DNA of 64,000 nucleotides from Capitulum mitella (lineage: Eukaryota > Arthropoda > Thecostraca > Pollicipedomorpha > Pollicipedidae), in NCBI GenBank assembly GCA_030062745.1, contig CP099840.1, positions 15,097,437-15,161,436 on the forward strand, written 5' to 3'. Of the stretch, positions 1 through 64,000 are shown piece by piece. The position numbers and the translations under genes were made by a program. A model generated the notes under the pieces. It saw nothing but the letters and a program-made list of their open reading frames with translations. It had not been told where the DNA came from and ran no database searches. Each line of letters opens with the position of its first letter. Position 1 is the stretch's first letter.

Positions 1-598
1 CCGTTCCTCGTATCTGTACTGCGACTTTGCTAGTCAGTAAGAGCCTTTGAACGACTCTGATAATTTGTCAATTTGTGTCAAGCTGCTGCAAGAGCTCCAT
101 TGTCCATTGTGTGCTCGTTCTTGCTAGATATGTTTTGTAGCTCGTATTCTGCTATATCGACAACTTACTTCCAGGTTTGCCTTCTGCTTGCTCGTTCGCT
201 GTTGAAAACAGTCGTTATGTGTCTTTTGTTTTCCCTGAAATGTTGTTTTCTCTCAGTTTCCGCTCTTCTCAGTTCCTCTTTCAGTGTTGTTTGACGCCCA
301 CCCGCTGCAATACATGTGTACGCATTGACTTTGTCGCTTCGTTCTCTCTTCTCTGAAGTTCGCTGACAAAGCTACGAACCAGAAACGGAATCAAGAGAAA
401 TGGGCTGCTGGATCTCTTCAACATTTCTTCAGTGTCGTATTAAAAGTTGACTGTAAGCGGAAGATATGTTGGATTTAAAATTCATCTTTAGCCACTTAAA
501 TACTCATGAAAATCCTGGTTGCTATACTCATGCGACTACCCTCAGTGTTATGCTAGTCACCGCAAGCATAATAAACCCTTTACCACACTTGTGGAACT
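1..598. other. No gene recognised
   Basis: Ordinary mixed-composition sequence before the polypyrimidine tract. A 73-codon Ser/Leu/Cys-rich frame at 73-294 has no recognisable features. Confidence 0.5.
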
Positions 599-1330
599 TA
601 TCAGCCTACTCTCTCTCTTTTCCTCCCTCCCTCTCTCTTCCTTTCTCCCTCCCTCCCTCCCTCTCCCTCTCTCTTCCTCCTTCTCTCTCTCTCTCTCTCT
701 CTCCCTTTCTCTTCCTCTCTCTCTTTTGCTCTCTCTCTCCCTTTCTCCTTATCTCCTTCTCCTCGCTCTCCTTTCTCCCTCTCTCTTCCTTTCTCCCTCC
801 CTCCCTCCCTCTCCCTCTCTCTTCCTCCTTTTCTCTCTCTCTCTCTCTCCCTTCCCCTTCCCCTCTCTCTTTTGCTCTCTCTCTCCCTTTCTCCTCATCT
901 CCTTCTCCTCGCTCTCCTTCTCTTTTTCTTTCTCTTTTCCTTCCATCTCCTCCTTTCTATCGCTCTTTTTCTCCCTGCTTCTCTCGGTTTTTCGCTTTTC
1001 CTTATGTCACTTCTGCTTCTCTCTCTCTCTGTCTATCCTTCTCCTTTTTTCTATTTCGTGCTTTTTTTTAAGTCCCCACTTACTCTTCACTCCTGTTCAT
1101 TCATTCATGACTGTTGCTTTTCATTCTCTTTTCCCTGGCGCAGTTTCTTTTTTGTCACTTCCCCTCCCTCCCTGCCTTTCTTTCTCTCTCTCTCTCCTTT
1201 CGTTTTTCTGTCTCACTCTTCCTCTTTCTCGGTATTTCTTCCCTTTTTTACCATTCTTTTTTCTCCCCTTTTTTCTCTCCTTTTCCCTGTTTGTCCCTCT
1301 TCTCTTTTTTTCCACTTGCTGACGCAATCA
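599..1330 (+). repeat. Polypyrimidine (CT-rich) low-complexity tract
   Basis: About 730 bp almost entirely of C and T on the plus strand, with (CT)n, (CCCT)n and (CTTT)n runs and a duplicated sub-block (the CTCCCTCTCTCTTCCTTT type near 640 and 780). Serine/leucine-rich open frames across it are a by-product of composition and are not genes. Confidence 0.9.
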
Positions 1331-1399
1331 CTGTTTCAGGTGTCTATCCCAATGTTCTTTTCTTCCTGCCGCTCTTCCCTTTTCCCTGTGTATCTGTAG

Positions 1400-3080
1400 T
1401 TGTCCTCTAGCCTCTTCCCTCGTTCGCCCCCCAGTGTTAAATTTCTTTTGCCATCAATTATGTTCATGTCCCTTATTTTATGTGTATTATATGACTACAT
1501 GTTTTTCACATTTGACATCTCTCGGTATGAGCTGTCCATTTTCTCGTGTTATCAGTTTATATTTCTAACAATTATCTACAGCTGTTGATATGCTTATAAC
1601 ATCCATGCATGGTCCCGCTTCTTTTCTCTTCCTCTGCCGGTTTTACTTTCCTACACATTTCTGTAAAGTGAGAGGACATGAGCATTCCTGCGTATATGAG
1701 ACTTAACAAAAGTCTTATACTGCACATATGAGTTTCGTGCATAAGTTCTATTAGCATCAGATGCACCATATATAATCAAATTAATAATAAATGTCGAGTT
1801 TTGGGCATTTTACCACAAGTTTTCAAAGCCGACTACTGTGCTTGGAATCAGCGTGCCTTAGGTTGTATGACTTCTGAAAATGACGCTTTGTTGAGGCAGT
1901 TGGGCCACCTTAGTCCTGTTCTATGATGTTTAACTAGGTGGAAATCAGCTTCAGTATTTTTGATTAACCAAAGCTTTTTCACCTGCCCTGCGGAGTCTTG
2001 ACGTGCTTCGGTGCCAGAGATCGTTGCGGTACTGCGGATATTATCGACAGAATCATTCGCACCTCAGGAACTCAGGGGAGTGTCCTGTCTTGGTTTACAC
2101 CATCCAGGCGTTAAAATAAGTCTAAGCGAGCAAAACATGAAGCCTGTGCTGTTACCGTGACGAGGTCACTACATGTCCGGTCAGGGAGCCGGACTACAAG
2201 CTTGGTGAGAGGCATACGCACGGTCCCATTCCCAGAGCGGGAGGCCTTGTTTGGCCCCGAGACCGAAGTTGCCGGCGGGTCATGGGGTTCTGTTTCGGAA
2301 CTGGACGACACAGTGCAGATTCCGCAGTGCCTTCTGACTCTATGCCTAGTGTACTTAGTACACTATATTTCGGGGTTTTTGGATGGTATGGTCAGGGTCG
2401 ACGCAATAACCTCGACGTAGCATGAATTCCGATCGCAATGATGCCCAGCTCAGCATGCTCGGGCTTAATTGATAAGAAACCAAGTGTAATGACGCCGTGA
2501 GAATCTTGTCACGCTTCCACTGGCAAACTGATGGGCATTAATCCTCGCCGGACATAAGGATTTTAACTTGTTTCTGGAATCAGAAAGGTTGTTAGCAGTC
2601 ACAAATACATTTCGCTTATAATGAAAATTTGGTGGCGAAACAACGGCGAACAGGTAGCGCATTCCTTTGTTATCTGAATGATGCCAAATGTGACATTTTC
2701 ACAAATTCATGTGATGACCTTTCAGGTTTTCCGTTCATTGTTTGCCGTCTCCTCTACCATCGTAGTATTTCACAGCGTTCCCCCTGGTTATCCATGTTTT
2801 TGTGACGACCTGGTTTTCAAAGCGATCAATCGTTTCTCGTGCAATCGTGTTTGTTACTTTATTTTATGGATAGGTATATATGTCATATATATATTTACAT
2901 GTATATTGATATTTAGAAATCGGCCAGAAACTTTGTTCACTACAGACCTGCAAAGTCGGAATGCCGGTCGGGCGGCCGATGTTTCGTTGGCGGGGAACGG
3001 CTGTACAGGTGTCCGGCCGTGGGACGGCACTGTCTTGCGTTTGACGTAGATTTTGATGGTCAGCAAGCTACAAAACATTG
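1400..3080. other. No gene recognised
   Basis: AT-leaning DNA with short open frames only (all below 125 codons). The 123-codon plus-strand frame at 2678-3049 is hydrophobic and AT-rich, with no motif or splice context. Confidence 0.5.
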
Positions 3081-3960
3081 TGAGGACTTGCCCTGTACGG
3101 AATATCTACAGTCCGAAGACGCAGGTAGCCTGGGTCAGGTCAGCTGAGACCAAATAGAATAAAATGGTCATGCAGATCTATTCATCCAACCTCTACGAAA
3201 CTTTGTGGAGAAGGAATGTACTAGACGCATGTTACCATCCTGAAGCACAAGTGACCTAGGTCCGTTCAGTCAAGGTCTACCGCGGTCAGGTGTTGAAAAT
3301 GTAGCGTTTTGTAAAGGTCTCTCACGGGAGTGTTGCGGGGACTTTGACTTCATGATAAATGTGGGTGTCCCAAAGCATAGGCAGGCTAAAAGTCAGGTCT
3401 TTTGTCAAAGTCAGAAGCTAAAAATCAGAAGCCGAAAGTCAGATCATTTGAAGCCATCCAACGTCAACTGGAGGAAGCTGCGACATCCATTCTTTTTCTC
3501 TAGATCTGTTTAATTAGATTTTGCGATAATGCGTTTTCTTGCCCTCGGCTGACCTGGGCTTGCCTCGATGATCAAAGTCTGTCACTTGACTTACGGATAT
3601 ATACGGCTATCCTGCTAACTAACCTAACCCACCAGATTGTGCTATGCTCGATTCTGATAAAGTGCAACATTTTCATATGTTGGCCTGGGTTGATCAGGGC
3701 TGAAGTGAGTTTGACCTGACCTAGGTCAAGTTCACTTTGTAATGTGTAAGTTCACCATACAGGTTAAAGTTCTACGAAATTTGGTTGCGATCAATTTAGC
3801 ACATGTGGAGAAAGGAAAAGGTGCTACTGTTTCAACGTCTGACCTTGTTTATCCTCGATAAACTTGACCCAGGTCATTCAGTATCTAAAGGTTGCAAGAT
3901 CCCTACGCAGGCTTTCTTCCCAAATCAGTTCATTGCAATCAGGTCAACAGATCAGAATAT
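3080..3960 (+). repeat. AGGTCA-rich interspersed repeat region
   Basis: Multiple AGGTCA/TGACCT hexamers (GGGTCAGGTCAG near 3134, GACCTAGGTCCG near 3252, the palindrome TGACCTAGGTCA at 3717-3728, CCAGGTCATT near 3870) and short stretches repeated within the region, such as CTACGAAA(C)TTTG with TGTGGAGAA(A)GG. Related in flavour to the tandem arrays at 9.0 and 10.4 kb. No gene seen. Confidence 0.45.
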
Positions 3961-4278
3961 AAGGGGGGGGGTGCAAATTATGAACCCTTCAACAGTGGGC
4001 GTAGTTATGAACCCTTCAACAGTGAGCGTAATTCTCGGGCGACCACCGGCTCGCGTGTGAACGGTTTTTTTACAGATGAATCCATGTCGGTGTTAATCAA
4101 CGCTATAGCAGTTACTGTACTGCCTGCTTTGACCCGCGAATGATTAACAAATCATTTACATCTTCACTGCATCTTCACTACACATCCACAACAAATTAGG
4201 TTGATCTTAGTGCCAGTACAACATTACGACGTTGATGAACAGATATTATACTTTGTCTGTTTTCTGGCGTTGTTTCAG

Positions 4279-4436
4279 GGACGATGACAGTGTGAATCCA
4301 GTGCAAGAGGTCCATATCTTCATCTCGAAGGAGGATCATTGTCTTCTTGACACCACCGTCCGTCCGAGCTCCGCTCATCCAGTGCAGCCGTCATCAGGGG
4401 CCCCTTACCGTGGCCCTTGGGCCGCGGATGACACGG
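4279..4436 (+). CDS. Possible internal exon of an unknown gene
   Basis: Seen: a strong acceptor (long pyrimidine run ending TTGTTTCAG), then 158 nt open in one frame encoding DDDSVNPVQEVHIFISKED, DTTVRPSSAHPVQPS and GAPYRGPWAADDT, and a moderate donor CGG|GTCAGT. Entry leaves one base and exit is phase 1, so the exon keeps frame if spliced between phase-2 and phase-1 introns. GC-rich relative to flanks. No partner exon or known domain was found. The opposite strand is also open here, so coding status is uncertain. Confidence 0.27.
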
Positions 4437-4439
4437 GTC

Positions 4440-5412
4440 AGTGTGCTCGCCGGTCGCCACCGCTAGCCAGTTCCGTAGTAGCGTGTAGCGTAGTGTAGTG
4501 TAGTAAGCGTGTAGTATAGTGTAGCCGATCGTCGATTAGCATGTGAGCAGTGGACGAGGGACGGCGGCGCCGGGCCCGCCTGTTGCGGAGGTGTCTCGCT
4601 ACATCGGCACAGCGTCTATCGTCCAGCGACCACGCTTCGCACCGGCACAGTGTGTACTAGGAGCACAATGCGTGCCACCACCTTCCAGATCTTTCGGCGA
4701 CTTTGGCTTGATTGGTTGTCAGGGGCCAAAACCTCCACACCATCTGCCCTTTCCGCTTTCGGTGAACTGGGGTACAAGCAAAAGCAAACGTCATATGAAA
4801 AACATCACGTTTATATTTCGTTTACGAGCGCAAAAGAGGCAATAGGCGAAGTGACATTCTTTAAAATACGGGGCTTAAATTAAGAATTTTTAATCTCGGA
4901 TAATAATTCATTTTTAGCTTCCAGACGCAACTGGAAACTACTTCTGTATTGCTGGTGGATTCATGGTGCGAAAATAGGAAGACCGCACTTGCAACAAAAA
5001 ATTATACCCGGACCAATTTCGATGGCATGATCCCTACTCATGGCTGAAGACGTTAATGACATAGTGAGGAAACCAAATGGGGAATTATTTTGTCTCTCTC
5101 CCTGTCGTCCTCCTAGACCTGCCCTCACCATTGCATTTTTAGGTATCTACTGTCTGTGGGCTTGTAGCTCATCTTCTGTTTCCTAAGTATCCCTTTGGAT
5201 CAAAATTACTGCAACTCCAAGCCTCCGATTCTCGATTTGTACATTACGTCCAGCACTGTATGAATGCACGCCAGCACACACACACACACACACACAGTCA
5301 TAAACGCTCGGATTATTTTCTGCCGTCGGTCAGTGCGAGACTAGTATTTTCTGTGCTCCTTCCAACCGAAGCAATGGAGTTTGAATTGCTGCTCAGCCCT
5401 TAGATGACATGT
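4440..5412. other. Low-complexity TAGTG-type run and unassigned sequence
   Basis: From about 4470 to 4525 the sequence is a degenerate run of TAGTG and TAGCG pieces. Then GC-rich sequence to 4700 and AT-rich DNA to the second-family repeat. No supported gene. Confidence 0.5.
5277..5297 (+). repeat. (CA)n microsatellite
   Basis: Short uninterrupted CA dinucleotide run of about ten units. Confidence 0.85.
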
Positions 5413-6740
5413 TTAACCCGGCCCCGACTGAAGGTTGCCCCCCCCCCCTCCGTGATTTGCCGAGATTGCGAGAAAACGAACAAACGCAGCGCCACGAAAT
5501 CTGGTGTATCTTTTGTTTGATTATTTTTACGTCCCATATGGAATTTTTGATCTCAGGTCAAATCAGAGTCTGACCTAGATCAGGTCAAGTGGACTAATGT
5601 TCAGAAAAGTTTAGCGCCCTGTAACGTTTTCGGAAAACACTATAATTATTATATAACATTATATTATTATATTATATATATATATATATATGGACTAATG
5701 TTTAGAAAAGTTTAGCGCCCTGTAACGTTTTCGGAAAACACTATAATATATTATATAACATTATATTATTATATTATATATTATACAGCAATACAGTAGT
5801 CTATCAGAGACTAAGATCTTGATAGTAACTATAAATCTGTCGTCCCAATTTTTTGGAAACCTTCGGACCATTGACCTCGGTTCAGCCCCATTTTCCAGAT
5901 GTCGTCGTTTCACTGACATTTTGACATTTTGAGTGTGAGGCGATGTACACATTCAATGGCCGTCATACAGCAAACTATCAATGACGTCCAACCATTGACC
6001 TGAAGCCAGGTCACGAAAAACAGCTATGAGCCAAAATGTACCGCTGTCAGAATCAGCGACGGAGGACTTGAAAAGGATAGAAAGTAAGGAAATTGGCTCT
6101 CACGGTTGCGAATAATACCAAGAAACTCAGAAAGTTTTAAAAATATTATATTTGTAAATACACGGGTTTTTGCAAATAAAGCTCCGCCAATTGAGTAGAT
6201 TGATCCCTAATTCATTGTTTCAGCATTTAAGCACGGAAAACCATCTCAAAGATTACTAGCACACACACCACTTGGCAAAGCATATGTTGCCAAAAGAAAG
6301 GAACGCTAAAATTAGTTTCCGTTAATTGTTCCCAGCATTCCGCACCGGCGCCCGCGTTGCAATGGTGTGAATATCGCTGTCTTTAACTCAGCGTTTCCGC
6401 GTAAATATTAAACAAATCACAGAAATTAGACGTGTACCGACTTCTGCGGAGTTTTACCTTTTTGTTGGGCCTTGTGCCGAGGCCTCATTAATCACAGCCC
6501 TTGAGATCTAGGCCATTTCTTGGGTTCGTGTAGTCGGCTATGAGAAAGCATGTATAGGGCGAAAATGGTTTACATATTATCCAGAAATAAAGATGAAGTC
6601 AGTATCGAGCTCTACTTGTCACGAACTTTCCAACGGTACGCTTATTTTTATCGTGCGACTAGCCGTCCACGACTTGGGAGGACGGTCATCCCCCCCCAGT
6701 CGGGCGTGTATGGCTCCCACTGCCAGTCGGACGCGGGTAA
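5413..6740 (+). mobile_element. Second TTAA-ended repeat family, copy a
   Basis: Left end TTAACCCGGCCCCGACTG; right end CCAGTCGGACGCGGGTAA, its approximate inverse. The interior is shared with 30687-31875 (for example GCGAGAAAACGAACAAACGC, CAGGTCAA blocks, GAGCTCTACTTGTCACGA and TTTCCAACGG near the right end). Contains an internal 102-bp duplication with AT-rich tails. No transposase frame. Termini differ from the CCCTATTCCCGG family, but the TTAA flank suggests the same type of transposition. Confidence 0.65.
5593..5795 (+). repeat. Direct duplication of about 102 bp with AT-rich tails
   Basis: The sequence beginning GGACTAATGTTCAGAAAAGT occurs at about 5593 and again at about 5694 with one or two differences. 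Each copy ends in ATTATATAACATTATATTA-type sequence. It lies inside the second-family copy a and is recent judging by near identity. Confidence 0.85.
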
Positions 6741-8999
6741 CCATTCGTGTAGTTCGTGTAACTTATTATCAGCCATTTTGCATCAGCCGGCAATTTTGCA
6801 AACGCTCTTCTTTTTCATACAACCTACCATCGGCAAAAGTCATAATCGCATTACTCATTAGGATGCACACAATGAATGCGAATTTCCCGGAAAGGGGAAG
6901 GTCATGAATCATTACGTGGAACAACATCCTTGCATATCATACAAGTAGGTGGATCTCTCAGGGCCTGTTTCAGCTTTCCGCCTGTGCGGCCAAATCCCCT
7001 CCCCTCGCCCACACACTGATAAGACTTCCCTCCCATTACGTCACAGTTTCCAATGGTGTAAACAAGTACATGCCGGAGAATTTCGAGTCATGATTTATGA
7101 GATTAATATGGTTCACTGGCACTGAGAACTACGCGATTCGCTGTCTTTCATGCGCTCTGAAAACCTATGAAGGAATCTTTATGAGTATCAAATAGAATTA
7201 TGCCTCAGGTAACGGCAGTGTAGTAGCCAGAGGGTCGTTTGGTTCGCATAAATTTGGTTTCTGAACGGAATAGCAGTGTTTAAGGAGTAAAGAAAGGAAA
7301 AATATAAGGGGAATAAAAGCTCCAATGAAACGAACAGTTGCACCTCTGCTAAACCACAACAGCCTTTGTTAAAGGACTCGAGCAATGATCGTGAAAACAC
7401 TTGGATTTGACTACCAGTGATGGTTAGGGGTGGCAAGTAATTGCATGGCCTCATGAGGAGATAAGAGACTTCTGATTCCTCCTGCTTTATCGACGTTGAC
7501 CAGTACTCGTGGAAAGGCGACACAGCAGAGTTTGCTGTTTCGAGGGGTGTTAGGTTTGTCCTGGCCACATCATTAGCGACATCCTGGCTATGACCTTGCG
7601 ACCCGACAGATGCTGACTGGCTACTGCTCTGGCAAACGAAGCACCATTTTTTTTTATTGCGGTAGATTCTCCTCAGAGAATAGTGAGTTACAAACTGCCA
7701 TATATACTTAACACACACTTTCTTCTCGCATTCAAGCAAAAAGGCGCTCTAGTTCGCTAGAGTTTGTTGAGGTCGTAAAGCTCTTTAGCCTTGCGATTTT
7801 GATTGCAGACGTTACTAGCATAAGCCGCAATGCTCAAAAGGGTACACAACGTTCTGAATAATGCGTTCACGGCAAAATGCAGTGACGGTTGGTGGTAGCC
7901 GGTAGCAGAAGTTTCCCGAAATGGCTGAGACGGCAAACTAATGAGCTTTTGTAGTTCACGCTCTAAAATGGGCTGCTTCGTCGGCTTAGGTGTGCATTAA
8001 CCAGGCAGAGCTTGGCGGAAGCCCCCAGAAATGCGTATGTGACAAATAATTAGAGTGGAGTTGCAAAGTATAAATTGTCCGCAGTGCACGGTAAAACACA
8101 CACTTTTCTTGTCTACAGCCCAATAACGCTTTCAGCCAACTTACCGCTGTGGAAACGACGTCAGTATGTCATACTTTTAGGCAGACTTTACCGCTGACAT
8201 TGTATTCCGAACAAATCGACTTCATTGCGGTCAAAATGGACGTATTTCATATCTCTGAAAAACAGACTACATCTCACTGTCTTTATAAAAGAAAATGATG
8301 ATGGTGTTATGGAGAATGTCCATCTCAAAGAACAACATATATGCTTTATCTTATAGGATATTTCAAAGCTCATGATTACCATATAAGCCAGGTCTAATGT
8401 CAGACTGAACGTTATAAATTTCCAGCGAGCAGTCAGCAATCACGTAAACATAATATTCTGCTGTGACCTGATAGCATCTGGCTGGCCATGGCACTTTCAT
8501 CAGTATCCTCTGTTCTTTTACGTTCAAGATATGAACCTTTTTTGAGTGAGTACGAACACTTTACCCAGCACCGCCCGTGGGAGGACACTCCCCTCTGTTT
8601 TTCGTGAATAACTTCTGAACTGTTAAGGCCATCTTTACCAAACTTTCAGTACCTATTCATCAATTCATTTTGATATTTTGATAACAAAACTCTTCCACGC
8701 TTGGTCAGACCATGGAGTTACGACGCCATAAGTGAACCTCTGTATGCATGTTTTTGCGTCTTCGGGCCGGTGGCGCAAACATGTTTTATTTTTTATAATA
8801 TTCGTGGATATATTGCATGGATGGCTTGGATTTACCTAAGACACGGTCCCCATAACGATGTATAACCGTGCTGCCTCAACATTACAGGCCATGCTGGGTC
8901 ACATGCATGATGACAATTGGACATGATTTGTATTGTGGAAGACAGAAGTCGTTACCGTTAGCGTTCCCCATTGTTCAAGCTAGACAAACAAAGCTGTGT
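6741..8999. other. No gene recognised apart from the weak frame at 7188-7739
   Basis: Mixed sequence with no splice-supported frame, no clear repeat and no transposase motif. Confidence 0.45.
7188..7739 (-). other. Unrecognised 183-codon open frame
   Basis: Longest open frame in the first 20 kb apart from the pyrimidine tract. It starts MLECEKKVCVKYIWQF and includes a Ser-rich stretch (QSSSQSASVGSQGHSQD) and a hydrophobic segment near the C-terminus. I recognise no domain. Codon use is unlike the GC-rich exons of genes 1 and 2, so it is probably fortuitous or a repeat relic. Confidence 0.12.
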
Positions 9000-9490
9000 T
9001 TATGCGCCTCTAACAAGTTTCACCAAATGCATCGTGAGGTCATGTCAGGTCACGTCATAGGCAGATGCCAAAACGAAATGAAATACATGTCTGAGGAAGA
9101 TCGTTCAGTAGCAGCAAGGAGCAATTATTGTTCCTGGACAGAACAGGAGAAATGACTATCTCTTCTGACCTGGCTTGACCTTGACCCGATAAAGAGCAGA
9201 CAGAGCAGATTTGATTATCACGAGGTGTCATTTCAGTTCTGTACTTGACGAGGTTAAGAATCCCAGCGAGCAATCATTGTTCTTTCGCAGGAAGAATGAC
9301 GCAACCTTATTTGACTTGACCTAGATTGAACTTGTCTGGATGAAAAGTAGTTAATGCAAAATGATCATCAGGTGGTTTCACTTAAGTCCTTTTTGTGATG
9401 CAGATCAAAACGGCTGCGAGTGATTTTCGCTCTTTGGCAGGAAAAACCAGACCAATATTTCGCCTGACCTAGGTTGACCTTGACCCCACA
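9000..9490 (+). repeat. Three-unit tandem repeat of about 152 bp with AGGTCA motifs
   Basis: Matching blocks recur near 9110, 9262 and 9415 (GAGCAATTATTGTTCCTGG, GAGCAATCATTGTTCTTTCG, GAGTGATTTTCGCTCTTTGG), each followed 40-60 bp later by TTGACCT-type motifs (CTTGACCTTGACCC, ACTTGACCTAG, CTAGGTTGACCTTGACCCC). Units are well diverged. No coding capacity. Confidence 0.65.
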
Positions 9491-10429
9491 TTTCATAATA
9501 TTAGGGCATGCTTCTGATGCAGAAGATCGTGACCTTTTGTTTGACACCCAGTTGAAGGCTCCAAGACCTACATGGGTCTTGATGATGATAGCCGATGATA
9601 TGATATGAACCAGTGTCAGTTTTTTTCCGACGTGGTGTTATGCGTTTTACGTGACCTGCGATATCATTAGTCAAGTGACCAATTATAATAATATCTAATC
9701 TAACATACATAACATCTATCTAACATAATATTTTCTGAATCGCAAGATGCAGGGCTATCGGTTGGTGGTAGACCGGTTCAGATCCGATGGTTAAATCTTG
9801 AGATAACAGGAGGGTGCCCTTATCACATCCCCGGCGGTAGAGGGCACGAAAACACGCCAGGCAGTGCGGGTTAACCCGCGAAGTAGAAGGGGGTTTCGCA
9901 CTAATGCGCACTGGAAGGGGGGCAGGAAAGTGCCCCTCTCCAATCTCGGAAACAGAAAAAGCTGGGGACATGGAATTTTATGGACAGGACGGGGCCATAA
10001 TGTTCCACATTTTCTGCGATTTTTATAACTCTAGGTAAATATCTTCAAGGTCAAATGGGGTCGAAAACGTCAACTTTTGGCACTTTCTCGGCACGTGCAG
10101 GCCATGCAATACGACTTTTCGAACGGAACGGAAAAGTGTTTGTTTGAGCGTTAAAATGTGGAATACGACAATTTCTATTCATCTGGCGTCTTGACTCAGG
10201 ATTTCGAGTCGAAATCATGTCAGGTCATTGACCTATGGCATCATTTTTTCATCTTTTGCAGATCAGACTTCGACAATCACGGAATTGCTTGAGCGTAAAT
10301 AAAGGCGCTACACGCATCTTTTGGCGTATTTTCAGTGAAGGTAGCCAACATCGATACATCTGATCACTTCTAGCGTTTATATTTAGGTATGTATGCATGT
10401 GTATATATGTATATACGTGTGAGTACCAC
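9491..10429. other. Unassigned; possible short interspersed repeat near 9730-9970
   Basis: A GGTTCAGATCC box resembles the internal B box of tRNA-derived elements, but no correctly spaced A box was found. The rest is AT-rich with scattered AGGTCA motifs. Confidence 0.3.
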
Positions 10430-10860
10430 TGTGCCAAACGTGTTTTGGGTAGGGTATTTGAATGCATATTTGATACAAATCAACATATTGCAAACCGAAT
10501 TTAGACCAGGTCACAAAATAATTAAACTTGACCTTTGATGACCTTGGCCCGAACTGACCCTGATATATAAAAGCGTATCCATGTGCGCAAACGTGTTTTT
10601 ATTGGGGTCTTTGAATGCATGCTTATTACAAATCGACATGTCGCAAAGCAAATCTGGCCCAGGTCACAAGATATTTGACCCTTACCTTTAATAGCCTTGA
10701 CCTTCACTGACCGTGGTATATGTAAGCGTATCAGTGTGTGCACACGTGTTTTTATTAGGGTCTCTGAATGCATATTTCATACAAATCGACATATTGCAAG
10801 GCAATCTGGACCAGGTTACAAGCTGGTTGACCTTGACCCTTGCTGACCCTTGCTTTGGTG
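10430..10860 (+). repeat. Three-unit tandem repeat of 153-154 bp with AGGTCA motifs
   Basis: The block AACGTGTTTT(TATT) starts near 10436, 10589 and 10743, each followed by GAATGCAT, ATACAAATCGACATATTGCA-like sequence, CCAGGTCACAA and TTGACCTT. Spacing is 153-154 bp. Similar in period and motif content to the array at 9000-9490, so both may derive from one satellite-like family. Confidence 0.75.
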
Positions 10861-12164
10861 TTGATACATCCATCACTTATGCCTGAATGACTTCGCGTGA
10901 TTGTTTCAAAAGGTAATCTTAGGTAGAACGCTAGTCCTTTCCATAAAGTTTCCATTTGTCAGCGACTACCATTGTTTTCGTTACGTTTGCCTGACTTCAA
11001 ATGCTTGAAACTCCAAAAAATTTCGGGTCGATTTTCAATTTTTTTGAGTCAATCGACGACTTATTTAATTTCCACAAATGTCACAAAATAGCAGCAACCA
11101 GCTTCGATCCGTTCTCGAAATTTTCAACAAAAACAGGTGGGGTGGCACAAAAAGACTCCCCTTCCAGTGCGCGTGTCAACATGCTATCCGGTACACAGAG
11201 CTGAGAAATTACAAAACACGTCTTTGAAAATAATTTTGTGTCGCTATAGCTTGACAGGTTGACTTTCAAAACGTACATAACCAAATGAGGTAAACGCTTT
11301 TTGAGGAAAGCCAGGGCATGCGTTCAACTGAGCTGACTCAATTTTGCATTATACAAACATTTGTCAACAGTGTAAGTACACATGAAAAATGCAAAATTAA
11401 AAAATAAACAAACAGAGAAATTTCAAAACATCTCTTAAAAAATATGTTCGGTTGAACTAACTCATGTCCAAAACACACAAAAAAAACAACAACACGAATC
11501 AACCACCAGTACCATTCTAGACAATGATTGATCAGCGCGATATACACGAAATTCTTTATTGATTCAACTATCACAAATTTCCTGTTCTATCTCGATGCAC
11601 GTGCCAAATGCATTTTTTTGTCATGCCGTAATACAATGTTGTACGCATTTGTCGTTTGGGACGCATGTCACACTAACAAAATTTGAAGAAGTCTTCTTAT
11701 TAAAACGTTCGTGCGCGACTCGAGTGTGAACAAGACGCGATTCTGCCCTACCGCCAAGAACTCCGAGGTCGGAGAGATGGTAAAAGAGCGCCTGAAGGCT
11801 GTCAGATGTAAATTCAAACATCTGGCCCAGTGAACCAAATGCGCGTAGCCTGAAAAAACAGGCATATAAGATGTGGTCAAGTCAGTAAGGCGCCTTGTGG
11901 TATAAATGAAGGACGCAGCTTACGGCGTTTCTCTCCAAATTTGAAAGCATATTTAGAACATTACTTACTGAATTTAATTCCCTTTTTGTATATTTCATTA
12001 CCGACGAATGGTTATCGATCTGTTTCAGTACAATGCAGTAAGTGAGAGACACTCAAAAATCATCCAATGTCATATCAGGTCATGGTTCTCGCTGGTGATT
12101 ACAGTGAGGGGGGTGGTGGTCATCGGATTTAAGTCTTAATACGTCAAGAAGTTAAAATCAATTT
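10861..12164. other. No gene recognised
   Basis: AT-rich sequence. Short frames on both strands without motifs. Next to the TTAA-element cluster. Confidence 0.5.
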
Positions 12165-13379
12165 TTAACCCTATTCCTATTCAGGCGGGGGTGGGCTGAA
12201 TTCGCCCCCCCTCGGATTTTTCGCTTGCCAATTCCAGGCTTTTTAACGCAGCTTCACGAAACTTGGTCACTTTTCCTAGCTATTTTTTCTACGGGCCATG
12301 ATAAAATTTCAAAATTCTATTTTGCTCAGGGGCGGAGCCAGGCAACGTTTTTGGGAGGCACCTCAGGCCGTTTTTGGCCATGTTGAGGGTAAAAGGAAAA
12401 TGTCTCCCAAAAACTGAGTTTTGAAGATAGAACTTAAAACTTTATATGGATGTATAGCTAAATAGTTGGGCAATGTGCAGATGTAATTTTGTTCGTCTGA
12501 AATTACTTTACAAGATCAGGTCAAGGTGAAAAGTCAATTTTTTTTGCAGTAATTTCGGCGCCGTTTTTTCAAATGCCAAACCCGGAACATACATGACGTA
12601 GAACGGTGCCCTCTACTTGTGTACCAAGTTTCAGCTTGATATCAGGTCGGGTCACGGAGATATGACCTAAAATGTCAGTTCGCGTACCCTATATCGCAAT
12701 AGCCATAAAATGAAATTTTTGAAATAGAGTGAATTCAAATGATTGAAAACGTTTACATATAATATAAAATGTACACGAGATCATTCCAAGTGACCCCAGG
12801 TCACTGGAGGTCATTTAAGGTCAAAGGTCACAAGGTGATCTGAAGAACGTGTGATCTTGACAGTTCCCCTTTTTCCATGTCCCTGGCACCGTCTATGCTA
12901 ACATTATACAAACATGGTAATGTGATTCGTACTTCTTTAGCATATCATGACTAGCAGAAACCAAAAAAGCGTTTTTGCCTCTTTTGTTCATTCAATTGTT
13001 AGAAAACTAATCCTCCTATTTTTGAGACCCTGTGAACGCCCATGAATTTTCTCAAAATTTCAGATTTGTGTACCCATGGTAAAAGCTCAATCCATAATCT
13101 CTCAATTCATGCCAATTTCATTGAAATCGGTCAATAAACAACGGAGTTATAAGAAGTCCAAAAGTACCCCCCATTTTGACATTTCTGCCCCCCTGTATCC
13201 ACACATTTCAAGATTTTGAAAATTTCTTTTTATAAAAATGTAGTTCACGTCACGGCAAATCGATTGCCGTTTGTTGCGATGAAATCGGACAACTAGTTCT
13301 CGAGATCTCAGGGAGGGGCCGAATCCGCCCCCCTGCCGGGAATCGACCATATCGTCTAGCCCTCCGGGAATAGGGTTAA
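12165..13379 (+). mobile_element. TTAA-element copy A (piggyBac-type non-autonomous, about 1.2 kb)
   Basis: Starts TTAACCCTATTCC and ends CCGGGAATAGGGTTAA, so the terminal inverted repeat is CCCTATTCCCGG inside a TTAA at each side. Known: TTAA target duplications and CCC-starting termini are characteristic of piggyBac elements. No transposase frame is present. The interior has conserved short blocks shared with the other copies, G-runs near each end, and a cluster of AGGTCA half-sites with a perfect 1-bp-spaced direct repeat at 12818-12830. Forms an inverted pair with the next copy, 133 bp away. Confidence 0.8.
12818..12830 (+). promoter_or_regulatory. Perfect direct repeat of AGGTCA with 1-bp spacing (possible nuclear-receptor site) in TTAA copy A
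   Basis: AGGTCAAAGGTCA. The same site in reverse complement is intact in copies B (14061-14073) and C (15577-15589), has one mismatch in D (16938-16950) and is decayed in F. Known: AGGTCA direct repeats spaced by one base bind RXR/USP, HNF4 and related receptors. Binding here is untested and inferred from the motif. Confidence 0.45.
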
Positions 13380-13512
13380 AAATGAAATCAGTTTAGAATC
13401 GCCCGTCATTTCTGGAGAGGTGTAGTGCGTTCCAGAAACGTAAGTTAGATCTTTCAAAACATATGCAATAAAAACCTAGTGGTGGTCAAATTGGCCCTCT
13501 CATGACGGGGCG

Positions 13513-14723
13513 TTAACCCTATTCCCGGAGGGCTAGACGGTATGGTCGATTCCCGGCGGGGGGCGGATTCGGCCCCCCCCCTGAGATCTCGAGAACTACT
13601 TGTCCGATTTCATCGCAACAAAGGCAAACGATTTGCCGTTACGTGAACTACATTTTTATAAAAAGAAATTCTCAAATTTTGAAATTTGTGGATACAGGGG
13701 GCAAAAAGGTCAAAATGGGGGGTACTCTTGGACTTCTTGTAACTCCGTTGTTTATCGACCGATTTCGATGAAACTGGCATGAATCGAGAGATTATGGATA
13801 GGGCTTTTACCATGGGTCCGCAAATCTGAAATTTTGAGAAAATTCATGGGCGTTCACAGGGTTTCAAAAACAGGAGGTTTCAACGTTTTCTAACAACTGA
13901 ATGAAAAAAAGAGGCAAACACCCTTTTTTGGCTTCTGCTAGTCATGTTATACTAAAGAAGTACAAATCGCATTACAATGTTTGTATAATGTTAGCATAGG
14001 CGGTGCCAGGGACATGAAAAAGGGGAACTGTCACGGTCACACGTTTCTCAGATCAACCTGTGACCTTTGACCTTAAATGACCTCCAGTGACCTGGGGTCA
14101 CTTGGAATGATCTCGTGTACATTTAATATTATATGTAAACGTTTTCAATCATTTGAATTCACTCTATTTCAAAAATTTCATTTTATGGCTATTGCGATAT
14201 AGGGTACGCGAACTGACATTTTAGGTCATATCTCCGTGACCCGACCTGATATCAAGCTGAAACTTGGTACACAAGTAGAGGGCACCCTTCTACGTGATAT
14301 GTATTCCGGGTTTGGCATTTGAAAAAATGGCGCCGAAATTATATTGAAAAAACAAAATTTGACTTTTGACCTTGACCTGACCTTGTAAAATGACCTCAGA
14401 TAAACAAAATTATATCTGCACATTGGCCAACTGTTTAGCTATACATCCATATAAAATTTTAAGTTCTAGCTTTAAAACTATTTTTGGCAGACATTTTCCT
14501 TTTACCCTGAACATGGCCAAAAATAGCATGAGGTGCCTTCCAAAAACGTTGCCTGGCTCCGCCCCTGAACAAAAAAGAATTTTGAAATTTTGTCACAGCA
14601 GGTAGAAAGAATAGCTAGGAAAAGTGACCAAGTTTCGTGAAGCTGCGTTAAAAAACCTGGAATTGGCAAGCAAAAAACCGGAGGTGGGGGATTCCGCCCC
14701 CCCCCCGCCGGGAATAGGGTTAA
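13513..14723 (-). mobile_element. TTAA-element copy B, inverted relative to copy A
   Basis: Bounded by TTAACCCTATTCCCGG and CCGGGAATAGGGTTAA. Internally it is the reverse complement of copy A, including the TGACCTTTGACCT block at 14061-14073. Little divergence apart from homopolymer lengths and scattered substitutions. Short open frames inside it are not conserved between copies and are not annotated as genes. Confidence 0.8.
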
Positions 14724-15021
14724 AAGTAGACACCGGTATCGCGATTTGTAGTTCACGTTGTAGAGCGCTGGAATCCTCCTACTGGTGCAGTGGAGTGGAG
14801 TCGTCTCAGGACTCAGTGTTTGGCACGGCTGTCAGCTGGCGTCAGCAGATCGTCATGCCGACTGTCCCTCAGTCGTATCATATCCTTGACAGCACTGTTA
14901 GTTCACGCCACGAAATCAGCCGTTGCCTGTCATTGCACTGGCCGGTGTCCCGTTCAAAGCAACATACTGCTTAGATCGGGTTCATCTCCAAGATCACCAG
15001 AGCGAATAATTTAGAAAAGTA

Positions 15022-16240
15022 TTAACCCTATTCCCGGAGGGCTAGACGGTATGGCCGATTCCCGGCAGGGGAGGGCGGATTCGGCCCCCCCCCCTGAGAT
15101 CTCGAGAACTACTTATCCGATTTCATCGCAACAAACGGCAATCGATTTGCCGTGACGTGAACTACATTTTTATAAAAAGAAATTTTCAAAATTTTGAAAT
15201 TTGTGGATACAGGGGGGCAAAAATGTCAAAATGGGGGTTTTTTTTTTGACTTCTTATAACTCCGTTGTTTATGGACCGATTTCGATGAAACTGGCATCAA
15301 TCGAGAGATTATGGATAGGGCTTTTACCATGGGTATGCACATTTGAAATTTTGAGAAAATTAATGGGCGTTCACAGGGTTTCAAAAATAGGGGGATTAGT
15401 TTTCTAATAACGGAATGAACAAAAGATGCCAAAACACTTTTTTAGCTTCTGCTAGTCATGTTATGCTAAAGAAGTACAAATCGCATTACAATGTTTGTAT
15501 AATGTTAGCATAGGCGGTGCCAGGGACATGAAAAAAGGGGGAACTGTCATGGTCACACGTTTCTCAGATCAACTTGTGACCTTTGACCTTAAATGACCTC
15601 CAGTGACCTTGGGGTCACTTGGAATGATGTCGTGTGCATTTGATATTATCTGTAAACGTTTTTAATCGATTAAATTCACTCTATTCCAAAAAATTCATTT
15701 TTTGGCTATTGCGATATAGGGTACGTGCACTGACATTTTAGGTCATAGCTCCGTGACCCGACCTGATATCAAGCTGAAACTTGGTACACAAGTAGAGGGC
15801 ATCTTTCTACGTCATATGTATTCCGGGTTTGGCATTTGAAAAAACGGCGCCGAAATTTTTGCGAAAAAACAAATTTTGACTTTTGACCTTGACCTGACCT
15901 TGTAAAGTGAACTCAGATAAACAACATTACATATGCACATTGCCCAACTATTTAGCTATATATTCATATAAAGTTTTAAGTTTTATCTTAAAAACTCTGT
16001 TTTTGGCAGACATTTTCCTTTTACCCTCAACATGGCCAAAAATGACCTGAGGTGCCTCCCAAAAACGTTGCCTGGCTCCGCCCCTGAGCAAAATAGAATT
16101 TCGAAATTTTGTCACGGCGCGTAGAAGGAATAGCTAGGAAAAGTGACCAAGTTTCGTGAAGCTGTGTTAAAAGCCTGGAATTGGCAAGCAAAAAACCCGA
16201 GGGGGGCGGATTCCGCCCCCCCTGCCGGGAATAGGGTTAA
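15022..16240 (-). mobile_element. TTAA-element copy C
   Basis: Same ends and order as copy B and the same orientation. TGACCTTTGACCT lies at 15577-15589. Only 47 bp separate its right TTAA from the left TTAA of copy D, which is inverted relative to it. Confidence 0.8.
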
Positions 16241-16287
16241 ATGCGAGTTATTGTATTCTATAGTACATATATAATACAATATATTTC

Positions 16288-17737
16288 TTAACCCTATTCC
16301 CGGCACGGGGCTGAATCCACCCCCCTCCCTCGGGTTTTTTGTTTGCCAATTCCAGGGTTTTTGACGCAGCTTTACAAGCTCGGTGACTTTTTTTAGCTAT
16401 TCTTTCTAGGTACTGTAACAAAACTTCGTAGTTCTCTTTTGTTCGGAGGCAGAGCCAGGCAACGTTTTTTTCGAGGCACCTCTCTCCATTTTTGGCCCTG
16501 TTGAGGGTAAAAGGAAAATGTTTGCCAAAAATAACGTTTTTAAAATACAACTTAAAACTTTATGTGGATGTATAAGTAAATAGTTGGGCAACATACGAAT
16601 TCAATTTTGTTTATCTAAGGTCACTTCTCATAGTCAGGCCAAAAAAGTTAGAATTTTGTTTCGTAATAATGATTTTAGCGCTATTCTTCCACATGCCAAA
16701 CCCGGAATATATGTGACGTAGAAGGGTGCCCTCTACTTGCGTATCAAGTTTCAGCTTGGCATCAGATCGGGTCACGAAGCTATGACCTAAAATGTCAGTG
16801 CGCTTACCTATACCACAGCAGCCGTGAAATGAAATTTAAGAAACAGAGTGAACTCAAATGATTGGAAACGTTTTCAAACCATGCAAAATGCATATAAGAT
16901 CATTGTAAGTGACTCTAAGGTCACTGGAGGTCATTCAAGGTCAAAGGTCGTAAGCTGACGTGATGAACATGTGACCACGCAGTTCCCTCTTTCTCATGTC
17001 CTTGGCACCGCCTATGCTAATATTATAAAAACATTGTAATACGATTTGTACTTCTTCAGCAAAACATGACTAGTAGAAGCTAAAAAACTGTTTTTAGCAT
17101 GTTGTATGGATTCAGTTTCTGAAAAACTAATCCCTCCATTTTTCAAGCTCTGTAAACGCCTATGAATTTCTTCAAAATTTCAAACATATGTACCAAAGAT
17201 AAAAGCCCTACTGATATTCTCTCGATTCATGCCAATTTCGTCAAAACTGGTTCATAAACAACAGTCTTATAACAAGTCCAAAAATATCTCACATTTTGAC
17301 TTTTTTGCCCACTTTTTAACCCATTTTGAAATTTTGGGAACTTCTGTTCATGGAAACGTAGTTCACGTCATGGCAAACCTATTGTCGAAAAAACAACGAC
17401 ATGTCTTAAAATTGGGGTTAACCATAGGTCAATGACGAGGAAATTTCCGAAAATCTGAGACTACACATTCGTTTCAACAATTAGGACCCTGAAAATGTCA
17501 TCGTGATATCATGTTTTCCAAAAAATCTGCAGGGCGCTTAACCTTTTTGGACGTAGGTCCATCTGACCCAATCTCGTTCAGACACCTTGACTTGACTTGG
17601 CCAAAATGTTGAGTGAAATCGGAACGTTCTGCAGTTAGTCGTTAGCAGTTCTGTGTAGTTCTCGAGATCTGGGGGGGGGGGCCGAATCCCCCGCCGGGAA
17701 TCGGCCATACCTTTTAGCCGTCCGGGAATAGGGTTAA
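16288..17737 (+). mobile_element. TTAA-element copy D, enlarged by a piece of a second repeat family
   Basis: Ends TTAACCCTATTCCCGG and GGGAATAGGGTTAA. Orientation as copy A but about 235 bp longer. From about 17385 to 17650 the usual sequence is replaced by an inverted stretch of the second TTAA family (compare 18180-18450 in reverse complement). More diverged than A-C: the AGGTCA direct repeat at 16938-16950 has one mismatch. Confidence 0.75.
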
Positions 17738-18048
17738 AACACAAATTTCATGATGCGCCTTATATAATCGTTGGCTTCCCGCGAAATTTTATCGCCAGTC
17801 GATCTATATATTATCTGTTTTAAAGGGAGAAGTACTAATCGAATACCTTAAGAAACCCCTCAATCTAAGACAGTTCAGGATAACAAAACACACAACAGAA
17901 TGGCACGCCATTGTATACTGTACTGTCCACGCGCAATTTAAAATCCACAAAACTGAAATATGCATGAATTTATATTGCGTTTCCTCGCCACCAGCAAGTC
18001 ACATCTCGAGAAACTGAGCTTTTACTTTAAACTTCTCGAAGCCGTCAT

Positions 18049-18610
18049 TTAACTCCTCCCCGACTAGAGGGGAGGGGGTGGTCGACCACCTCCCTGAGAT
18101 TTTTCAAAGATTGCAAGAGAACGAACGAACAAAGCGCCACAAAATTTTGTGTGCATTTTGCTTGATCACTTTGAATCAAAGTAAGTTTTGCCAAAGTTTT
18201 GGCCTCAGGTCAAGTCAGGTGTCTGAACTAGATTGGGTCAAATCGACCTACTTCCAAAAAGGTTAAGCGCCCTGCAAATTTTTCTGAAAACATGATATCA
18301 CCATAACATTTTGAGGGTTTAGAGATCCTAATTGTTGAAACGAATGTGTTGTCTCGGATTTTCGGAAGCTTCCTCGTCATTGACCTATGGTTAACCCCAT
18401 TTTTAAGACATGCCGTCATTTTTTCGGAAAACGACGGATTTTTATGCATATTCGAAACATGTCTATTGGACTTATGTTATATATATATGTATATATATAA
18501 ATATGTATATATATATGTATATATATATATATATATATTGTAGAATTTTTAGATGGGACCGGTTTCGAGCTCTACCTGTTACCAGGTTTCCAACCGTATG
18601 AAGCTCTTTG
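18049..18610 (+). mobile_element. Second TTAA-ended repeat family, internally deleted copy c
   Basis: The left end TTAACTCCTCCCCGACTAG and the first 400 bp match copies a and b. The middle is replaced by a (TA)n tract at 18476-18540, after which the right-end block TTTCGAGCTCTACCTGTTAC resumes. The right terminus is not clear. Confidence 0.55.
18476..18541. repeat. (TA)n / ATGTATAT microsatellite
   Basis: Alternating TA with regular TG interruptions. It sits at the point where the middle of a second-family element has been lost. Confidence 0.9.
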
Positions 18611-19019
18611 AGGGCCCTTCACGCCACTACGCTTAAAGTAACTCTCGTTCTAACATGGACAAGTGTTAAAATGTCGCTCATTCATTTGTTCAAAAAAGCC
18701 AATTAAACAAAGGAAAACAAGCAAAAAAGTGAAAGCTTGCACCCAGCATGACTAAAGGTCTTCTGGAAAGTATCATGGCCTGTTGTGACCTTTGAAGATT
18801 AAGAAAGGCAATGGGTTTTTTATGGCATTTTTAGGAATTATGAGTGGCTTTGAAAGTCACGAGAAGTCGCATATAGTCAGGTCAGATCAGTTCTAAGCAT
18901 AACACCACTGTCATTTGATTGCTAACATAAGTTGGTCCACAATTACCATAAACGTTCTGCCAACATTTATCAACAACATAGCCAACAATTACCATAAACG
19001 CCCAACAGAAGCATTCTAC

Positions 19020-19190
19020 TGTGGCCGCCTCTGACAGAGGTGCGGTGCTGGCTGGAGCTGCCTCCCACAGTCGGGGCTGCGGTGGCCGCCTCTGACCGAG
19101 GTGCGGTGCTGGCTGGAGCAGCCTCCCACAGTCGGGGCTGCGGTGGCCGCCTCTGACAGAGGTACGGCGATGGCCTGTCAGCTCCTGGCC
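19020..19190 (+). repeat. Tandem repeat of about 61 bp, two and a half units, GC-rich
   Basis: The block GGTGGCCGCCTCTGAC(A/C)GAGGT recurs at about 19021, 19081 and 19142, followed in the first two by GGTGCTGGCTGGAGC and CTCCCACAGTCGGGGCTGCG. Alternative frames through it are open on both strands, which is a property of the repeat. No coding claim is made. Confidence 0.8.
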
Positions 19191-20685
19191 CGGCGGTGCC
19201 TCCAGAGTGGCCGGCGGCGGGTCGGCGATCCGCGGCCCGGCCCGGCACCAGGCGATCACGACCCCTGTCGCCGGAACCACAGCCGGAGGCGGCCTGGATG
19301 GTCCCACTGGAGCGCGGCATCCGCCGGTGCTTTCCGAACTGCGACAGCGCCTCTCACCACTCCAGCAGTGCGGCCCTCTTTCGGCAGCTGCTCACCAGCT
19401 GAAACGGGTCAGAGGTCAGACAGTGCCCCTCACCACCCCAGCAGTGTGGGCCAGCTGCACACCAGCTGGAACGGGTCAGAGGGTAGACGGCGTCAACAGG
19501 ACTCACGGCGACCCGAACTGACCCATCAGGTGTCGGACTGGTTAGATCCGAACAATACCGTATACAACCGTGCCTTCACATTGTGAGAGCGCTTTATAAA
19601 TGACGTTCACGAAAACTTTGGAAATGTATTTTCATTACCAGCAGTATCATTGTGCGCTTCAAAGCGGACTGTTTGTCCCAAAACCTTTTACAGTGTGTGC
19701 AAATGGATGATTTAAATATTTTCTCTTGTTTAGTTCAAAGCAACATTTCCAAGGTATTTTAAATCATGGCATAGTGCAAGCTACCGGTTGTTGTCATTTC
19801 TTGTTTTATTACTGGCACATTACCGGTCGTGAATGCAAGCCTTAATGGCCAGTTAGTGCACAGTCAGTATGGACACGTTCAGCTTATTCCCGTCCTCATT
19901 TGCAAGCGTTTGCAAAGATGACGAACATACCATGGCCTCGTTATTTATAACGTCTCCCATGCTGAGCAACTTTGCTTCAGGCACCCAGCCAGAAAACTTT
20001 GTAAGACGTAGCGCCGTGGGAAGCGCAGCCCTCGCATGGCCATTTTTGCTACGAACCAAACAGCGTCGATCTCCCTGGGTATTAAAACCGTAATGCTTAC
20101 CACATGTTATGATGCCGAGATGTTAACGCTGAACCATAGCAATGACAATCATAGCTGCTATTCGAAAACCTCTTCCCGTGTTCATTGTTCCAGTATCTCA
20201 TTATAAAATCGGGAGGGTCTGTTCGCCGTCAGCAGAGCTGACCAGTGGGGGGTGCCTGCTGGATCACCGGTCAGTAGACTCCATGGACTCTCTATCCCAT
20301 GCGGTCTCGATCGCCGGCGTCGTAAAATCCGCCTTGAAGCGGAGATGTGACTTTGTGGAGGATTTGCTTGTGAGCATGTTTCAATTAAACGTATAATCCT
20401 TCATCAGGAGCCACAGATGAATTTGACGTCAGCAATTGGAGCCATTAACCATTTCAAGAGAAAACATTCATTTTTATGACAGCGTTTTATCATTTCAACT
20501 CTCCCCAGGACTCCAGCTTCTTACTTGAGTAATGGCATATGTTTACACCTTTAGAGCTTCCGTTATTTAGAAAGGACCGCTAAATTAGGGAAACCTTCTG
20601 CGGCATCATTATGGTTATAAATGAATTCCACGCGTCGATTCCTGCAATTTTTTAACGACCCCAGGCCGCAAACTTAGGAGTCAGG

Positions 20686-21123
20686 CTAAAATGAACGATG
20701 TGCCAGCTCGTGGTGCGGGGAATCAATGTCAGACCAGCAACTGTAAAACAGTCTCCGCTATGCAATCTGCACTTCGATGAGAGGCCTTGAAACCACCAGC
20801 TCAGTCCGCGGGCAGCAGGTAAAGACGTTGTCCAAAATAAAGAGCAAATAATAACGTTAAAAGTCGGTTTGCATATGACCGTATGAATCCTATGCATGAA
20901 GTTTACGTTATTTGCGTTATCTCCAACTTCAGGCAAGACGTCTGGATCTAGCCTCAGGTTGTGAGCGCGCGCGTCACGGGGATTACTCATCGCGTGACCC
21001 ACCTGCTGTCAGCCGGGTCTGCTCCGCTCTGCCCAGGATAGTGGCACTGCATGCCAGGGAGCGTCACATCTCCGCCGCCACAAGCGTTGACCACTTCATT
21101 TGGAGTCACAACAATCTGCCGAT
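20686..21123 (-). CDS. Possible last two exons of an unknown gene
   Basis: Seen: acceptor TTTGCTGTTGCAG, then an exon of about 121 nt (21123-21003) encoding RQIVVTPNEVVNACGGGD and LPGMQCHYPGQSGADPADS, ending AG|GTGGGT in phase 2. Downstream, acceptor CTGTTTTACAG at about 20741 opens a short exon beginning with one base, as phase 2 requires, encoding CWSDIDSPHHELAHRSF and a TAG stop. Phases agree, which is mild support, but there is no paralogue or known domain. Upstream exons were not found. Confidence 0.28.
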
Positions 21124-21469
21124 CTGCAACAGCAAATCCGCAGTGACATGGCATGGTACGGTACGCAATCGTAACTGTACAGGACCATGACAGTCGGGAA
21201 GGCGGGGACATTGCGAGCGCTGATGTCACGACATCGGTGCCCGTGACTAGGCAAGGAGGCGGTTCTCCGAAAACGGCCGCGGTAAAGCGCGTTCAAGAAA
21301 TGGTTATTTCCGACATCTCGAAGAGGAATCCTGGACGCAGTTAAACAGTCGGGACCTGTCACAGCCGTCGTCTTGCCCGACATTGTTTTACATAACAAGG
21401 GGATGTGATGCGGCAACCTTATCTTGGCCTTCTGTCACTGGTGCAGCTATTCCCAGTGACGTCCGTCAG

Positions 21470-21944
21470 TCAGCCAACCTGATATCGACCTGAAATTTGG
21501 TGCACAAATAGAAGGCAATCTTTTACGTCATATACTTGACATTTGGAAAAAAACACCGAAACTGTTATTTTAAAACCAAATTTGGACTTTTGGTCTTGAC
21601 TTGACCTTTCAAGTGGCCTCAGATTAACAAAATTATATTCATATTATTGCCCAACTATTTACCTATACATCAATAGAAAGACTCAAATCATATCTTAAAA
21701 ACGCTTTTTTGGCGACCATTTTTCTCTTACCCCCAACTGGGCTAAACATGGCCTGAGTTGCATCCCAAAAACGCTGCCTGGCTCCGCCCCAGGGCAAAAT
21801 AGAATCACGAAGTTTTGATACACTACGGAGGAAGAATAGCTAGGAAAAGTCACCAAGTTTTGTGAAACTGCGTCGAAAACCCTGGAGTTGACAAGCGAAA
21901 AAGGGAGGGGGCGGATTCAGTCCCCCTGCCGGGAGTAGGGTTAA
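21470..21944 (-). mobile_element. TTAA-element, truncated copy E
   Basis: Matches the last 480 bp or so of copies B and C (from the block around CCTGATATC to the terminus GGGAGTAGGGTTAA). The other end is missing. Noticeably diverged. Confidence 0.7.
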
Positions 21945-22669
21945 TTAAGTCTTCACCAAGTGTCGCATGCCTGCGAACAAATCTAACCTTTAACCAAATG
22001 TGATTTTTGAACGGATTTAGGTTACTCTGCTTTGATTGATGGCTCTTTTTGGATTCATTTTTGTCCGAAAAATGCTACAATTCTACATTGGGCAATAGAA
22101 CACTGGAGGGAGCAGATCAGTAGCAGGCCTATACGACTATGCCACGTACCGAAATTTCCGTCAGGAAAAACACACGCTGTTGTCACCAACTATGTTGATA
22201 TCGGCGATTTAGTGCGTCTTAATCAAACGCTCTGCACTGGAGGAGTAGATGTGACAGACGTGGTGACAAATGCGGCCTTAGTACATCGCGGGCTACAAGC
22301 ACGGCGTAAATAAGGCGCCTTATGACGTACCTGTTTGACGTTCAGTGATAATGTCAGATAATCAGTGCTATTTGTGAGCCGCGTTCACGCCGAACAGCTC
22401 CGAAATTAGCGCTACTTTCAGTTTTTATCATTGTGTTGCAACATGCGGCAAAAGTAAGTTGGAGGCAATGTGACCTGAATCAGCGCTGCGGAGCCAACCT
22501 TAATGCTGTCCGTCGTACGTCGGGTTTACACAGGGGACCTCTGGCAGTCTTGGATTATCTGCAGAGTTACCTCATCATCTCAGTGGCATCTTAAACAGCC
22601 AAAATTGCCCTTTTTAATGGCGAAGGGAATGCCCCGAAGATCATGTCGCCCGAGGCTCTTGCAAAGCGA

Positions 22670-23066
22670 GAAACGCACTACTTGGATTGCCATAAGCTCT
22701 TCATGGGATAATTGGACCGCTTTGGTTCCGAGATGATGATGGGAAGGTAGCGACAGAGAATCAGGAAAATTGTCTCGACACTCTCTGCAAGTTCAGCTCC
22801 GAAATCGTCGTGTTGGCTTCAGGGGGCAGTGGTTCCAGTAAGATGGAGTCTGCCTTCATACTGCGATGGAGACAAGAGAAGAGCTCTCCAAGACTTCCCA
22901 AGGGAGGGTGATCTCGCTGAAGACGGGACATGTCTGGGATTCTCATATTCCCGACCTCATCCCCTCGGAATTCTTGATGCAGGGCTACGCAAAAGACGAC
23001 GCTTACCAAGGCGAGCCCAAGAGTATCCAGCAGCTCGTCAACTCTTGTAAAATTCTTTGGGTCTAG
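22670..23066 (+). pseudogene. Degraded Tc1/mariner-like transposase, C-terminal half (different lineage from the copy at 48.6 kb)
   Basis: Seen: TTWIAISS, a one-base frameshift, HGIIGPLWFRDDDGKV, a second shift, then FQ-stop-DGVCLHTAMETREEL, GRVISLKTGHVW, and SHIPDLIPSEFLMQGYAKD and SIQQLVNS. Known: arthropod Tc1/mariner-like transposases carry GIIGPFFFED, FQQDGAxPHTAxETR and PPRSPDLTPxDFFLWGYLK in this order, so the second and third catalytic regions are represented. The CAG TAA in the second motif and the frameshifts make it a pseudogene. The N-terminal half is missing upstream. Confidence 0.8.
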
Positions 23067-26009
23067 TTCAGCGGCCACCGGCAAGAGAGTGACGCAAAAT
23101 TTTGTTCTCAGAATCAATGGCTGCCTAGCATGTCACGGAGGGCACATCGAGCACGTAATGAACGGTGTTTGAAGGCGTAAACTTCATAGCACAACAAGGG
23201 TTCTTTTGTTGATTACATTGTTAGATACTGGGTATCACCACAATCTCCCAGGTGTCCTGGTCACCAAAAGCCCCCTTGTGTGGTTCAACCTCGAGGACTT
23301 TGTGAAAAATATGGAAATGTTATTGTACTTACACTCCTGAAGCAGTGTGTACCATCAACCGCTCGCTTATGCCTGTAACTGCTGCCTTTTTATGCCCATC
23401 ATTCGCTGAGTTTTCTGGCAAAGGCATGTAAAGCTGTGCCGAAATATTTGAGCTTTAACAGCATCAAACCAATTATAATCGCGTATGATCCGAAAAAAAA
23501 GATTTAATCAGTTTACTGTATGTCACCTGCAGACACCGGCCGAAGCTTTTCTCAGTCCCATCCCAAAGAATGAGGAATGTGTACCTTGTTGAGGTCTTTC
23601 CAGGTCTTTTTTCTACTTATGGAAGCCGACAGGGTCGGTTGATGGTGCTTCATTTCTCGGTCAACAATGTCGCTGTAACCAAAACATTACCACTTGTTGC
23701 TCATGCATGCATACGAATAGTCTGCAGTTTGTGTTACCCGTTGGGCTTACAAATTCTTTTTTTCTTTTACCTGTTCTGCCTTGGTCTCAACTATTGGCCT
23801 GTCTTTGTTTTCCCGCTGTATTTTTACATTAAAAAGTTTCCGTTTTTGTTATCCTTTTCACATTTATATACGCCTACTATTTTGTAATAATGGCCAAATT
23901 GGAAACAGACTGCATACCCTCAGTGTTGAAAAAGTCGGGGAAGGGCTGCGCCGACCAGTATGAAAGTTGGAAGGACTGAAGCACCCTCCCCCCGACCCCA
24001 AGGCACCCGCGACTCAGGATCCCGGCAGCCACATGCACCGATAGTAATCCAGTTTGGTCAAACGAAATATTTCCTGCGGCGCCGTCGGCAGACCAAATTT
24101 GTCAGGAATCGAATCTATCCCGTGAAATGATCAGATGACTGGGGTTGCAGCTGGATGTCCGAGGTGGTGTGACAAAGCTGCAGTTGGCAGAGCCCGGAGG
24201 TGGGTAGTGGCACCTGAACATGTAATCGGTAGACTAGGCTGATGAGTTTTACCAGCTGTAGTTGCCATTGGCAACACTCCACAGCAGCCCTTTCCTCTCG
24301 GAGGCTGCCTGAAGTCCGGCATCGCGCCTCGACGAAAACATTTCAGTGTCATTAACGACAATGAAGTGTAAGCATATACTAATCGTTCGCTGCGTAACGT
24401 TTTAGAAAGTTGAAAGTACCCGCAAGTGCTACGCGATTTGACCTCTTGACCGATGAAATCGAAACGTGGGAAAATTGTCCTTGTAATTACGTGGTTAATA
24501 TCTTCCTGCCATAAGCCCGGTGGTTTATCTCGCTTATTGTTGTTCCCATTGTTCGGGAACAGTTTGCGAGCAGCTTACTCCAGGCCCTCGTCGGGTGGTC
24601 GTTTGGCCAGATCCGACATCGGGGCTGGCATTTCAAACCTCTGCGTCATCTGAGGACACGGCAACAAACATCAGATCGAGCAAGCATGAGCTGGATTTAA
24701 CGAAGCTGGGAAATATTAAATTTGAGACAACAAAAATACCATGAAATGGTCGTCGGCCGTTGTCTTGAATTTTCGTTTATGTTTATTTGCGCGAAGTGGG
24801 CTATTCCTCAGGGTTTTAAGAGAAAGTCGTCCTGTGCTGGACATTTATTGAATACTCGCGCATAGCAAATGCAAGGCATACAAAACAAAATCAGTTTACC
24901 AGTAACGCCACAGTACGCAGCAACCCTACTTCATCCCTGAATGCCTTGTAACCCGTATACTTCCTTCAAAAGTATGCTTCCGTATGCTTCCTTGCTTTCG
25001 AAAGGCGACTTTAACTTCCCGATTTCATCTTAGAGCAATTAAAAGCAGAGCAACCGCCGCAGTGAATGCAAAATAGCAACCGCAACTAAATTCAACAGCG
25101 ACTTCAGGCTGAAGGACTCACCCGGACCGTCCCGAAAGATGTTGCCAAGGAACGGTTTGCCGTCGCCAGGCCTGAAGCGGGAGATTAGAGTCATTCGTGA
25201 TGACGAAGTCGGATATGTGTTGACCTACCGGAGGTTGAGGTGCTCTCAAAAATGTCGGTTCTGCAGTTCTGCTGCTTTTTATGAGAACGAAATTCTACGA
25301 GTCCGCGATGATTCTGAAGTAATCACCGATCCCAGTGGCGAAAGCATATCAAGTCGTGGCGACGTTTGTAAACTTTTTATGACATCAAACCCATTTTACT
25401 CTCGTATACTCCGAAAAAAACAAAACAACAATTAAAAAGAATTCCGTCTCCCTACCGTTCTTAAAGTACCGATACGGTTTGCAGAATGTTGGGTAGAGGC
25501 ATATCGTTCTCTGCTCTGGAAAACGAGCGATGGATGTGTGCATGAATGGTTTCATGTGCCAGGCACAGCCAGGTATAAGGAATGTTAAAGTTTTGTGCGA
25601 TTAAGGAAAGGGTATGATTAACGTACTGCTAGTAAACTTCGCAAAAATCCCGCCACACCAAATATCGACGACCGATGAAGCAAGCGTACACGGAAATAAC
25701 AGCAAAGAGAACTATCCGTTGCTGCTAAAACCTAGCAATAAATCAGCGGAAATGTACACTTAACTAGTGACACAAAATGTATTGTAAGGACACTGAGAGA
25801 CAAGGCAGTGAATGCTGTGGTTTTAAAATAGGATGTTTTTTCGTACTGAGATGTCTTGATCAACGCTGTTGAAAGGCTTGCTGTATTTTTAGTCCTCATC
25901 CATGTTTTTTGCACCCCAGGTTTTTTTGCAGGCCAGGTTTGGTAACCACCAGTGGCTGGGATAAAACTGCAACGCCCTTTGCAGAGGAGACTGCCGTTTC
26001 CACACTCAC
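23067..26009. other. No gene recognised
   Basis: Contains a 98-codon plus-strand frame (25139-25435: VIRDDEVGYVLTYRRLR, CSQKCRFCSSAAFYENE) and an AT-rich hydrophobic frame at 23570-23887. Neither has a recognisable family or good splice context. Searched on the minus strand for a WEVDHSVW-type last exon to pair with 26010-26125; none seen. Confidence 0.4.
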
Positions 26010-26125
26010 GAATTGTATCCAATGTTGTCCGGGTAGTAGGCTTCCTGTTGGTACGGATCGTAATCATCGTAGGTGCTGGAACGTACCCTCTTGTCCTGGG
26101 CCTTGATGCTGGCCACCATCAGCAT
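26010..26125 (-). CDS. Possible Tyr-rich first exon, fragment of a third related gene
   Basis: Seen: on the minus strand an ATG opens MLMVASIKAQDKR, then STYDDYDPYQQEAYYPDN, six tyrosines in about 22 residues, and stops at a good donor (TC|GTGAGT) in phase 2 after 38 codons. Phase 2 and the Tyr-rich composition match exon 1 of genes 1 and 2, and the strand is the same. Against: the hydrophobic start is short for a signal peptide, an internal GGTACGT offers another donor, and I found no last exon with the WEVDHSVW motif between 23 and 26 kb. It could be an orphan exon, an unrelated secreted protein or chance. Confidence 0.3.
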
Positions 26126-27918
26126 GGCAGTCAATCAGTCGCCTCCAGATCCTGCCGTCCTCCTGTCGGTAAACAGACATAACGCTATGCCACTGAGTGA
26201 GGCGAGCAAAAACCGCTCCTGAACCCAAGTCCAGCTCTGAAGCGAGCGCGTGATAGACGTCAGAGATAAAAACTTTGATCCACGCGCCGCTGCGGTCGTC
26301 AGAGAAACGCACCCCGCTGAGGGGGGGGGGCAGATTCTGCCCTCTCTCCTTAACTTGAAAAGTTTCAGTTCGGTTTCGCGGTTCTGAAGGCAAACGACAG
26401 AACGCAACAACACGGGCTCAGATATTGGCAGAGTTTCAGTTTTAGTCGAACATCATAAAACTAAAGCACCGCAGAGGCCACATTTGGGTACTGTTACGTT
26501 CCTTACATCCTGAGAAAGCCGAGAAAGGAATTCAAAAGTGAAAACAAGACCCAGGTCACGGCCAGTCATATACTATTCTGAGGCCAAATATTGAATTTGA
26601 TCTTATACTCATGCAGTGCATGTTTCTCCACAGAACTTTTTCCAGGAATCCGAAAAACGCAATAAAAACGTTTCTGAGCAGAGGGGTCAAGTTCCTTATT
26701 TTGTTAAGAAACGCCTGAGGTGGGGGAAGGACAGAGGAGGTAGTATCGGAAGTTTTTAATTTACACAATAGCCAGTGGAAAGGGCTACAGGGTTTCGACG
26801 TTAAGGGCCAGTGCCGTTGATGGTGGCTCCATACTGACGGCAAACGGTGCGGCGACGTCGTGTGGCAATCAGTTGCTTACCACACCGCGAACATCACTGG
26901 AAATTTGGTGCACCATATGTTAGTAATTTTCAAATATATTCACTTGAGCTTTGTTATGAATGTTCGCAATCTGGGTCTAAATGATATGTATTACAGTTTT
27001 TGGAAAGTAGAAAATGTCAAAGAAATGAAAAATATGTTTTTTAGTTCTACAAATGTTGGCAACAACGTTCTCCAAAAAATGAAATTCTGGAACTGCAATA
27101 TTATTGCCTACCGAATTCTCTCTAATTAGACATTGCACAATTGTTAATATATTTTTCCCTAGGTTTTTGACATTTTTTCTCTACACCCTTCATTTTGTTG
27201 AAATGTTGCTAGAGGTGACGCCACTCACGTCCGACCAATAGTGAGCTAGAATGTCGTTTTTGGCCGCAGTCTGTGGAATTGATGCACGGATAGGTACTGC
27301 AAGCTTCAAATTGATATCACTGCGCGTTTTTGAGTTATTAAGAAAATCGTCAGGGGGCAGACCCTTCCTCACCAGCAGAGCACGGATAAACGCGGGCCAG
27401 CACTCCGCGATGGGTTGCTCATGATTGGCGTGAAGGCATAGCCAAGACCGGAACAGGGGTCAAGGAGAGCATAAACCTCCCCTCGCCCACCTTGAGATTG
27501 AATATTAACGTTGTTTTCGCACCAAAAGTAAAATAAGCAAACATTTTCGGAACCCGAAAATAAAGTGGCCTAACCCGAGAAGTTCAGAGTTTTGAGGGGG
27601 CAAAATTTGTCCTGGCCTCCTTGGCAAAATCTTGGCTGCACTCCTGTGTGAACTATGTCTTTTTGGTGAACCATAAGAAGATATTGGCGGTTTCTGTCAG
27701 AAATTCTAAGAGGTCGTTTGGTTCGCGCGCTACGTTTACGCTCCAGCACCGCTGGTGAGGTAGCTTGTAATGATATGCGACAACAGAGGTAGCACGCATA
27801 GTGCAATCAGATAAGCCTTGCACACCCACGTCGTGCACATATACAATGGCGGCTGTTGGTAAATGCGGGAAAACGTGGTGGGCAACGCGGTGGAGGTGAC
27901 TCACTGCGATAAACTCAC

Positions 27919-28107
27919 TTTAGTGGTGCGCTTTCTTCGCCCTGATGCTGCTGGCCCTGGACCTTGGCGGGAGCTGGATCCGACAGCCGCTTGTCCGGTC
28001 CCTTGAACGGGAATGAGGCGGACCCCTTCTGGCCACAGAATGCCAGCGAATGGCAGCCCCAGGGCGTGACGTCATAGCCCTTGGATGTGGGTCGGCCGAG
28101 GTGCCGG
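27919..28107 (-). CDS. Possible exon of unknown gene ending at a phase-2 donor
   Basis: Seen: an open minus-strand frame reads through KGYDVTPWGCHSLAFCGQKG and GEESAPLK to a consensus donor, AA|GTGAGT, in phase 2. It is GC-rich compared with its flanks. The upstream boundary is unclear: an in-frame stop lies about 60 bp further upstream and I see no convincing acceptor. If real it could belong with the exon at 26010-26125 (same strand, and a phase-compatible AG|C lies there). No domain recognised. Confidence 0.2.
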
Positions 28108-30686
28108 CATATTTCGTCCGATGTTGTTGAGATTCAGAGAGGTTCCTGTTTACCCGACCCGGCGGTGGGGCCTAATTGTGATCGCGGCCATGGCACGCCT
28201 GTCAGATGGTTCCAGCGTATGTGTTCGCCTCTGATGACCTGCCTGGGGCCTGAGGCCGGTCTGAGCGCAACAAAGATTTTCTGACCAGGGAAAGCTGGCC
28301 AGACGAGGGAAGAAAGAGTCGAGAAAAGGAGGGGGGGGGAGCACAGACGGAAAGGGGAGAGGGACTACTTTTTGTAGTCAAAAGCAGTCCGCCGGTGCCC
28401 AGCGTCGGTCTTCATATCGAACCACGCAAAACGCTTACGTGAAAGAAAAGGTATGGACATCTAAAGGGGTTACTTCAATTTTGCTTTCATGGAACTTACA
28501 AAGCAAGGTAACAAAAAGATGTTTTTATTTTGCTTTCATCAGCCTCGTGCCAAAAGTTTGCGCAACCGCCTTGTATAGCTTAGATTAGACATAACATTTA
28601 GCTACAGTGACGGTGAGGCCATACGCACTTTCCTGGGCGTTGATCTCGTCCGTTAACATTAGCCGTCCACCTGTACCGTGTGGAAAGCAAATCGAACTGG
28701 CCCGTGTGCCCTGAGGAGCTCTAGCAGCATCGTAGTGTCAGGCGTGGCGCGAAGCGGTCGCATGGCCATGATGTCGGGGCGATAGAAAGTTGCACAACCA
28801 GGACATGTATTTATCAGTGTTCTGGTACAGCCGGGTGAGTTTTGCGATGGGGTTTGCGTGGTCAGTGAGACTGGAGGACCTTTTTGTGCAGTGCAGCTCC
28901 ACGACACGGCCGACTCGGTGATTAGCTAACCATCTTGGTTTCGGGAGAGCTGCAGTCGCCCGCTGTAGGAGCCGAACAACACAAGCCATAAATGCTGTGG
29001 ATGTGCGGACGCCGTCAGTGGCACGATTCTTTCCAGACATTTTAAAGATTTCATCAGGGCCTCATCTGACATGTTAACAAGGCTCAACCCCCGCAGTGGA
29101 GTCGCCAGCCCCCCCCCCCAGCCATGGCAAAATTGGGCAACTGGGGGGGGGAGCAGTTGGAATGCTCGAAGCCTTAAAATCTAATACAGGGTTTTCTGTG
29201 GAGACGTAACATTTTTTTCAAATAAAAGTCACCGCAAAAATGCCTTGTCCGTCCATTTTCCGGCGACTTGCATCGCCAGTGTTGGTGTCTACAAACACAG
29301 AGTTACTCATGCTAATACAATAAAGATGTAAAATAAATATGGATATTAGCACAATAAATACAGGGTTTCTATGGAGACATTATTTCTCCAAATGTGTCGT
29401 CCCTGCTTCGTCTATCAGTTTTTAGTACGCCTCTATCACCAGTTGTAGTGTATGCAAACGACATATGCTGATAAGCTGACTGACTGACTTTTTATGCTGC
29501 GATAACACCGGAAAGGAAAAAGCCCCAAACAATGCGGTCGAAATATGGGGCAAAAAAGACGGGGTAGATAGTAGGTTAAAGGCACAGAAAAAAGAGGATC
29601 TAGAGAAAACCATAACTATCTTTTGTGGAGTCGTACCCCGGGAACCAGGACTGCCCTATTCCTAAGTGATCTACTTTCGAAAAATTCATAGGTTTTAACT
29701 ATGTATTTTTGCCTTGAAAATGACCGTTTTCCGGGATTGAAAGCTTTCCAGGGTTTACACATAATTTCCCAAGTCTCCGCCATTGAATTAAAATTATATT
29801 CCGGTTATTTCAAGGGGTTGCTGGCCTGAACCCACCAGGCAGATACACTGGCTGCGCCACAACTTGTTGGTGTGGTTGCAAAAATATTGGCATTTTGCGT
29901 CAGACTGCATGCAGGGTGCGAGTCCCGGGCGTCAAAAAATTTTCGTTCCCCTGCTCCCAGTGATCTTTTGAAGATACGCTGTGATTTCTGTTTTCAGGGT
30001 TCTTCCACCAGGTAACAACGCACGGCAGTGGGCTAGAAGATGTTCTTCCCTGGCGTCTCGGATACAAGAACCGTGGAACATACCACCGGTCTCCGGTGAC
30101 GACCCGCGCTGATTACCGCATGTGCCAACAACAGTCACAACTTGGGAAGAAGGAAAGGGAAAATTCCGAACAACCGGGACTTGAATTCCGTCCGCGATCT
30201 TGACAAACGGAATTCTTGACTACTTCACCATCATGTTCATGTCTTGGTATAATCTTTATCCTCTGAAATATGTAGATGTTATATATTGTCCCATTCTATA
30301 TTCTGTAATGCAAAAGCTGACCATTCTATTTTATTTCGTCGTCCGGTTTTTCACCGTTTTGATCTTAATCGAGGCATATTTTTCCAGTTCTATATCTTTC
30401 GTCGGTTATTTCTTCATCCACCATTTTGTCCAGTATTTTTTCCCATTTTGGTAAATATTGCTATTTGATATTTATCCCTATTCGATATTTTGCCTGCGAT
30501 GTTTTTCCCGTTTAATGTTAAATTCTTTCGTCATTTATCTTGTTCAACATTTTGCTTTTGATACTCTGGTCTCAACATTTTTGCATTCGATATTCCTCCA
30601 TACGACATGTCATGAGGTAACCGAATCCTCCCTAATTCCGAAGACAAACGGGGGAAGAAACCAATGATGCCTGGTAACATGCATAT
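28108..30686. other. No gene recognised
   Basis: Includes poly-C/poly-G runs near 29108 and 29143 and short frames only. A minus-strand frame at 28659-28907 ends MLLELLRAHGPVRFAFH, which loosely recalls the GPV-A-F segment of papain-like peptidases but has no catalytic residues nearby. Confidence 0.4.
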
Positions 30687-31875
30687 ATTCCCGCCCCCGA
30701 CTGGAAGGGCGGTTGACCGCCCCCGGGTTTTTCCGAGACTGTGAGAGAAGGAACAAATGCAGCGCCTCGAAAATATTTGTGCCTTTTGCTTGATTATTTT
30801 TACACATTGTGTCGAACTTCTGATCTCAGGTCAACTCGGGTGTCCGATCTAAGTCAGGTCAAGTAAAACTTTCAGGGACTGGAGAATCTTGATGGATGCA
30901 GAACATCTGCTATCTCGGATTTTGGGGATTTTCCGTGTAATTGACCTAAGGTAAACCCCGTTTTCAAGACATGTCGTCGTTTTTCGGAATCTGACGAAAC
31001 TTTTTGCAACATTTTTAGTGTGAGGTGATGCAGACATCCCTTTACCGTCGATGGGGAAAGTATCAATGGTTTCCAGCCATTGACCTGAGGTCAGGCCACG
31101 AATCATTGTTATGAGCCGCAATGCACCGCCGTCAAAATCGGCGATGAATTACTCAGAACGAGTATGAAATGGCAGAACAACTCGCATAGTTGTGAGTAAT
31201 ACCAAGAATCGAAATGTTTCAAAAAGTTGTGTGTTTTTGAAACAGGCTCGCGCCAATAAGGCTACGCCAATTATGTAGATTGATAACTACTGAATTTTTC
31301 CCCAATTAAACATGAGAACCCATTGCAAGAATCACTAGGATTAAGAAATGTTACATGGAAACGCCTATAACGTCAAAATAAAGATATGCTGAAATTAGTT
31401 CCCGTTAATTTTATACCACATTCGGCTACGGCGCACGCCGTAGCCAAATGTGGCAGTCGGCCGGAAATTCGCCGCGTCCTTAACTCAACGTTTCGGCGTA
31501 TATATTAAACAGATCAGAGACATTAGGCGCGTATCGGCATCTGAGAACTTTTATCTTTTTATTGGTGCCCTTACCTAGACTTTACTAATCACAGCCTTTG
31601 AGATCCAGGCCGCTTCTCGGTTTCATGCAGTTGGCTGTGAGAAAACATAGATAGGATGTAAATGGCTTACATATTGTCCAAAACTAAAAATGAGATCAGT
31701 TTTGAGCTCTGCTTGGCACGAGCTTTCCAACGGCGTGCCTGTTTTTTTTTATCGTGCGGCCAGCCGTTCGTGAGTTAGATGGGGCGGTCAATCGCCCCCC
31801 CCCAAAAAAGGACGGTTCCGCGTAGCAAGCCACTCGAACGTGATCGGCGCCGACTGCCAGTCGGGCGCAGGTTAA
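30687..31875 (+). mobile_element. Second TTAA-ended repeat family, copy b
   Basis: Collinear with 5413-6740 over most of its length. Left end CCCGCCCCCGACTGG, right end CCAGTCGGGCGCAGGTTAA. The left TTAA is not intact. The internal stretches near the ends are G/C runs that could pair with each other. No coding frame is conserved with copy a. Confidence 0.62.
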
Positions 31876-32990
31876 TAGCATGCGACATGAAAGAAATGCA
31901 ATGAGCTTGCACAATGTCTCATCCTAATCATTGCTGATTTTCCCTTTAATTGTTCTAATGTTGCATAGTTCAGTCTATTGGTCATGACGAGAAGAGTGGA
32001 CGTCTACATTTCTTTCCTGCAAGCAGTTGTGTTTCGTATCCACTTGCATCTAATACCATCATTTCAAGATATCGCTGTCTGTCACGAAATTGCCTCCACC
32101 CTCGTTATCATTCGCATATTTTTAGCAGAGGCTGATGACTTGGGAAGTTTGGAAAACCCTAGGAGCACAGTCCTACAGATCCATCCACAGATACAGATAC
32201 AGAACACAATCCACAGATACCCGCCGATGAATGCAAATTTACCATAGAAAAGGATTTTTGTTACCTATTAAAGAAGTTGCGATGACAGCCTTGTCCGGAA
32301 ATTCTCAGTCCCTGTTCGGAACGTGGTCGCTACACACAACAGAGGTCAGAGAGTTCATAGAATAGAACAACCAAAGGCTGTATGAACCCATATGTACCGT
32401 AGGAATGACACCAGAAGACCTTAAATTGCACCTGTGAATCATTCAGGTGTTCCAAGCGTCTCCCAAGGAGCACAGGCAATCAAGCGCCGCAGCAACGTAG
32501 CAACATTTGTCATTGGCTTGGCCAGACTGCAATTCATCCCTTCGAGTTTTGCGGAAATCAACTTTTCGACTATAGTATTGTATGAAAAAAGGCGTGGTAA
32601 AACAAAACTCATTCAGGTTGTGCATAGATACTGGGGTCGGTTTTGTGAAGAAATTTCACCATGTAAAATGCCGTTGTTGTGAGTTATCCCTTGCTTCATC
32701 TGCCATGCGGTTATCATATGCATAATATGGCAGCACATTGTTATCTGGTCCACGTTTGTCTTCCAGATTGTGCATGAACAACATGTTCCAACGGGCTTGG
32801 CTTCACTACTATCAAAATATTTCTCTTCGTTCATATGTGGTCCGAAAACCTAATCTGAAGGCCACTGAGGCTATCTGGGGCAAAATGCAAGACCACCTTT
32901 GAACTGGCGGTGGTCAAAATATAGGGCTGGTGTAGTTTAAATGAGGTTATGGTTCATGAGAAGGTTATCAATCGAGAAAAAAACAGTCCT
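31876..32990. other. No gene recognised
   Basis: Mixed-composition DNA between the second-family copy b and TTAA copy F, with frames under 90 codons and no motif. Confidence 0.45.
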
Positions 32991-34205
32991 TTAACCTTAT
33001 TCCCGGCAGGGGGGGGCGGAATCCGCCCCCCTCGGGTTTTTTGCTTGCCAATTCCAGGCTTCTTAACGCAGATTCACGAAACTTGGTCACTTTTCCTAGC
33101 TATTCTTTCTACGTGCTGTGACAAAATTTCACAATTCTATTTTGCTCAGGGGTAGAGCCAGGCAACGTTTTTGAGAGGCACCTCATGCCATTTTTGGCCA
33201 CGTTGAGGGTAAAAGGAAAATGTCTGCCAAAAACAGAGTTTTAAAGCTAGAACTTAAAATTTTATATGGATGTATAGCCTAATAGTTGGGGAATGTGCAG
33301 ATATAATTTTGTTTATCTGAAGTCATTTTACAAGGTCAGGTCAAGGTCAAAAGTCAAAATTTGTTTTTTTTCGCAATAATTTCGGTACCGTTTTTTTTAA
33401 TGCTAAACCCGGAATATATATGACGCAGCAGGGTGCCTTCTACCTGTGTACCAAGTTTCAGCTTGATATCAGGTCGGGTCACGGAGATATGACCTAAAAT
33501 ATCAGTGCGCGTACCCTATATCGCAATAGCTGTAAAATGAAATTTTTGAAATAGAGTGAATTCAAATGATTGAAAACGTTTACAGATAATATTAAATGCA
33601 CACGAGATCATTCCAAGTGACCCCAAGGTCAATGGAGGTCATTTAAGGTCGAGAGTCACAAGTTGATCTGAGAAACGTGTGACCGTGACAGTTCCCCTTT
33701 TTCATGTCCCTGGCACCGCCTATGCTAACATTATACAAACATTGTAATGCGATTTGTACTTCTTTAGTATAACATGACTAGCAGAAGCCAAAAAAGGGTG
33801 TCTGCCTCTTTTGTTCATTCAGTTGTTCGAAAACTAATCCTCCTATTTTTGAAACCCTGTGAACGCCCATGAATTTTCTCAAAATTTCAGATTTGCGGAC
33901 CCATGGTAAAAGCCCTATTCATATTCTATCGATTCATGCCAGTTTCATCGAAATCGGTCGATAAACAACGGAGTTATAAGAAGTCCAAAAGTACCCCCCA
34001 TTTTGACATTTTAGCCCCCCTGTATCCACAAATTTCAAAATTTTGAAAATTTCTTTTTGTAAAGATGTAGTTGACGTCACGGCAAATCGATTGCCGTTTG
34101 TTGCGATGAAATCGGACAAGTAGTTCTCGTGATCTCAGGGGGGGCCGAATCCGCCCCCCTGCCGGGAATCGGCCATACCGTCTAGCCCTCCGGGAATAGG
34201 GTTAA
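32991..34205 (+). mobile_element. TTAA-element copy F
   Basis: Full length at about 1215 bp, bounded by TTAACCTTATTCCCGG and CCGGGAATAGGGTTAA. Same block order as copy A. The direct repeat of AGGTCA seen in A-C has decayed here to AGGTCGAGAGTCA. No coding frame is conserved. Confidence 0.8.
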
Positions 34206-35460
34206 TGGCAAAAATGCATGGTGTGAAAAAATGCCGGTTCCGCGTAGTAAGCCACTCGAAGCAAATAAAAAACATCATGCTTCTAGAGGTTACATTAAGA
34301 TATGAGCGGATTTTTCGTGGTCCCATTTTTTCGCCACCATCGAGCGTAGGTGCTACTGGAATATCAGGTTGGAAGACCCTGCCCTAGTTGGAAGACCCTC
34401 CCAGTCAAAATTCCTCAGCCGAGACCCTAGATCCGATAGCTGTCCGGCCTTGATGCAGAAAAAACGGCATTTGGAAGCAATTGACATTATTGTGATCAAC
34501 GATCTGTTGTCGGCTAGTGGCCGTCCGGTGACAGAACGTTGCAACATATGCAATTCAAATGGCAAGACAAGTCAGCAGATCCGTACACCGCTGGCTGATT
34601 TTACGAGCCAGCAATTCATAGCGCATGCCAAGAGAATGACAAAGCAGCATTCCTTGGCAAAACACAGAAATGAATTAGTGAATCTAGGCGAATGATATCG
34701 CGGATGAAAATGCACATGATTCCGTGACGAATTCTCTTGGACTCGAAGCAACGACCTCCTGGCCCACTACTAGTGCTGCCATATTCGGGAAATCGTAAAC
34801 CAATTTCTTACCAAGTTCCGAAGAAATAGTCTCCCAGCTGTCCAAGATTTGCCCAAGCTTATAGCTTTTCCCAGAAAATTCCATCTTAAAAAAATGCACA
34901 ATGGTTTTGAGTCTCGCCATCTTTAATATTACCTACATCATACTGGGAAGCCTTTGCCAAAACCATGATTTAATACAATTACTCATATTATCAAAATTTT
35001 CAATGGCTTTGAATGCAGCCCCTCCGCGCTACGCGTGCAGGGACCCGGATTTGGGCTGGAAGACGTTCCTCCGTGTGGACTGCAGAATGGTTTCCAGACT
35101 ATTCTGCGTTGATGCCACTCGGACAGAGCAGGAGCGTAGGAACATTCAGAAAAAAGTGGAAGTGGGGCGGGGGGAGGGGCAAAGGCGTTTCGTCCCATAG
35201 AGCTAGTGTGAAATTTCCCAAAAAGTGAGGGAAGTCATGCTCCCCGTTCCAACGCGCATGAGGCAGAGGGTATTGCTTTTACGGGCCCTTCCTGCTAAGG
35301 ACTACTAACTAGCTGAGACTACTTTTCTACCAAAGGGATTCCTGTTAGCATGTGATAGAGGCTCATTCCTGCCTGAAAAGAACCGGTTTATAGGAAGCCC
35401 TAGGTGGTCTGTGAAGGGCCCGCCTACCGACATGTTAAGGAGCTTTTACCAGCCTGTATA
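34206..35460. other. Unassigned, one unrecognised open frame
   Basis: The plus-strand frame at 34369-34695 (108 codons; CNICNSNGKTSQQIR and FIAHAKRMTKQHS) has two closely spaced cysteines and a His, but I recognise no family. A short duplication (GTTGGAAGACCCT) precedes it. Confidence 0.35.
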
Positions 35461-35472
35461 TGTCTGGCGTCT

Positions 35473-35500
35473 CCCTCCCCCTCTCTCTCTCTCTCCCCTC

Positions 35501-35537
<37 letters not shown>
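35473..35537 (+). repeat. (CT)n microsatellite
   Basis: CTCTCTCT run with few interruptions. Confidence 0.9.
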
Positions 35538-35542
<5 letters not shown>

Positions 35543-35869
35543 CAGTTCTGTTGTGAACACTAAAGAAACCCTATATTATAGTCAGCTGTTGATTTATTTG
35601 GGGAATACCATCTCAAAGGTTTCCATTTTCATTAAGCATTTCATCCTAGGTTCCGATTTAAAAGCATGTCAGCATCCTGCAAAGTCAACAAAAGATCTTA
35701 ATAATCGTTTGCTTTGATACTGGTCGCAACACAGGTCCTACTAGGCATCCAGTAACAGTCACGTGGTATACATTTGGATTTTGGGTAACTGCAGTAGACA
35801 CTTCTGTCCAGGTGCGGATACAGAGGGGAGGCAAAGGGGGCATACGCCCTAACCCTCCCCCCCACGATT

Positions 35870-36310
35870 GAAGCTTTATAAGCGCTCATTGAAACCATAT
35901 AAAGGCTCACTGAAACTATATAAGTTCTCAAAGGTTTTCTTTGCTCCATCAAAAGCGTCCCCGCTGACTTTTTCTTAACTAAAGGTGCCCCTTCCAACGA
36001 GATACTCCTGCCCCACCAAAAGTGTCCCACGCAACCAAAGACGCCTCTGCCACTTTCCACCGAATGCGCTCCCGCAGACAGGAAGCACCTCAGGTATCAA
36101 AGGAGCTCTCCCAACTGAAGGCACCTCTTGCTGCCAAAGGTGCCCCCGATCAACAAGAGGCGTTCCTTTCCACTGAAGATGTCCCCGCTAGCACAGAAAG
36201 TGCCTCTAGTGTCAGAGACACCTATTCCCAAGTGCAGACGCCCCCGTCCCACATGAAGCCTTTTTGTGTCAAAGGCCCTCTTCTAATTGAAGGCTCCCCT
36301 GTCGGAGGCC
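35870..36310 (+). repeat. Degenerate minisatellite of about 23-27 bp
   Basis: A loose unit resembling CAAAGGTGCCCCTTCCAACTGA is repeated many times with changing middle sections (AAAGGTGCCCC, AAAGTGTCCCA, AAAGACGCCTC, AAGGCACCTCT, AAAGGTGCCCCC and AAGGCTCCCCT can be followed). The plus-strand frame of 131 codons from 36022 is open through it but looks like a consequence of the repeat. Confidence 0.6.
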
Positions 36311-36698
36311 GTACATGGCGCCCCTCCCCCTCTCGAGGGAGAGTCCCCATCGAAATCCCTGGATCCGCCCCTGTGTTGATAACCTCGTACTGCCTGGCAA
36401 TTAAAAGAAACGTTTAGTTATTTCACGTGTTTATAAAATGCATTGGTAATAACCCTCATCAAGCGTCCTCCCGCCTTCTTTCTCTGCTAAGCGCACGATA
36501 AAGTTATCGGTAGGCCTGAACCGAGAAATACTATAGTGTCCCTCGGTTTAGGCCATCTGCACAAAGGACACCCCGAGTGGCCAACCGAAAAAAAGCGATT
36601 TACTTCAAAACACCACGTGCATACAAATGACGCTCACTATCGCCTGCAGCGCTGATGGTCAGCATGCTGCAGGAATCACCGCGACAGCACCCACACCT

Positions 36699-37030
36699 TC
36701 AACCCACAGTCGGACGGCGTCTCTGGCCACTGTCACACACGGAGAACCCACAGTCGGACGGCGTCCCTGGCCGCTCCACACACGGGGAACCCAGAGTCGG
36801 ACGGCGTCCCTGGCCACTGTCACATACGGAGAACCCACAGTCGGACGGCGTCCCTGGCCACTGTCACACACGGAGAATCCAGAGTCGGACGGCGTTCCTG
36901 GCCACTGTCACACGCGGAGAACCCACAGCCGGGCGGCGTCCCTGGCCACTGTCACACACGGAGAACCCACAGTCGGGCGGCGTCCCTGGCCACTGCTACA
37001 CATGGGGAACCCACAGTCAGATGGCAACCC
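36699..37030 (+). repeat. Minisatellite, about 44-bp unit, seven to eight copies
   Basis: The unit contains CCCACAGTCGGACGGCGTCC, CTGGCCACTGTCACACACGG and AGAA. Copies begin at 36701, 36745 and onwards. Because 44 is not a multiple of three, all three frames show the same peptide pieces (SRTASLATVTHGEP, QSDGVPG, VGRRPWPL), which argues against coding selection. Confidence 0.9.
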
Positions 37031-37664
37031 TGAGCTACAGTGCCAACAGATGTACGTGGTCCTAAGGCATCGGAGGCCTCATTAAATTACTTCGTGGATT
37101 TTGTCTGCGGTTCCGCTCATAAGGTAATATATGATGCCTTTACCTTTATGCCTTTATGATGCCTTATGATGGTTGGATCACCGAAGAACTGTGAGACCTA
37201 GGTTCGGCTTTATTCAGCTAAATGCGCCTGTTGTCGGATGAGATAAATATAAGCCTGAGCTGGGAGCACAAAATCCAAAAAACGAACGGAACTGGCGTAC
37301 GTTTACTTCTCCCACACCTGCATGCACTGTAACAATATGGCACAGTTTAACTGCCAGTGAGGGGCGCTGTATGCTATTCTGTACGTTCAGAAGCTTGGTA
37401 TCTTTTTCGGGAGGCGGGAGCCACTGTCGGGCTGCGGGATTATCGGCTCATCTTTTCATGATGGTGACGGGGAGGGGGAGGGGGGCGCCAGCGGTGGCTC
37501 ATGACAGTAATATTCTGCGACGCATCTTGGACTGCTGAAGCCTCTGGCCAGGGAGGCTCGAGGGGGCGGTCAGGGATGGATGACTGTTCCAGTGACCGGA
37601 GGTCAGCGGTGACAAATGACAGCGAAGCGAGCACCAGACATCGTACAATGCTCAACTGTGGCAG

Positions 37665-37773
37665 ATCAGCAACGGTAGAACAAGACACCTTGGTGTCTTG
37701 TTCTACCGTTGCTGATACTCAAGAAGACACCAAGAAGTGTCTTCTTGACACCAAGAAGACACTTCTTGGTGTC
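37665..37773. repeat. Two consecutive perfect inverted repeats (hairpins)
   Basis: First hairpin: 37665-37689 is the exact reverse complement of 37692-37716 (25-bp arms, 2-nt centre). Second: 37726-37747 is the exact reverse complement of 37752-37773 (22-bp arms, centre ACAC). The two share the core AAGACACC/GGTGTCTT and CACCAAGAAG. Arms are without mismatch, so they are young or maintained. They could extrude as cruciforms or fold in RNA, but the tiny loops do not suit a microRNA precursor. Confidence 0.9.
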
Positions 37774-38613
37774 AAATTCCGCTGGTGGTGGAGAGGTGAT
37801 AACACCGACATTAAAATGCTAACAGATGCAAGATCATATGCTATATTTTTCTTTGGCATGACGATTTTGATACCAGCGCTTCTGTCTAAAAGTCGGGCAC
37901 CTGTCCTTATACAAAACCTTCGCAACTTGAGACTCCTTCAGATTGTGCGTCGTGACTTGCACACCTTTTTTATTCGCTCGACAACAAGAGCTATCTGGTA
38001 GCTGTTCACCAAGATCTGCTTATTCTGTTTGGATCTTGACAGAAGAGGGGCGAATATAACGCCCAAGTTTAAAGTTACGGTGAATGCAAAAAATTGCACC
38101 TGAGCAATAGCAACCAAACGGAAAGGGAAGCTGTTCTTTTGGGAATTTCTGGCTGGAAACACGCCAGCAACGTGCTAACATTGATGAAACTTATACGGCT
38201 TTTACAAATAGCGTACCGGCAATGACATACCAATTGTGACAGTGCGGAAGTAAAACGTGAATCCTAGCTCCTGGGCTCTATTACAATGCTCGGGAAAACA
38301 ATCACCTGCATTTTTTTCATTGTTTAGTTTCTGGAACGACGAATCGGCTGAACAGCAAGCCTTCAATGCCGCACGATTCAAATCTAGTCGAGCAGGTATT
38401 ACTGAGTTCCAAGTTTTTTTTTCTTTAGTAGCGATCGATCATTTGCTGAGACGACCAGCGAATCACTTGCAAAAGTGACAGAGATTTTTGGCTGATGTTG
38501 GTGCCGGAGCCCTCTCTTGGTGAGCAGCCAGTCCCGGAGCTCCACCGAGATTGTCCAATGTTGCTCAGTAAGTGGCCCACTTCACCCGCTGCACCAGCTT
38601 TTCAGTTTTTCAG

Positions 38614-38765
38614 ACGCTCGTGCAGAGCTGCGGCTCGGCGGGCCCGATGGACTGGGGCGCTGTCTGATGACAGACATCGCCGTTCGTTTCGGAGAGCCGA
38701 CTGCGGTCACAAACATCCGTGGCCCACCACTCAGCCAGTCATATCCACTGACGGGCCGCCTGCAG
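38614..38765 (+). CDS. Possible internal exon of an unknown gene
   Basis: Seen: a pyrimidine-rich acceptor (CAGCTTTTCAGTTTTTCAG), 152 GC-rich nucleotides, and a donor CAG|GTATGA. One frame is open throughout and includes DGLGRCLMTDIAVRFGEP and SQSYPLTGRLQ, ending in phase 0. A second frame is also open. It lies 376 bp from the stop of gene 1 and on the opposite strand. A GTAAGT at 38568 could be a preceding donor, but the intervening 46 bp would be a very short intron. No family recognised. Confidence 0.25.
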
Positions 38766-39140
38766 GTATGAGATGGTCCGCCACTTAGCCACCCAGCGGC
38801 ATCCAGTATTCCCCCTTTCGTAAGAACATTCTGTTACGAAAAAGCAAGTACGTTTGCTTTCAGAAGCTGTATTTTAGCAAATACGTCGAACGCTTCCAAC
38901 GACAAAGGCTTTGTGATACATTTTGGGAAAAATAAAGCAGTCCTGTAACGGAGACACCACAAAACAAAACAATAACAATAAAATGGTGCCTATAAAAAGC
39001 TCTTCAGTTAAACAGATCATCCCATGTACGAACAATAACAACGTCATGGTGGTGATCAATGGTAATAGCTCGTATTCCGTCGTATCGGCTCTTCGTCGTT
39101 AGCACTATTTCATGGTTTCTTCCGCCAGGTCGACAGAGGC

Positions 39141-42009
39141 TCACTGCTGCGACCACGACTCCTCAAAGTCCTGCTTCAGCTGGTTCATCCAGACCGAGTG
39201 GTCGACCTCCCAGTCGTCCGCTTCCAGCCCTCGGCCGGACGAGTTGGTCGTCGTCAGCAGGTAACCGATGCTGACCAAAACCAGTCCAATTAAGGCAGCC
39301 AGCGCCAGCAACAGGAACGGAGCGGCCGCTGCAAACATGCAGCCCCAGTTTATCGACACGAACACGACGGCAACGATCCTGACTGCTAGAACTCTTCTGA
39401 CCGCGCGCCGTAACAAGTGAAGCATAAATCACGAATGTATCTTGCCTTTTTAAGGTCTAGTGCCACAGCAGAGGTTTCAAATGTCAGAAATTGGGTTTTT
39501 ACGCAACCTTGCAAACTGGTGTCAGCCTATAAAGGCGTCAACAGCCATAAGAAATGTCCAGTCGTCGAGACTTTTTTAGCCTGAGTCACACTCATGGTTG
39601 ATCTTGGCCATCTTTTAGATGGCCAAGATGCAGCGCCCAAATTCATGACTGGTTTGAAAATCCCTTCCGGACACCAGAAGGCGCTCACCGAGCGAGGCAG
39701 GATCAGTTCTATCCGATATGGGCTGGAAGAAGTTGGCCAGTCTGAAACAAGAGATTATCGCGTCAGGGCATACTGTAAGGTGTGCTGTTTGGCGCACACT
39801 ACGCTATGCGGCCAGCACCGGTACCTGGCAGTTTGGCGTTTTACCTACGTCGATAAGTCTCTGGGGCACGTTTTCACGGCTCGGCACGGCCCCAGTCGCA
39901 GCGTGAGTGGCATTTCACCATGATTGGGAGGTTGTACGCTGGCTTGGAAAGGCAACTTCGTATAACGTAAGGCACGGCGGGAAGCGTTGGCATGGCCGCG
40001 GGCCAGATGCAACAGAAAGCAGGACTTTCTTGTTATCGGAAAGTAGTATAATCATATACAACGTTATTGTCGCTACACAAGGGGATAGTAAATTTATGAG
40101 ACATTTTAAAGACAATGTAAGAACAAATAATTTATTACTGCACTGCGGTTCTCATGTCCTTTACTTCACATTTCCGCAATGGTTTCCTGTGGGTTTTTGG
40201 TCTATTTCGAACATGCCAGATGTTGCAAACGAAGGTTTTTCAGTTGCAGTGCTGCTCATCACAAGATATCCCATGATTTTTACGCCACATTGTTGGGGTG
40301 ATGCTGCCGGAGGACCGCCTATTGGATTGCGGACACGTGATGGGATCGATGGATTTCAGTGATTAAAAGCGATCTTCACAACATTCGTCAAATGCTGCTC
40401 CCACATTTTTGGCGGGTCCCGAAGATGCAAAATGATGCGTGAATTATGGCAATATTAATCGAGGAAATAAGAATACCACCATGCAGTTGTTGATACCAGG
40501 GCGCTTCCTTCGTTTCTGATACAATTTCCAACATCAAAGCCAGTATCACCTTCATCATATGACGCCAATGTCATGTTATGACCATCGCTATTTGTTGTCG
40601 AGCAAAGACAGACTCCACTAAGACTCCAGCACGAACCAATGGCTGGGAGTCATGGAAATCTTCACGGTCATTATTGTCATGCAACGCTCACTTGTTAGCG
40701 TTATCATAAACAAAATCATAAGAATTGGGTACATTTCTACCTGACCAGAAGTTTGCCAATTATTTTGTAATTCTACGTTATGTATATTATAATTGCCATA
40801 GGCACATTCATAAATAAGTATTCAAAAAAATCGGTGGCCTTATGTAAAATTTTGCCCTTATAAATTTAGAGCACCGACCTAACTGATGGCCAAGTACAAT
40901 TCGTAAAAAGTGTAAAATTAAGTGATGTCAACATTGGACTTAATTAAAACATTTTCAGTCCCCTCGTAAACAGGTTACTAGGATAATCTTTCAACTGTCA
41001 GAGCTGCCAGCTTAGCTACTAGGTCTGCTTTTGGAAAGCAACCTTTTCAAAAGTCATGCTGTTTTCCAGATTTTGTCTTTTTCAATACTTCACGAAGAAA
41101 CCTTTACGTAGGAAACCCTTTGCTACTGAGGACAGTTACATTACTGGTTAATGGCAAATGTACTAAATTTATGTTCGTTGTGTATTTAGGCATAAAACAA
41201 TACTTCAGTCTTTTAAATGCGGATGGATAAAATTTAAAACTGTTGACCACATTCATCGAAACCTATTGCCCAAAGGACTTTAGCGGAGATTTCTGGTCAG
41301 CTATTAGTATTGTCTAACGCATGTGACGTAGCCCGTAAGACACATCTTACCGCGACGACGGTTCTGCCGTCTTGGTTGCATTCAGTGCTATTCGTGTGGC
41401 AACGCCATTGTTGCGCACCTCTTTACCCACCACTGCACTTAGATGGAATCCAGACCGTCTGTCGATGATGGTGCCGTAATGCACAAGGTTTCACCTGGAT
41501 AGTCTCACTTGAGGGGCTCGGCTGAAACAGGCTTGTTAACCTGCAGAGACAAAGGCTGTGCTTCGTTGGGATCCAGACCGCTTGCCGATGATGTTACCGA
41601 AACGTCTCAGGTTTATCGGCATGGTCCGGCTTGAGAGCTCAATTAAAATAGGCTCATTAGCCTGCAATTACGAGGGCTGGCGTGAAGTTTCCCTGAGAGA
41701 TCGGGTCTGACCTCGGTTCAAACGGCGTGTGGTGCTGTTATAAAACAGTGTGTCCCCATGTATTTCAGAAGACTTTTGGGTAGCCGGGCCGCTCCCGGGA
41801 CAACCGACTCACCCGCTGGCGACGCTGGGGAGGCAGTCGACTCACCTGCTGGCGATACTAGGGGAGGCAGCCGGTGGGCCCGGGTTGTAGTAACCGGGAC
41901 CGCTCCCGGGGTAGCTGGGGGCGCTGTTCAAGTAGTAATCGGCATTCCCATGTTGGGCGGCAGAGAGGTAGACCAGCGACGCCAGCAGAACGCAGTTGGC
42001 AGCATTCAT
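39141..42009 (-). CDS. Gene 1: small secretory-pathway membrane protein of an unrecognised paralogous family (three exons, 134 aa)
   Basis: Exons, in transcript order: 42009-41846, 39741-39689, 39328-39141. Seen: exon 1 starts MNAANCVLLASLVYLSAAQ, a signal peptide, followed by a Tyr/Pro/Gly-rich stretch (NADYYLNSAPSYPGS, PGYYNPGPP), and ends at a consensus AG|GTGAGT donor in phase 2. Exon 2 (53 nt) follows a TTGTTTCAG acceptor, encodes LANFFQPISDRTDPASL and ends G|GTGAGC in phase 1. Exon 3 follows TGTTTGCAG, encodes a hydrophobic helix (about residues 76-99), NSSGRGL, WEVDHSVWMNQL and a tail ending SWSQQ, then TGA. Exon lengths of 164, 53 and 188 nt give one unbroken frame. Introns are 2104 and 360 bp. 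A pyrimidine-rich run ending CAG directly before the ATG suggests a non-coding 5' exon. Paralogous with the gene at 60818-62340, same strand and intron phases. Inferred: a single-pass protein with an extracellular Tyr-rich N-terminus and cytosolic tail. Function unknown. The gene model is strong because two loci support it. Confidence 0.8.
41440..41680 (+). repeat. Diverged two-unit tandem repeat of about 121 bp in intron 1 of gene 1
   Basis: GGAATCCAGACCG (41446) and GGGATCCAGACCG (about 41567) open two units. Each continues with GCCGATGATGxT, a GGTTTxxxxGG block, CTTGAG, and GGCTTGTTAACCTGC or GGCTCATTAGCCTGC, then GAGGGCTG or AAAGGCTG. Confidence 0.75.
41808..41874 (-). repeat. 33-bp tandem duplication carrying two splice-donor copies at the end of gene 1 exon 1
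   Basis: CTCACCCGCTGGCGACGCTG and CTCACCTGCTGGCGATACTA begin two adjacent similar units on the plus strand. On the minus strand each has a GGTGAGTC donor. Only the first one reached (donor at 41845) keeps the frame, because a TGA is formed in frame immediately beyond it. Confidence 0.75.
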
Positions 42010-42639
42010 CTGCCGTGCAGCGCCAGCGGCAGCAGAAACAGGGGTATCACACGTCGGAAGTTTGGAACGTAATTTTCTTCAGCATCCTTGCATGAAAAGA
42101 TCTTTGTTAAATGGACCATAGAAGCAGCAGGGCTTCATGGCCGTGCTTTGCAGCTAATGGTACTTACGCATATACGTAAACAACTTTCAGGTCTTTCAGT
42201 ACCACACTGTATTTTAAGCACTGCATTTTGTCTCAAAATAAAGTAGGGCATGTAGTAAGTGCGGGTGTTTTAAGACTAGACGGCAGCTCTAACATTTTGC
42301 TGTGAGGACGCCCTCAGCCCAGCCGTGCAGCGAGAGGAATCCTTCGATGGCGTCAACTACCCTGGGACTCCAGTTCAACACTATCGTCAAACCCGTACCT
42401 CTAAATTCGGGTAGTGCAAGAGCAGTACAATCAGCCAACTGTGCTCCAGACGATGTTTGCGTGCACGGTGGTAGGCTCGGAACACTGGCACTGTATCGCT
42501 GTCCAGGAGATCTTCTCGTCGCCGGTTCCGCCGCACACTGTATCGTCCTCACTGTCATCTCCTCCTTTTGTAGCGGGATCGGCGACAAATCGCTTCGTCA
42601 TGCACCCGATGAAGCTGGAAGAGCGGGCGCTTTTTTGAG

Positions 42640-44060
42640 AGGTTCTCCATCAAATTTTGGCCGGTCGCACGCGCGCGTCCCTGCGTGCCGGCGCGTTTCT
42701 ATTTGCGCCCGATCCCGGTCAACGGCGGAGGCCGACGATTGGCTGGGCGCGCGCGACCCGCAGCGGCGCATCACGCTTTCGCCGTAACGAGCGGAGCCGG
42801 CGGCCGAGCGGCGGCCGATTCGACACGCTCCTCATCGCGGCCGAGCGTAGCTGGGCCGTGCAGTGTCGTCTGCCGATCGGACGCGACAGGTGTCTGACGC
42901 CTGGCGCAGGGGCGGAGAGAGGCGGGCGGGGCGCGCCGAACCCGAGCTGGCCGCGCTCCGCCGGCCTCTCGCAGCCCCTCGCCTTCAGCAGGCTCCACTG
43001 CCGGCAGCCAGGGACGACAATGGTTTGTCGGCCGAGAGGACGGGCGACAGTGCCGACCGGGCGTCGCCTCGGATTTTGGTCGGCTTGACGAGCTCAGATG
43101 GAAATTCGGAAGGTGGCCCTGAGAGCAGTGGTCTTTGTCCGTGCCGCCAATATCCCAGCCGGCTGTGATATATGGTCACCGTTCGGACAACAGGGCTGGC
43201 CGCGTGCAGGGTCAGCCTGCTCGTGCGACGTTTCTGCTTTCCTCTTCTTTGATTCTCCAATCCCCTGAGGGCTGCATGGAGTGGCCTTATTGGAAGCTCT
43301 CCAGCAAAACCCAACGAAGTTCATGACTACTCATATTACTGCGTGACCTCGAGTGGATTATTTGAATTTTTCTGCGTTCTGTCCCGGACCGTCGTCCGCG
43401 GAAGACTTGTCACGCCGAATACGCGCCATCGTCAGTCGGCCGGAACTGGCGCCTCTGATCGAAGTGGGGGGGGGGGGTCTGTACCGGTGGTGCTTGTTAC
43501 CAGGTGTGTCCGGCAGGGGCCGATGGTCGGAGTGAACGGGGGGACTGTACCGGTAGTGCCCGTTACCTGATGTGTCCAGGGGTCGGTGGTCGGCCACCGG
43601 CTCGCAGAAGTTCGAAAATAAAGCTCACGTGTAGGAGAGAGCCGTGCCGTCGGTCGTTTTGCCTAAACAGAGGCGGCGTCTAGTCTCGAGCCCGCCATCA
43701 CTCATCGGCCGGCGCGTTTTCTCCGGCACGGGGCAGGAGGCCTGTGTCGAGAACACACCTTTGTGGCGCCACCCCTGCGTCGCGGATACACATCGGCGAT
43801 CGGCGTGAGCGATGACACCGCCGCCTCGCCCGTCTGGGTTTTCTCCTCGACTACCTGTGGGAGGCGGCACGCTTCCCAGCGCTTGGCTGTTGCTCGGGTC
43901 CGATACGGTGGCGATGGGACGGAGGGGGTGGGGTTGGGGCAGTTGGTACGCGGCTCACGCCGGCCGAGCTCAGTGGACCGTAGAGTGTTTCGCAGCTCCG
44001 GGTCTCAGGCACTAGGTCAAGAGCGCTCGCCCATGGCTGCCACCTGTATCTCACGGTGGC
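42640..44060. promoter_or_regulatory. CpG-dense region upstream of gene 1
   Basis: From about 42640 to 43090 and again from about 43600 to 44060 the DNA is conspicuously GC- and CpG-rich (ACGCGCGCGTCC, GGGCGCGCGCGACCCG), unlike the surrounding sequence. It begins about 630 bp upstream of the gene 1 start codon. Such regions can mark promoters, or unmethylated or coding DNA. Several overlapping frames are open on both strands, so no gene can be assigned. No TATA box or initiator was placed with confidence. Confidence 0.3.
43478..43605 (+). repeat. Two-unit tandem repeat of about 62 bp
   Basis: CTGTACCGGTGGTGCTTGTT and CTGTACCGGTAGTGCCCGTT begin two units that continue with ACC(A/T)G(G/A)TGTGTCC and end in GGTCGG. 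Lies in CpG-dense DNA upstream of gene 1. Confidence 0.75.
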
Positions 44061-44993
44061 TTCCGCAGGGAGACTTCACAGTGTTACATATTATCATCTT
44101 AAATACGCGCACTTCGTTACAGTGTGCCTAATGTGCCTAATGATGTCCGTAATGTGCATTCAGGTGGGATCAATGATCTAGACATTATGACGACAGTACG
44201 TATGGATGAATGGATCGGTATCGCAGTACTGAGGCGGAAACAGAAACGGCTGAGAACGGGATAATGCTTGAGCGTCCAAGACAAGTGGGGTTAAGTAACT
44301 TCTGTGCCGTGGGTCGACAAATTACAATGTGCCTGTTAAAGAAATAATATCGGAGGCTATCCCGATGATTATCACTTTTCGCGTGCGACTAATTTTACGT
44401 AATAGGCGATCAGCCATGAACTAGCTTTCACTTGTACGGGTGCAGTGAAATAAGACCAAATTGGATGGGGTGGGACTAGTACTGGACTCATTTTACAAGT
44501 AGGGAACTCCATGTGGATTTCCGCACGTGAGGTGGAGTTTGTCTGTCGTTACAACTTCCAAGGAAATGCCGCAGAAACTGGATCTGATCAGGCACGGCTG
44601 CTAATGTCAAAGGCCCTAGTGTTCTTTGTCAGGCTTTCTGTCATCTGTTCCATGGCGCCTTAGTTGTCTAACCTTAGTTGGTTGACTTCAGAGATTGCAG
44701 TGCATGGTTTCCAAAAGAAATTCTGTGTACAAGCAGGTAGGTCAAAGACATTTGGAAAACCCCATTGTTCTCTCTTTTTGAGAGGCACGTAAACGACAAG
44801 GGAACATGTGGTTTTGGATGGGCTCATGGAAAAGTGGTATTACGGATCAAGTGCACTTGTCTCCAATATTCTGTGTAAAGGCACTAAAGAGGCGCAATGC
44901 GTATGAACAGCCTCCACTCTGGCATCACCAGTAGCAAAAATTTTGGAGCATTGTCTCTTATTGGAGGCGCATTTAGCTTCCATCTGATTTTGA

Positions 44994-46272
44994 CTGAACC
45001 CTATCCAGAAATCGGCGCTAAAACCTATCCCTGTAGAGGGTGGGGGTGGGGATGAAGACTTCGGAAGTCCTCTCCGTTTTCTCTCGCTATTTCCAGGATT
45101 TATGCAGCAGCTTCACAAAACTTCCGGATTTTCTTGCTTATCATTCCTATATGTTCCGCCGAATTTCCAGAATTTCATTTTGCCCCGGAGCTGAGCCAGT
45201 CCTCATTTTTTAGACACGCTTCAAACCTTTTTAGCACTGTTGAATGTAAAAGAAATGGCTGACAAAAATAGAGTTTTAAAGATGGATCTCAAACATTTAC
45301 ATGAGTGTACACGTAAATAACTGCTCAAACAAACATTAGTTTTTTGTTCACATATGCTCAATTTACAAGACCATCCCAAGGTCAAAAATCAAAATTCGAT
45401 GTTATTTGTTCAGTTTTTTTGGTGCTACTTGCCCAAAATAAAAACGAACACCTGGCTACAAACAGCGTTTTCTACCTGTTTTTGAAATTCAGGTCGATGT
45501 CAGGTCAGATCATAGACATAGCCTGACTATGACTTAAACTGACTTAAAAGCCTAGATTATAATCTGGAATGTCCCCGCGCGTGCTCTATCTCACGTCTAT
45601 TACAAACGTGACATTGGGAAATATAACAAGTCCATGTTATGAGAATCGTTTTAAAAAATTATGAAATGAGTCCAAGGCCATTTGCTGCGACTTTGAAGAT
45701 ATTGGAAGTTCTCTGAGATTAAAGTTCATAAGCTAATTGGAAGGAAATGCAGCCATGACGGTTTCCCTTTTTCATGTTCTTGACATCGTCCTTTTCGACA
45801 TTACACAGATAGTGTAATACGATGTGTACATCTCAGGTATAAAATGATTAGTTCAGTCTAAGAAAGGTAGTTAGCTATTGCGTTAATTCAGTTTAAAAAA
45901 TACCCCCATTTTCCATATGCCCCTGTAAGCGCCTATGAATTTTGTGAAAATTTCAAACATGTGGGCCAAATGAGAAAGTGCCATCGATAAGCTCTTAATC
46001 CATGCCAGGTGCAAGCAGATCGGTCCATTGGCATCAGGGTAGTGGCAAGTAAAAATTGCCCTGCAAGACTTTGTTGCCCTGATGTATCCACCTTTCACAA
46101 TATTTCAAAATTTCTTGTTATGAAAATCCAGTTTTGCCCTGGTGAATCGATCGCCGCCTTTTCCAGTCAAATCGGGCAGATAGTTCTTGAGATCTCGGGG
46201 AGGGGGGAGACACTAAGTCCCCTTCCCATACGGTAATGCGTCCATGCGTTATGGGTACAGGAATAAGGTTAA
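44994..46272 (+). mobile_element. TTAA-element, old degenerate copy G
   Basis: The same sequence of blocks as copy A can be followed: GCAGCTTCACAAAACTT near the start, TGAATGTAAAAG, AATTTTGTGAAAATTTCAAA near 45940, CTTGAGATCTCGGGG near 46186, and a terminal AATAAGGTTAA. Many indels and substitutions indicate an older insertion than copies A-C. Confidence 0.6.
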
Positions 46273-48599
46273 GATGAGATGGCGATATGTAAAGTTCCGT
46301 CAACGTGAAGTCATAATTGTTGAAATTATCGAAGCGTCACTACTGCCCAGCCGACCATGGCCGGCCGTTTTGACTAGTGCTCTGGTGAATGGACTGCTAT
46401 GGATTCCTGTCTGGTGATCATGAGACAGGTCATGCTTTTTTGCTTTTTCACATTCACACGGATATATGCACATGATGTTGTGACCGCCAGTTCCAGCATT
46501 CCAGCAACATCACGACTCCTAAAATGGCGACGCACATTATTGCTGACGTAGGTAAACGTCACCAGAAAAGAAGCCTGCCAAATCAAACTTTGGTACGTCA
46601 CCACAGGCCAGTCTCGTGGCCATCTCAACAGCCCCACTCACGGCCAAAGATTAATGCAGTCCTGCGACCCTCTGTACATCTGTACAATACACCTGTACCA
46701 TCTGTACTACACCTACTCGACCCTATCTCAGTCTGCCAATGACTGGCATTGTGCTTTGCGACACACAGAACGCAAATTCACAGACACCACCAGTCGACGG
46801 TGAAACCTGAGCACCGAGCCAAGGCGTTTTCAGTAGTCGCAAAAGTCGCAGAGTCGTTCTTTCGTTCTCTTTCTTTCTTTCAGAGTCGCAGAAAATGGCC
46901 TTGGATTCATTCCATAATTTTTTAAAACGATTCTCATAACCCTCCAGCGGCAACAGATAGACAAGGTACCGAAAAACGTAAACCGCCTTACAGTCAAGGC
47001 ATTGAGGCTAACATGCACAATGAACCTTTTCATCAACGTTATTCCGCCCCCACACATGAAAAGACGTCGTCATTGCTCGTGCTACTTCACGGCTAACGTT
47101 GAATAAGGCTGCCGTCACCCCCGGGACGGACAGGACGATGCAGAACAAAACCGGGGGTGCAGGAGGGCCTAACCGCCCTTGGGCCCAATTCTCTGGGACG
47201 GGAGTCTTTTTCTAGCCTGGGTATATGCCCCCCCCTATACGTCCGCCCTCCAGCGGCTAACTGCATGATAACGAACATCATCGTTTTAATTTGACGTCAA
47301 GATAGTTCAGTGTAAACCATGTATTATTAAATTCATTATTAATTGGAAGCATTAGTTATTAAATTAGTCTACTGTTGATTTCTTCACTACAATACTTGCT
47401 TAAGAAATCTGGCATGAGGACTTCTAATAAGCGGAAACCGAAAAATGCACCGTAGTCAGTGTTGCTAACAATGAGTTTTTTAGGGTTTATTGAGGTCTTT
47501 GGTGAATATCTTATTATTTCTGTTTTTTAACTGAGTTTTTCATCGCGACCAGTGTGTTTTTCCACGTTTTTCGTTTAGATCTTTTTATCTGTACCCAGTC
47601 GCCGAAATTACATTATTTCCCTAAAAGTGAAGGCAAAACCTAACTTGTTTAGTAAATTCCTTTCTGTATGGTAGCTCTGGTACACAGTCCTTCCATCTTA
47701 TTGGAACCCTTCTCCTGGTTCTGCTTCCGGGCAAGAAAACAAAGTGACCTTCGATGCCATATTTCTTTCAATCGTCTCCCGCCAATATCGCCGCCCGTAG
47801 GCGCAGTTTTTGGTTCACGCAGACTTGTGTGATCAACGTGAGGCGGACACGTTGTTGATTTGCAATAGCAAGCCGCTCACATCTAACAGAAAACGGCTTT
47901 ATTTCAGTGCTCGTACATTCTTCAAGATGAGGATGCTGGAACGGGGGAATGAGCGACGTCTGGCCATGCTCGCTGTCCCCCTGTTAAGATGATGTTTTCT
48001 TCCTTTCAAATACAGCAGTACGTAGAAACATGGTTCAGAATCGCCATGACCTATCGCCAGAATCACCCCCTCCCCCACAAGCACCTCGAAAGCTTTCCCT
48101 AGCCCTTTGGACGTGTCTCAATATTAAAGGGGGTCGGTTTTCCAATGAGCACTTTGGCGCTGTCCTGGACTATGTGCGCCTCAACTGAGCTGTTAGGTAT
48201 GTATGGGCGGTGTACGCTTTGTTAGAATACAATATCTACTAATTTTTGCTCCTCGAAATCGCGGCTGAATTTTTTGCTCCAAAACTGAGCATTTTTTCCG
48301 AAATTTTGCAGACATCAGTGGCTGTAATGCATTTCGTATGTTACTGAGTTTTTTTGGCCGTAATGGAGTTTTTGAGTTTTTTTTGGGGGGGAAAATGAGT
48401 GTTTTCTTAAAAAAAATGGTCACACCGCTTGTGGTGTGCATCAGGTATTCAGGCATTCCCTACTAACGGGTGGACAGAATGAAATGAGACAAAATTTGTC
48501 AAGCAAGTTCCTCGGAACTATTCGGGGTAACGGTACGAAAGTTTGTACGTGGTTTCTACCTACTTTTTTGTAACTCTTATCAATAAACATGAATAATGT
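46273..48599. other. No gene recognised
   Basis: Short frames and AT-rich stretches. Nothing with domain or splice support between TTAA copy G and the Tc1/mariner relic. Confidence 0.45.
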
Positions 48600-49530
48600 C
48601 AAGATGTTCGTGACATGGTCGCGAAGGTCGTGCAGGAAAATCTAGGATGCACGAAAGCTTTTGTCTGGAGAATCTGCGAGCTATTTGGGCTACCAAGATC
48701 CACTGTGTATCGTGCGCTCGCATCTTCACAAGCAGGCAGACGTGGGATGTCTCAAAAATTGGGCGTGGACCTGTCAGCGCCTGCTGGCCTGTAGGTTCGG
48801 GGTATCCCGACCATACGTCAGCTATATCCTCCACAGCGCTAAGGTGGAAAACAGGAAGCGTGAGAAAGCGCCACCAATCACTGCGGGACAATGAGCCGCC
48901 CAGAAGATGTGTATTCGCAAGCTGTCCCGCGGAAGTCTGCTCAAGTGCAAAGATCAGGAGATCGTAATGGATGACAGGAGCTATTTTACATATTCTGGTA
49001 GCCATACGTCCGGGAATTCCGGTTACCATGTCGGTCCAGATGAAGACATGCCAACAGAAGTTACGCAGAGGACAGGAGGAAGGTTACCCCGGAAGCTTCT
49101 GGTCTGGATGGGGATATCTACATGGGGTGTATCTCGGCCTGTGATTACGCTCAGTAAGGGTAATGTCGACGGCGACGTCTACCCGCAAAAGTGCCTGAAG
49201 GTACTCCTGATTCTTTTTTTAGATGAACACTGCCCTGAGAGGGATTGCTTATTTTGTTCCGAACTGGCCAGCATGCATTACGCGAAGAGAACGCTGGATT
49301 TCCTGGAAGGGGCCAATTGCATCCTGTGTGGCTTGTGGCGAGAATCTCCCTGTGTGCCCCACTTGCGCTTCACAAAAGGCACGTGAGGTTTTTTAATCAA
49401 GCAGTGGGTCTACCAAGAAGACTGGTGCGAAACCTCGGAGGACGGCCAGAAGCGCCGGATCCGGTAGGTTATCTCTCGACTGAACCCCCGAAACGTCGCG
49501 AAAGATGTTGTAGCACGTGCCTGAGCGCAT
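48600..49530 (+). pseudogene. Degraded Tc1/mariner-superfamily transposase
   Basis: Seen in several frames of the plus strand, in the right order: a helix-turn-helix start (ELFGLPRSTVYRALASS near 48690); a second helix-turn-helix-like stretch with RFGVSRPYVSYILHSAK and KAPP (near 48795-48875); CIRKLSRGSLLKCKDQEIVMDDRSYF in shifted frame (first catalytic Asp region, near 48910-48990); LPRKLLVWMGISTWGVSRP; NVDGDVYPQKC; then CSELASMHYAKRTLDFLE, where the family usually has WPDLASxHYA (second Asp now Glu); and a shifted C-terminal piece IKQWVYQEDW with an in-frame stop. Known: this motif order is that of IS630/Tc1/mariner DDE transposases. Frameshifts, stops and loss of the second acidic site show it is dead. 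Terminal inverted repeats were not located. Confidence 0.85.
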
Positions 49531-50009
49531 GCGCACTGCTGACCAACGGGGAATGACAGCGTTTGCTCGCCAGGAAACCGAGTAGCATTTAAACTGACCC
49601 CACGCTGCGTGTGAAGTTTTATTTGGATGTGTTAACAAACATTTGAGATATTAAGCTGCATATTTTTTTCCATTTTATACTGCCTACCCGTTAGATGACA
49701 TAGAGAAGCATCTCTTTGCATCTCTATAATTACTCGTTTCTTATCAATATTACTTGCCAGATTATCAAGCTGTTTTAAACTCATCCATCTCTTCATGTTA
49801 TCCTAGAAGCGCTACATGGGCAATCCCAGAATTTATGCAGAATAACTTCACGGTGAGGGCAGATATCACATTTGTAAGAATGAAACATATGACATTTGTT
49901 CCAAACATCTGAACAGAAACCTGTTCTTGAGACCTGATTACCAGGTCTTACCAGTGAAGTCAAAACCGACAGTCACTCACCTCCCCCCTTCTGACGATGT
50001 CAACAGTCT

Positions 50010-50430
50010 CCTCCAGTTTTGCCTTCTGTTTTGATCTCCAGCCCACGCCTTGCATTGGTCTCGTCCAGTTAAGCTGTCTCTAGTAGTCTCCACCAGATCA
50101 GCTGTCTTCAATAATCACCTTCAGTTCAGCTGTTTTCGTTGGTCTCCTCCGGTTCCGCTGTCTGTAGTGGTCTCTTTCGGTTCAATGGTCTTTCGGTTCA
50201 ACAGTTTTTACTTCCCCGGTTCAATAGTCTTGCAGTTCAACAGTTTTTACTCCCCCGGTTCAGGTATATGCAGTGCTCTCCATTAGTTTAGTGGTCTACA
50301 GAGGTCATCTCCAGTTCAGCAGTTTCTGCTGGTCTTCTCCGGTGTGTGTAGTGGTCTCCCTCAGTTTGGTGAACTCCATGGATCTCCTCCGGTTAAACTA
50401 TCTGCAGTGGTCTGCGTTTCTGGCAGTTTC
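50010..50430 (+). repeat. Degenerate minisatellite built on a TGGTCTCCTCCGGTTCAGCTGTCT-like unit
   Basis: Repeated pieces such as GGTCTCCTCCGGTT, CAGTTCAGCTG, AGTGGTCTC and TTCAACAGTTTTTACT recur at intervals of about 30 bp. Includes a clean 33-bp-scale duplication (TTCAACAGTTTTTACT(T/C)CC) near 50197 and 50239. Confidence 0.65.
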
Positions 50431-50950
50431 GTCCACTGTCGCTCAGTGTCCACACGGTGAGGCGTGGCGCGCGATGGCCGCTGTTGACGTTCCTGTAGCC
50501 GAGCGTGACTGGATAAAGGCAGTCTCTTGTTCGCTTCGGCCAGTAAACTGAGGCTGACAGTTGCCGTTTTCTAAAAACTGTTGGCCAGAGGAACATGTGT
50601 TGAGTAGTAATGTGCCGCGAGCTCAGCTTAAAACAAAATTGGGCATCACCCTTCATGGGTGCTGTCAATGTTTTTGTAATGCAGATCTGTACTGCAATAA
50701 CGACATTGTCAACATCCACAAAGTGTGATGACCGACAGCGGTGTCAATTTGTATTCTTTTGAGAGGGTCCTGGCCCACCCAATGTCGATTTGGGCCCACC
50801 CAACATTGGTTCGGCCCCTCAATATTTTCTGCCGGTTTTAAAAGGAAATCAGTAATAACAGCGAAAAGAACGGCCACAATAGAAAAGAAACAGGCAGATG
50901 GTAAAGAACAGAGTCTAAAGCAATAAATCTATCTACCTTCTATCTATCTA

Positions 50951-50957
<7 letters not shown>

Positions 50958-51017
<60 letters not shown>

Positions 51018-51115
51018 GTTTGTAGATATATAGATATATAGATATAGAAATAGGTATAGATATAGATATAGATATAGATATAGATATAGATATAGATATA
51101 GATATATAGATATAT
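50958..51115 (+). repeat. (TA)n followed by (GATATA)n microsatellite
   Basis: About 50 bp of TA repeats, a short TGTATATATGTTTG interruption, then more than ten GATATA units from about 51035. A TCTATCTATC run precedes it. Tyr/Ile frames here are compositional artefacts. Confidence 0.95.
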
Positions 51116-52221
51116 ACATATGGGGATAAATGTAATTTTTCGAATATATATGCATATGGGAAAAATGCAATTTTTCACTTGATAAATATTAACAAATAGT
51201 TTATAAATTTCCGTCCGTCGGAATGAATTGGACTAAATCCGTTGAGAAAGCCACATTTGGGGACAGGTTACGTTGTCGGGTCCTCGGCTCGCTCCCCCCC
51301 CCCAATCATTTACAGAAAACGACATCCCTGATGACCGATTTCATGTACGGTATGTTGTAACCTGCCATCATGTTGTAAGATATTGCATGAAAATAGTTTA
51401 AGACCACGTCACATTTTCAGTTCTCCGCATGATTTACGTAACATTTGAGGAAGTAGACGAGATATCAGATCCGCTAAGCAGCACCTTTGCGAAATCGTGC
51501 GCCATCAAAAGAACAGGGGATTCCACCTCTTCAAGCATATGAGAGGAGCAGAACTGGAAACTTGGCATGCTTAATGCAGCCCATCATTTAAAGTGTTTCG
51601 AACTGGCAAATAAAAATGGTAGACATGTTTTGTGATCGCGGCGTATAACGATGTCATCGATGTGCAAATGTATGTTTTGATTGTTCAGTATGACAGGTTA
51701 CTTGCTACCGTCCCGTTACCAAAACCCTCACCAGCGACTACCCCTCCCCGTTCCGCGCCGCCTCCGACACCAGATGCGAGGTGGATGGGGCGACTGAGGG
51801 AACGGCGGCCGGCCGCGGCGCCCGGGAGGCACAATTCGAGGCGCGTTGAAAGAGCTGGTATGGAAAGGCCCACTATGTTTCACATTGAATGTGATAGTGA
51901 AATGAATGCAAAATGCGAATATGGCCTTTCTTTTAAATTCCAAATAGTTTTATTTTCACAAATCTAAACTGAAAGTCTCATTTGTTTTTATATACATAAA
52001 ACGCATTTATATTTGTAGAAAATTCAGTGCGCAATTACAGCTCAGCTTACGGCCTATCCTCCTAAATTTAAACTGTGCGCCTATGATGAATAGTTCATGA
52101 GATACAGTCGATTCAAATTTACCCTTTTCAAAAGCCTTAAAATAAGACATTATCTATAACTTCAAAACCATGAGCACAACCAGCCTAATTCTGTCACACT
52201 TGGGTTCAGGGCTATAGAACT

Positions 52222-52412
52222 GAACTGGCATGGTTCAGCGTTATAATCGGGTGTCATCGGCTGATTGAACTCGCATGGTTCAGCGTTATAGTCGGGTGTC
52301 ATCGGCTGGGTGAATCGGCATGGTTCAGCGTTATAGTCGGGTGTCATCGGCTGGTTGAATTGGCATGGCTCAGCGTTATAGCTGGGCGGCATCGGCTGGT
52401 TGAACTGGCATG
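52222..52412 (-). repeat. 45-bp tandem repeat, four to five units, open in one minus-strand frame
   Basis: Unit starts near 52231, 52276 and onwards are spaced 45 bp apart. On the minus strand the frame encodes a 15-residue repeat, MTPDYNAEPCQFNQP, with small variations (CRFTQ, CEFNQ), and stays open for 76 codons in total. A length that is a multiple of three with conserved residues could mean coding selection, but no start, signal or splice context was found. Confidence 0.7.
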
Positions 52413-53034
52413 GAATGACCCTGCATGAATCAGCTTATTTCAAATTGAAGTCATCTTTATTCCGGCATAGTTCATATTCATGTCTTTTTAGCTGCGACGC
52501 CACACAGAGCGGCCACGGCCAAAGCTGCCAGATGACGGTATTGGCAGTGGTCGCTTTGTGTAGTTGGCCTTGACACCTCTGCCAACACTCAAAACGCTGC
52601 CTGAGCGCTGCATCGTGCCCCCAAAAGGAGCCGATAACATTGCAAATAATAGCATGCTCTTTTCAACGTTACATCGCCTAACAAGCGACTCCAACAACAT
52701 GTGACGTCCTTTTGACAGCGCGTCATCATCTAGAACAAAAATATTCCCAGTAATAACAAAATCCGGCCTATCTTTTCACACCAGTAAGGAACGCATTCTT
52801 CCGACGTTCACATCACCATCATCGAGGGAACCCCGACGTTCGTTTGCGTTTGGAGGTCCCCGTGCGACCAATGATCGCCGTTGTCGCGTGCTCCTCTGAA
52901 AGGAAGTGGCGGCGATCGCGTGGGTTCGTGCCGCCGCCGTTTATCCGTCCGTCACGATGCCAGCTGCAAACGTCCCGCGGGTCTTGGCATGTCGCTGGTC
53001 GGCTAATGGACAGTGACAGGACGGTCTCTGCTGT

Positions 53035-53096
53035 CTGCGAACAGCGTATAACGAGCGGTGAGACGTGCGAACAGCGTATAACGAGCGGTGAGACAT
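53035..53096 (+). repeat. Two-unit 30-bp tandem repeat
   Basis: GCGAACAGCGTATAACGAGC followed by GGTGAGAC(G/A)T occurs twice in immediate succession, practically identical. Confidence 0.9.
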
Positions 53097-54299
53097 GTAG
53101 ACACCGTGGGCGCAATCAGCCCCGTAGCGTCTACGTCGCTACAGAGAGAATGTATATATATGCCCCTCGAAAGGACATCTATTGATTTATTAAATGGAAG
53201 TCAAGTACATAAAATATTGGTACGTAGGAGGATCGCCTCCTATAAAAGAATACGTAATAATCTTCGTAGCTGCTGGTTTCCAAGTCACAAACGGGTTATT
53301 GGAAATAACGCCGCGAGCATGGCTGGAGTTCTTGAAAAATCCCAAGTGGTGATATGTTCAGACACCCCCCCCCCCCCGAAGAAAGAACTCTCCGGATTTA
53401 GGTTGCTTCAGTTTCAAATACCAACAGCTTTGATTTTTATCTAAGACGCTTAACGTTACAGTGATGTTGTAGGACCTATTTACTATATCTCCTCGTCCTC
53501 CTCGACGGGTTGAATATTCATAAGCCTCGTTAGCCATCACACCCTGTCGGTTATGCAATGGGACAATCAACTTGAACTGGCTTTGAAGCTAATGTTCTGG
53601 ATCTAATAAATTATGCGGGGCGCAGAGAGCTCCCATTAAATGATACGAAAGACATCAGAAGTATCAAAACTGGTACATGTTGAGTCCGGTTCGCGGGCCA
53701 GTGTCGGGTGCACAGTGTTGGACCCAGTACAAGCAACAAATTGCAAGGAAAAATGAGCATTTGGTTGCATTTAGCGCAAGGCCCATTATTAGCCCAGTGA
53801 TTGGATGCATCTGCCCAGTCACGGCACCCCAGTCCTACGGTTTAGGACTAATGAAAGGTATCAGAGAGTGCTTAACTAGAATGCTGAGTAACAAACTGGA
53901 TACATTTTATTTCTTGTATTTCAGTATTCGCCTTTTACATCGGTGCAGCTTCGTATATATTTCTCGGTGTAACAGCCTTCCAACCACTTTCAGAATTAAC
54001 ATAAGGTCTGTGATGGTATTCACTAGCTCAAATCGACTGCTGACCGCTCAAATTCACTCGAACTCTGTCTGTACCATGGCAATGGTTTTAGAGACGTTTT
54101 GCCCGCGGTCTTGGACGCGTTGTTCTGGCAGATTACTGGTACAGTTCAACATACACTTCCCGGTCACAGGTACTTATGACCCCCAAGGGCTTAGTCTAAG
54201 ACACCTACCCACCACTGTTCCATCGGGCCAACGATCACCGAACCGGGATAGATTCAGCGACTGGGCCACTGGGGTATCAGGGACGACATCACAGAAACG

Positions 54300-54590
54300 A
54301 TCCATCTGGATCAGGCGGCACTGGCAGCCACAGGAACTGTGCCAAGGTCTGGACCAGGCGGTGCCCAAATCTGGATCAGGAGACAGCCACAGGAGCGCTG
54401 CCGAGGTCTGGATCAGGCGAGACTGGCAGCAACTGGAGCGGCGCCGAGGTCTAGATGAGGCGGCAGCCATAGGGGCGGTGCCAAGGTTGGGATCAGGAAG
54501 CTGCTACAGGGTCGGTGCCGAGGTTTGGATCAGGCGGCAACCACAGCAACCGTGCCGAGGTTTGGATCAGAAAGTAGCCAAGGGAATGGT
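54300..54590 (+). repeat. Minisatellite of about 38-42 bp
   Basis: The unit contains CCGAGGTCTGGATCAGGCGG and a variable CAGCCACAGGAGCG part, repeated about seven times with indels. It forms the 3' part of a 309-codon plus-strand open frame (53677-54606), the longest in the window. I see no domain in that frame, and its first half has no distinctive composition, so it is not called a gene. Confidence 0.8.
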
Positions 54591-54682
54591 ACAGCTGCTT
54601 GAATGAGGCGGGAGGGACCACAAGAACGGCACATGTCATAAGCAGACGTAGGGCCTACACACGGCTTCGTTCCCAAGCCCTA

Positions 54683-55740
54683 ACACACACTCAAAAAATG
54701 TCGAACGCCTTCATTCGCTGCGGAGTCACTCCAGCAAACTGCCGGAGGAGTGCCACACTATCGAAGACCCGGACGTCCTTACCGTAGGTCGCGTAGATGG
54801 CAATGGGATTGAGACGCTACTGGGTCATGGTTGATCTGAGGTATGATTTTAGGCGACGCAGTGTGCTTAAACTTCTCTCTGTGGTGCATGTTGTAGCCGG
54901 AATGGTGAATAGCAGGCGCAGAAATTTCACGCCTTCCGTCAGTATGGCCCTTTTGACTCCTTGAAAACTACGGTGACGTGAAGCGTTTCCAAGGCATCCG
55001 GTCCACCACAATGATCCTACAGCATCTGCATGTTTAGCTTCAGCCTTCCAGTTCGTGTCCATGCTGAAGTGGGCAGCAGTGCGTTCGGTTGCAGCAAGGT
55101 CACCAGTGATCAGTGTCCGTTCGGACTAAGCAATGACCTTATCCTCAACGAAGAAGTCCTTTTATCTGGGACGCTTCCCAGGCTGTCCACGGCCTTCAGA
55201 TATACGCGCCGATATTTTGCCTTGGCGTTGCCGTGAGTTGAGGCTCGGTGGTTTCAACCAGTCGCGTTCTCCTCGGCAGCCAGGGCTAGTCGATTTGCAG
55301 TTTTTCGGCCGTTTTCAGTGTCTCAGACCAACATTTCTCGAAGCGACGTTGACGGACACTCACTGCTTGCCGCAGAGCCCTCGCTTGGTCCAGACTGGCC
55401 TCCACCTTCTGCTGTTCGGCCTGGATAACTGTAACCATCGGCGTGGTCACTCGGAGCACCAGCAGAACCAGGTTTACCAAGCACCAGAAGTCGAAGTCCT
55501 GCAAGAAATCCGCGCGCGGTTCTGCACGCCTCCGGTTGCACGGCAGGGTCGTTTGCGACCTCATCAGGGGCGTCTCGAATGGCCTCCCAGTTGGCCACTA
55601 CAGAGGTCAGTGCAGGCTCGGAGCACATCCAGCGTGTAGCGCCGAATGGAGCCCTTATCTATAGGTTAAAACTGCTGCCGTACAGGCCGCCTGGTCTTCG
55701 CTCAGTCCTCGATGGTTGGGAGCCCACTGAACTGTGGTAT
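54683..55740 (-). pseudogene. Degraded hAT-superfamily transposase (ZMYM1/THAP0-like) with C-terminal dimerisation region
   Basis: Read on the minus strand. Around 55630-55560: NWEAIRDAPDEVANDPAVQ. In a shifted frame: QDFDFWCLVNLVLLVLRVTT, QAEQQKVEASLDQARALRQ and KTAEKLQID, then an in-frame TAG at about 55286 followed by PWLPRRTRLVETT. Then 55062-54817: FLRLLFTIPATTCTTERS and STLRRLKSYLRSTMTQ, a TAG in place of the usual Glu codon, RLNPIAIYA, and an end near RRMxFxDI (QRMKAFDIF). Known: TIPxTxCTxERSFSxLxRIKxYLRSTM is the hAT C-terminal dimerisation signature, and the upstream helical block plus LPRxxR is typical of the ZMYM1/52-kDa-repressor-like branch. Stops and shifts show it is inactive. 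The N-terminal zinc finger was not found. Confidence 0.8.
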
Positions 55741-55892
55741 CCTCCGACAGAGGCATCAGTCTTGGAGAACTTCCGGGGTCGGTGCGTACCGGGGACCAGC
55801 CATCCCACGGCAAGGCCCGGTACAAGCGCAACTTTTTGAGCGGCTTCAATGGGAAAATGAAACGTTATGGTCAAATTTCCTACAACCGGCCC

Positions 55893-56107
55893 GGTTTAGC
55901 CCGGCCCGATCGAGCCCAAACAGGGCTTTTGGCTAGGCCTGACGGCCCTGGTTTTGACAACTCTACCTCCAACCCATACATAAGATTCGGTAAGGAATGT
56001 AGCCATTTCCCCGAGTCAAGTGAGCTGCAGTATACGCCAGTGATGTCAAAACCAGGGCCCGGCAGTCCTAACCAAAAGCCCGTTTTGGGCCCAGCGGGAC
56101 CCAAACC
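55893..56107. mobile_element. Foldback element with inverted arms of about 65 bp
   Basis: The segment 55893-55959 is repeated in reverse complement at 56044-56107 with few mismatches. The arms include GCCCAAACAGGGCTTTTGG on the left and CCAAAAGCCCGTTTTGGGC on the right, and TTTTGACA/TGTCAAAA at the inner ends. The spacer is about 84 bp. This is the shape of a miniature inverted-repeat (foldback) element. It lies within 200 bp of the hAT relic and might be a hAT-driven derivative, but no target duplication was identified. Confidence 0.65.
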
Positions 56108-57439
56108 TTTTGTTTGTGGGAAATCTGCCCATATTTCTTTACTTTCTCATTCATGCTCGTGAAACAACTGAGTCTGAGCTGGGACTCGTCGTGGACGGTT
56201 AGCCCCCGGTCTTCACCGGTCCCGCAGATTCTCCAAGACTGACACGTCTAGCCTACACTACATATTTTGCAACTTCCAAAGAATACGGGGTGGGCGGTAT
56301 TTGAAGAAATTGACGTTCTCTCTAAGGAAAATTCTGATGTTTCTTCTGTACGCAGATAAAATATCAACATGTCAACAGTTCACTGTTTCTGCATTATGTT
56401 ACTCTGTAAAGTCGGTTAAAAAAAACACACACAAAACGGACAAGGAAAGAACTGTGTGTGCGTGCATCTACTATTTGCCGCTTCTGACTTTCTAGTAAGA
56501 CTATCAGAAGTCTGAATTCAAACTTATTTGGAAACCAGATATGATGTTTTTGAAGTTAGCAGTCGTAATGTGGGGATGGTTGTGGTTTAAATTACAATAG
56601 ATTGAATGGCGCTAGATGGCGCAAAAGAGACAAGACTGAATTCCTTCCAAGGCGTGTGATATTAGGTTGTCGCTGATTCCCTCCGCTATTTTCTTTGCAC
56701 ACGTGGAAGCAGTGCAGAATGTTAGTGCGACACGACTATTAATACCAAATCTGGGCAGATTTGCAGTTCCATGACCGATATTTCACACAGCTATCATAAG
56801 ATTCTAGTCTGTTCCATAGTTGCAGCTTCGAGGGGGAGCCGGGGGACCTGGTCCCCCATCCCCCTTAGGCCCACATTTTTTGTGAAAACCATTGCACATC
56901 GTCTTACCGGCAGGCGGTTTTCGCATGATTTCAGTTCATTCTAAGCCCCCCCCCCCTTAAGAAAATCCTGGCTGCGCCCCTCGTCTGTCCTGACGTTTCT
57001 AAAGCTACCCTAAAATGAACGCAACTAACTCAAATTTTAGATGCTGCCATTCATGCTGCCAGCTCAACCAGATACAATGAGACGTGGTTTCAAGACTGGT
57101 CTATACTATGTGTGTACCTGTTCCGGCAGGTTCTGTGCTTGTCTTTGTCTAGTTAGTAATATGATGCAGGTACTTGATTGCCTGGATGTACAGTATTGTC
57201 TTTGTAGTGTGCATCTTAGAATATTTTTTTAATTCAATCTTGGTCACTATAAAAATAAGCAATGCTTCCAGATCCTGTTAAAAAGTCCCGTCTATGTGGG
57301 ACCTGGTGTATTTCTCTAGGTGTTACTTTTTGCTAGGTGGTCCAAATTTTTGTAGATGGTGCTCAAGCATCACCGAAGAGATATAAAACTCCGCATTTGA
57401 ACACGAGTATAGATTATGCATGTCATTCTCTCTTTCTGT
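56108..57439. other. No gene recognised
   Basis: AT-leaning sequence between the foldback element and the CT microsatellite. Contains a short G/C-run segment near 56830-56980 that resembles the ends of the TTAA families in composition only. Confidence 0.4.
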
Positions 57440-57451
57440 CTCTCTACTTAC

Positions 57452-57546
<95 letters not shown>

Positions 57547-57553
57547 TCTCTCA
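57440..57553 (+). repeat. (CT)n microsatellite, over 100 bp
   Basis: Almost perfect CT dinucleotide run of about 50 units with one CCCTC interruption near the end. Confidence 0.95.
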
Positions 57554-57779
57554 GTATCTCCATGTCTCGTCCGCTTTCTCTCTGTGGGTTTCTTGGGTTT
57601 GTCCATTTTTTACATACATACATCACTTCCGACACTTTTCCTTTCGCTCTCGCTGGCCGTTTGGCTCCAGTCCTCCCATAAAAGCGTCCAAGATGTCCTG
57701 ATAGGCCTGGGCTATTCCGAGTAGATGGCTGAGCCTGTCACCTGCCGGGCGTGTCCTACCGACAGGGAGGACCTGTTCG

Positions 57780-58160
57780 GTTCCAGCAGGAGTGTAGGCT
57801 TGCCCCGCACCGGTCCCGGGAATGTCAGCGGCCTCCTACTGCGGGAGTCTCCAGTCCTGGGCCTGTCAGCTGTCTCCTGGGGAATCAGTAGTCCCGGGAT
57901 TGCCAGCTTCCAGCATGGGGAATTACCAGTCCCGAGACCGTCGCTTTCTACCTGTAGACGCACCAGTCTCGGAAATGCCAGCTGTTTCCGGCGGATGCAC
58001 TAGTCCCGGGAATATCGCCTGACACCTGAGGAGGTCCCAGCTCCGGGACTGACGGCAGTCAGTCCTGGGGTTGGGGACTGGAGGCGCCCTAGCTGAGGGT
58101 CCTCAGTCCCGGAAATGTCGGCAGTGTCCTGGGAAGGCACCAGTCCCGGGCCTGTTCGCT
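57780..58160 (+). repeat. Minisatellite with CAGTCCCGGGAATGTCAGC-like core
   Basis: The core AGTCCCGGG(A)(A/C)T(G)(T/C)CAGC is spaced 30-60 bp apart, separated by variants of CTCCTGGGGA, across roughly nine units. Open frames here (92 codons from 57725) are repeat-driven. Confidence 0.75.
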
Positions 58161-58279
58161 GTCATCAGGGGCAGACGCAGTCTGACCCTCGTCTCAGGGC
58201 GGCAGATCTTCGTCAGAGCAGAGCTCCGGTAAAAGAGGAGGCTGTTCAATCCCTCTGTCTGGAGAACCTTGTCACCTGT

Positions 58280-58725
58280 TCATTGCTGTCACAGGGTCAG
58301 GGGTAACACCATCGCTATCAGAGGGTCAGGGGTAGCACAACGTCTATCATAGGCTCAGTGGTAACATCAACGCTGTCACTTGGTCAGGGGTAACACTACT
58401 GCTGCCACAGGGTCAGGGGTAACGCCACTGCTGTCACAGGGTCAGGTTTAACACCAATGCTGTCACAGGATCAGGGGTTACACCACTGCTGCCACTGGGC
58501 CAGGGCTAACACCAGTGCTGTCACTGGGTCAGGGGTTACACCACTGCCGCCACTGGGTCAGAGGTAACACTGCTACTGTCACAGGGTCAGGGGTAGCACC
58601 ACTGCCGTCACAGGGTCAGGGTTAACACTACTGTTGTCACGTGTACGAGGTTACGCCGCTGCCGTCACAGGATTAACTGCTGGGCCAGATTAACACTACT
58701 GCTGCCACAGGGTCAGGGGTAACAC
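58280..58725 (+). repeat. Minisatellite of about 30 bp, about 14 units
   Basis: The unit is close to CACAGGGTCAGGGGTAACAC followed by CACTGCTGT, with point variation (CACTGGG, GGTTACACC, GGTAGCACC). It follows the 57.8-kb minisatellite after about 120 bp of unrelated sequence. Confidence 0.9.
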
Positions 58726-60817
58726 CACACAAGTTCAGCGGTGCGAAGAACGGCCAGAAGCAGCGTGCTACGCGCTGCTTGGTCAGCCGTTTTTGTGGAC
58801 GCTGTGTTCTAAGACGTGGGCCGGTGGAGCAGCAACAGAGGGAGTTTCCTCAGCTGCCGGTGACACCGGGGGCGGCCCGTGCGACGCATTCCGACCGGTC
58901 GGCATGGGTACGGGCGCATCCGGAGATCTGAGCCGGCCGCCCCAAACCGGTTTAAATACGCACCCAAACGAGAGCGGAGAAGCGAAAGCATTTCCCGTTT
59001 GACGGACGCCGTGTGTGTGTCGCCGCCGAACAGGCGGTCCAGGTCGGCCGGCCGGTGTCGGGCCGGTGCCGCCCGCCGGCTGTGTGTCACCGTGCGGCGG
59101 CTGTGGCGGTATCTGCCCGCTCCGGCCGTCCGCCCGTCACACGATGGCCGGGCGCATGGCGGGACGGGCCCATGGGTCCGGCGCTGGGCGCGCTGGTCAG
59201 CCACAAGACGGCAGCCACTCTGCCTTCGATGAAGACGCAGCGCGCCGCAGTGATATACGGGGAAGCGAATGCGGTTGCGAAACAACATGTATTACGAGCA
59301 GTTGGTTGTGAGCGGTTCGTTGGTTTCAAAGAACAGCTAACTGGCCATTCGCCATTGGTCTGGATTAAAAAAAAAACTTGGTAGGCAGGTGAAAACGAGG
59401 CAGGCAGGTGAAAACGATCCAGCTGCTGTCCTACCCAAATGATGCCCTGACTGCGTTTCTCGTATCTCCCACGCCCACTTTCTATTCTTCCTGCGCTTTT
59501 CATCGAGGGCAGGCTGGTGGTAGGCCTCTCAGCGTTAGTCGCATTCAGCCATTGTAGATTTATGAGGACCACAGCTGTCTGACTTAGCGACGCAAAATTT
59601 TACCACGCCACCATTCCAGTTTGCGTTCGAAAAAAGATGAGGCCAGGGTCCACACAATAAGCCCTGCTTAGTAAGGACTCGGATCCCAGAAACATCCTTT
59701 TCAGAAGCGTTCGGACCAAATTTACAAAGAAATGACCAATGTCCATTAAAAGGAAGTGAAATACGGAACGTGCATTGTTCCCGCATGTTGCCTGTTCATC
59801 GAGCCGTCGTTCATCGAGTTCGTCGTTTACAGAGCGACGCAGGCCGTCAGTGCTGCGCAAACACCCGGCCGTTTCATTCTCATGTATTGCCGATGACTGC
59901 TGCCTCCGAGGGCTGAGGATCTGCCGCCCGCTCGACTGCGTGCGGCTCGGTGCCGACCTCTTGAAACGCACACGGCTCGTGTCGGCTAGCGGTGACCGCG
60001 CGCGCGACGCACGACGACATCGTTTCAGCACTGATTCTAAGGGCTCGCTCCATCTGAAGGAGCAACTCACGCGTAATGTAACGTAACATGCGGGCCAACA
60101 ATCGCCGCATAACAAACAAACAAGCACACCGCTCCATAAACAACAACAATAACAATGTGTCACTGGAAATAAAACAAAAACTTGAAAGAAACTGGCTTTA
60201 GGACGATCAGTGACTAAGAACAGCCGAAACAAACCGATGGCGACTCGTGTGAAGTCCTGTGTGTCTGTCTAACATACACTCCCTCACATATAACGTGTCC
60301 ATGGATGTTGATCGGTGTCTCTGAAGTAGCCTAGTGTGCATTAGCTGACTCAATGAAAACATTATTCAATATTCGGCGAAAACAGAGATTGCATTGAATG
60401 CAATGCTGGCTTGGTCGTTGCCACTGTTCCAAGAACTCATCACGGAAAGTCTTCTAGACAGGTTTGGCGCTCGTCTAGCTGAAACATAAGGACAGCTTTG
60501 CGACCTCCTGCTATGCAAAGTACATTGTCTCAACACTTGACAATGCTAATATTCATTTTACAAAAGACTCTTGGATGAAAATAGCTACTTCGTAACGACA
60601 CTTTCCTCCCCGCAGTGATGCCTTGTAAGGACCAAAATGTAGACCTGGTGGTCACAAGGAGGGAATGTCTTCCCTTAGCAGTGGAACGGTGCCGTGCCGA
60701 CCGCCGCCTGATGACAGAGCTGTCCGGACGCAGCGGGGAACGATGTCGGGCAGCAATCGGTGAACGACGTTACCTGTGAGACGGCTCCGATCGGCGCTCC
60801 GTGAAGCCGGCGGACGA
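58726..60817. other. CpG-dense DNA and unassigned frames
   Basis: From about 58860 to 59230 the DNA is GC- and CpG-rich, with open frames on both strands (minus: LDRLFGGDTHTASVKREM; plus: GALVSHKTAATLPSMKTQR). No frame has homologous or splice support. A 19-bp duplication (GGCAGGTGAAAACGA) lies at 59390-59415. It is downstream of gene 2, which is transcribed leftwards, so it could include its 3' flank. Confidence 0.35.
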
Positions 60818-62340
60818 CTACTGGGTGGACCACGAGTCCTCGAAGTCCTTCTGCAGCTGGTTCATCCAGACCGAGTGGTCCACCTCCCACTCGTCCGTGT
60901 CCAGACCACGGCCGGACGAGTTGATGGTCGAGACCACGTAGTTGAGACCGGCCACCGCGGCGATCACCAACGCGACGGCGACCACCACGCCGACCAAAGG
61001 ACCTGTCGGAAGCCGGGCACCGTCACTGGCCGCGCGGTGCCCAGGCGGTGCCGCTCGTCTGAGTCGTGCGTCAGTGTCGGACTCTCGCCGGGGAGCCGTC
61101 CCAGACAGACTGGCGGCCGCGGCCGCAGACAGTGGACCAGAGCGTCATGTCTGCTCACAACCTCCAGTCAAACGACGCAGGTTCTTACTCTGAATTCGAG
61201 TCAATCGTGACGTGACTCTTATCTCGAGTCACCGTCCAAACCTAGCTTTTCGTCCAGAGTTTCGAGTCAGGCGTGACCAAGAACATTACCCAGAGCTCCG
61301 ATTCCGCCGAGTCCTCCGAAAATTCCGGCCAGGCCCTGGCGCCGCGTGGCTCCGAACAGACGGTCCCACAGGCTGCAACGGAAACCACCTGGCTGTAGCG
61401 CAACACCGCATCCACAAAGACAGTCACATAGTGGCCGGGGCATACCGGCTGTCACGGTATTCTTTTCCACCAAGGATTGGACGCAGCAATATCTGCTCAA
61501 TGTGACTACAAGTCCGCAATAAGCACTGATGTAAACGTTATCTAAACAACGAGAGGGGAACTATGATAACCGCAAACAGAGGGCGCACAAGGTACAACGT
61601 CAAAATCATATGAGCATTTTAACGACCTAAAACGCACCATGAAAATGCATTTTCCAACTTCTGCTAGACAGCCAGTCTACGTGGCCACAAGAGTGAGGCA
61701 TTAACGTAACCAAAGGATATAGATCAACCCACTCTTTTGTCATTATGTTGTCATGCTTGGTAATGCAAGGTGCAATTTTCCACACTAGTACATCACTGAA
61801 GCGTTATTCGTGTGGTTTTGCGGCCGAACCTTCATTGTTTTCACAAACGTTTTAGAGTTCCTTGATCCTCAGCACGAGGTTGTATCATGTCATTGATTGG
61901 GTATGGGGTTGGATTTTCTAATAATTTTTTTTTTCAGAGCCTTGGCAATGTTATGAGCACCCCGGCAACGTTACTGATGCCTGGCACATCGGGCCTCAGT
62001 TTCATCGATCCGCCAGACACTGTTTTGTTTGTCGTCAGCTAAAGTGGCATGATCCGTTTAAGGCAGACCGGGCCCTGCAGCGCTGCGGCCCGTGCGGTTC
62101 GGGCAGAGCGCCGGCAGGACCAGTGAAGCGCCGCCAACACCACCCCGAGGCGGCCGGCACGGCCGAGAGGCCGCTTCGCCGGCCGCACGCATACCCGTTC
62201 TCCTTGGGCGGCTGGTAGTCGTAGTAGTTGTTGTAGTTGGTGTAGGTGTCCGGTGCTGACGGCGCCGACTGCTGGTAGAAGCCCTCGTCGGCCGAAGCCG
62301 CGGCCGCCACGGCCAGCACGATGCAAGCGATCAGCTTCAT
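60818..62340 (-). CDS. Gene 2: paralogue of gene 1, small secretory-pathway membrane protein (three exons, 137 aa)
   Basis: Exons, in transcript order: 62340-62195, 61372-61290, 61002-60818 (146, 83 and 185 nt). Seen: exon 1 begins MKLIACIVLAVAAAASADEG, a clear signal peptide with likely cleavage after ASA, followed by the Tyr-rich segment YTNYNNYYDYQPPKEN and a GG|GTATGC donor in phase 2. Exon 2 follows TTTCCGTTGCAG and encodes LWDRLFGATRR then the Gly-rich hydrophobic GLAGIFGGLGGIGAL, ending G|GTAATG in phase 1. Exon 3 follows CTTCCGACAG and encodes the helix PLVGVVVAVALVIAAVAGL, NSSGRGL, WEVDHSVWMNQL and an end SWSTQ, then TAG. Introns are 822 and 287 bp. The frame is unbroken across both junctions. 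The 34-residue tail matches gene 1 at 27 positions, whereas exons 1 and 2 have diverged to composition only, so the tail is the constrained part. NSS is a glycosylation sequon, but it would be used only if the tail faced the lumen. No family recognised; function unknown. Confidence 0.82.
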
Positions 62341-62344
62341 GATG

Positions 62345-64000
62345 TCGGCTGGAACTGGAGAAGGTTCTGTTACTCTGCTGTCTACCGACACGTGGAGCGG
62401 GTCTGCTGCTGACCGTGACTGGTGATCTCCAGGGCCCGCACATGGTGAGACCACGGCTCCACAGACTGGACCCCTGAGCAGCTCGCAGTGTCGTGCAGTG
62501 CTGCCAGCCACGACAACAACATAAGCACGTAATGTTATTGACTGCTGAAAACGCATGACGTTAACGAGTAACAAAGACTTATGGAACGGCATCTTCAGTG
62601 ATATTTTTAAATGCTGAGATTATGTTCAAGGATGGCAAAGAGAGCACAACAGCTGAAAACACCTCTAATGGGAGACAAAAAGTCGAGAATGAACTTGTTT
62701 CACAGCCACACTCTCAGCTACATGGATTGATATAAACATATATGCATTTAATTTAAGCTTGCTGGAATGTCACGTGATCCTGTGAGGCCTGTTGTCCATC
62801 ATACAAGACTGTTGTCTTTGTCGAATAGATGTGAGTTTGGTGGATTTTCCATCGGACATCTTGACCACTGTGACACATTCTACGTCATCGTTCCAGACAC
62901 CGTGAGACCGGTAATGGCAAGTCGGCTGACCGCATCACTGTCAAAGCGCCGCGAACTGGGCGGGCGCGCAGCCAGGCTGAGCACCACCGGCCGGCGGCGG
63001 GTCGGCGGCTCTTTGGTGCCCGGTCTGTGCAGGCTCGACCACGCAGCACCGTCACACGAGGCGGCACGCTCAGCTGCGGCAGCGCGCCGGCAACGCCGCC
63101 AACCACCGGCCGGATGCCCCACCAGCCGACGGCTGCCGGCACCAGCTCGGCGATGAAGGTGACAGGTCCTCTCTGCCAGCATCAGCTCTGCGATGGGCCC
63201 GACAGGTCCATTCTGACGGCACCGGCTCGTGCACTGTGTCGGTATGAGCTGTCCAGACGTGGTACCAGGTGCCTCCTGCCGGCGTCAGCTCTCCGAGTAC
63301 GCAGGCGACTGGCCAGAATAGCAGGCGTGGCGACGGTGGCGCCACCGGCGGCTGACCGTCCGCCACGAGCCAAGTATCCTTACCTGGCTGGTGGGCGGCT
63401 GCTCCGTAAAATGTGTGAGTGAGGCTTCAGACGTCCTCCTTTTATATTACACTTTTCTACTGACGCGGTTCTCCGCAAAGAGACGAGGCTTTGGCTTCAG
63501 ACGCGGCCGGAGAGAGTGGCATTCCTGAAGTCTTGGCGTTTGAAACAATTTTACGCCAACACTATCCTTGAACAGATGGTAAAACCCGCATGGCCGGTTT
63601 CGCCAGCGAAGACAAATTACAGTGCATTAGCTCAAAAAATCGCATTTGCCTTGCACTACAAATTGTGAAATCGAGATCAGTTATAAGCATATGTTGAAAC
63701 TGGAAATCAAGTGTTTATTTTGCTGTTCGTCCAGCATTAATACTAAGTGCTTTATACTGATACTGATATATGCTGATATAATCACACCTCATGTCTGATT
63801 ATATATATAATGGTACAATAAAAATAACATGTAATATATATCACATCTCAAATAATCAATGATGGTACTGATGTGATCATACTGAGGTCATCTCTCCCTC
63901 AGGCTTTTCTGGCACAACCACCGAACGACAAAATCCACCGAACCCAATTCGGCCGTATCTCTACCTGAAAAACGCGACTACCTAATGATAAAAAATGACC
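62345..64000. other. Upstream region of gene 2 and CpG-dense unassigned sequence
   Basis: Just before the gene 2 start, CTTCTCCAGTTCCAG precedes the leader, so a non-coding 5' exon may lie further up. A CpG-rich block at 62930-63360 has overlapping open frames on both strands and GGCACCAGCTC-like repeats. The last 600 bp are AT-rich with TATATA runs. No supported gene. Confidence 0.35.

What the first reader, a model, noticed from the sequence alone, without database searches (positions are those of the whole stretch)
39141..62340. A paralogous pair of three-exon genes encoding an unrecognised Tyr-rich, single-helix membrane protein family
Two loci 21 kb apart on the same strand give complete models with the same architecture: signal peptide plus Tyr/Pro-rich exon, small linker exon, helix plus tail exon. 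Phases 2 and 1 match, exon lengths agree with the frame, and 27 of 34 tail residues are identical. The N-terminal parts have diverged. A conserved intracellular-type tail with a rapidly changing Tyr-rich outer part suggests an assembly or anchoring role, for example in cuticle, shell or adhesive, but that is inference.
Basis: partly seen in the sequence, partly recalled or inferred. Interest (0 to 1): 0.85.

Follow-up and report, generated by a model that had tools for sequence, protein, structure and literature searches.

The report
Nineteen-gene Tyr-rich membrane protein family
The two small genes are real, but they belong to a clustered family of about nineteen in this arthropod genome (probably a barnacle): proteins with a mostly tyrosine-rich outer part, a freely changing membrane helix and an almost frozen tail, whose job is unknown and which matched no family in the libraries available here.

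Summary
Both three-exon models read through with GT-AG introns, phases 2 and 1, and 27 of 34 identical tail residues. It is not a pair: A and B are two of 19 tail exons detected in the 477-Mb, 16-contig source genome (a lower bound). Twelve sit in 182 kb of contig C13, five on C2, two elsewhere; a search with a divergent tail found 18, all among these. All 8 exon-1 hits and both exon-2 hits lie in family loci, so the exons belong together. The tail is frozen by protein-level selection; the membrane helix, not the Tyr-rich part, changes fastest. Gene A's middle exon is the weakest element, though a paralogue has the same exon lengths. No Pfam, NCBIfam or PDB match was convincing; no invertebrate proteome could be searched. 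Best reading: type I membrane anchors carrying Tyr-rich, Cys-poor segments to the apical extracellular matrix, sharing one cytosolic tail partner. Function and topology are inference.

The parts
41846..42009 (-). Gene A exon 1: signal peptide plus Tyr/Pro-rich segment (ends phase 2)
   Evidence: Open; donor scores first of 170 GT sites on a recalled matrix; weak similarity to exon 1 of B, E 0.004-0.005
39689..39741 (-). Gene A exon 2 as called (53 nt, phase 2 in, 1 out); least certain part
   Evidence: Third of 11 candidates by splice score; same length as exon 2 in the best model of paralogue L014
41509..41540 (-). Alternative middle exon candidate of gene A, inside a diverged 120-bp tandem repeat of the intron
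   Evidence: Higher splice score than the called exon and used in the best-scoring model; repeat 41679-41561 / 41558-41438, 69% identical
39141..39328 (-). Gene A exon 3: membrane helix, conserved tail, stop
   Evidence: tblastn exon 3 against exon 3 E about 4e-21; one of 19 copies in the genome
39144..39251 (-). Gene A conserved tail
   Evidence: E 1.1e-18 to itself, 5.3e-14 or weaker to 18 others
62195..62340 (-). Gene B exon 1: signal peptide plus Tyr-rich segment (ends phase 2)
   Evidence: Matches exon 1 of C13 paralogues L019, L020, L022, L023 at E 1e-10 to 2e-8 in the 19-locus set and L019's exon 1 genome-wide at E 7.4e-6
61290..61372 (-). Gene B exon 2 (83 nt), motif WDRLFG..RRQG
   Evidence: tblastn hits in L016 (E 1e-4) and L023 (E 2.6e-6), weaker in L021 (0.002), L022 (0.018), L019 (0.048)
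60818..61002 (-). Gene B exon 3: membrane helix, conserved tail, stop
   Evidence: AlphaFold2 of exon 3: helices 2-32 and 39-59, mean pLDDT 74.6, pTM 0.35
60821..60928 (-). Gene B conserved tail; two near-identical copies lie 13.9 and 27.7 kb further on, outside the window

Best explanation
The two loci are members of a family of about 19 genes, mostly clustered, in an arthropod genome. SHOWN from sequence: a common plan in the resolved members (signal peptide with a mostly Tyr-rich, Cys-poor segment; short exon often holding R-R-Q; hydrophobic helix; acidic tail of about 30 residues with nine invariant positions), strong protein-level constraint on the tail, and loose constraint on the membrane helix. 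INFERRED: the signal peptide is cleaved, the Tyr-rich part faces the lumen or outside, the hydrophobic stretch is a single type I anchor, and the tail lies in the cytosol as a helix whose stripe W-L-[F/L]-W docks on one partner shared by all copies. The most likely use is delivery and anchoring: the shared tail sorts or holds the proteins at the apical membrane of cuticle- or cement-secreting cells, while the Tyr-rich segments are displayed to, or after cleavage at RR-Q released into, the extracellular matrix, where Tyr can be cross-linked or modified. Many copies would give dose and a few flavours of outer segment.
For: 19 tail exons in the genome, 12 of them within 182 kb of C13; the search with the divergent tail of C13:5665545 finds 18, all in the same set. 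Exon 1 query: 8 hits at E<=0.001 of 11 candidates, all 8 upstream and on the same strand of a family tail; exon 2 query: 2 hits at E<=0.1 of 6 candidates, both in family loci. Tail columns: mean top-residue frequency 0.84 against 0.34 for the membrane columns over 17 copies (L010 and L011 dropped as near-copies of B); medians over 116 usable of 136 pairs: tail dN 0.095, dS 0.53; membrane dN 1.29, dS 0.79. Subgroup L019, L020, L022, L023: tail dN 0-0.03 with dS 0.17-0.60; membrane dN 0.26-0.67 with dS 0.23-0.63; exon 1 dN 0.02-0.06. Hydrophobic in all 17 tails, counting from 0 at the S of SGRG: 9 (W), 11 (I/L/V), 16 (W), 17 (I/L/M), 20 (L), 24 (F/L), 28 (W); site entropy has helical periodicity (396 of 20000 shuffles as high). 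AlphaFold2 gives helices 2-32 and 39-59. Hydropathy peak 1.87 or more in 16 of 17 membrane segments, 0.82 in L015. RRQ in 8 of 12 models (6 of 10 without the near-copies) and 0-2 Cys after residue 18. Host: at least 150 Chitin_bind_4 exons.
Against: No transcript, localisation or partner is known. The tail is acidic (net -5 to -8 in all 17) and RR lies on the lumenal side, so the charges run against the positive-inside rule for a type I anchor. The hydrophobic moment of the whole tail is not unusual (5255 of 20000 shuffles; single sequences likewise); the C-terminal half (222 of 20000) was picked after seeing the data. L017 and L018 have few Tyr (3 and 2), so Tyr-richness is not universal; seven of 19 loci have no credible full model. 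The exon 1 query did not find exon 1 of gene A, L014 or L016, and the exon 2 query found only two loci. The models were scored with bonuses for phase (2,1), Tyr and RRQ, so they are not independent of the pattern.
Confidence: 0.4

Rival explanations
1. Membrane-tethered pro-peptides: the Tyr-rich segment is cut off at RR-Q by a proprotein convertase and acts as a secreted peptide (matrix, adhesive or signalling); the anchor and tail serve only for sorting into granules.
For: RRQ before the membrane in 8 of 12 models; in L009 and L013 the Tyr-rich stretch lies in an exon of another layout, with QKR in front and RRR behind; 0-2 Cys after residue 18 and no N-glycosylation sequon in the outer parts of 12 of 12 models.
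Against: By eye, no R-x-[KR]-R in the RRQ members (sequences); RRQ is absent in gene A, L017, L018 and L020; basic residues beside a membrane are common for other reasons.
Confidence: 0.25
2. Hairpin topology: the long hydrophobic stretch crosses the membrane twice, so the acidic tail is extracellular, as described for Drosophila Apnoia.
For: Hydrophobic stretch of 40 residues in B (65-104) and 34 in A (68-101) at Kyte-Doolittle 1.6; the two-exon alternative of A would add a further stretch at 1.4-1.9; the acidic tail would lie on the favourable side; Apnoia is also 137 aa with signal peptide, two membrane segments and extracellular C-terminus (PMC6333334, passages).
Against: 17-residue windows within the Gly-rich first half of the B stretch reach only about 1.3-1.6; by eye, L016 and L020 have one clear segment (sequences); AlphaFold2 makes one continuous helix from exon 3 (exon 2 not included).
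Confidence: 0.2
3. Ordinary lineage-restricted cuticle or secretory genes, perhaps already annotated as uncharacterised proteins in barnacle genomes and other crustaceans; conserved tail and clustering reflect normal tandem duplication.
For: Tandem copies at 95-98% DNA identity and a genome with many clustered cuticle-type exons; no tool here could search invertebrate annotation.
Against: Nothing found contradicts it; it does not explain why the tail alone is frozen across copies that differ elsewhere.
Confidence: 0.5
4. The tail similarity between A and B is kept by gene conversion of a short stretch rather than by selection.
For: In A against B the tail has 6 synonymous differences where 11.0 (sd 2.2) are expected if codons were drawn independently from these two genes; similarity stops sharply at the tail.
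Against: In the family tail dS has a median of 0.53 with dN 0.095, and 0.17-0.60 with dN 0-0.03 in the young subgroup: constraint on protein, not on DNA.
Confidence: 0.08

Closest known systems
Apnoia (apn, CG15887), Drosophila
   Same: Small (137 aa) membrane protein with signal peptide, short outer part and hydrophobic stretch; conserved in insects; [quoted passage not shown]
   Different: Two membrane segments predicted and extracellular C-terminus; the N-terminal peptide quoted in the paper is Ser/Asp-rich, not Tyr-rich; full sequence not available here, so homology untested
Osiris family (DUF1676), Drosophila
   Same: Family of membrane proteins in vesicle-like structures of tracheal cells, with a conserved AQXLAY motif and a suggested role in vesicular trafficking (PMC9870157, passages read); clustered genes (from a reference title in that paper)
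   Different: No DUF1676 hit and no AQxLAY motif here
Tyr-rich matrix and adhesive proteins, for example mussel foot proteins and diatom AC3362 (PMC4220933, passages read)
   Same: Secretory, Tyr-rich segment
   Different: The passages describe them as Lys- and Tyr-rich, AC3362 as longer (residues up to 537 are named), and three other diatom Tyr-rich proteins as without transmembrane helices; no conserved tail is mentioned in the passages seen
Kinesin light chain W-acidic cargo adaptors such as calsyntenin (PMC6214655, passages read)
   Same: Tail with Trp flanked by acidic residues
   Different: No Leu at position -2 as in the SKIP peptide; 1184 of 10000 shuffles of A's tail also have such a Trp

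Membership tests
Osiris | DUF1676 domain | tested here: not met
   No DUF1676 in hmmscan of A and B at E<=10 or of 7 paralogue sequences at E<=1
Osiris | AQxLAY motif | tested here: not met
   0 of 12 models
Osiris | Genes in a cluster | tested here: met
   12 of 19 tails within 182 kb of C13; not specific
Apnoia | Signal peptide, two membrane segments, extracellular C-terminus | tested here: inconclusive
   One long hydrophobic stretch; topology not testable here
Apnoia | Sequence homology | not testable with these tools
   Apnoia sequence not held; no invertebrate protein database
Chitin-binding cuticle proteins (PF00379) | Chitin_bind_4 domain | tested here: not met
   No hit, although the genome has at least 150 such exons
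KLC-binding W-acidic proteins | Trp flanked by acidic residues | tested here: inconclusive
   Read off the alignment: 16 of 17 tails (L015 has Phe before Trp); present in 1184 of 10000 shuffles of one tail
KLC-binding W-acidic proteins | Leu at position -2 as in the SKIP peptide | tested here: not met
   Position -2 is Asp in all 17 tails
The family described here | Exon 1 and tail exon belong to one gene | tested here: met
   8 of 8 genome-wide exon 1 hits at E<=0.001 lie upstream of a family tail on the same strand; splicing itself not testable here

The most novel reading that the evidence does not exclude
A lineage-restricted secretory system in which about 19 membrane-anchored, mostly Tyr-rich precursors share one nearly invariant cytosolic docking tail, so that a single unknown partner gathers, sorts and anchors a varied set of matrix or adhesive peptides at the apical membrane, with controlled release at RR-Q.
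Probability: 0.2. Interest if true: 0.65.

Novelty: new variant of a known kind. Interest (0 to 1): 0.45.

Why it matters
If the host is a barnacle, it makes unusual matrices (shell plates, cement, cuticle) with much lineage-specific machinery. A clustered gene family with a frozen tail and a freely evolving anchor offers a direct handle: the tail is ready-made bait for finding its partner, and the Tyr-rich parts can be sought in cuticle or cement proteomes.

Tried and rejected
Rejected: the pair as a unit (19 copies); gene conversion as the main cause of tail identity; W-acidic kinesin motif as evidence (1184 of 10000 shuffles); RNA or tRNA features in the window (no match over Rfam's thresholds; none by ARAGORN); neighbouring genes as a clue (of 20 other window ORFs scanned, out of 98 frames of 100 aa or more and many shorter ones, one had a domain, a hAT dimerisation piece). 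Weak database hits not believed: DUF5326 (E 0.0072, 17 bits, cut-off 27), DUF6112 and PrgI for B; MglB (E 0.013) and Rv0361_Cterm (0.015) for B exon 3 and SoxR (0.16) for A exon 3; three Pfam hits at E 0.028 or worse for L015; PDB hits at E 0.2 or worse and one at 5.9. Led nowhere: genome and viral contig scans (595, 148, 31 and 262 pattern matches, none confirmed), plasmids, and paper searches for Tyr-rich arthropod membrane families (Apnoia and the diatom paper came, the Osiris paper from the listing). The glycosaminoglycan-site idea (SGRG followed by acidic residues) was looked up in a search listing only and left, since it needs a lumenal tail. Tyr-rich internal-looking exons of L009 and L013 were seen but no signal-peptide exon was identified for them. 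Of the 19 loci, L009, L012 and L021 gave no model and L013, L015, L024 and L025 gave models that I do not believe. Never answered: genome searches with exon 1 of B, exon 1 of A and the L009 exon.
Full report
CHECK. Spliced in silico, gene A gives 134 aa and gene B 137 aa, no internal stop, GT-AG introns, phases 2 and 1 in both, 27 identical residues in the last 34. Inside the window exon 3 of A finds exon 3 of B at about E 4e-21; the next hit has E 0.68. DNA similarity between the loci is limited to 103 bp of the tail, plus one 19-bp hit. In a crude ranking of 758 open frames of 45 aa or more by third-position GC and position-specific G, of which the top 45 were printed after dropping low-complexity ones, exon 3 of A is second among the printed rows, next to frames antisense to the two tails; exon 3 of B is seventh.

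WEAK POINT. Gene A's middle exon. On a recalled splice matrix its called exon 2 ranks third of 11 phase-compatible candidates; a higher-scoring candidate lies at 41540-41509 within a diverged tandem repeat of the intron, and a two-exon model with acceptor 39378 is open. The called A-B pair of exon 2 ranks 35th of 132 candidate pairs by similarity. In one search the two A models shown, the best-scoring ones, also used the 41540 acceptor. Gene B's exon 2 ranks second of 12 and B has no two-exon alternative. For the called exon of A, paralogue L014 gives exons 1 and 2 of the same lengths, 164 and 53 nt, with F-S-P where A has F-Q-P; this favours the called exon but does not prove it.

SCALE. The source genome has 477,042,490 bases in 16 contigs, and the window is C2:15097437-15161436. 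The tail of A finds 19 exons at E 0.001 or better of 20 candidates scored: five on C2 (15096608, 15136580 = A, 15158257 = B, 15172114, 15185957), twelve on C13 between 16226075 and 16407848, one at C13:5665545, one at C10:24192327. The divergent tail of C13:5665545 used as query finds 18 of 21 candidates, all among the same 19; only C13:16288027 is missed. The tool calls such counts lower bounds. B has two further copies 13.9 and 27.7 kb on, 95 to 98% identical over the aligned DNA. One C13 member has an early stop in the tail (L018) and one has a broken exon 1 frame (L021). A and B do not group in the exon-3 tree, in which 11 of 15 inner branches are open.

THE EXONS BELONG TOGETHER. Exon 1 of the C13 member L019 used as query hits eight places in the genome at E 0.001 or better (11 candidates scored), and all eight lie 1.4 to 1.8 kb upstream of a family tail on the same strand (places compared). 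It does not reach exon 1 of A, L014 or L016. An exon 2 query hits two places at E 0.1 or better (6 candidates scored), both inside family loci, L023 and L022. In one search, of 19 loci run, 12 gave a best model with phases (2,1) and a signal-like start (A, B, L010, L011, L014, L016-L020, L022, L023), three gave none (L009, L012, L021) and four gave models I do not believe (L013, L015, L024, L025; two of these also with phases 2 and 1). The scoring had bonuses for phase (2,1), Tyr and RRQ, so the count is not independent of the pattern; the independent support is the tblastn of exon 1 and exon 2 and the genome searches.

WHAT EVOLVES HOW. Over 17 copies (L010 and L011 dropped as near-copies of B), tail columns have a mean top-residue frequency of 0.84, membrane columns 0.34; S, R, G, D, W, W, L, D, W are invariant. 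Medians over 116 usable of 136 pairs (pairs with undefined or very large values dropped): tail dN 0.095 and dS 0.53; membrane dN 1.29 and dS 0.79 (ungapped, near saturation). In the subgroup L019, L020, L022, L023 (six pairs; L021 left out for its broken exon 1): exon 1 dN 0.02-0.06, dS 0.03-0.19; membrane dN 0.26-0.67, dS 0.23-0.63; tail dN 0-0.03, dS 0.17-0.60. So the tail is held by selection on protein, and the helix changes almost freely while staying hydrophobic (peak 1.87 or more in 16 of 17). The outer part is conserved in the subgroup and diverged between subfamilies. In A against B alone, tail synonymous differences are fewer than expected (6 against 11.0, sd 2.2), a hint of local conversion that the family as a whole does not need.

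ANATOMY. Exon 3 of B folds as helix 2-32 and helix 39-59, mean pLDDT 74.6, pTM 0.35, from two sequences. Seven tail positions are hydrophobic in all 17 copies, four of them (16, 20, 24, 28, counted from 0 at the S of SGRG: W, L, F/L, W) at i+4 spacing; site entropy has helical periodicity (396 of 20000 shuffles), the whole-tail hydrophobic moment does not stand out (5255 of 20000), its C-terminal half, chosen afterwards, does (222 of 20000). Outer parts of the 12 models are 55-81 residues with 2-8 Tyr and no N-glycosylation sequon, with 0-2 Cys after residue 18; RRQ lies before the membrane in 8 of 12. L009 and L013 have a Tyr-rich stretch in an internal-looking exon between QKR and RRR.

ORGANISM. 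At least 150 Chitin_bind_4 exons here and none in the tool's 14 control genomes: very likely an arthropod. Sixteen contigs and 477 Mb fit a thoracican barnacle; Capitulum mitella is reported as 463.09 Mb with 16 chromosomes (PMC8416341, passages) and, in another assembly, 512.06 Mb (PMC11331182, passages). The species is not shown.

FUNCTION. Inference. A signal peptide, a variable outer part, an interchangeable helix and a frozen tail say that the tail meets one shared partner and the outer part does the varied work. With a mostly Tyr-rich, Cys-poor outer part in a cuticle-making animal I favour delivery to, and anchoring at, the apical matrix. Whether the Tyr-rich part is released at RR-Q, and whether the tail is inside at all, is open: the charges do not fit the positive-inside rule, and Apnoia, the nearest described analogue in size and plan that I found, is reported with an outside C-terminus.

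KNOWN OR NEW. No match over cut-off in Pfam or NCBIfam, none significant in PDB, none confirmed in prokaryote or viral contigs or plasmids, and none of four motif strings in 5.39 million open papers. Pfam and PDB hold invertebrate entries, but no invertebrate proteome could be searched, so novelty is relative to the libraries used; annotated uncharacterised relatives in barnacles are to be expected.

Noticed in passing
window 12163-13379, 13513-14724, 15022-16241, 32990-34205; diverged 16288-17387: Four 1.2-kb repeats 90-93% identical (plus one at 77-79%) that begin TTAACCCTATTCCCGG and end AATAGGGTTAA (one: AATAAGGTTAA): non-autonomous DNA transposons with TTAA-CCC ends, which resemble the piggyBac type (hallmark recalled, not tested).
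   Followed up: partly
window 41805-41870: A 33-bp tandem duplication spans the exon 1 donor of gene A and doubles the GTGAGTCG donor; reading past the first donor meets a stop at once.
   Followed up: partly
window 36701-37032, 54372-54585, 58284-58640: Three minisatellites (44, 37 and 29/58/87 bp units); the 44-bp one is open in all three frames of the plus strand.
   Followed up: no
window 54820-55125 (-): A hAT dimerisation fragment (PF05699, E 2e-5), the only Pfam domain found among the 20 other window ORFs scanned.
   Followed up: no
L009 4498-4648 and L013 6368-6512 (+): Two members carry the Tyr-rich stretch in an internal-looking exon with QKR in front and RRR behind, suggesting another exon layout and possible peptide excision.
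   Followed up: partly
C2:15158257, 15172114, 15185957: Gene B is the first of three tandem copies about 13.85 kb apart, 95-98% identical in aligned DNA: recent duplication or an assembly matter.
   Followed up: partly
L019, L020, L022, L023 exon 1: In this subgroup exon 1 has lower dS (0.03-0.19) than the tail in the same gene pairs (0.17-0.60), as if exon 1 were being homogenised.
   Followed up: no
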